A stretch of 64,000 nucleotides of DNA. Source: Tubiluchus corallicola. Lineage: Eukaryota; Priapulida; Priapulimorpha; Priapulimorphida; Tubiluchidae. This document shows positions 1 through 64,000 of the stretch, piece after piece. Within the stretch, counting starts at the first letter, position 1; each line of letters starts with the position of its first letter. The stretch lies in the NCBI GenBank assembly GCA_030141605.1, contig JAQGDQ010000086.1, forward strand, positions 491,418 through 555,417, given 5' to 3'. The translations under genes were made by a program, and so were the position numbers. The notes below the pieces were generated by a model that made no database searches, was not told the origin of the DNA, and saw nothing but the letters and a program-made list of their open reading frames with translations.

Positions 1-260
1 TATCCCTGTTTCTTAATGAGATAGTGACAGAAATTGATTGAAAGTGCAGGAAAAAGAAAGAAGGGAGAGAAGGAAGTATGGAGAGAGATACGCGACAGTG
101 AAAAGTTGAAAAAGTAAGATGAAAAAGAATTGGGGCTAAACAGGAGATGAAGCAAAGAAAATACGAAAGCAGGAAAGAAGGTACAAAATAATACAGGTAG
201 AAGTCAGTAAGGTGTTTTACGCATAGTATATATAGTACTACGGTATGGTACTATGATATA

Positions 261-304
261 CACACACACACACACGCACACGCACACGCACATGCACACA
301 CACG
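261..304. repeat. (CA)n microsatellite
   Basis: A run of CA dinucleotides interrupted by CG steps. The ORFs across it in both directions (alternating Thr-His, or Cys-Ala/Cys-Val) are products of the repeat, not genes. Confidence 0.9.
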
Positions 305-754
305 CATATACACTGTTTGCGAAATTATATCTCCAGAATTGTAATAACTATTTGCACATTTTTTACATTTACATAACACAGCAAAGGCTGAGCCACTTCT
401 TATTCCAGACAGTCTACATCTTTTTGAACATTTTATACACAGTGAAATTGCCTTATGTCTACGGAGCTTGATAACCTCTATATAGATCATATGGCAGCCA
501 GCCATCTTAACTGATTAAAGCAGCATGTGAAACTCAACATGTCAACTGGCGAAGGGCGATAATTATTTCTAAACTATACCAGTATGCTTCAGTTGCTATC
601 AAGACAGAGGCACTGAATGACAGACAACGGCCTGAACATTGAAGCTTTGAGCTTTGTGGCTCTGAAGACATAGTAACCTCCTCAATAAAGATAACAAATT
701 TTATTATGAGATGTATTCTTGAGAAAGACAGAGAGACAGAAACAAAAGAAGACG

Positions 755-756
<2 letters not shown>

Positions 757-821
<65 letters not shown>
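757..821. repeat. (GA)n microsatellite
   Basis: More than 30 uninterrupted GA dinucleotides inside a longer purine-rich stretch. The Arg-Glu and Ser-Leu ORFs over it are low-complexity artefacts. Confidence 0.95.
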
Positions 822-825
<4 letters not shown>

Positions 826-3484
826 CGACAAAGAGAGAAAGAAGGAGGTAGAAAGACAGCCAGAGAAAGAAGTTAAAGCCATTAGGCCTCTGAGTAGGCC
901 AGCATGCGTTTGCATAATAGACAAATTGTAAAGAAACTATATAAGCTTACAGAAATCTGACAACTAGTTTCATCTGCTTAAAATGAAAATGAAACATAAT
1001 AAGTGAAGTCACCATGTCCTCAAGCAAGGCCCTTCTCTCGCTATTCGTAAATTTTTGCAAAGTGCTGCAGCTGTGCACGATATTTGGATGCTTTTAAAGT
1101 GCAACTTAAAAGCCGATCAAGAAGTCATTAATCCTGAGAGAAAGTTCGGTCTGAATGCAAGTGGTAAACCATTTAAAATAGTGCCACCATTTATCAACTG
1201 CCAAAGTAGTGGTTTTTTCCACAAAGCAATGGTTCGAACTCACAAGAAAAGTTCAGTATTAAGCTTGAGAGTTTTTCTTAATCAGTAAAAACGAATTTAA
1301 TAATCACTTTACTTCAAGAAGCCATTCGTCATTGGCGCTACTAAAAGGAGTCATTCATGGTACTTGGTGATTATGCTTGGGTTGCCAGAACTCGGAAAGG
1401 GAGAGGCAACTTAATAATACGTGAAGGACATGGAGTCGTCTACTATCGTGCAAACGAACTGACTACATTAAATTTTCATCTCAATTATGTTCCCCTAGGC
1501 GGTGTCAAGAGACCTTTTCTGATAAACACACACAGAATTTAACCAGCTATAATATTTAATGGGCAAGCCATAAATACATTGATAGCCTGTGGGTTATTTA
1601 TTGTACAGTATCAACTAATACAAATTACAAATCAACAACTACCCCTGAAAAGTATATGCCAGCTTTAATTAATTATCCTGACAAGTATATAAGCTGTCAC
1701 TGTATCTTATTCCCTACTTTCTTTGCTAACATCCCTTTTCACTTCACCTCCTGTTTCGTTTGATGTTTATTATTAGAATACGCCTACAGAGGTAATGTAT
1801 CTCATACTCCATACTATTTTTAGTATAATTAAGCTGATTATAATCCACTGTATTTTTTACTTTCCTGTTTCGAAACCTGTTTGTTTATTGAGTTTTAGGT
1901 GAAGTTCGATGGAATCTGGCCTTTCGTTTCTTGCTAGATGGTTTTTCTCTTTAATTTGAGTGTGTTCTATTGCTAGATGTTTTCTGTAGATCTATATCTA
2001 CATTGGTTTGTTTACTGGGCTGTTTACTGACATACTGAGTGAGTGAATGACGAACCAATTTTCTTTGAATTAAGTTACTGCACAAATGCCATTTCTCTTG
2101 CATGTTGGCATGCGCAGTTGGGTAGCTGGACAGTGTGATACGCCTTGCTAGCAGTGCTCCTAATCACACCCCACGTGAGCATAAGCCAACGATATACGCC
2201 CAAGCGTATAATTAGACCTATCCTTAAACAGCCTGACTGAATCTGTCATGACCAGATCAATACTGGCTAAGCTAACAGATAATTATAAAGAGTAGTTTTC
2301 ATCTATCCCAACTGATTCGGCTGAGTAAAACTGTGATAGAGTGCAATGAATTATAGTGATCGTCGTCGTCATCATCATCACATTCGTTCACCAACAGCAC
2401 CATCAATATCATTGTTATCGCCACAATGATAGGATAATTCAACCACCATCACGCATTTACTGACAGTTTTGTAATTGCTTCGAGTAATTGTAAAATTTTA
2501 GTAGAAAGGGATCCGTGATTTCACCTTGAATAACACCGTAACACAGTGTTACGCGGCACTAACAACGAAACACAGCCAAATATTGCAAATTAGCCATGAC
2601 CTTCCTCAATCAGCGACTTTCCTGAATTTGCTTTGAATCATGACTGAAACTAGCGTTGCCACTCCACGCAAAAAAAAAACACGACGAAAATTGATTCTGA
2701 TGAAGTAGCCTGAGCCGCAAGGAAAAACTCGCAGCAAGTGGTGAACGTGGATCTAAAATTAATGCAATTTCAATTTGTCGCCGCTCGTTTGGAAGCTTAT
2801 TGGATTTTCAAATTTTCATCTATCAGCGTTTGAGAATTCAGTGTATAAATGTGTGTGAATTTCAGCAACTCCGTTCAAATACAGCAGTCAGGATGGCGAC
2901 TCAGAATAAGGATTGACATCGGGGATGTAAGTGACTTAATAGCATTGCATCACTGGTTGCGAAATTCAGGAGCAATGAAAAGGAAAAGGGAAATATCAAC
3001 AGAAGGTGTAAAAAACCCTGCTATTTATCAAAGAAGATCGCCTGTTCGACCAAATACAACAACGAGCGCACCCCGGGACAGCTCAAGGGCCTTAAACTAC
3101 AGTATTTTTGACAGAATACAGCTTTCACGTTTCACATTGCACTTATCTTTAAGAATAATCTCTGTGTGTATTTAGAGAGTACAAAAATCGATATGGTGAT
3201 GAAATGTTAATGAAAATGATTGAAGACTTTGCTTTAGCAAATGCCGATGGCATTGAGTTGAAGAGTCAGTAGAAATGTGAGACACTGAAGATAAGAGTTT
3301 GCACAGACCCTTATGACGGGAAAAAGTAAATTCATGCAGAAGTACAATGCCATTGATTATATCAGGCAAAAGCTATTAACTTCATTCAGAGAAGCAATGC
3401 ATAGGAAATTACTGCAAAAAAGCAATTGGGTTCGGTAATGTGGAGAAAATTGGGAAGTAGAGAATCACGCGCGAGAAGGGAAGA

Positions 3485-3975
3485 GGGGGATATCTAGGTG
3501 GAAAAGTGACAAATGGGAGGGAGAGAGAGTGGAGCAGATAACATATAGGCATGACAGAATGGATCTAATACAGAAAAAGAAATACAGTTCTCCATGGATG
3601 GGAAGGATAACGAAAAAGCAGAAGGAAAATCTGGCGGTTCTGGGTCAGTAAGTGGAACAGACAGGCAATCAGACAAAGTGAGAGACTGAGATAGACAGAT
3701 ACATCGAGAGGGCAGAGAGAGAGCGGGAGTAAGAGAAGGAATAGAACAGACAGAGAAGACAGCGAGAAAGAGAAATAGAGCGACAGAGAAAAAGAGAGCT
3801 AGAAAGAGGAGAAAATAGACAATGAGGAGAAATAGGAAAACAGCGAGAAAGAGAAGTAGAGTGAGAGAGAAAAGCAGAGAGAGACAGAGGAGAAATAAGA
3901 AGACAGCAAGAACAGAAATAGAGCGAGAGAGAAAAACAGAGCAGAGGGGAAATGAAACAGTGAGAAGAAATAAGA
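3485..3975. repeat. Purine-rich (GAGA/GAAA) degenerate tract
   Basis: About 490 bases dominated by G and A on the plus strand in degenerate GAGA, GAAA and AGCGAGA units. The complementary strand is open for 162 codons of Leu/Phe/Ser-rich sequence because the pyrimidine strand rarely forms stop codons. I see no protein-family signature. Confidence 0.8.
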
Positions 3976-4878
3976 CAAACAAACTCTTGTCCTAAAGTTA
4001 ACTATCTACACAGGTAAACCCGAGAGTGTACTACAGTAGTCAACAGCCGTATGGATTTACAGGCTACTGTAGATGAAGCCAAACAGCAACTGTTTTTGCA
4101 AAGTGTCTAAACTGCCTGGAGCGGCAGGTGGCGGCACTAAACTTGTCTTTTGAGCTTAGCAAATCTATTTACAAGAAGCCACACAGCTGCAGTAAATATG
4201 ACAAGAAAAGAGAGGTGTCGAAATTCAATACCAGGACGCCCTTAAGGTGCCTGCGTTGTCTGACCATCATACATGTTAACATGTACGTGTTAAGGAAACT
4301 CGTGTTTAAGTAGATACTTACACAGCGTATGCTCTTTGCCAGGAACAAACAAGAGTTAAATGAAACAATGAAAGTAAATTGTTCATTTTGTATTATTGAC
4401 TGCAAGGGAAAGGAAATATTTGATGTCCATGGCATGTACTGCAACCACCCTACTGAACTTGAAAAGGGAACAAGTGATTAACCATATATGTAGTTAAATT
4501 GCGATATCACTTTTCACAGCCATCAGATTTTCTTGTTAAATCTCGATTTTTTTCATGTTATTCAGCATGCTGTCAACAAGAGAGTCTAAAACTAATGATA
4601 AATTGTTGCGAGACCCCAAATTTATCTCATTCTCAAGGATAATCTTCCAGGATGAGACAGTGAACAGAGCTACATCCACCCTTAGTGAGGTAAATAACTG
4701 GCAGCAGTTTCACAGATTCAACTGCTAGGAAGCGGTCACCTATCCACTTGCAAGCCGGACTGTAAAAATGAGCAATCCATTGGAAAAATCATCAATTCTT
4801 TCGTATTCAACTCATGGAACACGTCATATGCAGTTTCTGTTTGTTTTTTTATTCATATCAAAAATGACAAACCAGCAA

Positions 4879-5140
4879 GATCTGTAACAGTGTAAAACAT
4901 CAGTGCTTTCTGTACCTCAAGATCTGTAACAGTATAAAACATCAGTGCTTTCTGTACCTCAAGATCTGTAACAGTGTAAAACATCATTGATTTCTGTAGT
5001 TCAAAATCTGTAACAGTGAAAACGTCGATGATTTCTGTACCTCAAGATATGTAAAAAGGTAAACAGCTGTGCAGTCTGTACTTCATAAGATCTGTAACAG
5101 TGTAAAACAACAGTGGTTTCTGCACCTCAAGATCTGTAAT
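4879..5140. repeat. 42-bp tandem repeat, about six copies
   Basis: The unit begins GATCTGTAACAGTGTAAAAC and ends CTGTACCTCAA. Copies start at 4879, 4921 and 4963. Three or so more divergent copies follow to about 5140. The first three are nearly identical and later ones carry indels. Confidence 0.9.
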
Positions 5141-7531
5141 AACGTCTTTCAGCTTTGTTTTATAGTTACATCAAGATCAAGAATTTGATTCGGTTCTGTA
5201 ATGGAGTAAACCAGCCGAAATTTCAGTATGTTGACGCAATATAGTAATTTAAAAATATATTTTAGAACTGTGATTCACATCTGCAAAGTACTAAACTAGC
5301 TGATTTTAATTCAGATATGCAGTACTTAAAACAACAGCAATCCTTTCAGCTGTACTTTCAGTTTTTCTATAGAAATCAAGGATGGATTAATGCCTTTGAA
5401 CAGTCTACGCGCGCATAATTTCAAGAATAGCATCTCTGTTGTGAAAACTGGCCACTTTTGCATCCTGCTCTCAAAAATGCATCCTAAAAATGTCATAGCA
5501 ACGGATCAATTTACCAAACAACAAATCCAGTGTATGAAACGCTTGCTGTGCAGTGCATAACAAACCCGTCAGCAGTGCCACAATCTAGCGTTAAATCGAT
5601 GATGCAGAAACCATTCAGCCAATACTACGATTTCACATACACAGCCTATGCTTTAATACCGCAGATTTGCATTTCCCGCATATAATACCATCTAATCCAC
5701 GTAAGCTGATAGCTGGGAGCCTGGCGTTTGTGACAAGCTCCGTTGTCTGCGCAAATTCATCGTCCCTCCAGTCTGCTTTCTAGAGATGCTGCTCTCTCTC
5801 TCGGCTACTGTAGTCATCAGAACTATCGCTGTTGTTGCTGGTAGTATTACTGCTATTGCAGCAGTTGCTGCTACTGCCTCGCCCACATAAGTTTAGCGAA
5901 CGTGTTATAACAGTTATCATTTCTCTGCACCATACATCAGTTTACATTGTAATTATGAAATACTACTAACCCCATCTGCAACTCACACTAACTATTAGTA
6001 ATATATTGTTAATTTTTTTCTTACTAATTCTAGTGGCCTAACAAAAACTAGCTTCTTAGTTCTTTAGTGCAGAATTAATGAATTGTATCCTAACTTTGTT
6101 GTATTAACAAAAAATTGATTATCAATGTACTTGCAATGCATAAGTATTTGTTTACTGTGAAGTAAATCTATTGAATTAAAAAAAACATAATCTTGGCATT
6201 CAAGAATTAATGCTCATCTGACCATCTAGCCAAAATATACGATTGATATTGTTGTTGTTACGGTGGTGACGGTGGTACACGCAACGACTAATTCATTGCT
6301 AAAAGTTGCACAAGTGAAAATTGCAGCAATTTTACTAGTGAACCAAAATCGTGCGCGCAGGCATGAAATTTTAAATTGTGCAACTTCAGGTATAGGTATT
6401 GAAGCTTTGCTTATGTTCGTCCATTATTAATTCTCAAAAGACAGAGAACCGTGGGAAATATTGTACCCACCCAAGGACTAGCCAGCGTTTACTGAAAGAG
6501 CAATTTTACAAACCTATAACGACTTATGGGCTCATTCGAGTTTTTACATTTTTTTATTATTGGATTGGTCCAATTAGGGTTGATGAACTGTTGAGTTATT
6601 TTTCCATGCTTAATGGTTTTTTTCTCACGCTTAAAGGAAAACCGGATGATTGTGTAAACATTATAAACATTAGCTCAGAATAAAGAATGCTCTAAAATAT
6701 TGAAAACTACAATAGTTTTTTTTCAAATCAAAGCTTAGACTAAATAATAATTACCTCGGATACTCAAATTTCATTAGACTTTCAAAGCTACGCCCGGCTC
6801 AATGAATCCACTAAGATTGGCAACGGTGCCTTTTTGTCACAATCGCGTGGCCGACAAATAGAAGCGGTACCGTGATAGCCATGATCATGAACTGCAGTGT
6901 TAGTTTCTGACGTTATATGACATAGAGCCCATTTTACATCATACGACCATCATAGAGCCCATATGACATCACGCGTTTAAGCAATACGGTAACACTTACG
7001 CAAACGTGCTTGACGCGCAAGGGAAGATCCCTACCATTGCACAAACTGTGGTTAGTTTCTGACGTAAGCAATAGCTGTGTTCGATTGCCGTTAATTAACT
7101 TTCTAAGCTAATTATTCAAATATAAGAAACAATTGCTAACTTTTATGGGCAAGAAAATGTATATTTTGGACAGTAAATTAAAATAAGATTGAGTCTAAGC
7201 AATCGTTCGGTTGTTCTTTAACTAATATGTTTTGAATAAAAGTTGCACAACTAAAAATTGCATGTCTGCACGTTCACGTTGAACACAGTACACTACAAAA
7301 CATTGCGCAACTAAAAGTGAGCCCAGTTAGATTGTGATTTTTAATTGCACAATTTTAGTTGCGTGTAATCTGCGAGCTCTCAAAGACTTGTATTATTTAC
7401 AGATTTTCCAACTTTCAATTGCACAACTAAAAATTGCATGGCTGTGCGGGGCCTTGCAGTAATGTCGATTGGACTGGTACGATATGGTCAGATTTTTTAA
7501 ATAAATTATATTGGACTTCGAGGGCATAGAT

Positions 7532-7699
7532 GATGATAATAAAAAATGATTAAATTATATATTAAAGCTATTAAAACACAATTGAGATAATTTTGAAGTT
7601 TAGCATGTCTACCAAGATGATAATAAAAAATGATTAAATTATATTAAAGCTATTAAAACACACAATTGAGATAATTTTGAAGTTTAGCACGTCTACCAA
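7532..7699. repeat. 84-bp tandem duplication
   Basis: Two adjacent copies begin GATGATAATAAAAAATGATT at 7532 and 7616, and both end near GTCTACCAA. They differ by a few small indels and substitutions, suggesting a fairly recent duplication. Confidence 0.85.
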
Positions 7700-9959
7700 A
7701 TACATATATAAGTCTGCCTCAGTTTATGATACCAAGTGGAAATAAAGCACCGCGTCTTCAAGTTACGTGCTTTCAAACTAGTGAACGATATTTAAGACAT
7801 GCGCCTGGTCACAGCAATAGATCTGTCATTCGCAAATCTTAGTTTCAACAGAAATAAAACAGCTACAACAGCCAACGAAAATATAATTTTATTTAATACA
7901 TGTACTACCATCAGCCTAAACGTTTGGCATTTTCGGTTCTTCAATATTTATTTGTAAATTTGAGTAACTAAAGCATTTGTTTGCCATTACCTATTCTATT
8001 ATTTGTATTTAGGGCTGACGTACTTGCTACTGATGACGGCAAACGTAAAATGCTGAAACATTCAGACAAAATGACAGAATAAACAATCTTGAACCAGTGT
8101 TCGAGATCGTCACCCATCCATTTACCACTCAAGCTAGCACTACTTTTAATGCTTCGATGATGACATGATGACATTCTCGGTGACGGTTGTAGCAAATGTA
8201 TATTATCAATTTTCGTACTTTTTCTTCCTAACTATAGCCCTTTCAATTCAATCCATTTTTATTAAAATAAAATCCACATAAAATACAAATACAGTGCTAA
8301 AATGAAATGAAATACAATGAAATGAAAATTACAAGAGTAAATATATATATAGGGTTCGTAAACTAAAAGCTAAATAAATTTTAGAGGCTAATTATGTAAT
8401 AATTCATTCCATTTCACAAAAAGCAAGAGTTGACGAGTCTATGTGAGCTTAATAATAGCAGTTATAATACTATTCACCCACGTGGGCCACTAGCTTTGAG
8501 GGCGGCATGTATTTTTTAATAAAATTGCCACTCCGCACACCGTGATCCAGTACTCAATGACAGTGCCTACTCATAACTACACCAGGACAGGTACAGAACA
8601 TCCAGAGACACTGGTCCACCAGAGACGTCTCAGCAAATTTTGGGTGTGCATACATCCCCAATCGTCGACTCGGGGAGCTTACAAAAAAATGAGCGAAATG
8701 TAGAACATTTCAGTGAATTATGTACAACATTTAGTTTTGCAAATGCTCAGTTTTCAGAAGTAGCCGACGAAGTCAAGTTTAACGGGTCGGACGTCTAACA
8801 GCAGGAAAATATTTAACTGAAATCTTGTAAACGCTGCCAGCGAACTGATTCGACTCCACAAATTATCTGTCAGTTGAGCTAGATACTGGTCTAATTGTGC
8901 TGTCTGGTATGCGAGCTGTGTATACTACTTCCAATCTTGTGGCTGCAAACTTTTGCTCCGTTTCACTGTCCGAACTGGAACAGTTTCTTTCTCTTTCGTC
9001 ACTCCCTTTCTCACCCAAAAGCAAAGAATTGATGTGTACGACAACATTTACCTTACGAAATGCTCCCCCGATTAAATTTAATCATAAAACTCGTTGATAA
9101 ATGACAACATTTCTGAAATTCGGTCAAAAACTGAAGAATTTGTGAATAATAGTTACAGTATTTAACCTTAAATACGACACGAAACTTTCGTCTCAAGGAC
9201 AATTTCGCTTTCACTGATTTCACTGTTTAATTTCCTAGAAGTCAAACATCACGTCAATTAAAACAGTTCCCCATAATTTGGTCGTAAAGTGAGCTTAAAA
9301 TTTGTTTCAAGGTCATAATAAATGCTTCATTGACTTCGCCATGATGAATGCCTAAGAATTCCATTTCCTTTCAGTGAAATCAGCACTTGTCACGTTTTGA
9401 CCTGTGACCCAGATTCAGGGTCAGGGATCTTCCAATATCGGGTCAAGCTACACCATTCAATTTGTCCCAGCGAGACCTTTAATTTGATACACAAATTATT
9501 GTTCTGCAACATGGGAAGAATGTCTGCGCTCGACCCACCTACTTTCAGTTTTCACCCCTTAGCGAAATATTTTCTCATATGCTCATGCAAAAGAACTCGC
9601 TCTCACATATTTTCCTCAGAGATCAAAATTTGTGGTCCTAGCTCAAAAATTGTAGGAACATACACAACACAACGATGAAAGAAGCCCATTCCATGACTTT
9701 TTTCGGTCGACATTCTCGGATTCTCGGGTCAGATATAAACATACTGTACTTTAAGCGTGCTCTGTTAGTTTAGTGTCTCTAGTCCTCTGCGAATAAAAGG
9801 TCATTAAAAGTATGAACTCTGGATTAGTATTTTGGTCTTTCCTCGGACGTTCAAAGCTTCCCAGCTTTTTCAAACCGAAGTGCAAACCTATCCCAGAATG
9901 CCTAAATAACGGTGAAAATATTGAAAGGAACTGAAAGCCCAAGGAGATGAACAGTAATG

Positions 9960-10855
9960 GTGAGAACGTAGGCAAAAATGGCACAGGAAAAAATGGCACA
10001 AATGGAAAAGCAGGTAAAAATGGCACAGGAAAAATGGCATAAATGGAAAAGCAGGTAAAACGGCACAGGAAAACATGGCACAAATGGAAAAGTAGGTAAA
10101 CATGGCAAGGAAAAATCGCACAAATGGAAAAGTAGGTAAAAATGGCACAGGAAAACATGGCATAAATGGGAAAGCAGGTAAAAATGGCACAGGAAAACAT
10201 GGTACAAATGGAAAAGTAGGAAAAATGGCACAAATGGAAAAGCAGGTAAAAATGGCACAGGAAAACATGGAACAAATGGAAAAGTAGGTAAAAATGGCAA
10301 GGAAAAATGGCAGGGGAAAATGGCACAAATGGAAAAGTAGGTAAAAATGGCAAGGAAAAATGGCAGGGGAAAATGGCACAAATGGAAAAGTAGGTAAAAA
10401 TGGCGCAGGAAAACATGGCATAAATGGAAAAGCAGGTAAAACGGCACAGGAAAACATGGCACAAATGGAAAAGTAGGTAAACATGGCAAGGAAAAATGGC
10501 ACAAATGGAAAAGTAGGTAAAAATGGCACAGGAAAACATGGCATAAATGGGAAAGCAGGTAAAATGGCACAGGAAAACATGGTACAAATGGAAAAGTAGG
10601 AAAAATGGCACAAATGGAAAAGTAGGTAAAAATGGCACAGGAAAACATGGAACAAATGGAAAAGTAGGAAAAATGGCACAAATGGAAAAGTAGGTAAAAA
10701 TGGCAAGGAAAAATGGCAGGGGAAAAAGGCACAAATGGAAAAGTAGGTAAAAATTGCGCAGGAAAACATGGCATAAATGGAAAAGCAGATAAAAATGGCA
10801 CAGGAAAACATGGAACAAATGGAAAAGTAGGAAAAATGGCATTTTTTCCTGTGCC
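9960..10855. repeat. Minisatellite of AAATGGCACAGGAAAA-type units
   Basis: About 900 bases made of short related words (AAATGGCACAGG, AAAACATGGCACAAATGG, AAAAGTAGGTAAA) in composite units of roughly 40-60 bases, shuffled into higher-order blocks. Block boundaries repeat, for example the segment near 10010-10290 is largely echoed near 10420-10650. All three minus-strand frames are open for over 300 codons of Phe/Cys/Pro/Leu-rich sequence, because the complement of this repeat contains almost no stop codons. I do not treat any of these as genes. Confidence 0.9.
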
Positions 10856-11873
10856 ACTTTTACTGCAGACCCAATGGTAAAGCTGACCGACGCCCAATGC
10901 CCTTGGTCCTCTGACTAGAGGTTATTGCTGAATCTTAGTTGCCGTTTGCAGCCTAATAACGAAATGTTTCAGTGCTTCAAGTGATTAGAAGCCAATTTCA
11001 GTGGCGAGTCATCCTGAGCTGCACGTAACGTTTGCCTGTTGAAAAATTCACAACTATGCACTTCTCGCATCATCGTTAAATAATCGTAAAACTTCTAAGA
11101 ATAATTTCTTCACTTGTCTAAGTGCTGAGCCAGCGTTGAAATTACTTCAGCGACTGCAGAAACTCTAGAACAAACGGAAAAAGTTCAGGCAACGGACATA
11201 CTATGCAAGGGAACCTGGGAGTATATATTACTCGATGAGGTTGCGTTCAGTACAGCACAACTCACTATTTCTTTGTTTAATAGATATGAGTAGCCTATAC
11301 TGGCCAACAGCTAATGAATACGTGACTGATGGCTAGTAGTATACCATGAAATTAAATAAACCACGCTTTTTGCAGTGAAATCTAGTATATTTTTGCTTTT
11401 CAATATATATCAAAATTTCGACATTACCTCTTTTTTTAATACGTAGATAAATTATTTACTTAGTAAATTCTGTTTTGTTTTCAAAATGAAATGATACAAA
11501 ACCCCCCATTTTCAGGGTAAGAGTGCACTAATACATACAAAAACTACATATTAAAGCTCAAGATACATGTATACCCATACGTACTTACATATATAAATAT
11601 ATATAATAAAATTAATACAGAATGAGTATATTAACTAATACGCTTTCAATTTTTAAGATTATTATCTGGTAATTTTGAAAGTGTTGCAAAATTAGTTAGA
11701 TGTCGTACGACACTAGTTTTTTAACTGAGATCTCGTGAACAATATCAATGAAGGCTGCACATGGAGATACAGGTGTTCTAAATTTAGTGAAGGTAAAACG
11801 TTCTGCATAAAAGATTTAGCGTTGTGCGAAATCAAAGGGCAGCCAAATACTAAATGTAGACAAAAGTAAAATA

Positions 11874-12108
11874 AGCACAATCTTAGATTAAAACTCTATT
11901 CAAATTTCTTTCTTCCAAATAAACTTACAACAACCATCTCCCTATCACATTGAAATTTGAAGCAACGGAAGAGGACGTCAGAAGGGTTTCCCTAATATTT
12001 CTGTCACTTTCTTTGTGTCTGCATTTTCTAATTAATTTGCCAGTGATAGGAGCTTCTAGTAGGGATTTAGCATGAAAACTGGCACAATTTTTCAAGAAGA
12101 GTTTAAAA
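11874..12108 (+). repeat. Dispersed repeat family E, copy 1
   Basis: This segment matches 23372-23608 in the same orientation with clear but diverged similarity. Shared words include CAGAAGGGTTTCC, TTTCTAATTAATTTG and ACTGGCACAATTTTT. It is probably a mobile-element fragment. No coding capacity was recognised. Confidence 0.7.
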
Positions 12109-12169
12109 GACTTTAATGTGATAAAATTATTGGTATATGTGCTTGTTACGTTTGTTAGTGCTCCGTTTC

Positions 12170-12263
12170 TTTTGGAACACCCTGTAGTTTTAATTTTTAC
12201 ATTGCATTTTACAGAGTAATAATATGCAAAATGTAAAAAATTAAAAGTACAGGGTGTTCCAAG
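12170..12263. mobile_element. Short inverted-repeat element ending GGAACACCCTGTA
   Basis: The two arms (about 12171-12212 and 12224-12262) are near-perfect reverse complements that begin TTGGAACACCCTGTAGTTTT and pair with AAAAGTACAGGGTGTTCCAA. A further partial end, ACAGGGTGTTCTGAAAG, follows at about 12292. This is a foldback element of MITE type. Confidence 0.7.
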
Positions 12264-13025
12264 CGAAATTAATACTACTCTCTAAAAAAAGTACAGGGTG
12301 TTCTGAAAGAAGCACTGCACTAACTGCAATAATGCATTTTTCACGGAAACATTAATTCTGTATTTAAAATTTTTATCCAGTTAACGTCGTTTTCCGAAAC
12401 GTCTATAAGAGTTTAATGTGATATTAGGCTGAGACCATTATGAAAATGCTGTACAATAGCATAGTTGACAATTAAAATAGTCCCGATTAAACAAGGCCCT
12501 TCGGTGTTCTCTAAGCATTATGGCTGGCTATTTGGCAAAACTCAATAATCCTTACACGTTTTTGACACCAAAGTTAAACATGAGCAGAGAGTGAATAAAA
12601 CACCCAATGTAAATTTTTTGATGGGCTTTCCATTAAAAAAATCATGTTTGCCTGAGTTTCAAGTTGAAAAATAAATTAGCTATCATTTTTGCAGACATCT
12701 GGGCACCCTGCAGGCCCGCCACTACTGTTGCATGTATGGTTGTGGCTAAACTGGAACTGTGTGTTTGTCAATAACTATTCTTCAATATGGTACACTGAAC
12801 TGGGGACAGGCGTCCTCAGCCACATTCAGTCATGGTCATGTATTCACCTACATATCTGCATAACAGAAATAATCGGAGTCTTGATCCAGCTTGATCCTGG
12901 TCGTCACCCATCCATTTACCACCCAAGCTAGCACTGTTTTTAACTTCGCACCTAGACATTCAAGCAGAGATTTACGACGTCTGTATTACATCTTCTAGCA
13001 ACCGTTGAACCAAACCGCATGTAAG

Positions 13026-13316
13026 CAGGGCTGGACTAGTATAGGCTGGGGCCTAAGGCCCCTCAAACTTGGTGGCCCAAGGCTTGAGGGGCCTTGTTAA
13101 TAAATGTTCAAATATTTTTTTAATATGAACAATAAATTAGTATTTTGCATTGCTGAATCCAATTATAATTTATTATAATAATTATTATTAATTATAATTA
13201 AAATTTCAATTATAAAAGAGAAGACCAGGAGCTATTATTTGAGATAAAGTGCCCGTGTTGAGGAGGCCACACATTACATAGCTTAGGGGCCCTCAAATGG
13301 TCATAATCCTGCCTTG
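13026..13316. mobile_element. hAT-type non-autonomous element with 8-bp target-site duplication
   Basis: The 291-bp element begins CAGGGCTGGACTAGTATAGG and ends AATCCTGCCTTG, giving imperfect terminal inverted repeats (CAGGGCTGGA versus CAAGGCAGGA). It is flanked by CATGTAAG (13018-13025) and CGTGTAAG (13317-13324), an 8-bp duplication matching at 7 of 8 positions. An 8-bp duplication and CAGGG-type ends are typical of the hAT superfamily. No transposase is present. Confidence 0.75.
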
Positions 13317-14300
13317 CGTGTAAGTTTTTACTGATGAAGCCAATCAAAGCGGGTTGCACGAAAAAAATTGAACATTAATTTTCCCACAAATTGTCATTAC
13401 ACTACGATTTTTAAAACTTTTTCTGACCACTCACTACATCTGTATTAGCTAGATTTTTTACTAGGTAGTTGCTACATTAGAAAAATAACTCTTGCAGTGA
13501 GTAAAAAGCGCAGTTTACAAATTAACATCCAGGATGTACAGGAATTTCCAATGACTTTGATATTGAAATTAATAGCACATTAATACCAGGCAGCCAAAAG
13601 AATAATCTCTTAATCATGTTTGCTAGAAGATATGATCTTAACGAAGACATATTTCGCTTCAATCAGTTACGAGATCAGTTACCATCAACATTGCAGCAAT
13701 TACAAGGTACCTTCGTTTGCATTCTTGAAGAACAAGACTAGAATCAGCAACGTGGCAACATTAACCCTGGAATAACCAAATTATTAAAGTGTAAAAATAA
13801 GCAATGTTGAGCCTGTTGAGTTAATAGATGGGTTTAAAACGGGCCCTTTTCGTTTACCTCGTTTAGGAGAACGTACATACCCTCTCCCCTCTCCCCCCCC
13901 GTCTGACATGTATTCAATTTTGACATTTGTAAGAAAAGGAAACCATTTGTAAGAGAAGGAAAGACCATTTTGGAACCGAATCATAATGATACCCTGCTGT
14001 CCAGGAAATCTTATTCAACAGTAATAGGACATAACCAGCGGTTCACTCCATTACTAATAACGTTATTAATAATAAAATTATTAATAAATTCGTTTAGATA
14101 AACTCAACATTTCCAGTACATTTTCAACTTATTAAAAATTACTGTAGATATAAGATTAGCATGATAGTCTTTATGGAGCCTAAACGTTTGACTCCATAAA
14201 CGAAGCTACAGAAAATGTTCCATGACATACAGTCAGTCAGTCAGTCACACCGGCATTTGATATCATTACTCCTACATCCCCATTGAAAAGGTTTGCCGTC

Positions 14301-14328
14301 AGTAGTAGCAGCAGCAGCAGCAGCAGCT
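14301..14328. repeat. (AGC)n microsatellite
   Basis: A short run of AGT/AGC triplets, about nine units. No surrounding gene was recognised. Confidence 0.85.
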
Positions 14329-14843
14329 GCCTGTTCCTATAGCAACCTAATACCTCATAATATTAATTTTCTGTACTTTTAATAACGCGGAATACTGCTA
14401 CCAGCATAATTGCTTGCCCAGTCAAGAGACTCTTAATGCGGTCTGTGCTCAGTGAAGAGAGAGGTATTGCGCTGTTTGCTTATCGAATACATCGAAAATT
14501 ATTAGCCCAACTTGCATGGATTCGAAGCTAAAGAAAACATGGCAAACGCAAACACCCAAATTAGAATTAGGCTAGTACAGCCCCGTTTGACCCGTGTTTG
14601 TGTACAGAGAGTTAAGGGTGGTAGTAAGAGCACGGTGACATTATCCTGGTGTTCATTAACTTAAGGACAATATCACTATATTCATGATAATAATGTTGTG
14701 CTAAATAAATACTTCTGTATGTAGTTAATACGTTCGAGAAAATTTGATTAGGCTCCACACAAGACCTACAACAAGTTCCACTGCATTAGGCTATAGTTAG
14801 TCTACTCTTTCCTGACAGCAGCGAAAAAAAAATCAGGTGAAAA

Positions 14844-15263
14844 TAGGGTTGCCAGACGTCCCTTATATACGAACATGTCCTACATTTGATAATTTTGTCC
14901 CCTGCCTCGTTCTGACTCCTTTCAGAGACACCAAAATATCCGGTATTTGGTTCATTTTCAAATTTCGTAATAAAAATATATTTTTACTACTTTCTTATGG
15001 TTCTTAGTTGTAACTTTATACGTAATCATACTTTCTTTTGTCAGATTCTCTTTATGAAAATAACCCAAATATAACGAGGAAACAAGTGTCACTAGATGTT
15101 TTCACAAAAGTGGCGTGTTTGCTGCCTGTTTTATGTTTTTAACTCGTGTCTCTACTTTTATATAATATATTGGTCTAGGTGCGTAGGCACACATGTATAT
15201 AGTAATACAGAGAGAGATTTTAGGAGTGTCCCGTATTTCTGATTTTCTAATCTGGCAACCCTA
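14844..15263. mobile_element. hAT-type non-autonomous element with perfect 8-bp target-site duplication
   Basis: The 420-bp element starts TAGGGTTGCCAGACGTCCC and ends in the inverted counterpart ATCTGGCAACCCTA. It is flanked on both sides by the identical octamer GGTGAAAA (14836-14843 and 15264-15271). TAGGGTTGCCAG ends with an 8-bp duplication fit the hAT superfamily. The interior is AT-rich and non-coding, so this is a MITE-like derivative. Confidence 0.85.
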
Positions 15264-15649
15264 GGTGAAAAGTAATAAATTTGTAGCAGTTAAAAAACTG
15301 GTAATTTATAAATACTAACAATTAATCATTTCTTACAATTTAGAAAAGGTACGTTCTATAATTCATGAGACAATGAACAGTTTTTCTTAATTATCTTATT
15401 TCACGTGTTAATCTATTCAGCTGTGTACAGAAGTTTTGCAATGGAAGTGTTTGCATGCTGTATAGCATGTAATTAATAATTACTGCAGCTGTGCTTGTGA
15501 CAGGTCACATAATTTACTATTTTCTATTTTTCTGATTTGAGAGACGACGACTTTAGCACTGTGCTGAACCAGTATATCTTCATCCCCACGAGATATCAAA
15601 AGAATAAAAACGTTTAAAAATTTAAAATACTGCAACAATAATAGTAAAC

Positions 15650-15985
15650 GTCAACAATCAAGTAAAATATTGTTGATAATAATAGTCAACAATCAAGTAA
15701 AATATTGTTGACAATAATAGACAACAATCAAGTAAAATATTGTTGATAATAATAGTCAACAATCAAGTAAAATATTGTTGACAATAATAGACAACAATCA
15801 AGTAAAATATTGTTGATAATAATAGACAACAATCAAGTAAAATATTGTTGACAATAATAGACAACAATCAAGTAAAATATTGTTGATAATAATAGTCAAC
15901 AATCAAGTAAAATATTGTTGACAATAATAGACAACAATCAAGTAAAATATTGTTGATAATAATAGTCAACAATTAAGTAAGTCTT
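15650..15985. repeat. 35-bp satellite array with 70-bp dimer structure
   Basis: About nine copies of a 35-bp unit of the form CAACAATCAAGTAAAATATTGTTG plus a linker. Linkers mostly alternate between ATAATAATAGT and ACAATAATAGA, giving a 70-bp higher-order dimer with one break in the alternation. Each unit has dyad symmetry (CAACAAT ... ATTGTTG), so every copy could form a hairpin. Confidence 0.9.
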
Positions 15986-16628
15986 GATAATTATTAACAA
16001 GAAGTTTATTAATCCACAAGCTATATCTGTATGCATCCAACACCTAGTGGCAATTTAAAATGATATTTTAAATAATTGCTATAAGTACATTCCTGTTGAT
16101 ATTAAAAGTAAAGTTAGCGTATTAAAAGAAATGATTGATTTGCGTGAAAATATACAAGGCTGTGATGCGTTTAAATCAAATGATGTCGACTGCATTAATT
16201 AATAAAATATGTGTCAACTAGTGTGTGATTTTATTTGCGTCTTTTTAACTGTACGGATTTTCTAACTGTACTGTTTTTAACTTTTTATGTGTACCATGTA
16301 ATTTTAAATTCATGTGCGAATAAAGATCATATATATATTTAATATGATTTTTATGATAACTTTATGAAAATGGGTTATGGCGCAGGAGTTGGTCTACAGT
16401 GCACATTATTTCACCGATGTCTTCATTCTAGGATGCAAAGACACAAGACAGTATGATGAACAAAAGAGAATAACGGGGTTATTGTGTAGATGCATGATAG
16501 TACTATCATTTCATATCATATATATCATCTCACATCATTTCATCTGTATAAATATGGTACATTTTGTTAAAAATACGTATTGGAGAACAACAAAACAATG
16601 CTGATAGAAAAATTCTTTTCAAGAAAGA

Positions 16629-17233
16629 GAGGATGATTTTTCATATACTACTCCCTTTTCAAGTCCAATAAAAAATATACATTTTAGCACAATAATACTG
16701 CAAAAGCATTCCTGATAATTAAATAAAAAATTAAAACTTAATTAAAGGCGGGGGAACCCAACTATTGATGACATCACAAACTAACATAATTCTCAACAGC
16801 AAAAACATTCCACGAGCGTGTTGCACGTGTTTGCGAAAGCGAAAATTGAAGTAGAGTGCTACTGTAAGATATTCAGTGCGTTGTATTAAAACTAGGCAAA
16901 TTTTAAGATAAAAATTGAAATTTCAAATTTACTGCTGTGCTCACGCATGAGCTGTTGAACGTGTGTAGTTCATCACAAACTAACACACCTGAACTGAGAG
17001 ATACAGCACCTGTTTTTTGTGCAATGCATTTCCAAAATGCAGGTACTAGTACCCATCTAACTAGTGAATGGCGAAATGCATGTAACAGGAGAACTAGTGG
17101 CGCGAACGTGAAATTGTGTTTGTGTAGTAATAATTCCACGCAAGTCATTTTTGAAAAAAATAGTATGTCCTTTCAATAGTTTGAAGAGTAGATTGTTTTG
17201 ACCTACAGTTTAAGAGTGAGGCCGGTTTTGCTC
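16629..17233. mobile_element. Dispersed element D, copy 1 (inverted partner at 42859-43428)
   Basis: This roughly 600-bp segment is the reverse complement, with divergence, of 42859-43428. Shared landmarks are the ends (ATTTTTCATATACTA on one side, TTGACCTACAGTTTAAGA on the other) and interior words such as GCAACACGCTCGTGGAAT read on the other strand. On the strand antisense to this copy both copies keep an 81-codon ORF containing LLHAFRH, KTGAV and DEL motifs. I do not recognise the family. Confidence 0.7.
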
Positions 17234-17310
17234 TCAGTTACTGTTCTGCAACTAATGCAATTAGTTCGGTTTTGCTTTCAGTTACTGTTCTGCAATTAAT
17301 GCAATTAGTT
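17223..17310. repeat. 44-bp tandem duplication
   Basis: Two adjacent copies of CGGTTTTGCTCTCAGTTACT... start at 17223 and 17267, differing at two or three positions. Confidence 0.85.
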
Positions 17311-17683
17311 TTTAAACATACAAGTATAATGTGGCACTGGCATTTAGTTAAGTTCATTTACTAAATTACTACATAAAACAACAGAAGCAAAGTTGCCGTT
17401 TTGTCTGATAATGTATATCATATTGGAGGCTAAAAATGATCATATTATCTGCCAGATTATCATATCTTTGTCCGAAATCCAAAATTATTGCATATAAATT
17501 TGCAGCAAGTTATTATTGTTGTACAAGTATGTACTTAAATAAGTAGTAACTACAGCATCAACAAGTAGCATTAACAAGTGTAATATTAAATTTATCAAAA
17601 CATTATGTAAGAGCACTATGGCTTCAATTGTGCCAACACTCCCCTCTGTCACTTTGGTTACATCCTACTTGTGACATAGGCAT

Positions 17684-17875
17684 TACTACTTAACTGTTAA
17701 GTGTAATATTAAATTTATCAAAACATTGTGAAATGAGCACTAACTACGACCCGTACGATTCGGACTACAGAGAAAGGCTTTACTACTTAACTGTTAAGTG
17801 TAATATTAAATTTATCAAAACATTGTGAAATGAGCACTAACTACGATCCGTACGATTCGGACTACAGAGAAAAAC
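17684..17875. repeat. 97-bp tandem duplication
   Basis: Copies start TACTACTTAACTGTTAAGTG at 17684 and 17781 and are almost identical through GATTCGGACTACAGAGAAA. A third, partial relative (GTGTAATATTAAATTTATC) lies upstream near 17579. Confidence 0.85.
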
Positions 17876-18034
17876 CAAAGTTCATTTACTTTCAAGTGGT
17901 TAGCAGTAACATTTTAAATGTTGTCAATAAACAAATTTTTCAGACTTTTGTTTTGTTTCACATCTAAATTATTGTATAATTATAGAATATCGTATAGTCT
18001 CTTTTTGTACAGCATGAGGCCTCAAATTGATGCG

Positions 18035-18558
18035 CAGTAAACTCCACGTAGCTCAACAAAATCACGTAACTCAAATTTTAGGCTAACTCAAAGAATTTCA
18101 ACAGAATAGATGAAATCCTTCATTTTTCCCACAGAAAACATCGCTTAACCCAAAATTTCGCCTAACTCAAATAAAAAGTTATGGCCCAATTAATCATATA
18201 AACATGTAACTTACTTTGCCTAGAACTCAAAAAGCAATTTATACTCTAGAAAAATAAAAAGTTTCGTAAATAAATAAACGAACTCTGCATAAACTGAACT
18301 GCAGTATGTAAGACGCTGGTAGCCCCACTGTCATATTATTTAACTGTGTTGTGTACGCGCCCTCGCGTAATATAAAAAAAATAGTGTTTCACTACATAAT
18401 TTGTTATTCTTTATGTAATCGTCATCAAATCTGATCATGTATAGAAGGGTTGAGTTTCTGACTCCTATTTAGCTTGCCATCTGGAGGAGGGGTTTAGAGT
18501 TTCTATAATGGAAAATGGTTTTTGGTATGGTTGGATTCCAGTTATGCCGAGTTTACTG
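18035..18558. mobile_element. TIR element with CAGTAAACTC ends (pogo/Tigger-like)
   Basis: The left end CAGTAAACTCCACGTAGCTC and right end GAGTTTACTG form an inverted pair. The left half is full of AACTCAA words typical of pogo/Tigger-type termini. The flanks look duplicated: TTTTTGTACAGCATGAGGCCT precedes it and a similar TACAGCATGCGGTCT follows at about 18578. No transposase ORF was seen. The superfamily is an inference from the ends. Confidence 0.5.
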
Positions 18559-18690
18559 TAGTATCTTTTTGTATGTACAGCATGCGGTCTCAAATTGTTG
18601 TACATGCATATTCAGATAATTATCTTATAAATGGCAATGCTGGTCAAAAAGAAAAGAACTTGGTCAGTAAGACAAGCCGCACTGACTTAC

Positions 18691-19032
18691 CAGTATCCTC
18701 CCAGTAGTAGTTTGACCAGAAATTAGTTCTCCGGCCCAGTCCTTGGCCTCCGTCATCCATGTCACGTCTCCAGTCGTGGCATCCCCGGGCGCGGTCGGAC
18801 TAAGCGGACTCAACTGCCCGACTGGCTTGACTACTTTGGGGTCAGCGATGACCTCGGTCGATTCCGAGCTCTTCCATTTTCCACAGCAGACGTAACTGCA
18901 CACCCGCCACAAGCTGACGGCGATGATGCAAAACAGGAATGTTGCAACGCTGGACAGGAGAAATGCCCACCATTTGGGACCCCCATTCTTGGGGTCCAAG
19001 CAATCGTCTGATGATTCGTTAAACGAAGCCAT
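18691..19032 (-). CDS. slo: BK (large-conductance Ca2+-activated) potassium channel, first coding exon (S0 segment)
   Basis: The exon encodes residues 1-114 of a Slo1/KCNMA1 alpha subunit. Residues 21-48 form the extra N-terminal membrane segment S0, with WWAFLLSS, a hydrophobic stretch and then LWRVC. A cysteine-rich VCCGK motif and an acidic/proline linker follow. Residues 93-114 read MTEAKDWAGELISGQTTTGRIL-type sequence, the hallmark segment just before S1. ATG at 19032 is the start: an in-frame TAA lies two codons upstream. A consensus donor (CTG|GTAAGT) ends the exon in phase 0 at 18691. In the assembled channel S0 places the N-terminus outside the cell and contacts beta subunits. The remaining exons (S1-S6 and the Ca2+-sensing gating ring) are not in the window. 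The family call is very secure. Confidence 0.93.
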
Positions 19033-20231
19033 TTGTTAGATATGAAGTATAAATGTATCAACTTCAAACACTGCCATTTGTTGCGTAAACTGCGTTCTAG
19101 TTCGCAATTTCATAAAACAGGGGTATGTTTATCTAACTGCACCAGCAACACTACAAATAACTGCAATTACGACTGAACTGAAAACCATTGTTTTACGAAA
19201 TTATTAAACTCCTACTGCCAGACAACATTAAACAGCAAATGGCAGACAAGATGTATTTATTTTCAGGTAAGAGTAAAACGTACTAAATTCACGTAACTGT
19301 CTATTTTACATTAGTTTTGGGCACACAATTGGCTGCTATAGGCGCAGGTAACTTTGATATAAACACCTAAAACTACTGTCGTCTGCCTTTACGTTATCCA
19401 ATAAATAATTGAAATTTCTCTTCGAAACGACTGAGCTCACTGACAAATTCCATTTACGACATCTCGCGTTTCGGCAGAGCCAGCAATTATAATAACATTC
19501 ACGATAACATCAACTGCAGCAGAAAAAGATCAAAAACTCAACGCTAATATCCACTAAACCACCCAGTTTGCACAGAGCCATTTTGCTTCGCATTCAACAC
19601 ATTAAAAACAGGTTTGCATCCGTGGACTGATCACATAATTATTGAAGCCAGTGAAGTGAAGAGGTGCTACGATAGTTGCGGTCATCCCGTTTCTACGTGA
19701 GTTTCTAAGAGACCCAAGCCGTATCGAATTTTGTTATAGTTACACACCAGCAGAAACATTCACCGCAAATATCCATATCGATTCTGCGAAAGACAGCTAG
19801 ATCTGCACCTAGCCAAAGATTTGCCTAAAACGCGAGGTAACAAAAAGGCGTGGTACCTATCAACAGCCGCAGTACTTGCTGTACGAGATTCACATTCTTG
19901 TTAAGGTGGCAGCAGCAGTTATGGCTTGAATGGCTTCAACAATAATCTAAGGTTCAAAACGGTTGACAATGTACCCAACGGATGGCGCCACAATACCAAG
20001 CGGGAAGTGCTGCTGTAGTGTGTGTACCATTACTAGTCTCTTTAGCTTTATTTTATAATTGCTTCATTTTTTATGGCAAGGATCGACGTAAAAGTTATTG
20101 TATACAGAAATATTAATGAATGTTGCAATTTTTCACTGAAGTTCAGATGAGCAAGGACACAATTGTTGCACTAATCTCTGTGATTTGCTCCTACAGGGCA
20201 GTTATATTATACTGTCTTGATTAGGGATTAA

Positions 20232-20580
20232 CCTAGTACACTCATAGAGACTTCCCTTTTTGTCAATAAATAAATTGTCGATTAAGGACTTAAACTTTAC
20301 TATGGTTGGTGTGGCAATTACCATGGCAGGCAGACTATTCTATTCATTCACAACTCTCACAGCTAATGAATATTTACGAATGTTAAGACGTGACCACTCC
20401 TTAATCAGTTTTAAACTATGTTCTCTAGTTTTAGAATCAACAACTAAATTAAAGAATTTTTCAGGCAAAATGTTTTCTTTTCTAGTGAGTGTTTTGTAAA
20501 CTTGAATAAGGTCTCTACAGTGTTTTCTTAATTCAAGCGTGTTTAAATTACAATATTTCAATCTTGTTTCAGCAGTTGCT
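20232..20580 (-). pseudogene. Non-LTR retrotransposon reverse-transcriptase C-terminal remnant
   Basis: Read on the minus strand, this gives the conserved tail found after the RT domain of many LINE ORF2 proteins: LELRKHCRDLIQVYK, then PEKFFNLV, TREHSLKL and VRVVNE. After a frameshift it continues with LPAMVI, TIVKFKSLID and a short end. The frameshift and stop make it a dead fragment. It lies between VDAC and slo and has no visible role for either. Confidence 0.8.
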
Positions 20581-21279
20581 CACTAATTTTATTTTAATTT
20601 CTGGCAGTTAATCAACCAACAATGTTTATATTGCTATCAACCAAACTAAATATATAATGTGTGCTTGCATAGCAAAAGTGTCCATAAGTCGGAAATTAAG
20701 GTTTTCTAGTTATTCACATATCCCGAATCTCCATTTCATGTGGATCATTTTGATACCAAGCTCTATGTTATTTCCAAGTTGAGATAATCCACGTTGACGT
20801 CATGATGCACACTGAAAAATGTAACCTTGAGAAAATCGCTATGAAAGTTGGCCATTGTTTTTGTAGCATTTCTACAAAACATATGAAAGGTTGGTCGCTA
20901 TGGATTTTGTAAGGACAACTTGAAGTTATAATTAAATCCAGTAGATGGCTCTTCCAGACGAAGATATGGGCTTGACAACAGAAAAAACCCGAAGCAAAAC
21001 TCGATGACTGTTTCCACGAGCTATTATCGGAGTTTGAAGAGACAAGTTTTTTTTAGAATTGCTATTAGAAGTACTATTTTCTAGTCAGAAAAATGGGTAC
21101 GGGGTTATAAAATTAGATTTTTAGTATTTTTTGAACTTTTTCTTGATAATTTGATGCTAGACTATAAAAATATTTAGCATATATAGTATATATATTTATA
21201 TAAAATAACTTCAATAGTTTTGTGATCAATGCAGTGAAAATACAGTTACTAAAATAAAAAAAAGAAGTTGTTTGAGTTT

Positions 21280-21285
21280 TTTATT
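21280..21285 (-). promoter_or_regulatory. Candidate VDAC polyadenylation signal AATAAA
   Basis: TTTATT on the plus strand reads AATAAA on the minus strand, 260 bases after the VDAC stop codon. The hexamer is common by chance in AT-rich DNA, so this is only a candidate. Confidence 0.3.
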
Positions 21286-21544
21286 TTAATGTACCTAAAA
21301 CTGTACAAAAATGGTACACTAACAAAGCCTACTTCCAAATAAATTTATAAAATCAGATTAGAAAATCAATAGTTCAAATTCCTGAACAGCTTATTCATGT
21401 TTACTGATTTTACGTACACCAAAAGAAGTGATGACAAAAGAAATAATATTCTCAACTCCGTTTAAATACTTTTCTGTCTTATTGGTTACAATATAATAAA
21501 GATAAAAAGGAATTTACTATAGACAAAAGCTGATGTTGTGTGTC

Positions 21545-21636
21545 TCAAGGCTCCAGATCAAAACCAATTCCGAATTTGTGACCGCCTGCGTTCAAACTCT
21601 TTGCTTCGATGAGTGCTGACAGCGTAACTTTAATAC
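21545..21636 (-). CDS. VDAC: VDAC coding exon 8 (last)
   Basis: 92 nt encoding [29 protein letters not shown] and TGA at 21545-21547. Acceptor GTTAACAG. The final strand closes the barrel against strand 1. Confidence 0.93.
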
Positions 21637-24600
21637 CTGTTAACAATGAAATATTAATGATATAGTGGTTAAACATTATACAGAAGCTCAAAATGAATCA
21701 CCATGTAATCAATAACAACAAAACATAAGAGCACGATATAGCATGGAAAGCAAATGATCATTCAAGAAATATCTTTGTAGGTCTACTGAAGAATATAAAG
21801 GGAAGCAAAGCAATTCAAGTAATGTAACTATCTTGGAGGCCTACTGAATAATGAGAGAATATAAAGGAAAGGAAAGTAATTCAAGAAATGTAAATATCTT
21901 GGAAGTCTATCCAATACTGAGTGAGTATAAAGGGAAGGAAAGTACTAGCCTTAGCAGCACGCTAAAAGCCAACATAAATATTCAATAACAAAAATACCTT
22001 GGAACAAATCCAAATTGTATCTGTATTAACAGAATCTGTATTCCTTTATAAGTATAAATTGTGATTATTGAAATGTGGACAGTGAAGCCATGAGAAAGAA
22101 ATGGATGCATTACAATGCAAGCTAATATACAAAAACCTGAGTGGACTAAATAGCCAAAGAACATAGAGAAGAATACTGCATTAATGTACAATTCTCACTT
22201 TATTCTTACTCTCTCTCAAAGAATCAGGGATGTTAACGAAACGAAGATTTCGTTTTGGTTTGCCGATAATTGCACTTCGGCTCAGTTTCATTTTCGTAGT
22301 GGAAACTTTCAGTAATTTTCGGTAACATTTTTCCGAGATTTCTGTAGTATTTATCCAGCTTACCTAGTTTTTTTATGGCAATGTGGCATATCTTCAGCAC
22401 TGATGACTGTGAAGCTCTCAGGCAAAATCAACCGAATTATTACAGCATAATTTGAATAAAACTAAGTTTAATCGATATTTTATGAAATATAGGCAAAAAA
22501 AATGTACAAATTAAAATTTGTCAATTTTTCTGAAACATCATGATCTTAAACCATAAACATTGTTCTAGTGTTTTTTTTTTGTTTTTTTTGTTTAAGATTT
22601 TTTGCCTAGCTACATCATCAAACTTGTATCAAAGCAAATAAAAGCAAACGAGTAAAAACAAAGTATTTTATTTATTTCAGAATTCTTCAGTTTTGATAGT
22701 AGTCCGTTTTGCAAAATGATTTCGGTTCGGTTCAGTTTCGTTTCAGTATTGGTTTCCCGTGTTTCATAAATTTCGGTTTCGCTTTGTAATTTCAGTTTCA
22801 GTAACATCCCTGGTTGAAAGCATGACGAAATAATGAAAAAGTAACGGCAGCACAGATTCAGTAATAAATTTCTACAATTCATCAGGTGAAATACAGAAGA
22901 TCCGTTTCCGTTTCTACATCATTATCCAGCTGCCATCACTCCACCTACACATTGTCCGACTACAATGGCTACAGCCGTGCAAAGGATTTTATATGAAAAA
23001 TTAAAAAAAAACCTGCATATTCCAACATTCTATATCTACGGGGTAGACAAGCAGATGTGTATGTATATATATACTGAAGTCGTATGCAATTGTACATTTA
23101 ACACTGATATGACTTAATTTTGAATATCTTTGTCCATTGGGAATATACATTTACCAACTTTTTCTTAAATATTTAGCTTCCTAAACTTCTGTCTTTTGGG
23201 TAAATATTTGTCATATATGTCTTGAACTAGTAACAGTGGTTTTTTTCAAATTGTTTTTACTGCTCTATGGTACTTTTTATGTAGTAGTGAAATGAAATCT
23301 ACTGTATTTTTTGTTTATTTGATCAATATTCTGACATTACATCCTTTTTAAGAATGAGTAGCCAAAGGTATGTGCACAATCTTAGATTCGCATAATAAAA
23401 AGCCAAATTCTTTTTTCCTAAATAAACTAACAGAGACCACCCCCCTGTCAAATTAAAATTTGAAGTATTCAAAGAGGAGATCAGAAGGGTTTCCTTATTC
23501 TTTCTGTCAACTGTGTTTTTGCACTTTCTAATTAATTTGATAGCAATAGGAGCCTTTAGCAGTGATTTAGCATGGCTACTGGCACAATTTTTTCAAGAAG
23601 AGTTTGAATCCTGTATCATCAGGATGGTCATTGTAAGTTTATTTAGAAGAAAACTATTTGAATGGAATTTGGTGTCTATTCTGTTAATCTAAGAATGTGC
23701 ATATTATACTTATGGCTACATATTCTTGAAAAGCGTGTAATGTCGAAATATGTTCAAATAAACAAAAAAGCCACCGGCTTTTACTGCACTAAGTGTGGTT
23801 TATCTATTTACATGTTATACTTTAGAATGAAACTTGCAAGAAGCATTAAAACTAGTTAAAACTTTAAACATAAAATAAATAACAAATAATTAAAAAAAGC
23901 TTAAATATCACATACCTTGTCTAAGCTGTTGTGTATATCCCAGCCCGATTTGACTTGAATTGTTCACTTTAGCCTAAACATAAAAACATGAAAGATTAGC
24001 ATTCATTTATCGAGATTTTAAGTGGAACTGACTGCCATAGAACCATAATAGAACTGAGAATCATTTGCAATTTGTAGATAAAAATAACACAACTTTATTA
24101 AAAACTTTTACATTAAAAAGTTATAAATTAAAATCATGCCAAATGTTTTGACTAGCTGCTGCTGTAGTCTGTTTGTGTAGATGGTAAATTTACAAACATA
24201 AACCAGCTTATATAGGCAGAGCCTATTACACACTAATTTAGTAGTTAACAGAAGCCAAACAGGTAATGAATGAACAGACCAGTAAAGAAATTGATACAGC
24301 AACTTAAGCACTAATTATGTGTTTACAGAAGCCAAATAGGTAAACAGACCCGAAGAAAAGAAATTGATATAGTAAATGTTTGAAAATGAAGTTAAAGGAA
24401 TTGAATGGCTTTGTACATTAAGAGGAGGTTTATTATGGTACATAGATAAACTTTCTTTTATTAATAAGTCTCAGTTATTTGTAAGCTGATTTTAATCATT
24501 TCAGCATTGTGACCATTGAGGAGAATTCTTTAATTTTTTGCCAGTTTTAGACAAAATACGTGCAATTCATAATGTTTGTAACAGACAATTCGTAATAGAC

Positions 24601-27600
24601 GAAAAACTTTCAATTTATCTACAATGTGACACATTATTTTGGTCATAAACCATTTCCAGCAATAACCAAGACAAAGCCAAACCAGAGGCGCCGGAGTCAA
24701 GGGGCAGAGGGGGCAGCATCCCCCTTGCCCTTTCCCAAGGGGGGGGGGTTGCAGGAGCAGAACTTTGCTTATTGATGGAAAATGTGTAGTTATCCATGAT
24801 TAACCCGAAAAGTTTACGGGAACATGATGAAAAAATTAGTATGTATGTAAAAATGTGTTTGTGCTTAATTTGTCTTTTCTAGCTGGTATTATGAAAACAT
24901 GTAAGAGGCAGAAGGCATTTGGGGTGCCTTAGATATACCCTTATACACAAGTCACATCGTCATTAGCGTGGCCACAGAAATGCGGGTAAACAAAATGTGC
25001 GCTTTTCGTAAATGCTGCCCATACCACTGTAATTTGGTGCCGGCGTCCCTGAGCCAAACTGTCACGTTGTAAATGTTGAAGAACTTTGAATACAAGAAAA
25101 TGCTAAGATAACTGATTTGAACATCAGTTAGAATGTTGCATGCCAATAACAAAAGTTCAGCTTAGAGACATCTAGACATTCAGAAACGCGAAAATGAAGA
25201 TTCTGGAAATAATGCAGCAGGACCAATGTATATAAAACTGACACAAAGTTGTCTCAAAATTTTCATATCAACACATACATAACAAGACGGTACACACAGG
25301 TGAAAGACAGGTGACAGATAAGATGTTACACTCTTTACCTAACCATGAAAAGACTTGCTTTATCTATCATTTACTCTGTGTTATAAGTGACTAATTTGCA
25401 GGGTTCTGGGTTCAATTCCTACCAACCTATTACCAGAAGTACCCCAACAGCACATTTTTCATTTTGCAATATAATTTGTTGAGCAACTGTTTATATACTA
25501 CAAATTACAAATTTAAACGTAATGCTTACGTTAACTGACGTATCTTTGTCCAAACTGTATTTTGCCGCCAATGCGAACCTCGTCGCATTGCTACCTGCAG
25601 TCCAGCTCAAGTTTACTGCAGTATCCAACTTGTTGTTTACCTTCTGAAAGATGGCGCCACAGAACTCCTGGCCATCATTGCTAAAACACGAAAATAAGAG
25701 GATATAGTCTTAAATATCAAGGTAAATTTGAATCAAATACTACGTGAACACTAGATAAAAGCTTATATACTTTCTGAACTAATGGTTTAAATCACCAATT
25801 ATTGAAAAAAGTAAACCACTTCAAAGTGGACAAGCTGAAATTGTATTGTCAAACTAAGCAGGTTCTACAGTTTTTCGTAAGAGATTTTTTTGCAAACAGA
25901 GCCCTAATTTAAAAGATAAAATTTATCTATCTTACAAATAAACTCATCAAATTTTACTTACAACAAAAGTAAATACACAACCAACTATCATCAACTACAA
26001 AATTTAGCAGTAGATATGTAAATGTTTGGAGTGCAACAAAACGCTTTTACTGATTTCAAAGTTCACACTAAAACATGAAATACTAAAGATAAGATCACCT
26101 CAGACCAGGCATTTCCACTTAAATCAAATTGGTGCTGTATAATATACTGCAAACTAAAAACATTTTTTATTGCAACACAAAGAAAAAAAATTGTCCGCCA
26201 AAAATGGAACAGGCTTAGCAAAAATATTTTTTGTGAAAAATCAACATTGTATAAAATAACGTATAAAATTGGTATTTTGAAAGTGACAGGTGATCATACA
26301 GGTAATTGTCAACGTATGACATATGCAACCTTTTCGTAAGATCATAGTGGCTTTCCGTAGCACGCGCTGCTTAAGCCAATTTAAACTTCCGCAGCTTACT
26401 TAATGTTCATGGAAAACTAATAGAAAATCAGCTATCTAATGTTTTTGTAAAAACTTATTGCACTTTTGATGAAGATTGGCAGTGCGTTACTTTACTTCAA
26501 GAAGAATGACGCTATTGGAAGAAGAATGGGAATTAAAAATAAGAGCGCCCAAACTTGAAGTGATCCTGATTTCAAAGTGATTTTACTAATTACACGAGAT
26601 GCTTTTTGCAGTTTTATTACTAAATCCTTTTAACATTTTTCGCAAACACTGAAATAAGCCTAACTTCCCAGAAGGCCTGGCCTTTCCTTTAAGTTTAAAA
26701 AACTGCAAGCCTAAGCAAATACCTAAGCAAATGCAAAACCATTTCTGCAGAAACTGCACTTATCGTCTCACGTGAATAGCTAGTAGGCAATCTCAAAAAA
26801 GAGTAGTACAATTTTTACAGACTTTGGCATATTGCCAGCCGAAATCCAGCGCTACTCAACAGAATGCTTGTGACATTACTAGGGCCTAGCTCCCACATCA
26901 AGAACATCCTTAAGATAAGCCGCTGAACCGTCCATTAGACGTGCCACAGCTAATTTCGGATTGAGACTGCCCGTATACATCTTTCCACTATGAAACCTAA
27001 GTTTATGAATGGTTCTTCCTCAAGCGAGTATCGAACACACACCACTTGCATGCTAGCGCACCGGCATATCTACTTAGCCGTTAACCCCCCAGTCCCTTGT
27101 GATTCCAGTTATACAGAATTCTGAAGCAGATACGTACACATTAGTATGTAAAATGAAATCATCCGTGCAGTAACCAATAGCAAAGTTGTTCTTCGTCATT
27201 TTTGATTTGGCTGTATCGAATGAAGCTTGGTAACCACCTAACCAACCTTGATACCTGAGAGTAATAAAAATGTAAAAATGAGAAAAATTAGAAAAATAAT
27301 GCAAAGTAGAAATTAGATAAATGCTTCCTAGCCTAGCAAAACATTTCAACTCTGACTGGTAGCCATAAATTTTATCAATAACCTATAATGAAAAACAAAC
27401 AATTGCCATACACATAAATTTAAAAATTCTTGTTGACAGCAACATTTTTAAAGACAAAATAAACCCTCACTATAATATAAGCTTTTACAACCTAAAATCC
27501 TACTCTCATTACGAATATTGAATTTATTTTATTGTAAACTTGAGTATTGTAAAACTTGTCTCTTTTGCTTTTTTATTTGTATGTGGTTATCGGTAATAAA

Positions 27601-30600
27601 TGTGAAGAACCGCCAACATTTTGTTGTGCATGAGATCATCTTTCTGATATGACAAACAAGCATGGTTACTTTTATCAAAAATTAACTATAATATGTTAAA
27701 AAACCCCAATGTTTGTTGGGGTTATACAAGCCTTAATACTCTCATTTATAGAGCAGTTCCAGGCTTGTTTTATTTAGATACATACTAAACATTCATTCAT
27801 TCTGTGCAAACTGCTACAATACAAGGAGCAATGCAACTGTAGTCATAGGCTAGCAAGCGTCTGCTAATATTAGTAACTTATCATTATGATATTACTAACT
27901 CGAGAAATAAATGCCACAACTTATTTTTACTACACATATGATTTAAGCAACATAAATTTAATTTATAAGTGCATGATATGTGTGTTAGCAAAAAACATTT
28001 GAATTTTCTCAAAGTTCTTACAAGCACTGGGCTGTGCATATTTAGGAATTAAATTACACTTTCAATGGAAATAATGCATTTCCAAGCTTAAGATAGAAAG
28101 TGATAGCAAAGTTAACAAATGGGCTAGGCCTAATATATGGATATTGTGGTAGAATCCACAAGACTATGACAAGTGCCAGTATGTAAAACTTAAACACCTT
28201 GCAGCAGTAATATCTAAACTAGTAATCATGGCTTACCCTACTACGGCAGTTCCATGTAGTTGTGGACCGGCGAAATCTAAATCGACGTCTCCCGTTAAAT
28301 GAACATAATCGTGTTTGTATGCCGTTTTAATCTTACCAGACTTCTTACTGAAATTCCAATAAAATTCAGTAATAACATCCAGGCATATCAAAAACACAAT
28401 AAACAATTTTCCATCTCATGCTCCAGGCAAACTGCTTCACTTATGTTTAATTACTTTTCCATTTTCTAATTATTTTTATGAACAAATAATTTGACATTCT
28501 GGATAATATTTCACAATGTATTGGATAAACAACTGGCTGCACTGGAGAAGCCAGAGATGTGAAAGGGCCTTTACCCCGTCTGAGGAGAAAACGAAGAATC
28601 AAAGGTCAGTTTCAGGCCCTTTGCTAGTTGATCCTCAATTGTTATTTCTGTTGCCAAGACATTGTCCGTGTCCCATTTCTCTTTAAAAGATAGGCCTGAA
28701 AGTACACAATCCAAAGGTGATATAGTTAAACAACATTACGTACATTGTGTCATCGAAAGAAACAGATTCAAAATCTAGCAAAAATTAGCATTACTTTTTG
28801 GTATTACGTGCTCAGAACAAGTTCTGAGTATTGTACACTACTTACGAAGCCGCTCTTTTCGATTCACAGGAAAAGCCTGACAAAGATGGCAACAAGGACG
28901 CTTTCTGACAGTATTACTTCTTATGTACATTCACAATCACAGGCCAGGAAAACTAACCATCAAGAACAGCTACATTAAACTCGAAACCTACATTAATATT
29001 AAGCAACAGGCTGCAAGCACGTTTTCAGACTGAATTCACGTTCGCAGACTTGCAAATTTGGTTTAAAGCAGGGCATTTCAAATTTCAATTCAAGATTCTA
29101 ACAATAATGGTTAGGGCTGCAGCGATACACCTAGGTCACGATACGATACATGATACATATCACGAAACTAACCCACCGATATGATATATATATATATCAT
29201 ATCTGTGGGTTAGTATATATATCCTGATACACTTGAGTTAACGTCAGCAGGTATTACAAAAAAATTAGCTGAAGCCATTGATAATAAACGTTAAACATAT
29301 TTTATCTGTCAACATTTTAGGATTGCTAGATGTTAAAAGCACTCGATAAACTGTTTGATTTTTAATCATTAAATGTGCAATATGTAGGTTATTGTTTGCA
29401 TTGTAACCCACCAGAAAAGCAAAACATATCAATAACTTTAGGTTGAAAAGTTGCTTGTGCATTTTCTAATTCACTTAAATTGCCAATTCACAAGTTTATA
29501 TGTAAACAATGAAATTAGGTTAAGTACTACATAGTAAACACCTTGTATTTTCAACTGCTTTGGCTGTTAGCAGTGCCTGTTGAGTCAACTACTGCCTGCG
29601 CTTTGCACTGATTGTATTACATTGAAACACAAGCTATAGCATCATCTTGAATTACTTTACATCGTTTTTATCAGTATAAGGTTAGCAATATTTGCTAAAT
29701 TATATAATTGACTCAGATTATCACAATGCTGGTGCACCTTGGCGATATGCATATCGTAATAAAAGATATCACAATGCACCAATACATCGATGTATCGTTA
29801 CAGGATTAAATTAAAATAAATGTAATCGCAACAGTGCTTAGTTTCCAAGACAATAAAACATAATAACACATAATAAGCAAAGTTTACCATAGTCACTCCA
29901 TCCGTATTTTGTCTCTAATGAACCGTTTACCTTCCCCGTGTCCGTACACGACGTGCCAGACGTTGTAAATTGCACGCCGTTAGAAGTTTTTGTCTTGCAC
30001 TCTAATTTTACGGTGCCAAAATCTGAAAAAGTACAAACAAAACGTAGCAGCTCACGTTTTAAGAAAACTGCAACTATAATCCTGCTTGTGAATATTTAAG
30101 TAGTTTTCACAGCTATACAAAAAGTTACAAATAGCACACTCTCACTAGAATACAACAAAATGGGTGAAAAATATGAATTTTCTCTTCAAGAGAACTCCAC
30201 AAATTTTGTTTTTCAAAAATTTAATTTACAGTGCAGAAAATGTGCATAACTGCTTTGAAATCCTGCTAGATACTAGTCTCTTTGTAGAGAATGTTATCTT
30301 AAACATAAAACTTGAAAAGTCTAGCAGACTATTAACTGCTGCAATGGCAGTGTGCCAGGCCAATAGCTAGTAGGGAGATAAAAACATTTTTGCCGTAGGA
30401 GTGTCTTACGTAAAACAAACTATGATTTCTTTGCCAAGAAGTTAATTATAAAAATAAAATTGTTTGCTCAGTGTTGTACTTAGGTTGACATAGCCGACTT
30501 ATTGACTAAGCGTGCAATGAAGTAATTAAGGTCTGGCAGATCAAAAAATCAGCCAAATGCCTTGTATGGGGAAAGCACTAATTTTTGCGACTGACAGCTT

Positions 30601-30914
30601 GTGTGACCAGGCTTTCGGGGTGTAATAAACGAATTCTTGTTGTTAATATAACAGTGAAGTGAGTTAAAATGGACCAGTGGATGTTTTTATTTGTGAATAT
30701 AAATGGTTACAGTTTCTTCACTGCCGATGAATCTTAACAATCGGGCACCCGAGGGGCAAAACGAATGGGGTACCAGAGTCAGATTTTTGCTACATGTGTA
30801 ACTATAACATTATATATGTAATAATATAGATAGAACAAGTTAATACTTACTATAACCCTTGGTAAACAAATCTCTAGCAGCTTTTCCTAGATCTGTGTAC
30901 TGGACAGGTGCCAT
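21545..30914 (-). CDS. VDAC: Voltage-dependent anion channel (mitochondrial porin), complete, eight coding exons
   Basis: VDAC forms the 19-strand beta-barrel of the mitochondrial outer membrane and passes ATP, ADP and other metabolites. Joining 30914-30851, 30022-29888, 28695-28575, 28347-28237, 27254-27138, 25680-25530, 23973-23916 and 21636-21545 on the minus strand gives 849 nt, 282 residues plus stop. All junctions have GT donors and AG acceptors and stay in phase. The protein starts [17 protein letters not shown] (N-terminal helix) and continues KGYNFG. It carries the GLK motif near residues 93-95 (AKGLKLTFD) and the membrane-facing glutamate at residue 72 (FKEKW). It ends [13 protein letters not shown], as expected for the last strands. 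Length and exon layout match typical animal VDACs (about 280-285 residues). No break or unusual residue was seen. The number of paralogues elsewhere cannot be judged. Confidence 0.95.
21761..21945. repeat. 53-66-bp tandem repeat, three copies, in the last VDAC intron
   Basis: Copies begin TTCAAGAAAT/TTCAAGTAAT at 21761, 21814 and 21880. Each runs through a TATCTTGGAGG-like word to TATAAAGGGAAGGAAAG. They differ by indels and point changes. Confidence 0.75.
22225..22812. mobile_element. TIR element with CAGGGATGTTA ends
   Basis: Begins CAGGGATGTTAACGAAACG and ends in the inverted form TTTCAGTAACATCCCTG. The interior is rich in TTCGGTTTCG-like words near both ends. No clear target-site duplication. 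Similar to the 39819-40409 element in its terminal sequence; probably hAT-type. It lies in the last VDAC intron. Confidence 0.6.
23372..23608 (+). repeat. Dispersed repeat family E, copy 2
   Basis: Diverged direct copy of 11874-12108, within a VDAC intron. Same landmark words; no coding capacity seen. Confidence 0.7.
23916..23973 (-). CDS. VDAC: VDAC coding exon 7
   Basis: 58 nt encoding [19 protein letters not shown] and the first base of a Gly codon. This VNNSSxIGLGY block is one of the most conserved parts of the family. Acceptor TTATGTTTAG, donor CAAG|GTATGT. Confidence 0.93.
25530..25680 (-). CDS. VDAC: VDAC coding exon 6
   Basis: 151 nt encoding [36 protein letters not shown] and DKDTSVN. 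Acceptor TGTTTTAG, donor AAC|GTAAGC; leaves in phase 0. Confidence 0.93.
26545..26690 (+). repeat. Dispersed repeat family B, copy 1
   Basis: Shares AACTTGAAGTGATC, TTACACGAG and AACTTCCCA landmarks with 44165-44340 (same orientation) and 59770-59890 (inverted). Mobile-element fragment in a VDAC intron. Confidence 0.6.
27022..27090 (-). mobile_element. tRNA-derived SINE head
   Basis: On the minus strand a box-A-like GGCTAAGTAGATATGCC (27063-27079) is followed by a box-B-like GTGTTCGATACTC (27026-27038), with spacing as in a tRNA. No full cloverleaf forms, so it is a SINE promoter region rather than a tRNA gene. It sits in the VDAC intron next to exon 5. Confidence 0.55.
27138..27254 (-). CDS. 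VDAC: VDAC coding exon 5
   Basis: 117 nt encoding [25 protein letters not shown] and FILHTN. Acceptor TACTCTCAG, donor GT|GTACGT. A tRNA-derived SINE lies about 50 bases into the downstream intron. Confidence 0.93.
28237..28347 (-). CDS. VDAC: VDAC coding exon 4
   Basis: 111 nt encoding [24 protein letters not shown] and GTAVV. The first base completes the Gly codon begun in exon 3. Acceptor ATTTCAG, donor GG|GTAAGC. Confidence 0.93.
28575..28695 (-). CDS. VDAC: VDAC coding exon 3
   Basis: 121 nt encoding [20 protein letters not shown], the GLK motif and FSPQTG. It carries the conserved glutamate at residue 72. Acceptor ACTTTCAG, donor GG|GTAAAG, leaving in phase 2. Confidence 0.93.
29112..29804. 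mobile_element. TIR element with AGGGCTGCAGCGATACA ends
   Basis: The left end AGGGCTGCAGCGATACAC and the right end ATGTATCGTTACAGG are imperfect inverted repeats. Both terminal regions are rich in GATACGATAC/ATCGATGTATC words. A 48-base near-perfect palindrome lies at 29167-29214. Ends resemble hAT-type elements. It lies in the VDAC intron between exons 2 and 3. Confidence 0.55.
29888..30022 (-). CDS. VDAC: VDAC coding exon 2
   Basis: 135 nt encoding residues 22-66: [20 protein letters not shown] and [10 protein letters not shown], the first beta-strands. Acceptor CTTTTTCAG, donor TATG|GTAAAC; enters and leaves in phase 1. Confidence 0.93.
30851..30914 (-). CDS. VDAC: VDAC coding exon 1
   Basis: Encodes residues 1-21 ([21 protein letters not shown]) and the first base of an Asn codon. 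ATG is at 30914; the donor is GTAAGTATT. A possible 3' splice site (TATTCAG|GTG) at 30954-30956 suggests a non-coding exon further upstream and a 39-nt leader within this exon. Confidence 0.92.
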
Positions 30915-33900
30915 GTTTGTTAACCTCGTATATTTTTATGAAAAGATATTCACCTGAATAGCAAATAATGCAACAATAAGCATGCACAAATGCACACTAC
31001 ATTTTTGTAGGTTTATTTATTGTTTATTTATTCCACTCAGAAGCATACAACAGTATCATTGGAGACAATTGCAGATAGTATCGTAATAAAATTGGCTTAT
31101 AAATACGACGACTTCAGTTATATTGCATGTACAAGAACAACTGCAGTGTTTCAAATTTTGCTTATCAGGCACGCATTATATAATAAATACATTTTAGGAA
31201 ATAAAAACAAACAAATACTAATAGGCTCTAAACATTTTATAACAAGTCTTAAATTGCGCTGGCCTGGCGAAAGTAAAAATAGTGTAAGATTCAGATCAGA
31301 TATAATGTTCACTCTCATAAAACAAAGAGACAACCTAAAAGCCTGCACTGCCGAGTCAGCAATTAAGCCCACAGCACAAACGTTTGCTTATGAAATGAAG
31401 ATTGCTTTGTCCTACAACCGACAAAGTGAGAAGCCTAAGGTATTATCGAGATAGAAACTGTGCGTTATTACTTAACAAGTTAGCGCATAATGAAAGCCAG
31501 TCACTTGCTTAACTCACTTACCACCACTATACCTTCAATGCGACACCTACAAGGCTACAACATGTATTAACGTGTGTTTTTTTAAAGAAAGTGCAAATAA
31601 CGAGTTTTAATCACAACATGTAGCTTGCTGTAGAAGGGCAAACTGGGGGTCACACGACTTAATAAAAGGGCACAATGCAGCTGCTGCCATCTTTTGGGAA
31701 AAGAAGTGTTCTTGTGAAACATAGACTCTGTCGAACAGTTATAATATGAATTATATGACTATAAATAATATTAATTTTATTATTAGTATTATTATTAAGT
31801 CTGTGACTTAAAAATTATTATTAATAACGTCACAAATTCTGCGATAAGACATATCATGCTTATTAAGTGCAAAACCCACAATATCAATTTAAAATTAAGG
31901 ATATAATTTTATAAAAAACAGTTAGTGATTCCATTCACGTGTTATATTACACTGGTAATATTAAAATAATCAATTTTTATGCCAGCAGATGAATTATTAA
32001 CAATTAATGTTCTTTTGCTTTTTCCTTGCTGAACAAAGATCATTTCAGCAAAGCACTAATAATGCAAAAGGTCAGTGAAAAACAGACTGACTTGGTAACA
32101 TAAATTTGTATCACCTCACCTAGGCAGCTATAACAGTTAGAATCCTTCATTAAAATAAACGAGGTCAATCTCTTCATACAAAATATAAGGTAAAGCGTAA
32201 CTTATCTGGTATTGTTATAAACTATGAACTATGAATTTTATTTCACACATCAAAATACAATATTGTATACATAAATAAACATTAAATAAAATGATTTGAG
32301 TTGTGTGAGGTGAGTGTACGACCATACGGTCATTAACACACTCACCTTACTTAAATGAAAATGAAAAAATTATTAAACTTATGCGTGCTTTTGTAGATGA
32401 CTCAATGAAATTGATGTAATATAGTTAATGATGTAATAATAGCAAAGAAACATAATATGGAATTACGATTTTGATATAAATATTGAAATAATTTTGAAAT
32501 AAAGTAAATGATGTGATAATAGCAAGGAAACATAAAACTAGAGAAATATAATAATAAAACTAAGGTAAGGCTGAAATGTCATTGCGTATATTCTATCATG
32601 TAAAGAAACGTAATAACACAAACATACAGAGAAGTAAAAGACAAAAAAACATTGCCCATTTTATTTGTATAAGTTTTAATGTTTCATAGCCCATACATGC
32701 AAAAGCCAAAACTGATATGTTTAATATTATTGAAAGGGCTATTAAGTTTTACCAAAAACACTACACTACACAAACAAGACAAGAACTTTTGGTGTAATCA
32801 CTATGTCACAAAAGATAAGTAAACAACGTCAACAATATTATTTTAACACCACCATAATTGTTACTTATGTCGGTGCAGCAAAAAATAATACAGCTGCCAA
32901 CTTAGACAGCCAACCGCAACAGGACTGAGCCATTTTAGGCCTATATGGCTTCTATAATATTATTATTGGCATTTCCAATGCAATAATGTAATTATTAAAA
33001 ATGTACATTGCAAAAACAGTAATGCAATATAACACTGCACAATTATACATATACATATATATATGTAAGTATTTATAAAAGGTAATACAGGTATAACTGC
33101 TACAGACTATAAAACTATCAAGGTGAAAAAGGGTAATGACTAATAAAAATGGTAAAAAGAGTCAAAAGAAATTTGCTAAATATGTTCAAAAACACAGGGG
33201 GAACAGCAAACACGTAATGAAAATACTACAAGCCAAGTTTTCAAGAGACCTTGAAATTAACAAAATAGTTGGTCGCTTAGTTAGTGCAATGTTAATTTAT
33301 TAATTTAAATGCCTACAGAACAAAAGATTATCTGCAATCTGTAAGAGACTGAAATAGATTTAAATATCATTTACTACTAAGAATGTAAACGTGTTGGCAC
33401 AAGATTTTAGAATTTAGGCACAACGGCTGTAACCGTATCTTGTTTACATCATCGACCTTAATTACTAAAATCCTGTGCGGAATTATAATATACGCTTATA
33501 TTTAAGAGTATTTTTCTGCAGGCATACCTGAGACAAAAACAGAGGGGATATGAAGTCTATTTCAACAGTTTATTTAAAAAAAAATTTGCCAAATATCTGC
33601 AAGAATTTCAAAACAATGTCTTGCACTAAAATATCAGCTTAGACAATTTAAAAACCAGCGAGTGCAAGTACTGATGGCTCACCTAATGGGTACAATTTCC
33701 AATGGTAATGGCATATTTTGTTTTATCTTGGAAAACAACATCGCACAGTAGTGAAACACTATACACTATAACCTGCACCACAGTAAAACACAGACCTTTG
33801 CAAATTACAAGTTTATGTCAAGCCAAGTTATTTTTAGAAACAGAATTTACGATAGCAACAATAATACCATAATTGGGCTGTTTAATCATACATTATTCTG

Positions 33901-35357
33901 ATAATTTATTGCAGCACCTATCTTTTGCACAACATATTTGCTAAAGCAAGTATTTTGCCCAAATTGGTTATATGACTGTGTACGAGCAACACTGACAAAC
34001 TTATAAAATTAGACATGTGAGGTAATGCCTTTAGAATGCTAGTCGTTCATACAGACCATTGGCAACGATTTTCTTTAATCTTTATAATCTAGAAAATATC
34101 ATGCATTCTGCTTTGTATTTGTGTATAAAATGCTCAACTAAAACAATTATAGGAAAAGTCGCACGCATACTATAGAAATCAAAAATATGTTTGAAGGATC
34201 AGCCTACCTGGCTGGAATTGAAGCACAGTACAAAGTAGCAGCCTTGTAACATATGGCAACACATTGTGAGTCATACATGATTCGATTACTAGCGTTTAGT
34301 AATTTTGCCGGCACTTCTCAAAGCAAATATAAAAAATACCAACGGTATATTACATACATAAGAGTTTGCTGCTTATATATATATATATATATATAAAATT
34401 TTACTTGCAGTTTGATCAGTAACATTATGCTTGTATAATTTCTAAGCCAAATGCACGTGGTTTCAGCATCCATAATGGCACGTTCACACATAGAGAACTT
34501 ATTGTTCAACTTCTATCTGAGAGTAAAGTCGCATGTGTGAATGGCTTGGCAACTACTCTTGCAAGTTATTGCACAAGTTAACTCATGGCAACTGGCACTG
34601 AGTTTGCAATAAGTTGCAAGAGATGTTGCCAAGCTGTTCACATGTGCGGCTTTACTCTCAAGATGTTGCCAAGCCATTCACACGTGCAACTTTACTCTCA
34701 GGGAGAAGTTGCGCAACAAGTTGTGAGAGAAGTTGTCAAGCTGCTCACATGTGCAACTTTACTCTCAGAGAAAAGTTGCGGAAAAGTCCATGTCTGAACT
34801 TGCTATTAGACAAAAACAGCCAGGCAACAAACCAATTAACTATTAAATCAATCTATAAGCTTTCTATTGAAAAAGTTACTTTACCCTTTAACCACAGCAA
34901 GTTGAAATGCATCTAAATTAACATGAATAGAATATAAATCACTGAATGACTACAACTGCTGCAAAACTGCAATTCCTAAATTGAGTCAAGCACTGAAAAA
35001 ATCCCATTATTGTACAGAATTTTCTGAGATCAAAAAACATCTATGTTATTGTACAGAGATCAACGATTTACAATAGCGACTTTCCCAGTCTTCAAACCTG
35101 TTGAAATTACAATTTGTAAGTTACTAGATGCCATTTACTGGCTTCAGAAAGACCAAGCATGTGGAAAACATGGGGCAACGCACTACAAACTTGACAAAAA
35201 ATTGGTGGGCAACCACAGTGGGAAAACACGATCACATTTGCCTTCTAAGTCTGAAGCCCAAGTGATCTAGAAGTTCCATTAAACCGAACAGGCAAGCCCA
35301 CTCACAAACAAAAGTCGGCGGGTGAGGACATTCATTCGACCAGCAAAACTTTAATGA
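30915..35357. other. Intergenic: VDAC 5' flank and CaMKII-hub 3' flank
   Basis: 4.4 kb of AT-rich sequence between the VDAC start and the hub-gene stop; both genes read leftwards. It should hold the VDAC promoter and upstream non-coding exon and the hub 3' UTR. I see no further exon. An open stretch of 144 codons on the plus strand at 31020-31454 has no ATG-led family signature. A small inverted/tandem repeat cluster is at 34.5-34.8 kb. Confidence 0.6.
34514..34775. mobile_element. Repeat cluster of 40-bp units with an inverted copy
   Basis: A unit of the form GTTGCCAAGC..TTCACA.GTGC..CTTTACTCTCA occurs three times in the plus orientation (about 34621, 34661 and 34728). It occurs once inverted at 34516-34552. 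The opposed copies could fold back on each other; MITE-like. Confidence 0.65.
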
Positions 35358-35475
35358 CTAGGACTGAGGTGCCGATGTACTCCCAGAACGATGGAAATGG
35401 ACGTTGACCCATCTGGCACCTTTTCTTTGCCAAATTCTTGTCTCTTCAGACTGCTGCGTTCTAGGAAAATTGTTC
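35358..35475 (-). CDS. CaMKII-hub gene last exon (118 nt)
   Basis: Encodes [38 protein letters not shown] and TAG at 35358-35360. Acceptor CATTTTAG. The usual GQGRPRT turn is replaced by RNNFPRT and HRRDGKW by QRKGARW, so this is a divergent copy, while the surface SEETR and HFHRSG blocks are kept. Confidence 0.92.
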
Positions 35476-38400
35476 CTAAAATGAAATAATAAAGGTTTGG
35501 GTCAAAAATGAGCAGTATGGCTGTCTCTATTGCTATACAGTAAACTCTGTTTAACTCCTTCAGGACCGCAAGAGTTTGCAGCATTTTCCATGGGTTCAAC
35601 AAAAATTGCTCTCACTAAGCAGCGATTAAGTTATATTTGATAATTTTCCTACATTTCTACTCCTAACACAATGGATTTTTACACCAAAAATTATGGATGA
35701 AATGCATTTGCTTACCTTAGTCTAATTAAAGATCGGCTTTTTGACAAAAAAAAATCGAAAAAAGATTTCAGTAACTGCAGTGTTTGTATTGTAACAAAGT
35801 ACAGTATCACTTGTACAAAATTAGCTAATGCAGAAAATTTCAACTATCCAGACACTATACTCTGATACAATTTGGTCTCAAGTCTACTCTATTTTTAAGG
35901 AAAAATTCCTGTTAAAAGATGAAACAACCTTATTTTCTCCTTGGTGGACTGGTTGGTTTTCCTAGAATTCTGTACAGCAGATAGTTCTCTTAAGCTGTAG
36001 CAAGAGCTATAGCAATCAATAAAGTAGTGTGTACGATCACGCAACTGTACAACAGATTAAGCCGTTGGATGGTGTGCCTGAAAAGGGCGTCCTTTTTCTT
36101 AATTTTATCTACTTATAAATGTTTAAACAAATAGCGTGATTGGATAGCTGAGATTCATCTGAATAGAGCAGTAACTAATTTGTAATCATTTAGTTATGTC
36201 TGTGCTCATACAGTAGCAGTAAAGTCATAGGTCTTATAAGAACTATTATTAATGATGCGGTCCTAAAGGAGTTATGGAGGCATCGAAATTACAGGCTAAC
36301 TAACTTACTTATCAATATATTGGGTAAGAAATGCACAGTAGAAATGTTAAGCAACAGCATTCGTGTAATTATCCATCAGCATTGGGATCAGACAGCTGCA
36401 CATAAATTGTACATTATTTTTGCGGCCAATGTCGAGTATTGCTTTTCATCAACGGCCACTGCAGTAATTATGCGTCCACAAGATGTGAGACATAATAATT
36501 GAATTTTCTTTATTATTCTCACAGCTCACATGTTTAACACAGTGTCCCAAACCACTAAATATACAGGTAAAACTACCATTACTATAAATTATTCACAAAA
36601 AAAATGTATAAATGTTGAATTACTAATTTAGCGATATAAGACGTTAAATTACTACTTTTGAGGTATAAAACGTTGAATCACTACTTTAGCGGTATAAAAT
36701 GATGAATTACTACTTTAGCAATATAAGGTGTTAAATTACTATTTTGGCGACATAAGATGTTAAAATACTACTTTGAAGATATAAGAAGTTGAATTACTAT
36801 TTTGGTAATCTGAAATTTTAAATTACTACGTTGGCATATAAAATGTAAAATTACTACTATAGCAATATAAAAACTTCAATTACTTCTTTAGCGGCGAAAA
36901 AATTGGTTGAGTGTCTCGCCAAATCTACAGATCGCCCGCATAAGAAAACAAAATTTTGCAAAAAAATTGCTTATAATACCAGGAATTCATTACTTACCTA
37001 TCTATAAATTGAGTAAGTCGTACGTAAGCTATACATGCCGCATCGTCTCCCAGTAAATGTACACACGGATTCACGATAGTGGTATTTGTCTTACTCGACA
37101 GCTTGTTAAGAACTGAAAAGTGAAACCGGCTGTTTATAAACTAAGTATTAAGTGTGAGCCCAAATGCTTAAAGACTGAGCATTAGCAAGATAGAGCCATA
37201 AAACCTGCTGTTTGTAAATGAAGCATTTGCCACATGCAGTCATTCATCAACTTTAAAATATTCCAGAAGCATAGCCGCAAAATCTGTTGCTTTGAAACTA
37301 TACAAGCATTTACAGTGTAAAGTAACGAAATCAGAACTTCCAATTTAATGTTATACGGTTATTGATTTTTTTCTACAGTCTTGTAAATTTCAGTTTTGTA
37401 TTAAAGCAGTTTTTCTGTGGTAATATGACAAAGCATACTTCCTTATTTGTCATAAACATTTGTTAGAGGCACCTGAACTGCCTCTGTGATTTGGCATACA
37501 GAAATGTAACTTTGTTGTTATTATTGTACTTGAATTAGGACTAGGAAACGAATGGTGTTTATTACCTAAACGTTTGGAATAAATGAAAACCGTTCTTCTC
37601 AAGACTATAGTTAAAGTCATTTCTGCTAAGTTCGCACTATACCATCAAGTCAAAGCTACAATACAGAGGACTCCAACAACACTAGAACAAGCATGTTTAT
37701 GTTATAACAGTATAGACTAGTAAGTGTCTGAAAGGCACAGCCGAAAAATGAGAACTTTTAACTATATAAACAGAGTAAAAAGTTCAAAAGTATAACAAAT
37801 GAATTAACTCTAAAACCACAATAATCGTCCATTGTTTCTTTGGAATAATAATCATTCTATGGTCAGATGCCCATACTCACAGATATAGAACTCACAACCA
37901 TTTGAAATACCCTTTAACCTAGATGCAGAACAGAGAGATTCATGAACAACTTTATCCCATATGGCTTATTTAATTTCCAAACTTAAGTTTTGACTCATTT
38001 AATCTTAATTTATTTCATTCATGTATCTTGTAACAGTGTAACAGTGCTTGTTCTATGTTCTACCTTGCTTATTATCATTATTATTAGAATACAGCTGACA
38101 AAAAAAATAACAGTTTTAAAGGTCAAAAAGCAACTCAATGAGGAAACTACATGATCATTTCGAACTTAAAGAGGCGAGCAAAAATGCTCTTATAATTCTT
38201 GACTGCTCACCTTTCCTCAAGGCAGCAGTAGTAATGAGGAAATTTATGCTCATCTCAGTTTGTTGGACAAAAGCAGGGAGATCTCGGTTCGAATTTCCCG
38301 ATTGTCTGTATTTACCTATACTAAGCTAATACAGTAGGCACCACGTATTAGACTCGCGGTAATGTAGAATCAATCACCTAACTGTCTCAAAAACGTCTAG

Positions 38401-41400
38401 TACGGGCCACTCCTGACAGACAAGCTACATACGTGTCATTACACGCTGCTTGGTTGCACTGATGCTATGATGCAAACAAAGTGATGGTCCGCCAACTAGT
38501 GGGTCAGCTTGCATAACGACGGACTGTGTCCGTAGTATGCGGGACTTTTAACAATCCAGATTTTGTTCGATCTTTCTGATACCCGTGTGTGTTTATGATC
38601 ATTACAAATTTAAGGGGAAGGTAAAGATAATACTTCTTCTAGTTTCGTCTCTATAATAAATCACATTCCTAAGAAACATTCTATAGCATGTGCTGCCCTC
38701 TACTAGTTATTCGACTAAAGTTATCCAACACGTGTGCCTTACCATTGTCGAAATAAAACTTATGGAATGCCATGCCTTCAACAAGATGTCCCACTGCCTC
38801 TGGTTCAAATGAGGTCAAGCCCGGATCACAAAGCTTTCTGTTAAAGGACAAGAAAAGTGGTACGTGAAGTAGGTTTCAGAAAATCACCTTCAGCAATTTT
38901 ATGCATACATCACACTCGTGTTAAAAGAAATTTGCTTGTTTTCATTTTAAATCTACTGTTCCATGTATGTCATGCACGCAAACGTAAATCTGGGGAAGGA
39001 AAGGCAATGTTAAATTATGTCCCAAAAAACTTTCCATGCTAATCTATATTACTTAGCATTTCGCTTACCTGCTGGAAAGACTTATGTAGCCAGAAATAAT
39101 AATTTAAAATGTTCATACCAATTGGTAAAATGTCGCTGGCTCACCCTCCAGGGTGTGCCACTCGCTAACCAAAAACATATTTTTAATGCTATTGACAAGA
39201 TACAGTAATTTAAAATTTTACTTAGTAACATGTGTGCTACGAATGCTCTGATTATTTTTTCAAACTTCGCGCAATGTTATCTAAACATGCATAAAACAAC
39301 CTACCATTAAAGCGGCTGTGCCTAACGGTCATTGCGGGAGTCTAAATTTACAAGTTTTATACAGCGTTACTGTCAACGCAAGCCCTCTATGCAAAAAAGC
39401 AGTACCGTAAGTGGTATAAAATTTCAAGATGAATTTTTAAGCTTTACGTAAATGGAGGGTTTTCTTGTGCTTTAAGTATTATTCTTTATAATACACTAAT
39501 AATCCATATAATGCATACAATAATCGAAAAACTATCCAATGATTAATCATAAAAAAAAAAAAAAACATAGACAATAAAATGAGAACCATGACAATAAAAA
39601 CTTATCGAAACCGATCAACTTTTCCTGCTTTTCAAAAGTTCAGTGCAATGCATGCAAAATGGAGAATGTTGTTACATTTGCCTGACATTTCTGCATGGCT
39701 GCTTCGCTACCGTATTCCCAAAAAAAGTGTTTTCTTGAAAAATCTTACTGTCTTGTTTATAAGAATTCACCTATTAAACTGCTTTCATTGACACTAACCT
39801 TTAACATTAAAGTGTTGTTAGGGGCATTAACGATAACGATAAGTATGGCTAATTATTGCGTCGATAATTGTCGATTATCATATCGATATGAAAAAATAGT
39901 TTTTATTGTTATCATTCTAAGTATATCGTTATCAGGTCGAATTTGGTACATATCACTGCTTACCACTCACCTTTATAAAGACATTTCACTTTGGTTTTTC
40001 ATTTATGCACTGAAATTGCAGGATATCAGTTTACTGACACACGAATTTCAAGTGAGGTATTTTTAGAAGGATTATGTGCAAGCAGTATAGCTCATATAGA
40101 CATCATAAATTTAATATTATTATGTAGCAATAGGTCTATACGTAATATATTTATCTGTCATAGCTTGCATATTAATATTATTTTACGACTAAACAAAGAG
40201 GAGAATTTTGTCAAGAACTATAGTAACAAAAACTATACATTAATCGGGAGACAGCCCGCAAAATAGGTTGCTGCAATACACTTACAACTCCTTGCACAAC
40301 AACCACAATGTTTTTATCGTTCGAAATTATTCATCGTATAACATTGTATCGTCTGAAAAACAGATTATTAGTTATCCTATCGCCAAACTTGTATCGTTTA
40401 ACATCCCTACATGTCGTAACAAAAACCAGATAAACTTCAAATATAAGGATACTCAATACAGTTTTAAATAGCCAATTCTTTCAAACTGTTATTAGAAAAC
40501 AAAAAAAAAACTTTTTAATACTTACGAGTAAGTAGCAAAATCACATGTAGCAATCGCTCTAATTAAATTCTTCGTTAGCTGAATAATTTCTTCTTTTCTG
40601 CCTGAATAACAGTGGGAGTTTGGAAATCGGCAATTACAGAATTATGAAAACTGATTAGGCTTGAACAAATACTGGATACCAAGTTTTGCCAATGTGTATT
40701 GAAGGGGAAGTAATGAAAGTTGCCTATTGTAGTGTATTTTGTTTTTGCGGAGTGTTGCCACAAAAAACAATTCCAGAACTCCTCTGCCATTGTAAATTCG
40801 CAAATGTACTTAAAGCTGCATATAATTTAAGACCAAAACAACTCATACGTCTTCTTCTGTGTTCATACTACTACGCCTCAGTTTCTTTACGTTGCTGTTA
40901 CTATCCAGTAAAAAACAAAACCTGTAGATTATCGAGATTACAATAGACAGTTGGAACAGTGAACAAAATCACAGAAGGAAATGGTGTAGACTAATTCCAG
41001 TTATAATTCAAGTAGCGTAGAATAAATCAAAATATTTCTGCAATACAAACTACAATTTTAGTCTTTTAGTCTCTAAGCTGAATGATAGACTAAAGTTTAA
41101 TAAACCTGCAATTAGTCAATCATTATTAAAATAAACATTGACAAAACGAAAAGAATTTGAAAGCTAAAGACAAGGTTGGATTTAAACTGAAAACTTTTGT
41201 GGGAAGGAAGAATACTACAATAGGCGATCATCACCACGCCCCCTTCAATAAACTTTGGTGAAAGTTGGTACTAAATTATATGTTCAAACGTTTAAACTTA
41301 ATAAGTTTTTCTAACTTCTATCACAGTTATGGAACGTATTAAACTGGCAAACGTTTAAGCACAAAACATCTATAGCATTTTTTAATAAAAACAATTAGCA

Positions 41401-44400
41401 CATACAATAGATGAAATAGACACAAGCGTAAGAGCAAGGTGTCATTTGTAAATTATATTTGAAGTGAATAATCACAGAGTTTCAATTGCTCCTTTTAAAA
41501 AGACAACAAACAATTTTGTCGTACCATTGACAGAAGACTGCTGCGCCATCTGGCTGTGCGTTCGTATGTTTTCCACGGCTGCTATACCTTGTACTTCAGA
41601 TTGTATAGGTAGTCCTACAGAATAACAGAAACAATGCATGAGGTTCCACACATTGTATGGGTGCTTAAAGGCAGCATCCTTGGATGACAGTTTTGTGCAA
41701 AATCCAATAATGTTAAAACTTAGGGTTTGGAGTTGGAGTCGGGAGTAAACTTATTGTTAGAAGAGTCGGTGTTAGAATCGGTAAAAAATACACAAACTCA
41801 AATTCCAGTTACTTTTAACATTTAATGCATTTAGGCATAATGTCTCATTTTGGGACACTTTTGTATTGGTGTTTATGCAGCTAGACTATTTTTCAAGCAT
41901 AAGAAGTAGTGATGAAATGCCACTGTAGCTAAATATTGAGACTACTACAAACTATTATTTAAAGGCAGGAGTCGGAGTTGGATTTAAAATTTTGGGAGTC
42001 AGAGTTGGATCTTCTAAAATTCTAGGAGTAGGAGTCAGAGCCAGAGTCAGGAGCTTAATGTACCGACTCCACGGCCCTGTTTACTACGGCACTAGCATTA
42101 CATGGGTGCTCCCTAAAAAACATCGTTGAAAGGCAGTTTCATGCAAAAGCGAATAATAACTTTACTAGACGATCAAGCTCTCAGACTGACATTGCGGGAG
42201 CATTGTCCATACTCTAGTTTGTATCTTTACACTACAAACATTGATCGTTTTACTACAACTTTAGGAATCTACTCAGAACTGGATTTTATATTCAGATTAT
42301 AAAGAGCACATTCACAAAATTAGACCAAAACAAACTTTCTGGTTTGTTCAAAAGTATCCAATGGCAATTAATTTAACTGCCACAGTAAACATCTAATGCT
42401 ATTTAAAGGAAAAGCCAACCCTCAAAACAAATTCAATGTATTTTAATATGCATTTAAAACATTGAAATTATCATATAATGTACACGCACAAAATACCTTA
42501 CCTAAAAATCCAAAAGAAATTTAAATCTTTCGTATCACCGACAAACGAACATCCCTGCGGGAATATAAATTTGAAAAAAATGACAATTTGGTGGACTGCA
42601 CAAAGGCACGCATAACAAAGTTTCTGCAGTTCACTAAGGAATACCACTATTCTAGCTGAAAAAATCTTTGTGTTTAACTGCATTTATGTAAAAATTAGTT
42701 ATCAGATCAATTTGCAATAACTACAAAATTGCTCACACAGCTTTAATCCACAGGATTATACCTCAAAATCCACGTGAGCTAAACAATATAATTACAGATA
42801 AGCATGTAATTCTGCAAGGGTGTGAGCCTACAGTAGATGCCGCGCAGTTTACTTAAAGTAAAACCGGACCCAATCTTAAACTGTAGGTCAAAACAATCTG
42901 CTCTTTAAAATATTGAAAGAAGACATACTATTTTTTTGTAAGAATGACTTACATGAAAGAATTAGTACCACACAAATACAATTTTGCACTCGTGCCACTA
43001 GCTCTTCGCTGTTACATGCATTTCGCCATTTGCTTATTAGACGGACAAATAGCGCCTGCATTTCGGAAACGCATTGCACAAAAACAGGTGCTGTACCTTT
43101 CAGTTCAGCTGTGTTAGTTTCTGATGAGCTACGCACGTTATTTGAATTTTTATCTTAAAATATGCCTAGTTTTAGTACAACACACTGAATATCTTACAAT
43201 AGCACTGTATTTTCGTTTTTGCAAATATGTGCAACACGCTCGTGGAATACTTTTGCTGTTGAAAATGATGTTAGTTTGTGATGTTGCCAATAATTGGGCT
43301 CGCCCGCCGTTATTTAAATTTTTAATCTATTAATTAATTATCAGAAACGTTTTTGCAATATTAATCGTATTAAATGTGTACATTTATTGGACTTGAAAAT
43401 GGGATAGTATATGAAAAATCATCCTGTCTTCCTTTAACTTACAGAGTTTAGTCTTAGCTTGTTAAATTAATTTACTTTGTCGGTGTTAATTAACCGGATT
43501 GATTACCATTGGTAAGTGGCTTTCACTACATAGTAGACAAAGGGATTCACCAAAAAAAATTGTATTAATAATCTCTCATTTAACATTTTAAATCGTTTTT
43601 GTAGTTGGTAATTGTAACTAGTGTTGCTCCGGACATCCGATTCGTATCCAAAAATGGCGATATTCGCGAGATTTTGCAGGTATTCGTATTCGATATTATC
43701 TGAAAGTTATAAAAATTTGATATTCGCAAATATTCACTATACGGTTTTCGTAATGTGCAATTGAAAATGGTTTTCATGGTTTTAATATAACAGCTGAAAA
43801 TATAACTAAATAAAATATTACCAAAAAAAGAGATCGTTTTAGCCCATGTCTGTGTTTTCAACACGAAAATTTTACACACATCTTTCTTCGTTTGTATGTG
43901 GTAATACGGTGCATCTTTGGGTTAGGTCTTTTTAGATGATACATTAAATGAAAATGCTAAAGTTTGCAAACATTTACTTTATTTTTACCATTTATTTTAC
44001 CAATTTTTCATTATCCGAACTAATCCACAAATTCGATCGAATTTAGCTAAACCTATCCGAATCCGAAAGTCAATTTGAGGAAATCCGGTATTCACTATCC
44101 GGCAAAAAAGAAGTATGCTCAAGCACCTGACGGGATGAGAGCTTATATTATGTGGTAACCGGATAACACCATTTTCGTTCCAAATGAGCCCACCCAAGCT
44201 TGAAGTGATCACAACTCTAAATTAATTTTACCAGTTACACGAGGCGCTTATCACAATTTTATTGCTGAAACTTTCTAACTTTTTCTTCAAATATTAAAAT
44301 AAGCTCAACTTCCCAAGCGACTTGGCTTTTCCTTTGACAAACTTAGTAATACGTGCAAAAAAACCATCATAATTATGGTGTTAAAAGAAGGCACCTGACT

Positions 44401-47400
44401 CGTCTTTAATAGTTTGCTGTCTGTCTCCTGCCAGATCATCACTCTGACCAGAACTCTGATCGCCTGTAAGAAAAAAATGAAAATTGAAAGTAGTTCAAGC
44501 AGCGAGTGCAAATTCAGTAATCAACTCTCATCTAGGTTTTTCGCTACATGAAGATGTGATATTTTACAATAAGACTCCTAGCAAGCAACACAGTATTATT
44601 TATTTTTCAATTCATTTTTACTTGCATATATATTAGAACGTACACAATGGTACGATTACATTTCACACGTATAACTACAGAACAGAACCATACATGCAAT
44701 TACATAATCAAGCTAGATGTTTCAAAATTATGTAAATGAAACATTCAACACAATAGTAAACTGAGCAAACTAACAGTTAAAGCACAAGAAAACCCTCCAC
44801 TTCCGTAAAGTTTAAAAAAATTCGTCTTGAAATTTTATACCACTTACGTACCGTCTTTTTTCATACAGGGCTTGCGGTCGCAGTAATGCTGTATAAAACA
44901 TGTAAATTTAAACTCTTCCTGCGATAACCCAGGCATTTTGATGATAAGTCATTTGAGACAAGTTTAAATAACACTGATTAAAGTTTGAAAAAACAATCAG
45001 AGCATTCGCAGCACACACGTCATTAAGTAAGTAAAATTTTAAATTACTGCATCTTGTCAATAAGATTAAAAATAAGTTTTTTTGGTTAGTGAGTGGTGCA
45101 TCCTACAGGTGAGTCAATGACATTTCACCAATGGGTGAAAGCATTTTAAATTAATCATTTTCTTTTCTAGTTACATAAGTCTTTCAAACAGGTAAGCAAA
45201 ATGTTAAGTAATACAACTCTGCATGGAAAGTATTTTGGGACATAGTTTAGCATTTCCTTGTCTTCACCTGATTTATGTTGTGTGCATATGACATCACGTA
45301 ATGGCGTGGTTGGAATAGTATTTATGTAAAAGAACTGCCCACAGATGGCCGCTCTTTATAGTACGTGTTCTTGCCAATCTTGTACCCCGCTTATACCTTT
45401 GTGTGAATTGTACAATTTTTTATTTCGCTTCATTTCTTTTTATTTGTGAGAAAATAGCCTTTGGCTAATGTTCTCTTTGAAACATTTGAAATATTCGACA
45501 ATGAATAAAATTTTTACTACTACTACTACTAACTGCACAGCTTTGCAATGCATATCTGACCTGACATGTTTTGTTACAAAATCTATTTTCATAGCACTGT
45601 CACTAATGGTCCTTTTGAAGGCCCAATTATAGCTACGCATCGACCGTAGTTTTTCATTACGTTCTCGATACACAGTACAATGTACGCAATTTGCACATGA
45701 TATTTTAAAAAATTTCCGCAAAATAATCTCGTCCAACCCGCTACAGTTTCAAGTTTCACAGTAGTTATGTGACTTATCCGGGTTCGTTGCTATACCGCGG
45801 TTTTTTCTTTTCTTTTTGGCATAACTCAATTCTACCATCACTCCCGAACGATATGGCAAATCTTCGAGTCATCAGTTTCAATACACCCGACCAACGTGGA
45901 CACAACTCTCAATTATTTGTACAATACTCCTACACTTCTCTTCTCGTGCTGTAGGCTTTTGGAAACCACTTAATAGTGAAATTTCTGAAGCATCAGATCT
46001 GGCTCAATTTCGAAAATCGTCAGGGAGAGGCCGTCAAAAACCATGTTATGGTTAGGTCTCTTACTTCGCAAGCAACTACGTGCACATAAAAAATTTGGAT
46101 TGCAGTACGGTACTCCTGAGTTTACATGCGCAGCGCAGCGCATCCACTGATAAGCAGTTGGAGTCAGGCAACTTGACCAAGCAAAAACTCAAAAGCTACA
46201 GTAAGCTGGTACTCAAAAGTCGAAACCTGCAGAAAATCCGAGCATTTCCTTTTAAACAAAACTGAACTATTTTTGCGTACCAACATTGCACAAATCCGTG
46301 ATTTCCACTTTAATACGACTGTGAAGTTGCAATTCATCCATATCTCAAAACATGTCTTTAGGAGAGAATTATTTCGGCGTTACGTCTGGTCTTTTAATTT
46401 ACACAGGTAAATGCTACAGACTCATATCACGCTCGAAAGGTTTCGCATGACTTACTGCACAACACGCGCATGCAGGTGTATAAACGTAGGTGTGACAACT
46501 GGAGGCTAGAGTCATACTAGCCACTAATAGCTAGTAATCTAATACTGCTCCATGTCAATTGCAGACGACGCAACATTTTGCGTAATCAGTCTAACGCAGT
46601 AACGACAAAGTACAACTCACCTTTGTTGATACTGACTACATTAACAGTTTTCTATCAGAAATACAACAAATTTAAGATTAAGATTGTTTATTTATCTCCT
46701 TTAAGTTCTACAATACATGGTAGACACAGTAATAATTTTGACATTTTACAAACTAATAGATATTTGTTAGTAGCCTACTACGTGTTAAAAAGAAAGGTTA
46801 ATTGTATGGAGAAAGGGTGGAAAAAGACCATACGGCAACTAAGTCAGCCACCCCTATTTACGGATTTAATACCTTCCGTACATGGCTGCATTAGAGCTCA
46901 TTTATAACACTATTGATTTTGAAAATTCCTTCAATTCAAAAAGTCCAGCACAAATTAATGATGAAAAAATTCTGACGAACTAACAATTAGGGACTAGTAA
47001 GTATGGAGCTTCAAAGAACTGAGGAACTTCACTAGAACTGAACAGAACCGTAAAAGAAGTCAAAATGCCCTTTAAGTCTAAAAAAATCTATTAAGTCTGT
47101 TTTTTCCTTCAGAAGCTTTCGCCTCTCACGGACTTCATCAGCTGAAATCAACTTGATTTTGTTGGTTTTGGAAAGGCACTCATTTCACTCCATTCATGAC
47201 GTTTCTTGTCTGCATACCAGCTGTCACTGTTGCAAAGTCCACAACAACAGTGTCTTGTAGCACCTTTTTTAAGTTCATTGGTTGTTTTACTCTCCATTTT
47301 AGGTAACTTCTAATACAGGTGCGATCAGGACTCCATCGTTGAAGAAGTCTTTGACGAACCAAACACGATTATTAATTTTACTGCAGTATAACCCGCATTT

Positions 47401-48918
47401 TGTACGACCTGGTCGAGTGTACGTGGAGCATGCGCACTGCGTTGACTACATTTAGACTGTAATTCACCAACAACAGGCTATTGTTCACTATCGGTTAATG
47501 ATGAAATTAATCCGCAATTACCATTCTGAAATCAAACTGACAAAACGTAAACGTAAAAACTCAGACTGAGCACAGATTTGAACTAACGTAGGCCTACGCA
47601 TCCAACATCATTACTTGCCAGACTACACAGTCCCATGTTCTAGTGAATTGCGACTATCGTGGATTCAAATTAATCTTAATTAATATCCCACCATTCAACC
47701 CAGCATTCCTTAAAATGCTCTTGCTAAAGTAACTACTAAGTAATTAGAGTAATTTTTTGTAATTAATTCATAGCCTGAAACGATGCCCGGGCGATTAATT
47801 AATTATTTATAATATCAACTCCAAGATTATTAGTTGTATTTCTCACAACCTCATAGGTAGGTAGACAATTCAAAATGATTCACATGTACAGACGCAACCT
47901 ACATTGTTGTCTACAAGACTTGGGTACGCGTCTACACAAGGGAGAGCGAATAGTTTAAGATCCCCTGTGAATAGGTTGCCTGTCTCAAACCGATTAAGCT
48001 TGACAGCTCAGCTATTTTACTAAACGATCCACTGCAAACCCAAAACTCAGTATTCAAATGACAGAGTAACAACTTATGCCTTTGTTATATATTGGTTGTT
48101 ACTATACCAGTTGTAGAAATGATCCACAACAAATAAATTAATGATAGCATCATCAGGACCTGAACCGCGTGATCCCGATCTTACAGGTTAATTGGGTTCT
48201 GGGGCAGTTATCATCTCAATTAGATAGGCTTCAAGGAATCAATCATCGCCTGGTGAAGCTGCTTTCATACTCCGCTGAGTAAAATGAAGCCAGCAAAGAG
48301 ATGTATAAATTCTGTCTTCATAGTATGTGCCACACAAAATGCCCTTGAAGCTGATCTATATCAAATTTATTATCTGCAGAAGCGAGCAAGGCACTTTAAC
48401 TGTCCAAAACAGACGATCAGACTACTCACAGCAGCCGTGTCACCAGAAAATGGCAGAAATACAGTACAATATAGGTAACACACTGCACATTGCAGGAGCG
48501 TCATTGCAGGGTTCTCTTTCAGCTACATTAACCATACATTAACCCTGCATTAACCAATAATTAATTAAACAAAATAAGCGAGTGCTTAGGCCGCAGGAGA
48601 AGAAGCATTCCATACTGGATCACACAGTTTTTTCAAATCGAAAAATCACCTAAAAGTAAAATATACTGGAACATATATGGCGGTTTTCTGTGTCCGTTTA
48701 CAATATCGCAGTACGGATGGACATCAAGATTTTGGCTACTAAGCAGCTTTAGCTGGTCACTGCCCGTAGAAGGGTATTTTAGTCGTCTTTGTATTTTTAA
48801 TCTAATATCATTCTTTTATGCAATGCAAAGCTGATGTCCTAGCATTTACTGTAAATAAATCTTACTGCAAGTTTTCCTTTTTCATTTTGAAAGATAAATT
48901 TTCGATTTTACAGTTTAG

Positions 48919-48959
<41 letters not shown>

Positions 48960-49079
48960 TTGGCAAACATATTTATGATAACTGTGCAAAGAAGAATAAA
49001 AAAAATTAAACAATATATAAATGAATTAAAAATTTATTTACTTACGTGAAAGCGACAACATTGTTGTAACTAGAGCACC
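35358..49079 (-). CDS. CaMKII association (hub) domain protein, seven exons; kinase domain not found
   Basis: The CaMKII hub domain assembles CaMKII into 12- or 14-subunit rings. Joining 49079-49046, 44463-44395, 41614-41525, 40601-40526, 38837-38743, 37112-36998 and 35475-35358 on the minus strand gives 597 nt in one continuous frame, 198 residues plus TAG. It starts inside the calmodulin-binding segment ([11 protein letters not shown]; the two Thr match the T305/T306 sites). A Ser/Gln/Asp-rich linker follows, then the hub: [61 protein letters not shown] and NVHFHRSG. The hub-pocket His and three Arg residues are all kept. Hub exon sizes 76 and 95 nt match vertebrate CAMK2 as I recall. No kinase or RRKLK exon was found up to 58120. 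Divergence within this usually very conserved domain suggests a paralogue. The 5' end is uncertain. Confidence 0.88.
35553..36273. mobile_element. TIR element C, copy 1 (AACTCCTTCAGGACCGCA ends)
   Basis: About 720 bp bounded by AACTCCTTCAGGACCGCA and its inverted form TGCGGTCCTAAAGGAGTT. The left end is preceded by TT and so reads TTAA-CTCC; the right end reads GGAG-TTAT. TTAA-like flanks would suit a piggyBac-type element, but this is not proven. Its interior matches 49280-49959 in inverted orientation (shared words include TCAAGTCTACTCTATTTTT). Non-coding. It lies in the last hub-gene intron. Confidence 0.7.
36610..36895. repeat. 29-30-bp tandem repeat, about nine copies, in a hub-gene intron
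   Basis: The unit is AATTACTACTTTAGCGATATAAGACGTTA with frequent substitutions. About nine units run from 36610 to 36895, roughly 100 bases downstream (in transcript sense) of hub exon 3. Confidence 0.8.
36998..37112 (-). CDS. CaMKII-hub gene hub exon 3 (115 nt)
   Basis: Encodes [20 protein letters not shown] and [17 protein letters not shown], the most diagnostic CaMKII hub stretch. Acceptor CTTTTCAG, donor AG|GTAAGT. Confidence 0.93.
38743..38837 (-). CDS. CaMKII-hub gene hub exon 2 (95 nt)
   Basis: Encodes [20 protein letters not shown] and [11 protein letters not shown]. Acceptor GTCCTTTAACAG, donor ATG|GTAAGG. The pyrimidine tract of the acceptor belongs to a dispersed repeat that starts only a few bases upstream of the exon. 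Confidence 0.92.
38838..39475 (+). mobile_element. Dispersed element A, copy 1
   Basis: Matches 44783-45310 (inverted) and parts of 58770-59765. Landmarks are TTTGGGACATAATTTA on one strand and the terminal words TTAGCATTTCGCTTACCTG and GAGGGTTTTCTTGTGCTTTAA. The left edge (TTAAAGGACAAGAAAAG) begins at the splice acceptor of hub exon 2. Confidence 0.7.
39819..40409. mobile_element. TIR element ending TAGGG, hAT-like
   Basis: Starts TAGGGGCATTAACGATAACG and ends GTATCGTTTAACATCCCTA, imperfect inverted repeats. Flanks AGTGTTGT and CATGTCGT agree at 5 of 8 positions, a possible decayed 8-bp duplication. Several plus-strand ORFs across it have no recognisable family. It lies in a hub-gene intron. 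Confidence 0.6.
40526..40601 (-). CDS. CaMKII-hub gene hub exon 1 (76 nt)
   Basis: Encodes [20 protein letters not shown] and FATY, the first hub helix (RKQEIIKITEQLIEAV in vertebrates). Acceptor TGTTATTCAG, donor TC|GTAAGT. Confidence 0.9.
41525..41614 (-). CDS. CaMKII-hub gene variable-linker exon b (90 nt)
   Basis: Encodes [20 protein letters not shown] and QMAQQSSVN. Acceptor TTCTGTAG, donor ATG|GTACGA. Phase 1 at both ends and 90 nt long, so it is a second skippable cassette. It has no catalytic or hub signature. Confidence 0.75.
41720..42080. mobile_element. Repeat with GGAGTCGGAGT ends
   Basis: Starts near GGTTTGGAGTTGGAGTCGG and ends with GAGTCAGAGCCAGAGTCAGG and ACCGACTCCACGGCCCTG. 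GGAGTCGG and CCGACTCC at the two ends form an inverted pair. This end type is common in small animal DNA elements. No ORF. Confidence 0.5.
42859..43428. mobile_element. Dispersed element D, copy 2
   Basis: Inverted relative of 16629-17233. An 81-codon ORF on the plus strand (42913-43158) shares LLHAFRH, TKTGAV and SDELRT words with the ORF on the minus strand of copy 1. Lies in the hub-gene intron between linker exons a and b. Confidence 0.7.
43615..44125. mobile_element. Degenerate TIR element with TCCGGACATCCGA / ATCCGGTATTCACTATCCGG ends
   Basis: Left terminal GTTGCTCCGGACATCCGATTC and right terminal GAGGAAATCCGGTATTCACTATCCGG, both followed or preceded by ATATTCG/CCGAATCCG words. No coding signature. 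The boundaries are approximate. Confidence 0.4.
44165..44340 (+). repeat. Dispersed repeat family B, copy 2
   Basis: Direct diverged copy of 26545-26690, ending at CTTGGCTTTTCCTTTGAC. Lies directly beside linker exon a of the hub gene (44395). Confidence 0.6.
44395..44463 (-). CDS. CaMKII-hub gene variable-linker exon a (69 nt)
   Basis: Encodes [20 protein letters not shown] and ES, with split codons at both ends (phase 1 in, phase 1 out). Acceptor TTTCTTACAG. The donor is weak: CAG|GTGCCT. Being 69 nt and symmetric, it can be skipped without a frameshift, like the known alternatively spliced CaMKII linker exons. The frame comes from phase continuity and the acidic/serine-rich composition. 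Confidence 0.72.
44783..45310 (-). mobile_element. Dispersed element A, copy 2
   Basis: Reverse complement of 38838-39475 with about 80-90% similarity by eye. Begins AGCACAAGAAAACCCTCCAC and contains TTTTGGGACATAGTTTAGC. Contains no ORF of note. Confidence 0.7.
45730..46050 (+). pseudogene. Non-LTR retrotransposon RT C-terminal remnant (plus strand)
   Basis: One plus-strand frame gives [20 protein letters not shown] and LAQFRKS near 45930-46020. This matches the RxxFWNSLPxEIRxxxSLxxFKxxL tail that closes LINE ORF2 proteins. The ORF is broken by shifts. A LINE-like tail ending in an AATAAA word and (ACT)n occurs nearby at 45500-45530. Confidence 0.6.
48919..48960. repeat. (TA)n microsatellite
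   Basis: Alternating TA with a TTTA interruption, 90 bases downstream (in transcript sense) of the GALVTTML exon. Confidence 0.9.
49046..49079 (-). CDS. CaMKII-hub gene exon encoding [11 protein letters not shown]
   Basis: 34 nt between TGCTTTCAG and AC|GTAAGT. It starts in phase 0 and ends in phase 1. It matches the CaMKII exon encoding GAILTTML, which in other animals follows the RRKLK exon with the same phase. This is the most upstream exon recognised with confidence. Confidence 0.82.
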
Positions 49080-49279
49080 CTGAAAGCAAGAAGAAGAAAT
49101 AAGTCTTGATTAGTACTAAAGAGCTAAACGCAATACAATAATAGTTACTGGTAACAATGACGGTGACAGCAGTAACAACAGCTTGTTTATTTCTTACTGC
49201 AATAAGCATTAATGGGGCCGCGGAGTGTATTATAGCGTTTTATTATAGCGTTTTTTGATAATTGTAAGTTACGATACTA

Positions 49280-49959
49280 CTCCGTTAGGACCCTACCATT
49301 CAATTAGGCCTGTGACTTTTTTGCTACTGTATAAGCATTGACGTAACTAAATGATATCTATTCAGGAGAATCTCGGTTTTTCAATCATGCTATTTGTTTA
49401 AACATTGGTGTGATTTAATTGAAAAAATTAAGAAAAACACACTCTTTTCAGGCATTCCAAATTACCCTATCGAGTAGCTTAGTCTGGTGTATACTTGCGC
49501 GATCGTAGATTACTATTTTATTGATCGCTGCTTGTTACAGCCCAAGCTGTGCAGTGTTCTGCTACTATTCCAGGAAAAACCAACCGATCATCCAAAGACC
49601 AATTAAATTTTTCATCGTTTAACAGGAATTTCTCCTCAAAAATAGAGTAGACTTGAGGCCAAAGTGTATCAGAGTTCTGTGACTGGATAGTTAAATTTTT
49701 CTGCATTAGCCGATTTCACACAGTACTTTGTTACAGTGCAAACAGTGCAGTTACTGAAAGCTTTTTCCGTTTTTTCGTCAAAAATCGATTTTTCATTTGT
49801 CTAAGATAAGCAAATGCATTTCATATATAATTCTGCAAGAAAATACATTTGTGTGAGGAGTAGAAAGCTACAAAAATTATCAAATATATCGTTGCTTAGT
49901 AAGAGCAGTTTTTCACCAACCCATACAAAATACAGCAAATGCTTACGGTCGTGAAGGAG
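49280..49959. mobile_element. TIR element C, copy 2
   Basis: Starts CTCCGTTAGGACCCTAC and ends CGGTCGTGAAGGAG; inverted relative to 35553-36273. Shared interior includes AAAAATAGAGTAGACTTGAG. The two copies bracket the seven recognised hub exons. Confidence 0.65.
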
Positions 49960-51137
49960 TTCAGCGACTGTAAGACTGCAACTTCTGTGGAACCACAGGG
50001 CGAAAATCACCCAAAAACAGACAATTAACGCCAATCCGAAACAATTAGAAATTTTAAGCTGATGATGAGCTCGAACAGCCTCGTGCTACACGTTTTTCTG
50101 TACATATTCATTCATCTCGTCACTTGTCTTCACTTGAACTTGATCAAATTACAGCAATAGACTACAAGAACACAGAACGGAATTAATTAAAGCCAAGCGT
50201 ATAGTAATTACCAGTAGAAATTAGGACAGCTAAAGAGCAAATGTCATGAAGACAGCTTATGGCCGACATAACCTATAGCATTTTTGTAACACTGTAGCTT
50301 GTGTATTTATTTGTGTTTGTTTGCTTTGTTTCTGTGTATTCAGTTATTGAAATTTTAGACACCGCGTAGTCTTACTGTTTAGTCTTGTTAACGTTTTTAA
50401 TTCTGTCGCGATATTTTAGATATTTTTGCGAGGTGTCGTTAAATATCGTCTATAGATTAAGACGCTATACAAAATAGATATTATTATTATTATTATTGTT
50501 GTTGTTATTATTATTTGTTTCTTTATTTGTTTGATTGTTTGTATGTTCGTTTGTTTATTTTTTTCGTTCTACCCGTTTATTTGTTTATAAGCTATGTACC
50601 TTTTTAGCAGATTTTTTTATACAGTTTGGCCGCATTAATAAACTGATTTTCAAAATTTAACGACTAGCTAGGAAAGAAAACTAGCTGCTTTTCTAAGAGT
50701 CGATATTAGACAGCCGGAATTATTTTAACCAAATTTGAGACGTGGTGTCTTCTATCAATGTCGTAAATAACCGGAAGCAGCACAGCAGATGAAGCAACCC
50801 AATCGTTCTTCTGGCGATCATCTATAAATCTACTTTAAAGGAACAGCATTGCCTATTTTGGCTGGTAAGCACACTCATTGTCATTACTCAGTCATTCTCT
50901 TGCAAGTACAATGCGATGCTGGTCACAAAACCACCGTGATAAATTGTAAATATATATATATATATATAGTCTTTATTTGCCATTAAAATACATTGATAAT
51001 CACGGAAAAAAGACTTTACAGAGATGCTAAAGGCAAATGCGTCAGTACAATCTAAACTACTGTGCAGTAACGAAAAGTAATGACGAATAAAAACAAAACA
51101 TATTTACTGTTCAGAAATATTAAAAATTATGATTTAA

Positions 51138-51467
51138 TTAATATCTCCATGGATACATGCTGTCGTACTGATGTGACGGTATTTCATATTTGGTTAATAT
51201 TAATGATTTTAATTTTGTTTTAAATGCTGATAGGGACCTAATTTGCTTAATCTGTAATGGTAGAGAATTACAAAGTAGAATTGCTTGCTTGATTACAGAG
51301 TTTGTTCCATAGTGGGTATTTGTCCCAATTTGTTTTAGATTACTTGTTCTGGAATTGATTACAGGATTTGGAAAAAAGGTAGATCTGTTATTCTGAAATG
51401 GTTTGCTGATGTTGTTAATGTGTTTAAATAATAAAAAGTAGAGTAAAATATTCTTTGTGTGCTTCAA
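51138..51467 (-). pseudogene. Non-LTR retrotransposon RT C-terminal fragment
   Basis: A 109-codon minus-strand ORF with the LINE ORF2 tail pattern: NLKQIGTNTHYGTNSVIKQA followed by ILLCNSLPLQIKQIRSLSAF and KTKLKSLIL. The upstream RT catalytic part is missing. Distinct in sequence from the 20.2-kb and 45.7-kb remnants, so at least two LINE lineages left tails here. Confidence 0.75.
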
Positions 51468-53549
51468 TGATTGGAAGTTTTAAAGTTTTTCTTTTGTTAG
51501 TTGTCGAAGCTTTGAATTTTTGTCTACCAGTCTTACGTTTGTCTGAGTACCCGGCTATCAATCTCACACGAGAACTCGCAAAAACACGAGAACGCGTAAT
51601 GAAAAGAATGAATCATTGGCATTAGAATGGACAAGATTTGAGTAAATTAGATCATATTGCTCCGGCCACCAGCAGTTCAATATTATTAAATTATGTTACA
51701 ATGTGCTAGGCCACAAATTTCACTATTACTGAAACATATAGTAGCACAACAACAAACTGCTGTGCTATAGTGACGACAACACTAATAACTGTGAAGATTA
51801 ATGTGTGCTGTACATCGCAATGAATTCTTACACTCAGTCATTCTTAAAATATTAACTCTTACAGCGGGGATAACCCAATCCAGTTAATTAAACCCGAGTT
51901 CGCGTATAAGTTTAGAAACTGCTAAAATGCAGCTGTGCTCTGTCTTTCACAACTAAGCAACAGCTGCATAACAGCCTCACTAAGAGTCACTCAAATTTGC
52001 CCAAGTAAATTCTCACAACTAAATAAGAGCAAGTTAAACTGGCCTTGTCGGTATTGTCTATTTATAACTTGCTGTATTCTGCAGAACAAAATCGAAATTT
52101 GAAGTCTTTCTCAACACTGAAATAAAATTTATGTATGACGCCAACTCATTGTTACGAAGTACTAATTCAAATCACTTAACTGCAAGTTCAGCAGTCAAGA
52201 GTTGTACGTGTGCCACGATACCTATTCAATCTTAATTTCCCAACTCGACCAACGACTTACCAACTTTTCTGGCTCTTGCTAAACCCAAAAGCACTTTAGA
52301 ATTAGTTTGTTTATTTTTGGAATCGTGCGTGTGGGCGTACGCCCAACGAACTTGTTAAACATTTGAGTTTAGTCGGGTATTGACGAAACTCTAATGTGAG
52401 GTGTGTCAACACAACTTCAAATTTGAATGTTAGGTCTATCCACTAACAATATTAGTGTTTTTGTGTTTTTATTAAACAATGTCGACAACATTGTTGTTCG
52501 TTAATTTGCTATTCACTTCTAAAAGCGGCAGTCAAATAATTTTTATGTCAAGCTTCCATGTTTTTGAACCACGCGCCTTCAGTATACTTTATCACCTAAG
52601 GTGAAATATAATTATGAAGACTATACAGTACTCCTTGTCTATTTACGTTGAACACGCATACATAACAAGAAATCATTTAGATTATTTCAAGTCACTAAAA
52701 GATTATTTTAACTGTTTATTAACCGTAAAGTTGCTTATTCTCTTAGAAGTAGAGTATTAATTTCTAGCAATGCTTTTGTGAGTGGTATTGTAAATAGTGA
52801 CTGTTTGTTTTATATAAAACTACATAACAAATGATTAAATCTACTATTTTGTTAATTATATGTAAATAGTAATTGCGTTATTGTAATTTTTTGCAATTAT
52901 TGTACTGTTGTTGTATTGTATTATTTTGTATTGTTATACTAACTGTCGTTATATGAGCAATGTTTGCAATAAAAGCTTTACTTCTTACTTACTTTGAGAA
53001 TTGTCATGTCCAGGAAAATAATTACATACATACATGTATAACATGTGCGGAATTCACTAATACCAACATTTTTCAAAATGACAGCCATACTTGTGATAAA
53101 TGAACTATTTTTCGTAAATAACATCAAGCACAAAAGATAATTAAGCAAACGTTTATCATAAAAAGGCAGCAATACCTACCTAAAGAAATATACCAGTCAC
53201 ACAGAGGCAGAAACACAAAAAGGTTGTTACTCTCTGAACATTAATAAGTACAATACTGAAAGTACATTATTAGCAAAATGCATAAGCTAAAGTTCACACT
53301 AACATGAACTTTAGACAGCATACGTTTACGCCTACCAGCTTTGATCTAGGGACATACTATTCACAAGTATGAAACATGTTACGTGATAACTCTCAATATA
53401 TGTAAACGTGAAAGATTATCGTTCAGCAGAATGTGACCTTGGAGTCGGAAAGAAAAAGTCTAGCAACGCAAAAAGGAAACTGATATTTGTTTCATACAAG
53501 CGTGAGCGTGTCAGTCTGGCTGCTTGACGCCGGAAGCAACCGGCTGCCA

Positions 53550-53785
53550 TTGCAGTAGTAGAAACAGCAGCAGCAGTGACAACAGCAGTAGAAAACAACA
53601 GCAGCAGTGGCAGTGGCAGCAGCAACAGCAACAGCGACAACAACGACAGCAGCGACGACGACAACAACAACAACAGCAGCAGAAAAAACAGCAACAACAG
53701 CTGCAGAAAACAATAACAACAGCAAAAAAAAAACAAAAACGACAACATCAGCAAGAACAACAACAAAAACATTTACAAGCAAGTG
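53550..53785. repeat. CAG/CAA/CGA trinucleotide-rich tract
   Basis: About 235 bases of CAG, CAA and CGA triplets on the plus strand. Frames read as poly-Gln, poly-Thr or, on the minus strand, poly-Leu and poly-Val. With all frames open and no flanking exon signals I treat it as a microsatellite cluster rather than a polyQ exon. Confidence 0.75.
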
Positions 53786-55102
53786 TATAACTGCAAAGAC
53801 TCAACGTGTAACCTCTAATTTAGCCATAATTGTTTGGTTAGTGAACTCTGGATAAAGGTAGCAGCCAGTCATAAAGTTTATAAGAACCACAGACAGCAGT
53901 CCTTCTCTCACTATACGACCATACTGGTATCTGGGATAGGCCTACTAATGTTAGCACCCTAGTAGACCAAGATGCCTTAAACAATATCATCAAATCTGGT
54001 GACATTATTCACTAGTGTCACCTTTAACCAGGACGAAAGGTCAAAGTCATACACTTTTTTCTGTGCTAAAGAATAGCGTATGCTAAGGTAACCGAATTTG
54101 GTGAGTTTATTCATATGCTAAAATCCACAATATCCGACATAAACACAGAGGTAAAAAGTCATCAAAGATAAAAAAAATTCAGGTCACGAATAATATCACT
54201 AAAACTTACCGAGGCTAAATTAGTGCAAAACACTGAAAATGGGAGTGTGCCCAGCAGCACAGGAAACAGAGCGTTAATGAGTGATGGTAATTAGTGTTCA
54301 GTAGCAGGGGCAACAGCAGCAGAGTACTTTTAAAGAGTGACAAGTGGACACAGGTCATTCACAGTATCCAGTTACAAAGATATGTTTTCACCTGGTACGA
54401 AAAAGGAGAGCTATAGTGGTTTGCCGTCAAAGGTCAAGGAATGGAAAATTCTGGTTCTCCTTTATTTGAAAGAGTTTTTGCCATCAAAGTGACCTTGACC
54501 ACTATAACCCAAGTCCCTACTTATAAATGCTCATTTTAAGTAGACAAAATATCTGTGCCTTATATGACTTAGGCGGCAAGTTAGGTCTAAAAGTATAGGT
54601 ATGCCATAAATTGGCCCTACCTATACATGGGAAACGAAAAACCTGAAGTCTGGTGATATTGGGCATTGGCAGTTTTCTGTCAAAGATGGGCAGACAGAGC
54701 AGACGAATGATCAAACATTAGGCCTATGACTCAAATCAGATTGTATGTTACATTATTATACTGCATTCGTGAAGTTGTAAATTCACTCAAGACCACATCA
54801 AGCCTTACTTAAAATGTAATGTGTCTACAGCATGCAAACCGTTAGATAACATGTCAAGTCTTAACCTTGGGCACTATCCTGTAGAAGTGGTTACGTGCAT
54901 AGCCGAATGTCTTATAATCTTATTTCGATAATTTTCATAAATTTAGTGGCATAACAGTTGCGTAAATCTTAAATTAGCAAGCGAATGTTCAGTTTTTTTC
55001 TGTTTCTTTTTACCTTTGATAGAGCTCAAATTCATAAGCTACACTGCAGGTTCTCCCAGCATCGAAAAAAGATAAAAAATCAGACAAGGTATATTTACTT
55101 AC

Positions 55103-55225
55103 CGTATTGACTATTAGAGATATAAGGCAACATCCTACTGCTATACACATCACATCGCCTGAAAGAGCTGACGAAAAGCATTTGTTGAGAAAGCATATTA
55201 ACTGTTCCACGAGAGCACGAAGCAT
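55103..55225 (-). CDS. Candidate first exon of the CaMKII-hub gene: short hydrophobic N-terminus
   Basis: An ATG at 55225 opens 41 codons that end exactly at a consensus donor (ACG|GTAAGT) in phase 0. That is the phase required by the GALVTTML exon at 49079. The peptide reads MLRALVEQLICFLNKCFSSA then LSGDVMCIAVGCCLISLIVN plus T, with a hydrophobic segment (VMCIAVGCCLISLIV) long enough for a monotopic or marginal membrane anchor. Vertebrate alphaKAP is made the same way: a hydrophobic leader exon inside the CAMK2A gene spliced to linker and hub exons. Against it: a second frame is open over the same bases, an internal CTCTTTCAG could make part of it intron, and the hydrophobic stretch could be chance. 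Treat as a hypothesis. Confidence 0.3.
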
Positions 55226-56082
55226 GATAACAGTCACTGTTGCTCACAGCCATGATATTTCCTATACATCGGACATTCCTCCGGAAAACAGCTCCTGAAG
55301 AAAAGCTTTACTAGGCGCAGCAAACCGATCAAAGGCAAAACTTTCTTTTTTCTCAAAATCTAATGAAAATTGAGGTTCTCACTCTCGCTATCTGGTTCTA
55401 AAACATTAATGTTTTATCTTAAGCATGTATTTCCCAGTGAAAGCAAGAAACACTGCCGTAAGCAGTGTGTAATAATAAAGCGTTTAATTGGTGGAATTGA
55501 TTAGTTGCGACTGGTAATTACACTGTATTAACTGGCTTCGCTACAGCCTGCAGGCTTCATGCTTTCAGCACCGGCTTCATACTGCGATCTGACTACCATC
55601 TGGCATTTACAAAAGCAATTAATATGTAACTGACAACCAAACCATATGTTTGTGTTAGAGACGACGAAGCCCTACCAAAGAAATGGTCGTGTTTAGCTAC
55701 CTACATCATTTTTTGGAAGGTCTTAGACAGCCATTGTCGTTCGCTTATAGGTATTTGTGTATTTAAACAATTCCACAAATTTTACTTTTGACTGACTATT
55801 ATTTAAAGTGACTCACGAAAATTTAGTTCTTCCAGAATTAAATATGCCTGCCTAAACAAAACCCAAGACTATTATTAAAAGTACGTATACATGTATTGAC
55901 CGCTACTAGTTTTGAATGCTATGTATATTTAAAGTATGAATGTGTTAGGTGATAACCCCAAGTTTACCAATAATCATTAGCAAGTAGAGCACGGAATTAA
56001 TGAAAAATCTTACAATGAAAGCAGAAATTTGGATGATATGGACATTAATGTATATATATATATACTATGAATAAATAAATAA

Positions 56083-56084
<2 letters not shown>

Positions 56085-56120
<36 letters not shown>
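56085..56120. repeat. (TA)n microsatellite
   Basis: About 18 TA units following an AAATA-rich stretch. A nearby GTATATCTAAGGC/ATATCGTCGTTAG segment is related to 24930-24990 in part. Confidence 0.85.
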
Positions 56121-56124
<4 letters not shown>

Positions 56125-56324
56125 GTATATCTAAGGCTATATATGTGTATAATATGTATATATCGTCGTTAGAGTGGCTACAGAAATATGGGTTAACAAA
56201 ATGTTCCCTTACATATTCCTTTTAAAATGGATAAAAATGGATAAATAGATGAAATTATTATATGCATAATAACAATACGTCAGCATCAGTTTCAAACAAC
56301 TTGCAGCAAGTTATCATTTAAAAA

Positions 56325-56401
56325 CAGACACACAAACAAACAAACAAACAAACAAACAAACAAACAGACAAACAAACAAACAAACAAACAAACAAACAAA
56401 T
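56325..56401. repeat. (CAAA)n microsatellite
   Basis: About 18 CAAA tetranucleotides with two CAGA variants. Confidence 0.95.
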
Positions 56402-56899
56402 AATTGAAATATTTGGCATAACATAAATCATGCTAGAAAACATTTTGTTTATTTTCATTGTTTCAGTAGTAGTAACGTTAGACAGCATAACCTAAGTTCA
56501 CATATTCAACAACTATATTCTACGTTCATAAATGCATTAAAATAAAAAAAATGTGATAGCAATAATATCTGCGAAAAATTATTTTAATATACCTTACAAA
56601 TTAAATCTAGGCGTACGAAAAGGAACACCATTAGTGCTTCTCGTAACTCAAGAGATTAAGACATGTTTAAAAAATAACAGTTGCTTAAATCTTTAAACTT
56701 TCCCGAGAAGCAATGCCGTGTTTTTTATTTGAAGCAAGATAGGCTACTCTAATAATTAATAAGGTATCGGAAATCATAGAAGTAATAATACATGACCGCA
56801 AATTAATAAAAGTGCTGCATGTGTTGTAATAATATAAGTTAATAAAACATACAAACTTACAAGCAGTTAATCATAACACTATTTGCATATCCATTTTTT

Positions 56900-57330
56900 C
56901 AGTAGCTTAATGTGGTGATCCACAAGGCTCTATAGGCCTATTTGGACCACTCCTAAAACATTCCTTGCAGATAAACCACGTTAATTCACTGCTGAGGCAA
57001 AAATACCCATTTTGATTCATTTTCACAAGGCTGGATAGTGGACGATCTACTACATTTGAATTTCATTAATTTTATTATCATTATTAATCATACAAAGTCA
57101 CTAGCAGCTAATTACAATAGCATTTGGCTAGCTAATGTGGTGTTCCAGAAGGCTGTATTCGCCTATTTGGACCACTCCTATACATTCCATTTATATATAA
57201 ACGATGTTAATTCAGCACTAATGCATAAACAGCCGATTAAGTTTTTTTTGGTAATTAATTCGTTTTCACAAGGCTCGACTATCTATTCGCCATGCTCTGA
57301 ATACATTTATACCTTAGAGGTTAATGTGTG
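56900..57330 (+). pseudogene. Two degenerate copies of a LINE reverse-transcriptase motif
   Basis: At about 56911 the plus strand reads CGDPQGSIGLFGPLL and at about 57137 CGVPEGCIRLFGPLLYI, then in another frame YINDVN. These are decayed forms of the GVPQGSxLGPLLFxxYINDL block of non-LTR reverse transcriptases. The two copies are about 226 bp apart and share flanking words (ATTTGGACCACTCCTA, TTTTCACAAGGCT), so they are a tandem duplication of a dead fragment. Confidence 0.7.
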
Positions 57331-58119
57331 GCACATTTTATTTCAACAATGATACTAGCTTTCAACGTGCTTATATTACCGTTGTACTTTTGTATACATA
57401 TGTGATGAGAAATAGATAACTTATAACATAAATTTGCTATTAAAACATAAAGTTAATTCATTAAACTTAACTACGAAAATGTTCACAATAAGCCCTGTGC
57501 CTAAAGCAAACATTTGCAGTTAGAAAATAATAGAACAGAGCAATTTGAAACCAGTGTAACAAACGTTTTCAAACTAAAGCAAAACAATTTTGCAGCCCTC
57601 AACTGGTTGATCTAACAAGAATGACTAGGTTTCACTAGAAAGCCCTCTTTGTTAAAGCGTGTTTTATCTAGGCTACTACAACGCTCCTACAAGGCTACTA
57701 CAATGTACACGTGGATTTGCACATTATGGCTACTTAACTATTCTGTAAGACCGACATCTTACGACAATTGGCCTCAACGTTCATCTAATTTATCATAATT
57801 AATCAACATCTAAACTCAAATACCTATACTAAAATGTCATGCTAAAACTCTATAATCTGTAATCCTTTTGCCTATAATCTCTACTATGTTCTACTAAATC
57901 TCTACTACTCTACTACTATAACCTCTATAATGTTCATACTAAATGTATACGTAATGATACTTTCTTTAAACAAGTCTATTTAGTAATCTGTCGCGTTCAA
58001 CGAATAGTTCTCTTGTTGATTCGCAGATGGCACCACCTAACAGTAAAGGTTAGTTGTATTTTCATTGCTCCATTCTCACTCAGCGAAATGTGATTAAACC
58101 AACCCAAAAGCAATGGTGT

Positions 58120-58260
58120 TTAAGCGCGCCGGAAGTGACGTATCCGGGAGACAGTGGACGTAGTAGTGCTCCCTTGGTGTCGATTCATGGATTTGAGTTT
58201 TGACATCGTTGTTTCCGCTTCCTCTGCTCTGGTCTCTGCTTCTTCCAGCTCACACTGAAC
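58120..58260 (-). CDS. Myosin-rod gene last exon (141 nt)
   Basis: 46 codons plus TAA: VQCELEEAETRAEEAETTMS then KLKSMNRHQGSTTTSTVSRI and RHFRRA. Acceptor ATTTTTGCAG. VQCELEEAETRAEEAE is the direct equivalent of VQHELEEAEERADIAE near the end of muscle myosins, which fixes the join to SKFKK. Confidence 0.88.
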   Translation of the reverse strand, partial: VQCELEEAETRAEEAETTMSKLKSMNRHQGSTTTSTVSRIRHFRRA

Positions 58261-61200
58261 CTGCAAAAATTTCAGGGCTTAGATTTGACAGACTTTCAAC
58301 AAAACTAACAACCGTAGCAGTAAACTCAATGTTAATTCTTAGTGATTTTTGACTTGCGACTTTTTTCAAATTTCAAGAATTTCAAATGAAACCTAGTATT
58401 TTACTAAAATCAAAGACGATTTTGAAGCGTAAAATAAAAATACAGGATTGAAAGTGTAAGCACGTGTTGTACGGATTCATAATCACGTTTTATAATCTCA
58501 GCTCTATGCAAGGAAATTAAAACCGATAATTGGAGCTTTTACAATTTGAAAAAAGTAGCAAATCAAAAATCATTAAAAAATTATCATTTGAATTTTCTCT
58601 GATTATTATAAAATACGTATGTTGTTTCATTTCACGTAAAACCACATTTTGTATAAAACATGACTAATTAAAAACTTCGTCAGAGAACTGTAAACCTATG
58701 CTTGTGTTATGTTTCTTAAATTCGAAGAAAACAACTTTCTGCATAAAGTTATATTACTTAGCATTACGCTTACCTGTTTAAAAGATGTTATTTGAAAAGA
58801 AAATTGTTAAAGCACAAGAGAACCCTCGACTTACATCAAGCTTAAAGATTCGTCTCGAAATTTTGTATCACTTACGTACTGCCTTTTTTGCATGCAGAGC
58901 TTGCGTCTGCAGTAACGCTGTATAAAACTTGTAAATTTAAACTCCGGAGATGGCCGTTAGGCGCGGCCATTTGATGGTGAGTCATTTGAATCAAGGTTAG
59001 ATAACATTGTGTGAAGTTTGAAAAGTAATCAGAGCATTCGTAGCACACATGTTACTAACTAAGTAAAATTTTAAATTACTGTATTCTGTCAAAAAGATCA
59101 AAAATACTTTTTTTAGTTAGTCATAGGCTCACCCTGAAATTGTACTCACCATTGCACGAAAAGTTTTTTTGGGACATAATTTAACATTGCCTTTTCTTTC
59201 CCTGATTTACGTTTGCGTAGTGACGTCATGTAATGGCGCCGTCGGAACAGTGTTGCAGGAGATTTAAAATGAAAACAAACAAAAATTCCTTTTAACGCGA
59301 GTACGATATGTGCATAAGTTGCTAAAAAGTAATATAATTTTTTAAGGCAATTTTTCTGAAACCTACTTCAGGTACCCCTTTTCTTGTCCTTTAAAAATTT
59401 AAAATGTTTGCGCCAACTGGTAAAACCACACCGTATTACTGCGTGCACCACTACATGATTCACTAAAAACACATTATTTATCTTATTGACAACATAAAGT
59501 AATTTAAACTTTTGCTTAGTTAGCGAAGAATGTGCTGTAATGGTTCTAATTATTTTTTCAAATTTAAGCCTTACGCAATGTTATCTAAACTCGTTTCAAA
59601 CGAAATACTATTAAAATATCTGCGCCTAATGGTCATCACGGAATGTTTAAATTTACAAATTTTATACAGTTATGTTTCTAATACAAGTCCCGTAGGCAAT
59701 AAGACAGCATGTGAGTGATGCAAAATTTAAGTAGAGTTTTTTGTTTTATTTATGGAGAGTGTTTTCTCGACCTTTAAAGCAAAAGCCAGGTGTCTCGGGA
59801 AGTTGAGCTTATTTTAATATTCGGAGAAAATGTTAAGAAGTTTCAGCAAAAAAATTGTGAAAAGCATCTCGTGTAATTAGTAAAATTAATTTAAAGCTGG
59901 GCGCGCTCTGTAAACCAAGTAACCAGCCCGGCACCTACTACGTGCTGGCAAGTTTACATGCGTATCTAAAAGTCAACAAAAATCTGTAAATTAATTATTT
60001 ACACAATCATTGTCAATTACTTATACATTTTAAGGTGCAATCCCGTAGAGTAAGGCAATGTAACCACTCTAAATTTCATCATAATTGATCGAATGACTAA
60101 TTTCTAGATAAACACAGTTAAACACAACGTTCGAATAACTGAACTTCTGAGTGAACTGTAGAAATTTTTCAACGCGTACGCATCACCGCTTGCCTTCACG
60201 GCATTCACACTGCCTAGCAGGCACCAGCTTACGTCGTTTTTTGAAATATGCTGGCATCAACGTTCGTTTGGCGGAATATAAGAAATATTTAAATTTCTTT
60301 TACATTTTTAAGCAAAGCATTCTCTGCGCTCTGTAAACCAAGTAACGAGCCCGGCACCTACTACGTGCTGGCAAGTTTACATGCGTATCTAAAAGTCAAC
60401 AAAAATCTGTAAATTAATTATTTACACAATCATTGTCAATTACTTATACATTTTAAGGTGCAATCCCGTAGAGTAAGGCAATGTAACCACTCTAAATTTC
60501 ATCATAATTGATCGAATGACTAATTTCTGGATAAACACAGTTAAACACAACGTTCGAATAACTGAACTTCTGAGTGAACCGTAGAAATTTTTCAACGCGT
60601 ACGCATCACCGCTTGCCTTCACGGCATTCACACTGCCTAGCAGGCACCAGCTTACGTCGTTTTTTGAAATATGCTGGCATCAACGTTCGTTTGGCGGAAT
60701 ATAAGAAATATTTAAATTTCTTTTACGTTTTTAAGCAAAGCATTCTGTGAGCACATTTTGTATTGTGATTTCAATATTTTTAATTCTACATTAAAATGCA
60801 ATAAATGTTGTTCTAGGGTTGGTTCTTCCTTTAACATTGCAAAATCATTTTGTACCTTTTTAAATTTGCTCATGTTCATGTCAGCTACGGCTTCTGCTTC
60901 TTCGATCTGCTTCTTGTACAACTTCACCTTATCATTTAGCTTATCAATCATGTCAGTAAAATTAGAGTGAGTGCTCTTCAAACCATCCAATTCGGCTATC
61001 AAATCTTTCACCTGCCTCTCTAGTTTTCGGTTATCTTTCTGCGCAACGGATAGATGGCGCTGCGAGGCTTCGAGCTCACTCTGCAGCTCTCGAACCTGAT
61101 TCTCAAGCTTGGCGATCATTTTCGCACCACCAGAACCAGCTTTTGCTTCTGCTTCGTCTAAACGAATTTGCAACTCTTTTATTTGCTTTTCCAACAGATG

Positions 61201-62319
61201 GCGCGCATTTTCCTCGTTTTGGAGGCTGCTCTGTTTCGCTTTGAACTCCTCGTTCAGCTGAGCAATGTGCGTTTCTGCTTGCCGAAGTTTTTCAAGAAGA
61301 GACATTACTTTCTTTTGATTCTCTTCGATATCAGCTTGCAAAGTCGATGCTTCAGTTTCCAATTTTCTTTTCGATTGGTTTAGACTGGCCGTCTGGGCTT
61401 GCAAGTCCGCCATCTTGCCGCTTAATTCTGCTAATTCTGATTCCGCTTTGCGTTTATTCTGTTCTGAGATGCGCAGCTGAGACTGAAGGTCCTCTAGCTC
61501 TCTGGTGAGAATCTGGCATCTCCTTTCGCTAGAAGCACAACGTTCTTGAACGTCCCTGTTCAGTTCTTGTTCCTTTTCAAGATTTTGTTCCAGTTCCATT
61601 GCTAAATGCTGAAATCACAATTTTGAACGTTCTTTTAATTAGCCACCTCTTTCTTGTATTCTCCCCAGCCAATGAACAAATGTACCACAAACAGGTTGAC
61701 AAATTCATTTTTGAATGTGAATCGCGAATATAAAACAGTGTAAAATATTTTCACTGTTCTGAAAATTATTATCGAATGCGAATTTAAAATTTAAATTTGT
61801 TTCAACTTAGTTTATTTCATATCACTTGTTTAAGCTATTTTGAGAACCTACGCCAGTTTTACGTAATACGAATAATCCAATTGAATACATTTAATTTAGT
61901 CCAGAGATTCTATTTCAGATATTAGCCCCTGGTGCAATATGCATAGGGCCTAATCAAAACTTTTCTATTGATACAAGTACCTAATCGTTGCAGCTAACTA
62001 CCAGGGTACACTAACAATATTTGTAAACTGTGTGTAGTTATTTTCAATTCCGTAATACACAAAGAGTGCGAATGGAGATAAAAAATGGATAAAGGTTCAC
62101 AAAATTATTGTTTTAATATCGTGTGGACGGAGCTTCACTACTGAATTAAGGAAACTGCATAGATAGTGACAACGTTCACCAATAACTATGAATTTACTTT
62201 TTACTCACCTACACTTGTAAGTAATAAACCCAGGTCTGTTAATAATGTCACCACCACCATCATCATCGTCCTCATCATCATCAATCATACCAATAATTGA
62301 ATTTAACTCGTCATTGTCG

Positions 62320-62392
<73 letters not shown>

Positions 62393-63702
62393 CAATCAGA
62401 CCAATCTTCGATATTATTACCATTTTCGTCACTATCATTACTATCATCGACATTAACTACCTGTTGTTTTTTCCAGTTTTGCTTGGCATCGACTAGCTCC
62501 TTATTCGCTTGATCAACAGCTCTTTCCAAACTACTGATGTCACTCTCCAGCTTTTTCTTGCTCTTTACAGCCTCAAGTTTTGCTTTTGATTCTGCTTCCA
62601 GGCTTGCCTAAATTAAGGATAAAAGACATTTGTAAGGAAGGTAAGATATTAAGTTTTATTTCAGTCGCTAAGTGCAGCTCTCCAGTGAAGCTTGCAGAAC
62701 AGAGTAATTCAGGATTAGAACGGGTTAATCACTAACAGACAGTAAGCCCTAATGGGGTAGCTTAAAATACTGTTGACTTTTAATTTAAAAAAAAACGCAC
62801 GAAGCAACTCCATGATGCCGTATAGAAACAAGTAAGTCTGGTTTAAGCAGGTAAGATCCAAATTCTAACAGTGCAAAGCAACTGAGATTAAATCTTGAAG
62901 GAACGCCATGCACAGCGCCACCTACCTGCATGGAGTCTAGAGCATGTTGATGACTTCGGCGAGTGACCTCAAACTCTTCATCCTTCTCCACCAGACGTCT
63001 CTCCGCTTCTGATATCATGTGCCGCAGTTCCGCGTCCTTTCTGGCGCACTTTGACGCTTCCTGTTCAAGTTCCGACTCCACCTGTTCTAAGGCTGCACGA
63101 TATTCTTCAGCTTCCCTTTCGAGCCTCTTCATCATCCTTTGGGTTTCTACGGCACTGCGGCTGTCACCATCTAGTGCAGCATTCAGTTCCTTGATGTTTT
63201 CCTCAAGTTGTACGATCTTGCGCTTCAGTCCCTCAATGACGTCATCGTCGTTATCAGACTTAGCTTTTGTTCTAAGTAGTTCAGCCGACTGATATGCCAG
63301 TTCTCTGTGTGTGGCTTCCAATTGATTAGCAATGTCAGCAAGCTTGCCTTTCAGCTCAAGCACCTAACAGGAAAGGTACCTTATAGACACTCAATATTAC
63401 CATATAACATAAACCATTGATTGAAAGAATAAAGAAAAGTCAAGTATTAAGAAGATACCTTGGAGCCCGAGTTTGACGCAGAAAAGTGACATGCAAACAA
63501 ATTAACCATTCTATTAATGACAAAGCATTTCAGCTAATTCAGGACAACTATACTTTATCACAACCATTTCAAAAGTTCCATTTTACTGCTTAATTGATAT
63601 TCAAGTGTAATACAATAATAATGTAGAGGGCATTATTATTATTGTTTTTGTTGTTGTTGTTGTTGTTGTTGTTGTTATTGATATTGTCATTGTTATTATT
63701 AC

Positions 63703-63783
<81 letters not shown>

Positions 63784-64000
63784 TACATAAGAATTGTAAC
63801 AGGCGCTGCAAGTGATTTTTTGTTTTTATTAGCTTTCCCTATTTAAATACGAAGACGTGTTACAACAGGAAAGTTTGTCATAAATAAAAAAAGCTATTGT
63901 GAACTCAAATATTGAAAATATAGTTGTGAAGACTTTGCCAGATTTCTCGTTCCATTATCCGTACAATCAGTTTTGGGTATAACATTACCTTGCGACACTC
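58120..64000 (-). CDS. Myosin heavy chain / paramyosin family rod, 3' part of gene (partial)
   Basis: Joining 64000-63989, 63363-62926, 62607-62461, 61608-60856 and 58260-58120 on the minus strand gives 496 residues to the C-terminus. All junctions are in phase 0. The sequence is uninterrupted alpha-helical coiled coil and runs collinear, without gaps by eye, with the end of muscle myosin II rods: ERRLVEKDEE...LDSMQ, KSKKKLESDI, LEKQIKELQIRLDEAEAKAG, LENQVRELQSELEA, KLNDKVKLYKKQIEEAEA, SKFKKVQCELEEAETRAEEA. It ends in a short basic, Ser/Thr-rich non-helical tailpiece (RHQGSTTTSTVSRIRHFRRA). The family packs into thick filaments. It is quite diverged from textbook myosin heavy chains, for example SGGAK in place of KGGKK. 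Without the head end I cannot tell a myosin II heavy chain from a paramyosin or a rod-only product. Confidence 0.88.
58770..59765. mobile_element. Dispersed element A, two copies in inverted arrangement
   Basis: 58803-59260 runs in the orientation of copy 2 (AGCACAAGAGAACCCTCGAC ... GGGACATAATTTAACATTGC). From about 59270 to 59765 sequence from the opposite orientation follows (GTTATCTAAACTCG, GCGCCTAATGGTCATC). Together they form a long imperfect inverted repeat in the last myosin-rod intron. Confidence 0.65.
59770..59890 (-). repeat. Dispersed repeat family B, copy 3
   Basis: Inverted relative of 26545-26690 and 44165-44340 (AGTTGAGCTTATTTTAATATT, CTCGTGTAATTAGTAAAATT). It adjoins the 423-bp tandem duplication. 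Confidence 0.6.
59903..60748. repeat. 423-bp tandem duplication, about 99% identical
   Basis: Copy 1 is 59903-60325 and copy 2 is 60326-60748, with constant offset 423. I count about four substitutions between them (for example AACCAG/AACGAG, TTCTAG/TTCTGG, TTACATTT/TTACGTTT). Copy 2 ends within the read-through extension of the 753-nt myosin-rod exon and supplies its stop codon. Confidence 0.93.
60856..61608 (-). CDS. Myosin-rod gene exon (753 nt)
   Basis: 251 codons, HLAMELEQNLEKEQELNRDV to MSKFKK. Acceptor GATTTCAG; donor AAG|GTACAA, a weak match to consensus. The frame stays open past the donor for another 47 codons to TAA at 60712, giving an alternative read-through end that also begins VQ. 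Confidence 0.88.
62320..62395. repeat. (CAT)n microsatellite
   Basis: About 25 CAT/ATC triplets, 65 bases from the donor of the 147-nt myosin-rod exon. The poly-Asp, poly-Ser and poly-His ORFs across it are artefacts. Confidence 0.95.
62461..62607 (-). CDS. Myosin-rod gene exon (147 nt)
   Basis: 49 codons, ASLEAESKAKLEAVKSKKKL to NWKKQQ. Acceptor TTAATTTAG, donor CAG|GTAGTT. Too short for a 60-codon cut-off but clearly coding by phase and by alignment with the myosin rod. Confidence 0.9.
62926..63363 (-). CDS. Myosin-rod gene exon (438 nt)
   Basis: 146 codons from VLELKGKLADIANQLEATHR to LDSMQ, between CCTGTTAG and CAG|GTAGGT. AERRLVEKDEEFEVTRRSHQ corresponds to the RKLAEKDEE...KRN block of myosin rods. 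Confidence 0.9.
63632..63784. repeat. (TTG)n and (TTA)n microsatellite
   Basis: A TTG run followed by a long TTA run, about 150 bases, in a myosin-rod intron. The poly-Asn ORF on the minus strand is an artefact. Confidence 0.95.
63989..64000 (-). CDS. Myosin-rod gene, end of an exon cut by the window edge
   Basis: Twelve bases reading ECRK before a donor AAG|GTAATG. Joined in phase 0 to the next exon it gives ECRKVLELKGK, typical coiled coil. Confidence 0.6.

Follow-up and report, generated by a model that had tools for sequence, protein, structure and literature searches.

A probable separate CAMK2 paralogue without a kinase domain in the priapulid Tubiluchus corallicola

Introduction

Two kinds of system in which the association (hub) domain of CaMKII occurs without a kinase are the closest known to the gene described here, namely, the vertebrate protein alphaKAP, a product of CAMK2A, and the free-standing hub (CaMKII_AD) proteins of bacteria and algae. 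AlphaKAP has a hydrophobic N-terminus. One account presents it as an association domain with an anchoring tail, called a lipid tail, by which CaMKII is taken to the sarcoplasmic reticulum (PMC9913510). In the literature searched we found no separate hub-only gene of an animal, which is not proof that none is in print.

For the architecture of the hub itself we draw chiefly on a study by Bhattacharyya and colleagues. That study proposes a groove in the hub, lined with E355, E359, E390, and D393, as a docking site from which the KKFNARRKLK element could open the ring, and by its authors' own account the identification of these residues awaits hub mutants (PMC4859805). The same study reports that the human alpha hub with linker and autoinhibitory segment, although devoid of a kinase, undergoes subunit exchange, with dimers making up about 35%; for the bare human alpha hub, the 12/14-mer is the only form seen (PMC4859805). 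That subunit exchange happens as proposed is disputed (PMC10468207).

Here we describe a gene of Tubiluchus corallicola that lies in a stretch of 64,000 nucleotides (hereafter the window), which corresponds to positions 491418-555417 of a 680,573-bp contig (C1844), contains no N, and leaves 125 kb of the contig to its right. The gene is, in our judgment, likely to be a separate kinase-less CAMK2 paralogue, that is, a partial duplicate making a hub-only subunit, likely in mixed rings. If true, the alphaKAP arrangement can arise via gene duplication and not solely as the product of a kinase gene.

Gene structure and domain content

A first-pass annotation of the window had read seven minus-strand exons joining in phase into a linker and a complete hub, and all seven stand exactly where it placed them, with consensus splice sites (Table 1). 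The gene extends over 49079..35358 of the window sequence, its acceptors are AG in 7/7 cases and its donors GT in 6/6, and the joined exons (597 nt) form an open frame of 198 codons followed by a TAG stop. The exon phases run 0-1, 1-1, 1-1, 1-2, 2-1, and 1-2, followed by the last exon, and the product leads from the piece of the regulatory segment that follows RRKLK through two linker exons to the complete hub.

Table 1. Positions of the hub-only gene, of its candidate first exon, and of its neighbours, in window numbering
Feature	Position	Strand	Remarks
Muscle-type myosin heavy chain gene, 3' part (upstream neighbour)	58120..63363	-	continues right of the window; tail best PDB match 3.3e-51
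Candidate first coding exon (hypothesis)	55103..55225	-	41 aa; hydrophobic end (MLRALVEQLICFLNKCFSSALSGDVMCIAVGCCLISLIVNT); donor GTAAGT; phase 0
Exon 1 (detectable gene), corresponding to CAMK2 exon GAILTTMLATRNFS	49046..49079	-	phase 0 start; internal ATG usable as start
Linker exon	44395..44463	-	phase 1-1
Linker exon	41525..41614	-	phase 1-1
Hub exon 1	40526..40601	-	76 nt (ordinary gene: same size); E355K and E359R here
Hub exon 2	38743..38837	-	95 nt (ordinary gene: same size); D393A here; F397 kept
Hub exon 3	36998..37112	-	115 nt (109 in the ordinary gene)
Last hub exon, with stop codon	35358..35475	-	118 nt (121 in the ordinary gene)
BK (slo) potassium channel gene, first exon (downstream neighbour)	18667..19035	-	4.3e-16 to BK structures

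The joined product belongs to the CaMKII association (hub) domain family PF08332 (CaMKII_AD), which it matches over the full length of the domain (positions 1-127/128) and far above the curated cut-off (E 1.3e-49, 168 bits vs 22.1). The best relative in the PDB is the human CaMKII gamma hub (E 1.6e-57), and 19 distinct PDB sequences are matched at E <=0.001, mostly named CaMKII; for 5ig4 and 2f86 the deposited name is predicted or hypothetical protein. Solved relatives from outside animals are 6of9 and 3h51, and PF08332 is present in 3/14 control genomes, all bacterial by name. Set against the bacterial and algal proteins, which represent the hub domain outside animals, the window gene has CAMK2 intron phases and its best scores with animal CaMKII hubs, and would therefore have lost its kinase secondarily.

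The short exon 1 reads GALVTTML where CaMKII has GAILTTML. Matches to GAILTTML of at least 6/8 directly behind an AG number one in the window and 0 in 100 Markov shuffles (a laxer cut-off of 5/8 gives 5 hits in 30 shuffles), and this exon is not a product of chance. The TTML piece of the regulatory segment is retained without obvious need.

The hub gene sits between the myosin heavy chain and BK (slo) genes, all on the same strand. The top matches of both neighbours are to invertebrate proteins, a hint of a protostome but no more than that. A same-strand myosin gene to its right, as the first-pass annotation had it, is indeed there, with its tail ending at about 58120. A P-loop exon, likewise on this strand and some 81 kb past the start of the window, presumably belongs to myosin too.

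Kinase exons and the ordinary CAMK2 gene

The contig was searched for a kinase in several ways. By tblastn with human CAMK2A, residues 1-300 gave nothing convincing in the whole window, and only four hub exons matched. An ungapped scan of the window with 37 kinase tiles reached best scores of 20-32, compared with 18-37 for reversed tiles, and so gave no excess; the scan is coarse, finding control tiles within hub exons (up to 91) and missing those placed over GAILTT, over the linker, and across one junction of hub exons. Kinase exons concealed as small exons in 49-58 kb were considered as a possibility and rejected, as the tiles of this coarse scan score like reversed ones. Across the 189 kb comprising the window and its right side to the contig end, the hub exons were matched and otherwise two weak hits were obtained (E 0.83 and 2.5). 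Human and fly N-termini against the window plus 125 kb gave nothing below E 0.29, the hit at that value being the P-loop exon. With the species' own kinase as query, the same span gave nothing by tblastn at E 3 and at most 6.4 bits (E 1.9) by hmmsearch, as opposed to 35-84 bits for the true exons of the ordinary gene described below. Nor did the searches reveal an RRKLK exon, either in the window or across the 125 kb to its right, and among the matches listed for this contig the hub exons alone match CaMKII, with no kinase match. Thus, in keeping with the first-pass annotation, no kinase or RRKLK exon was found between the hub gene and the next gene (tblastn and tile scan, 49-58 kb), and no kinase exon was found further right (tblastn and hmmsearch, to the right end of the contig).

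A CaMKII carries an N-terminal kinase domain in the same gene, together with a complete autoinhibitory/CaM-binding segment with RRKLK. The former did not turn up in the window or in the 125 kb beyond it, and of the latter GALVTTML alone remains; the linker and hub show the CAMK2 intron positions and phases. With no kinase and no RRKLK exon found, the window gene is by definition not CaMKII.

An ordinary gene lies on other contigs. Of the 6 exon matches that PF08332 gives in the genome (343.5 Mb in 2344 contigs), all at two places, 3 fall in the window gene and the other 3 on contig C1355, where 13 CAMK2 exons with consensus splice sites extend from residue 92 to the stop, RRKLK and GAILTTMLATRNFS included. 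CAMK2 exons 1-4 lie on contig C1310. Its left end and the right end of C1355 share an overlap of about 7 kb, about 95-97% identical and interspersed with satellite arrays, and the protein joined from the two contigs matches both Pkinase (5.8e-78) and CaMKII_AD (7.1e-57). The genome holds one complete ordinary CAMK2, split over C1310 and C1355. The N-terminal kinase exons on C1310 had been entertained as a second kinase gene, a candidate rejected on account of the overlap with C1355.

Genome-wide, 92 matches were listed for human CAMK2A and 117 for the kinase stretch of the species itself, from searches in which the best candidates were scored (89 of 248 and 150 of 252, respectively). Among the matches listed, all those of at least 65% identity in the kinase lie on C1355 or C1310, with none left over, and the other kinase matches, 24-64% identical, are taken as other kinases as a group; as the best candidates alone are scored, a much diverged kinase could escape. 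A match on contig C1793 over 245-306 at 43% identity, presumably CASK, was looked at as a hidden CaMKII and set aside.

It could be argued that the hub gene is an ordinary second CAMK2 whose kinase exons lie beyond the myosin gene or were lost by misassembly, given that exon 1 has a good phase-0 acceptor, which in CAMK2 receives the RRKLK exon, and that the assembly is fragmented (2344 contigs), with the ordinary gene itself split over two of them. However, searches of the window and of the 125 kb to its right turned up no kinase exon, the window is free of N, and the matches of at least 65% identity, among those listed, all fall on C1310 and C1355, which makes this explanation very improbable. 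The first-pass annotation had envisaged a separate kinase-less paralogue and had suggested looking for a second, canonical CAMK2 in the genome; the canonical gene has now been located, and it joins the lack of kinase exons from 49-58 kb to the contig end and of any leftover match of at least 65% in upholding the paralogue.

Divergence and selection

The window hub and the ordinary hub are identical at 82/131 positions. The former is 56-63% and the latter 69-73% identical to human hubs, and both are about 50% identical to the C. elegans hub. In an LG+G4 tree of 8 hubs, the branch leading to the window hub is about 2.7 times longer than that of the ordinary hub (0.44 vs 0.16). Unique differences of the window and the ordinary hub number 27 vs 10 with a fly outgroup, 24 vs 10 with human delta, 25 vs 8 with human alpha, 23 vs 13 with human gamma (chi-square 2.8, not significant), and 11 vs 11, hence no difference, with C. 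elegans. The earlier claim that the hub is more diverged, as for a paralogue, is sustained by the longer branch in the tree, although with the C. elegans outgroup the two hubs are alike. The place of the duplication on the hub tree has a low node support of 53.

Between the two hubs, 44/25/89 differences fall at codon positions 1/2/3 of 131 codons. Fourfold sites are identical at 9/29 and saturated, and while dN is 0.31, dS is not computable because the silent sites are saturated. The hub gene contains no stop and no frame break. This codon-position pattern, to which the constrained ordinary gene contributes, together with the intact frame, speaks for constraint on the hub gene, and the copy is probably under purifying selection.

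The same data bear on whether the gene is a mere relic, a 3' half left over from a duplication of CAMK2 and by now either silent or decaying. The longer branch and the 27 vs 10 unique differences with the fly outgroup would suit such a fate, as would a first exon that is a candidate only, but 198 codons without stop or frameshift and splice sites all intact despite saturated silent sites, along with the contact and pocket residues that the hub has kept, argue that a relic is unlikely.

Residues of the hub

At the proposed groove positions 355/359/390/393, the window hub has K/R/E/A, compared with E/E/E/D in human alpha, E/H/E/D in the ordinary gene, and Q/D/E/E in C. elegans; all of these positions are acidic in the human and fly hubs. 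Three of the four proposed groove acids (E355K, E359R, D393A) have thus been lost, vs 2/13 of the other conserved acids (Fisher p 0.053), and a preferential loss of groove acids is suggestive only. Groove acids also vary elsewhere, with E359H in the ordinary gene and E355Q in C. elegans.

The contact residues F397, Q436, and T446 are unchanged in the window hub. According to the study cited above, changing F397 to alanine releases dimers in human alpha, and Q436 and T446 are named for the Nematostella hub (PMC4859805); the latter two were mapped to alpha numbering by matching letters. The pocket residues H395, R433, R453, and R469, with roles as given in another source (PMC12148480), are kept as well. 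As a kinase-less hub with the autoinhibitory segment exchanges subunits and is partly dimeric, and a bare hub is seen as the 12/14-mer only, the loss of RRKLK and of the groove fits a stable hub-only protein; by this analogy, such a protein in nature would be the more stable for both losses.

Origin and predicted function

The ordinary gene has the same linker and hub exon phases as the window gene and the same 76- and 95-nt hub exons, and the hub gene looks like a partial copy of CAMK2 with a break in the intron after RRKLK. The two differ in that the window gene has no kinase domain or RRKLK exon that could be found, a hub with 82/131 identical positions, and a groove that has lost its acids. 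On the paralogue reading, a segmental duplication would have begun in the intron that separates the RRKLK from the GAILTTML exon and copied the 3' half of CAMK2 (the last piece of the regulatory segment, the linker, and the hub) next to the myosin and slo genes. The predicted hub-only subunit would likely form mixed rings with the species' ordinary CaMKII, with fewer kinases per ring. A hydrophobic first exon, if real, would tether such a ring to a membrane as alphaKAP does, and with the proposed CaM-element groove turned from acidic to neutral or basic, rings or dimers containing the hub-only subunit should resist opening. The role of capping, diluting, or scaffolding CaMKII that the first-pass annotation had suggested would be narrowed down by the lost groove acids and by the candidate anchor exon. 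By analogy, the most likely role is that of a kinase-less subunit co-assembling with CaMKII to anchor or dilute it; that the protein is expressed, co-assembles, is anchored, and resists exchange is what we infer from the sequence.

Like alphaKAP, the window gene pairs a hub with no kinase, in this case known at the gene level. AlphaKAP is made from vertebrate CAMK2A itself, whereas the window hub is a separate gene on C1844, with CAMK2 on C1310 and C1355. AlphaKAP also forms heteromultimers with CaMKII; in the window hub the contact residues are kept, and mixed rings are predicted. The window gene also has a diverged hub and a changed docking groove, and its candidate exon at 55225-55103 is a possible counterpart of the hydrophobic N-terminal anchor of alphaKAP. 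We consider it possible, in a tentative way, that the gene is an independently evolved, dedicated invertebrate alphaKAP, namely, a separate gene for a membrane-anchored hub subunit with a reversed groove and opening-resistant mixed rings. Ring assembly would then be naturally separate both from kinase activity and from the exchange of subunits. A hub lacking kinase and proposed groove, beside an ordinary CaMKII, would amount to an evolutionary experiment on the disputed subunit exchange, and the hub-only protein could serve as a ready tool for capping or anchoring rings.

Start of the protein

The acceptor at 49079 must be joined either to an upstream exon that ends in phase 0 or, if translation starts at the ATG inside exon 1, to a noncoding leader. 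Between 58119 and 49080, phase-0 ATG exons with a fair donor number 8, vs 7.9 in shuffles, and so show no excess. The candidate at 55225-55103 has a top-score donor and a hydrophobic run, a combination seen in 2/300 shuffles and, among 190 background segment-phases of the genome, in 0 with a 15-residue window and 2 with a 19-residue window, at hydropathy thresholds chosen after the hit was seen; at a laxer cut-off of 1.9, 7/190 (15 residues) and 4/190 (19 residues) pass. One of the two 19-residue background hits is the BK first exon. The other is presumably a degenerin-type channel exon, and both may be real exons. The candidate would give an alphaKAP-like hydrophobic N-terminus, for which the support is statistical and after the fact.

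A soluble hub-only protein could instead start at the ATG of exon 1 (MLSLSRDQ...), behind a noncoding or trans-spliced leader, and dilute or cap CaMKII rings. This ATG has an A at -3 and exon 1 is preceded by a TTTCAG acceptor, yet the hydrophobic candidate exon has the right phase and a top-score donor, and the soluble form is a conceivable, though doubtful, version of the hub-only paralogue. In a local blastn of about 300 kb (the window and right side, C1355, and C1310:1-50000), the candidate exon has no second copy beyond one 28-nt piece. A stretch of about 100 nt at 49303-49400 is repetitive.

Contig structure and repeats around the two hub-encoding genes

In the assembly, the ordinary CAMK2 gene, which encodes both kinase and hub, is split over two contigs (exons 1-4 on C1310, the remainder on C1355). 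The contig ends overlap, with an identity of about 95-97%, and carry short-period satellite arrays, which probably explains the split. On C1355, a 51-nt tandem repeat lies in the intron between the linker exons and the hub exons of this gene, and its plus-strand frame is open (CQQQIEPAREICHTNES).

The first known acceptor of the hub-only gene has a dispersed repeat nearby: a stretch located some 220 bp upstream of its exon 1 has similar counterparts at around 36.1 kb, 79.1 kb and 124.3 kb. Elsewhere in the window, a tandem repeat of FPFVPCFPVPFLPTF-like units contains long open frames in three minus frames. A near-identical segment is duplicated in the myosin gene region, where it produces twin tblastn matches and is also visible in the sequence itself. 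Within the window and the right side of its contig, a plus-strand open reading frame with the look of a first exon shows a resemblance to the N-terminus of an ENaC/degenerin channel.

Coordinates of overlapping contig ends and repeated segments
Feature	Sequence	Positions
Overlapping end	C1310	1-7204
Overlapping end	C1355	57132-63782
Intronic 51-nt repeat	C1355	20595-20972
Dispersed repeat	window	49303-49400
Tandem repeat	window	9754-10921
Duplicated segment	window	60041-60211, 60464-60634
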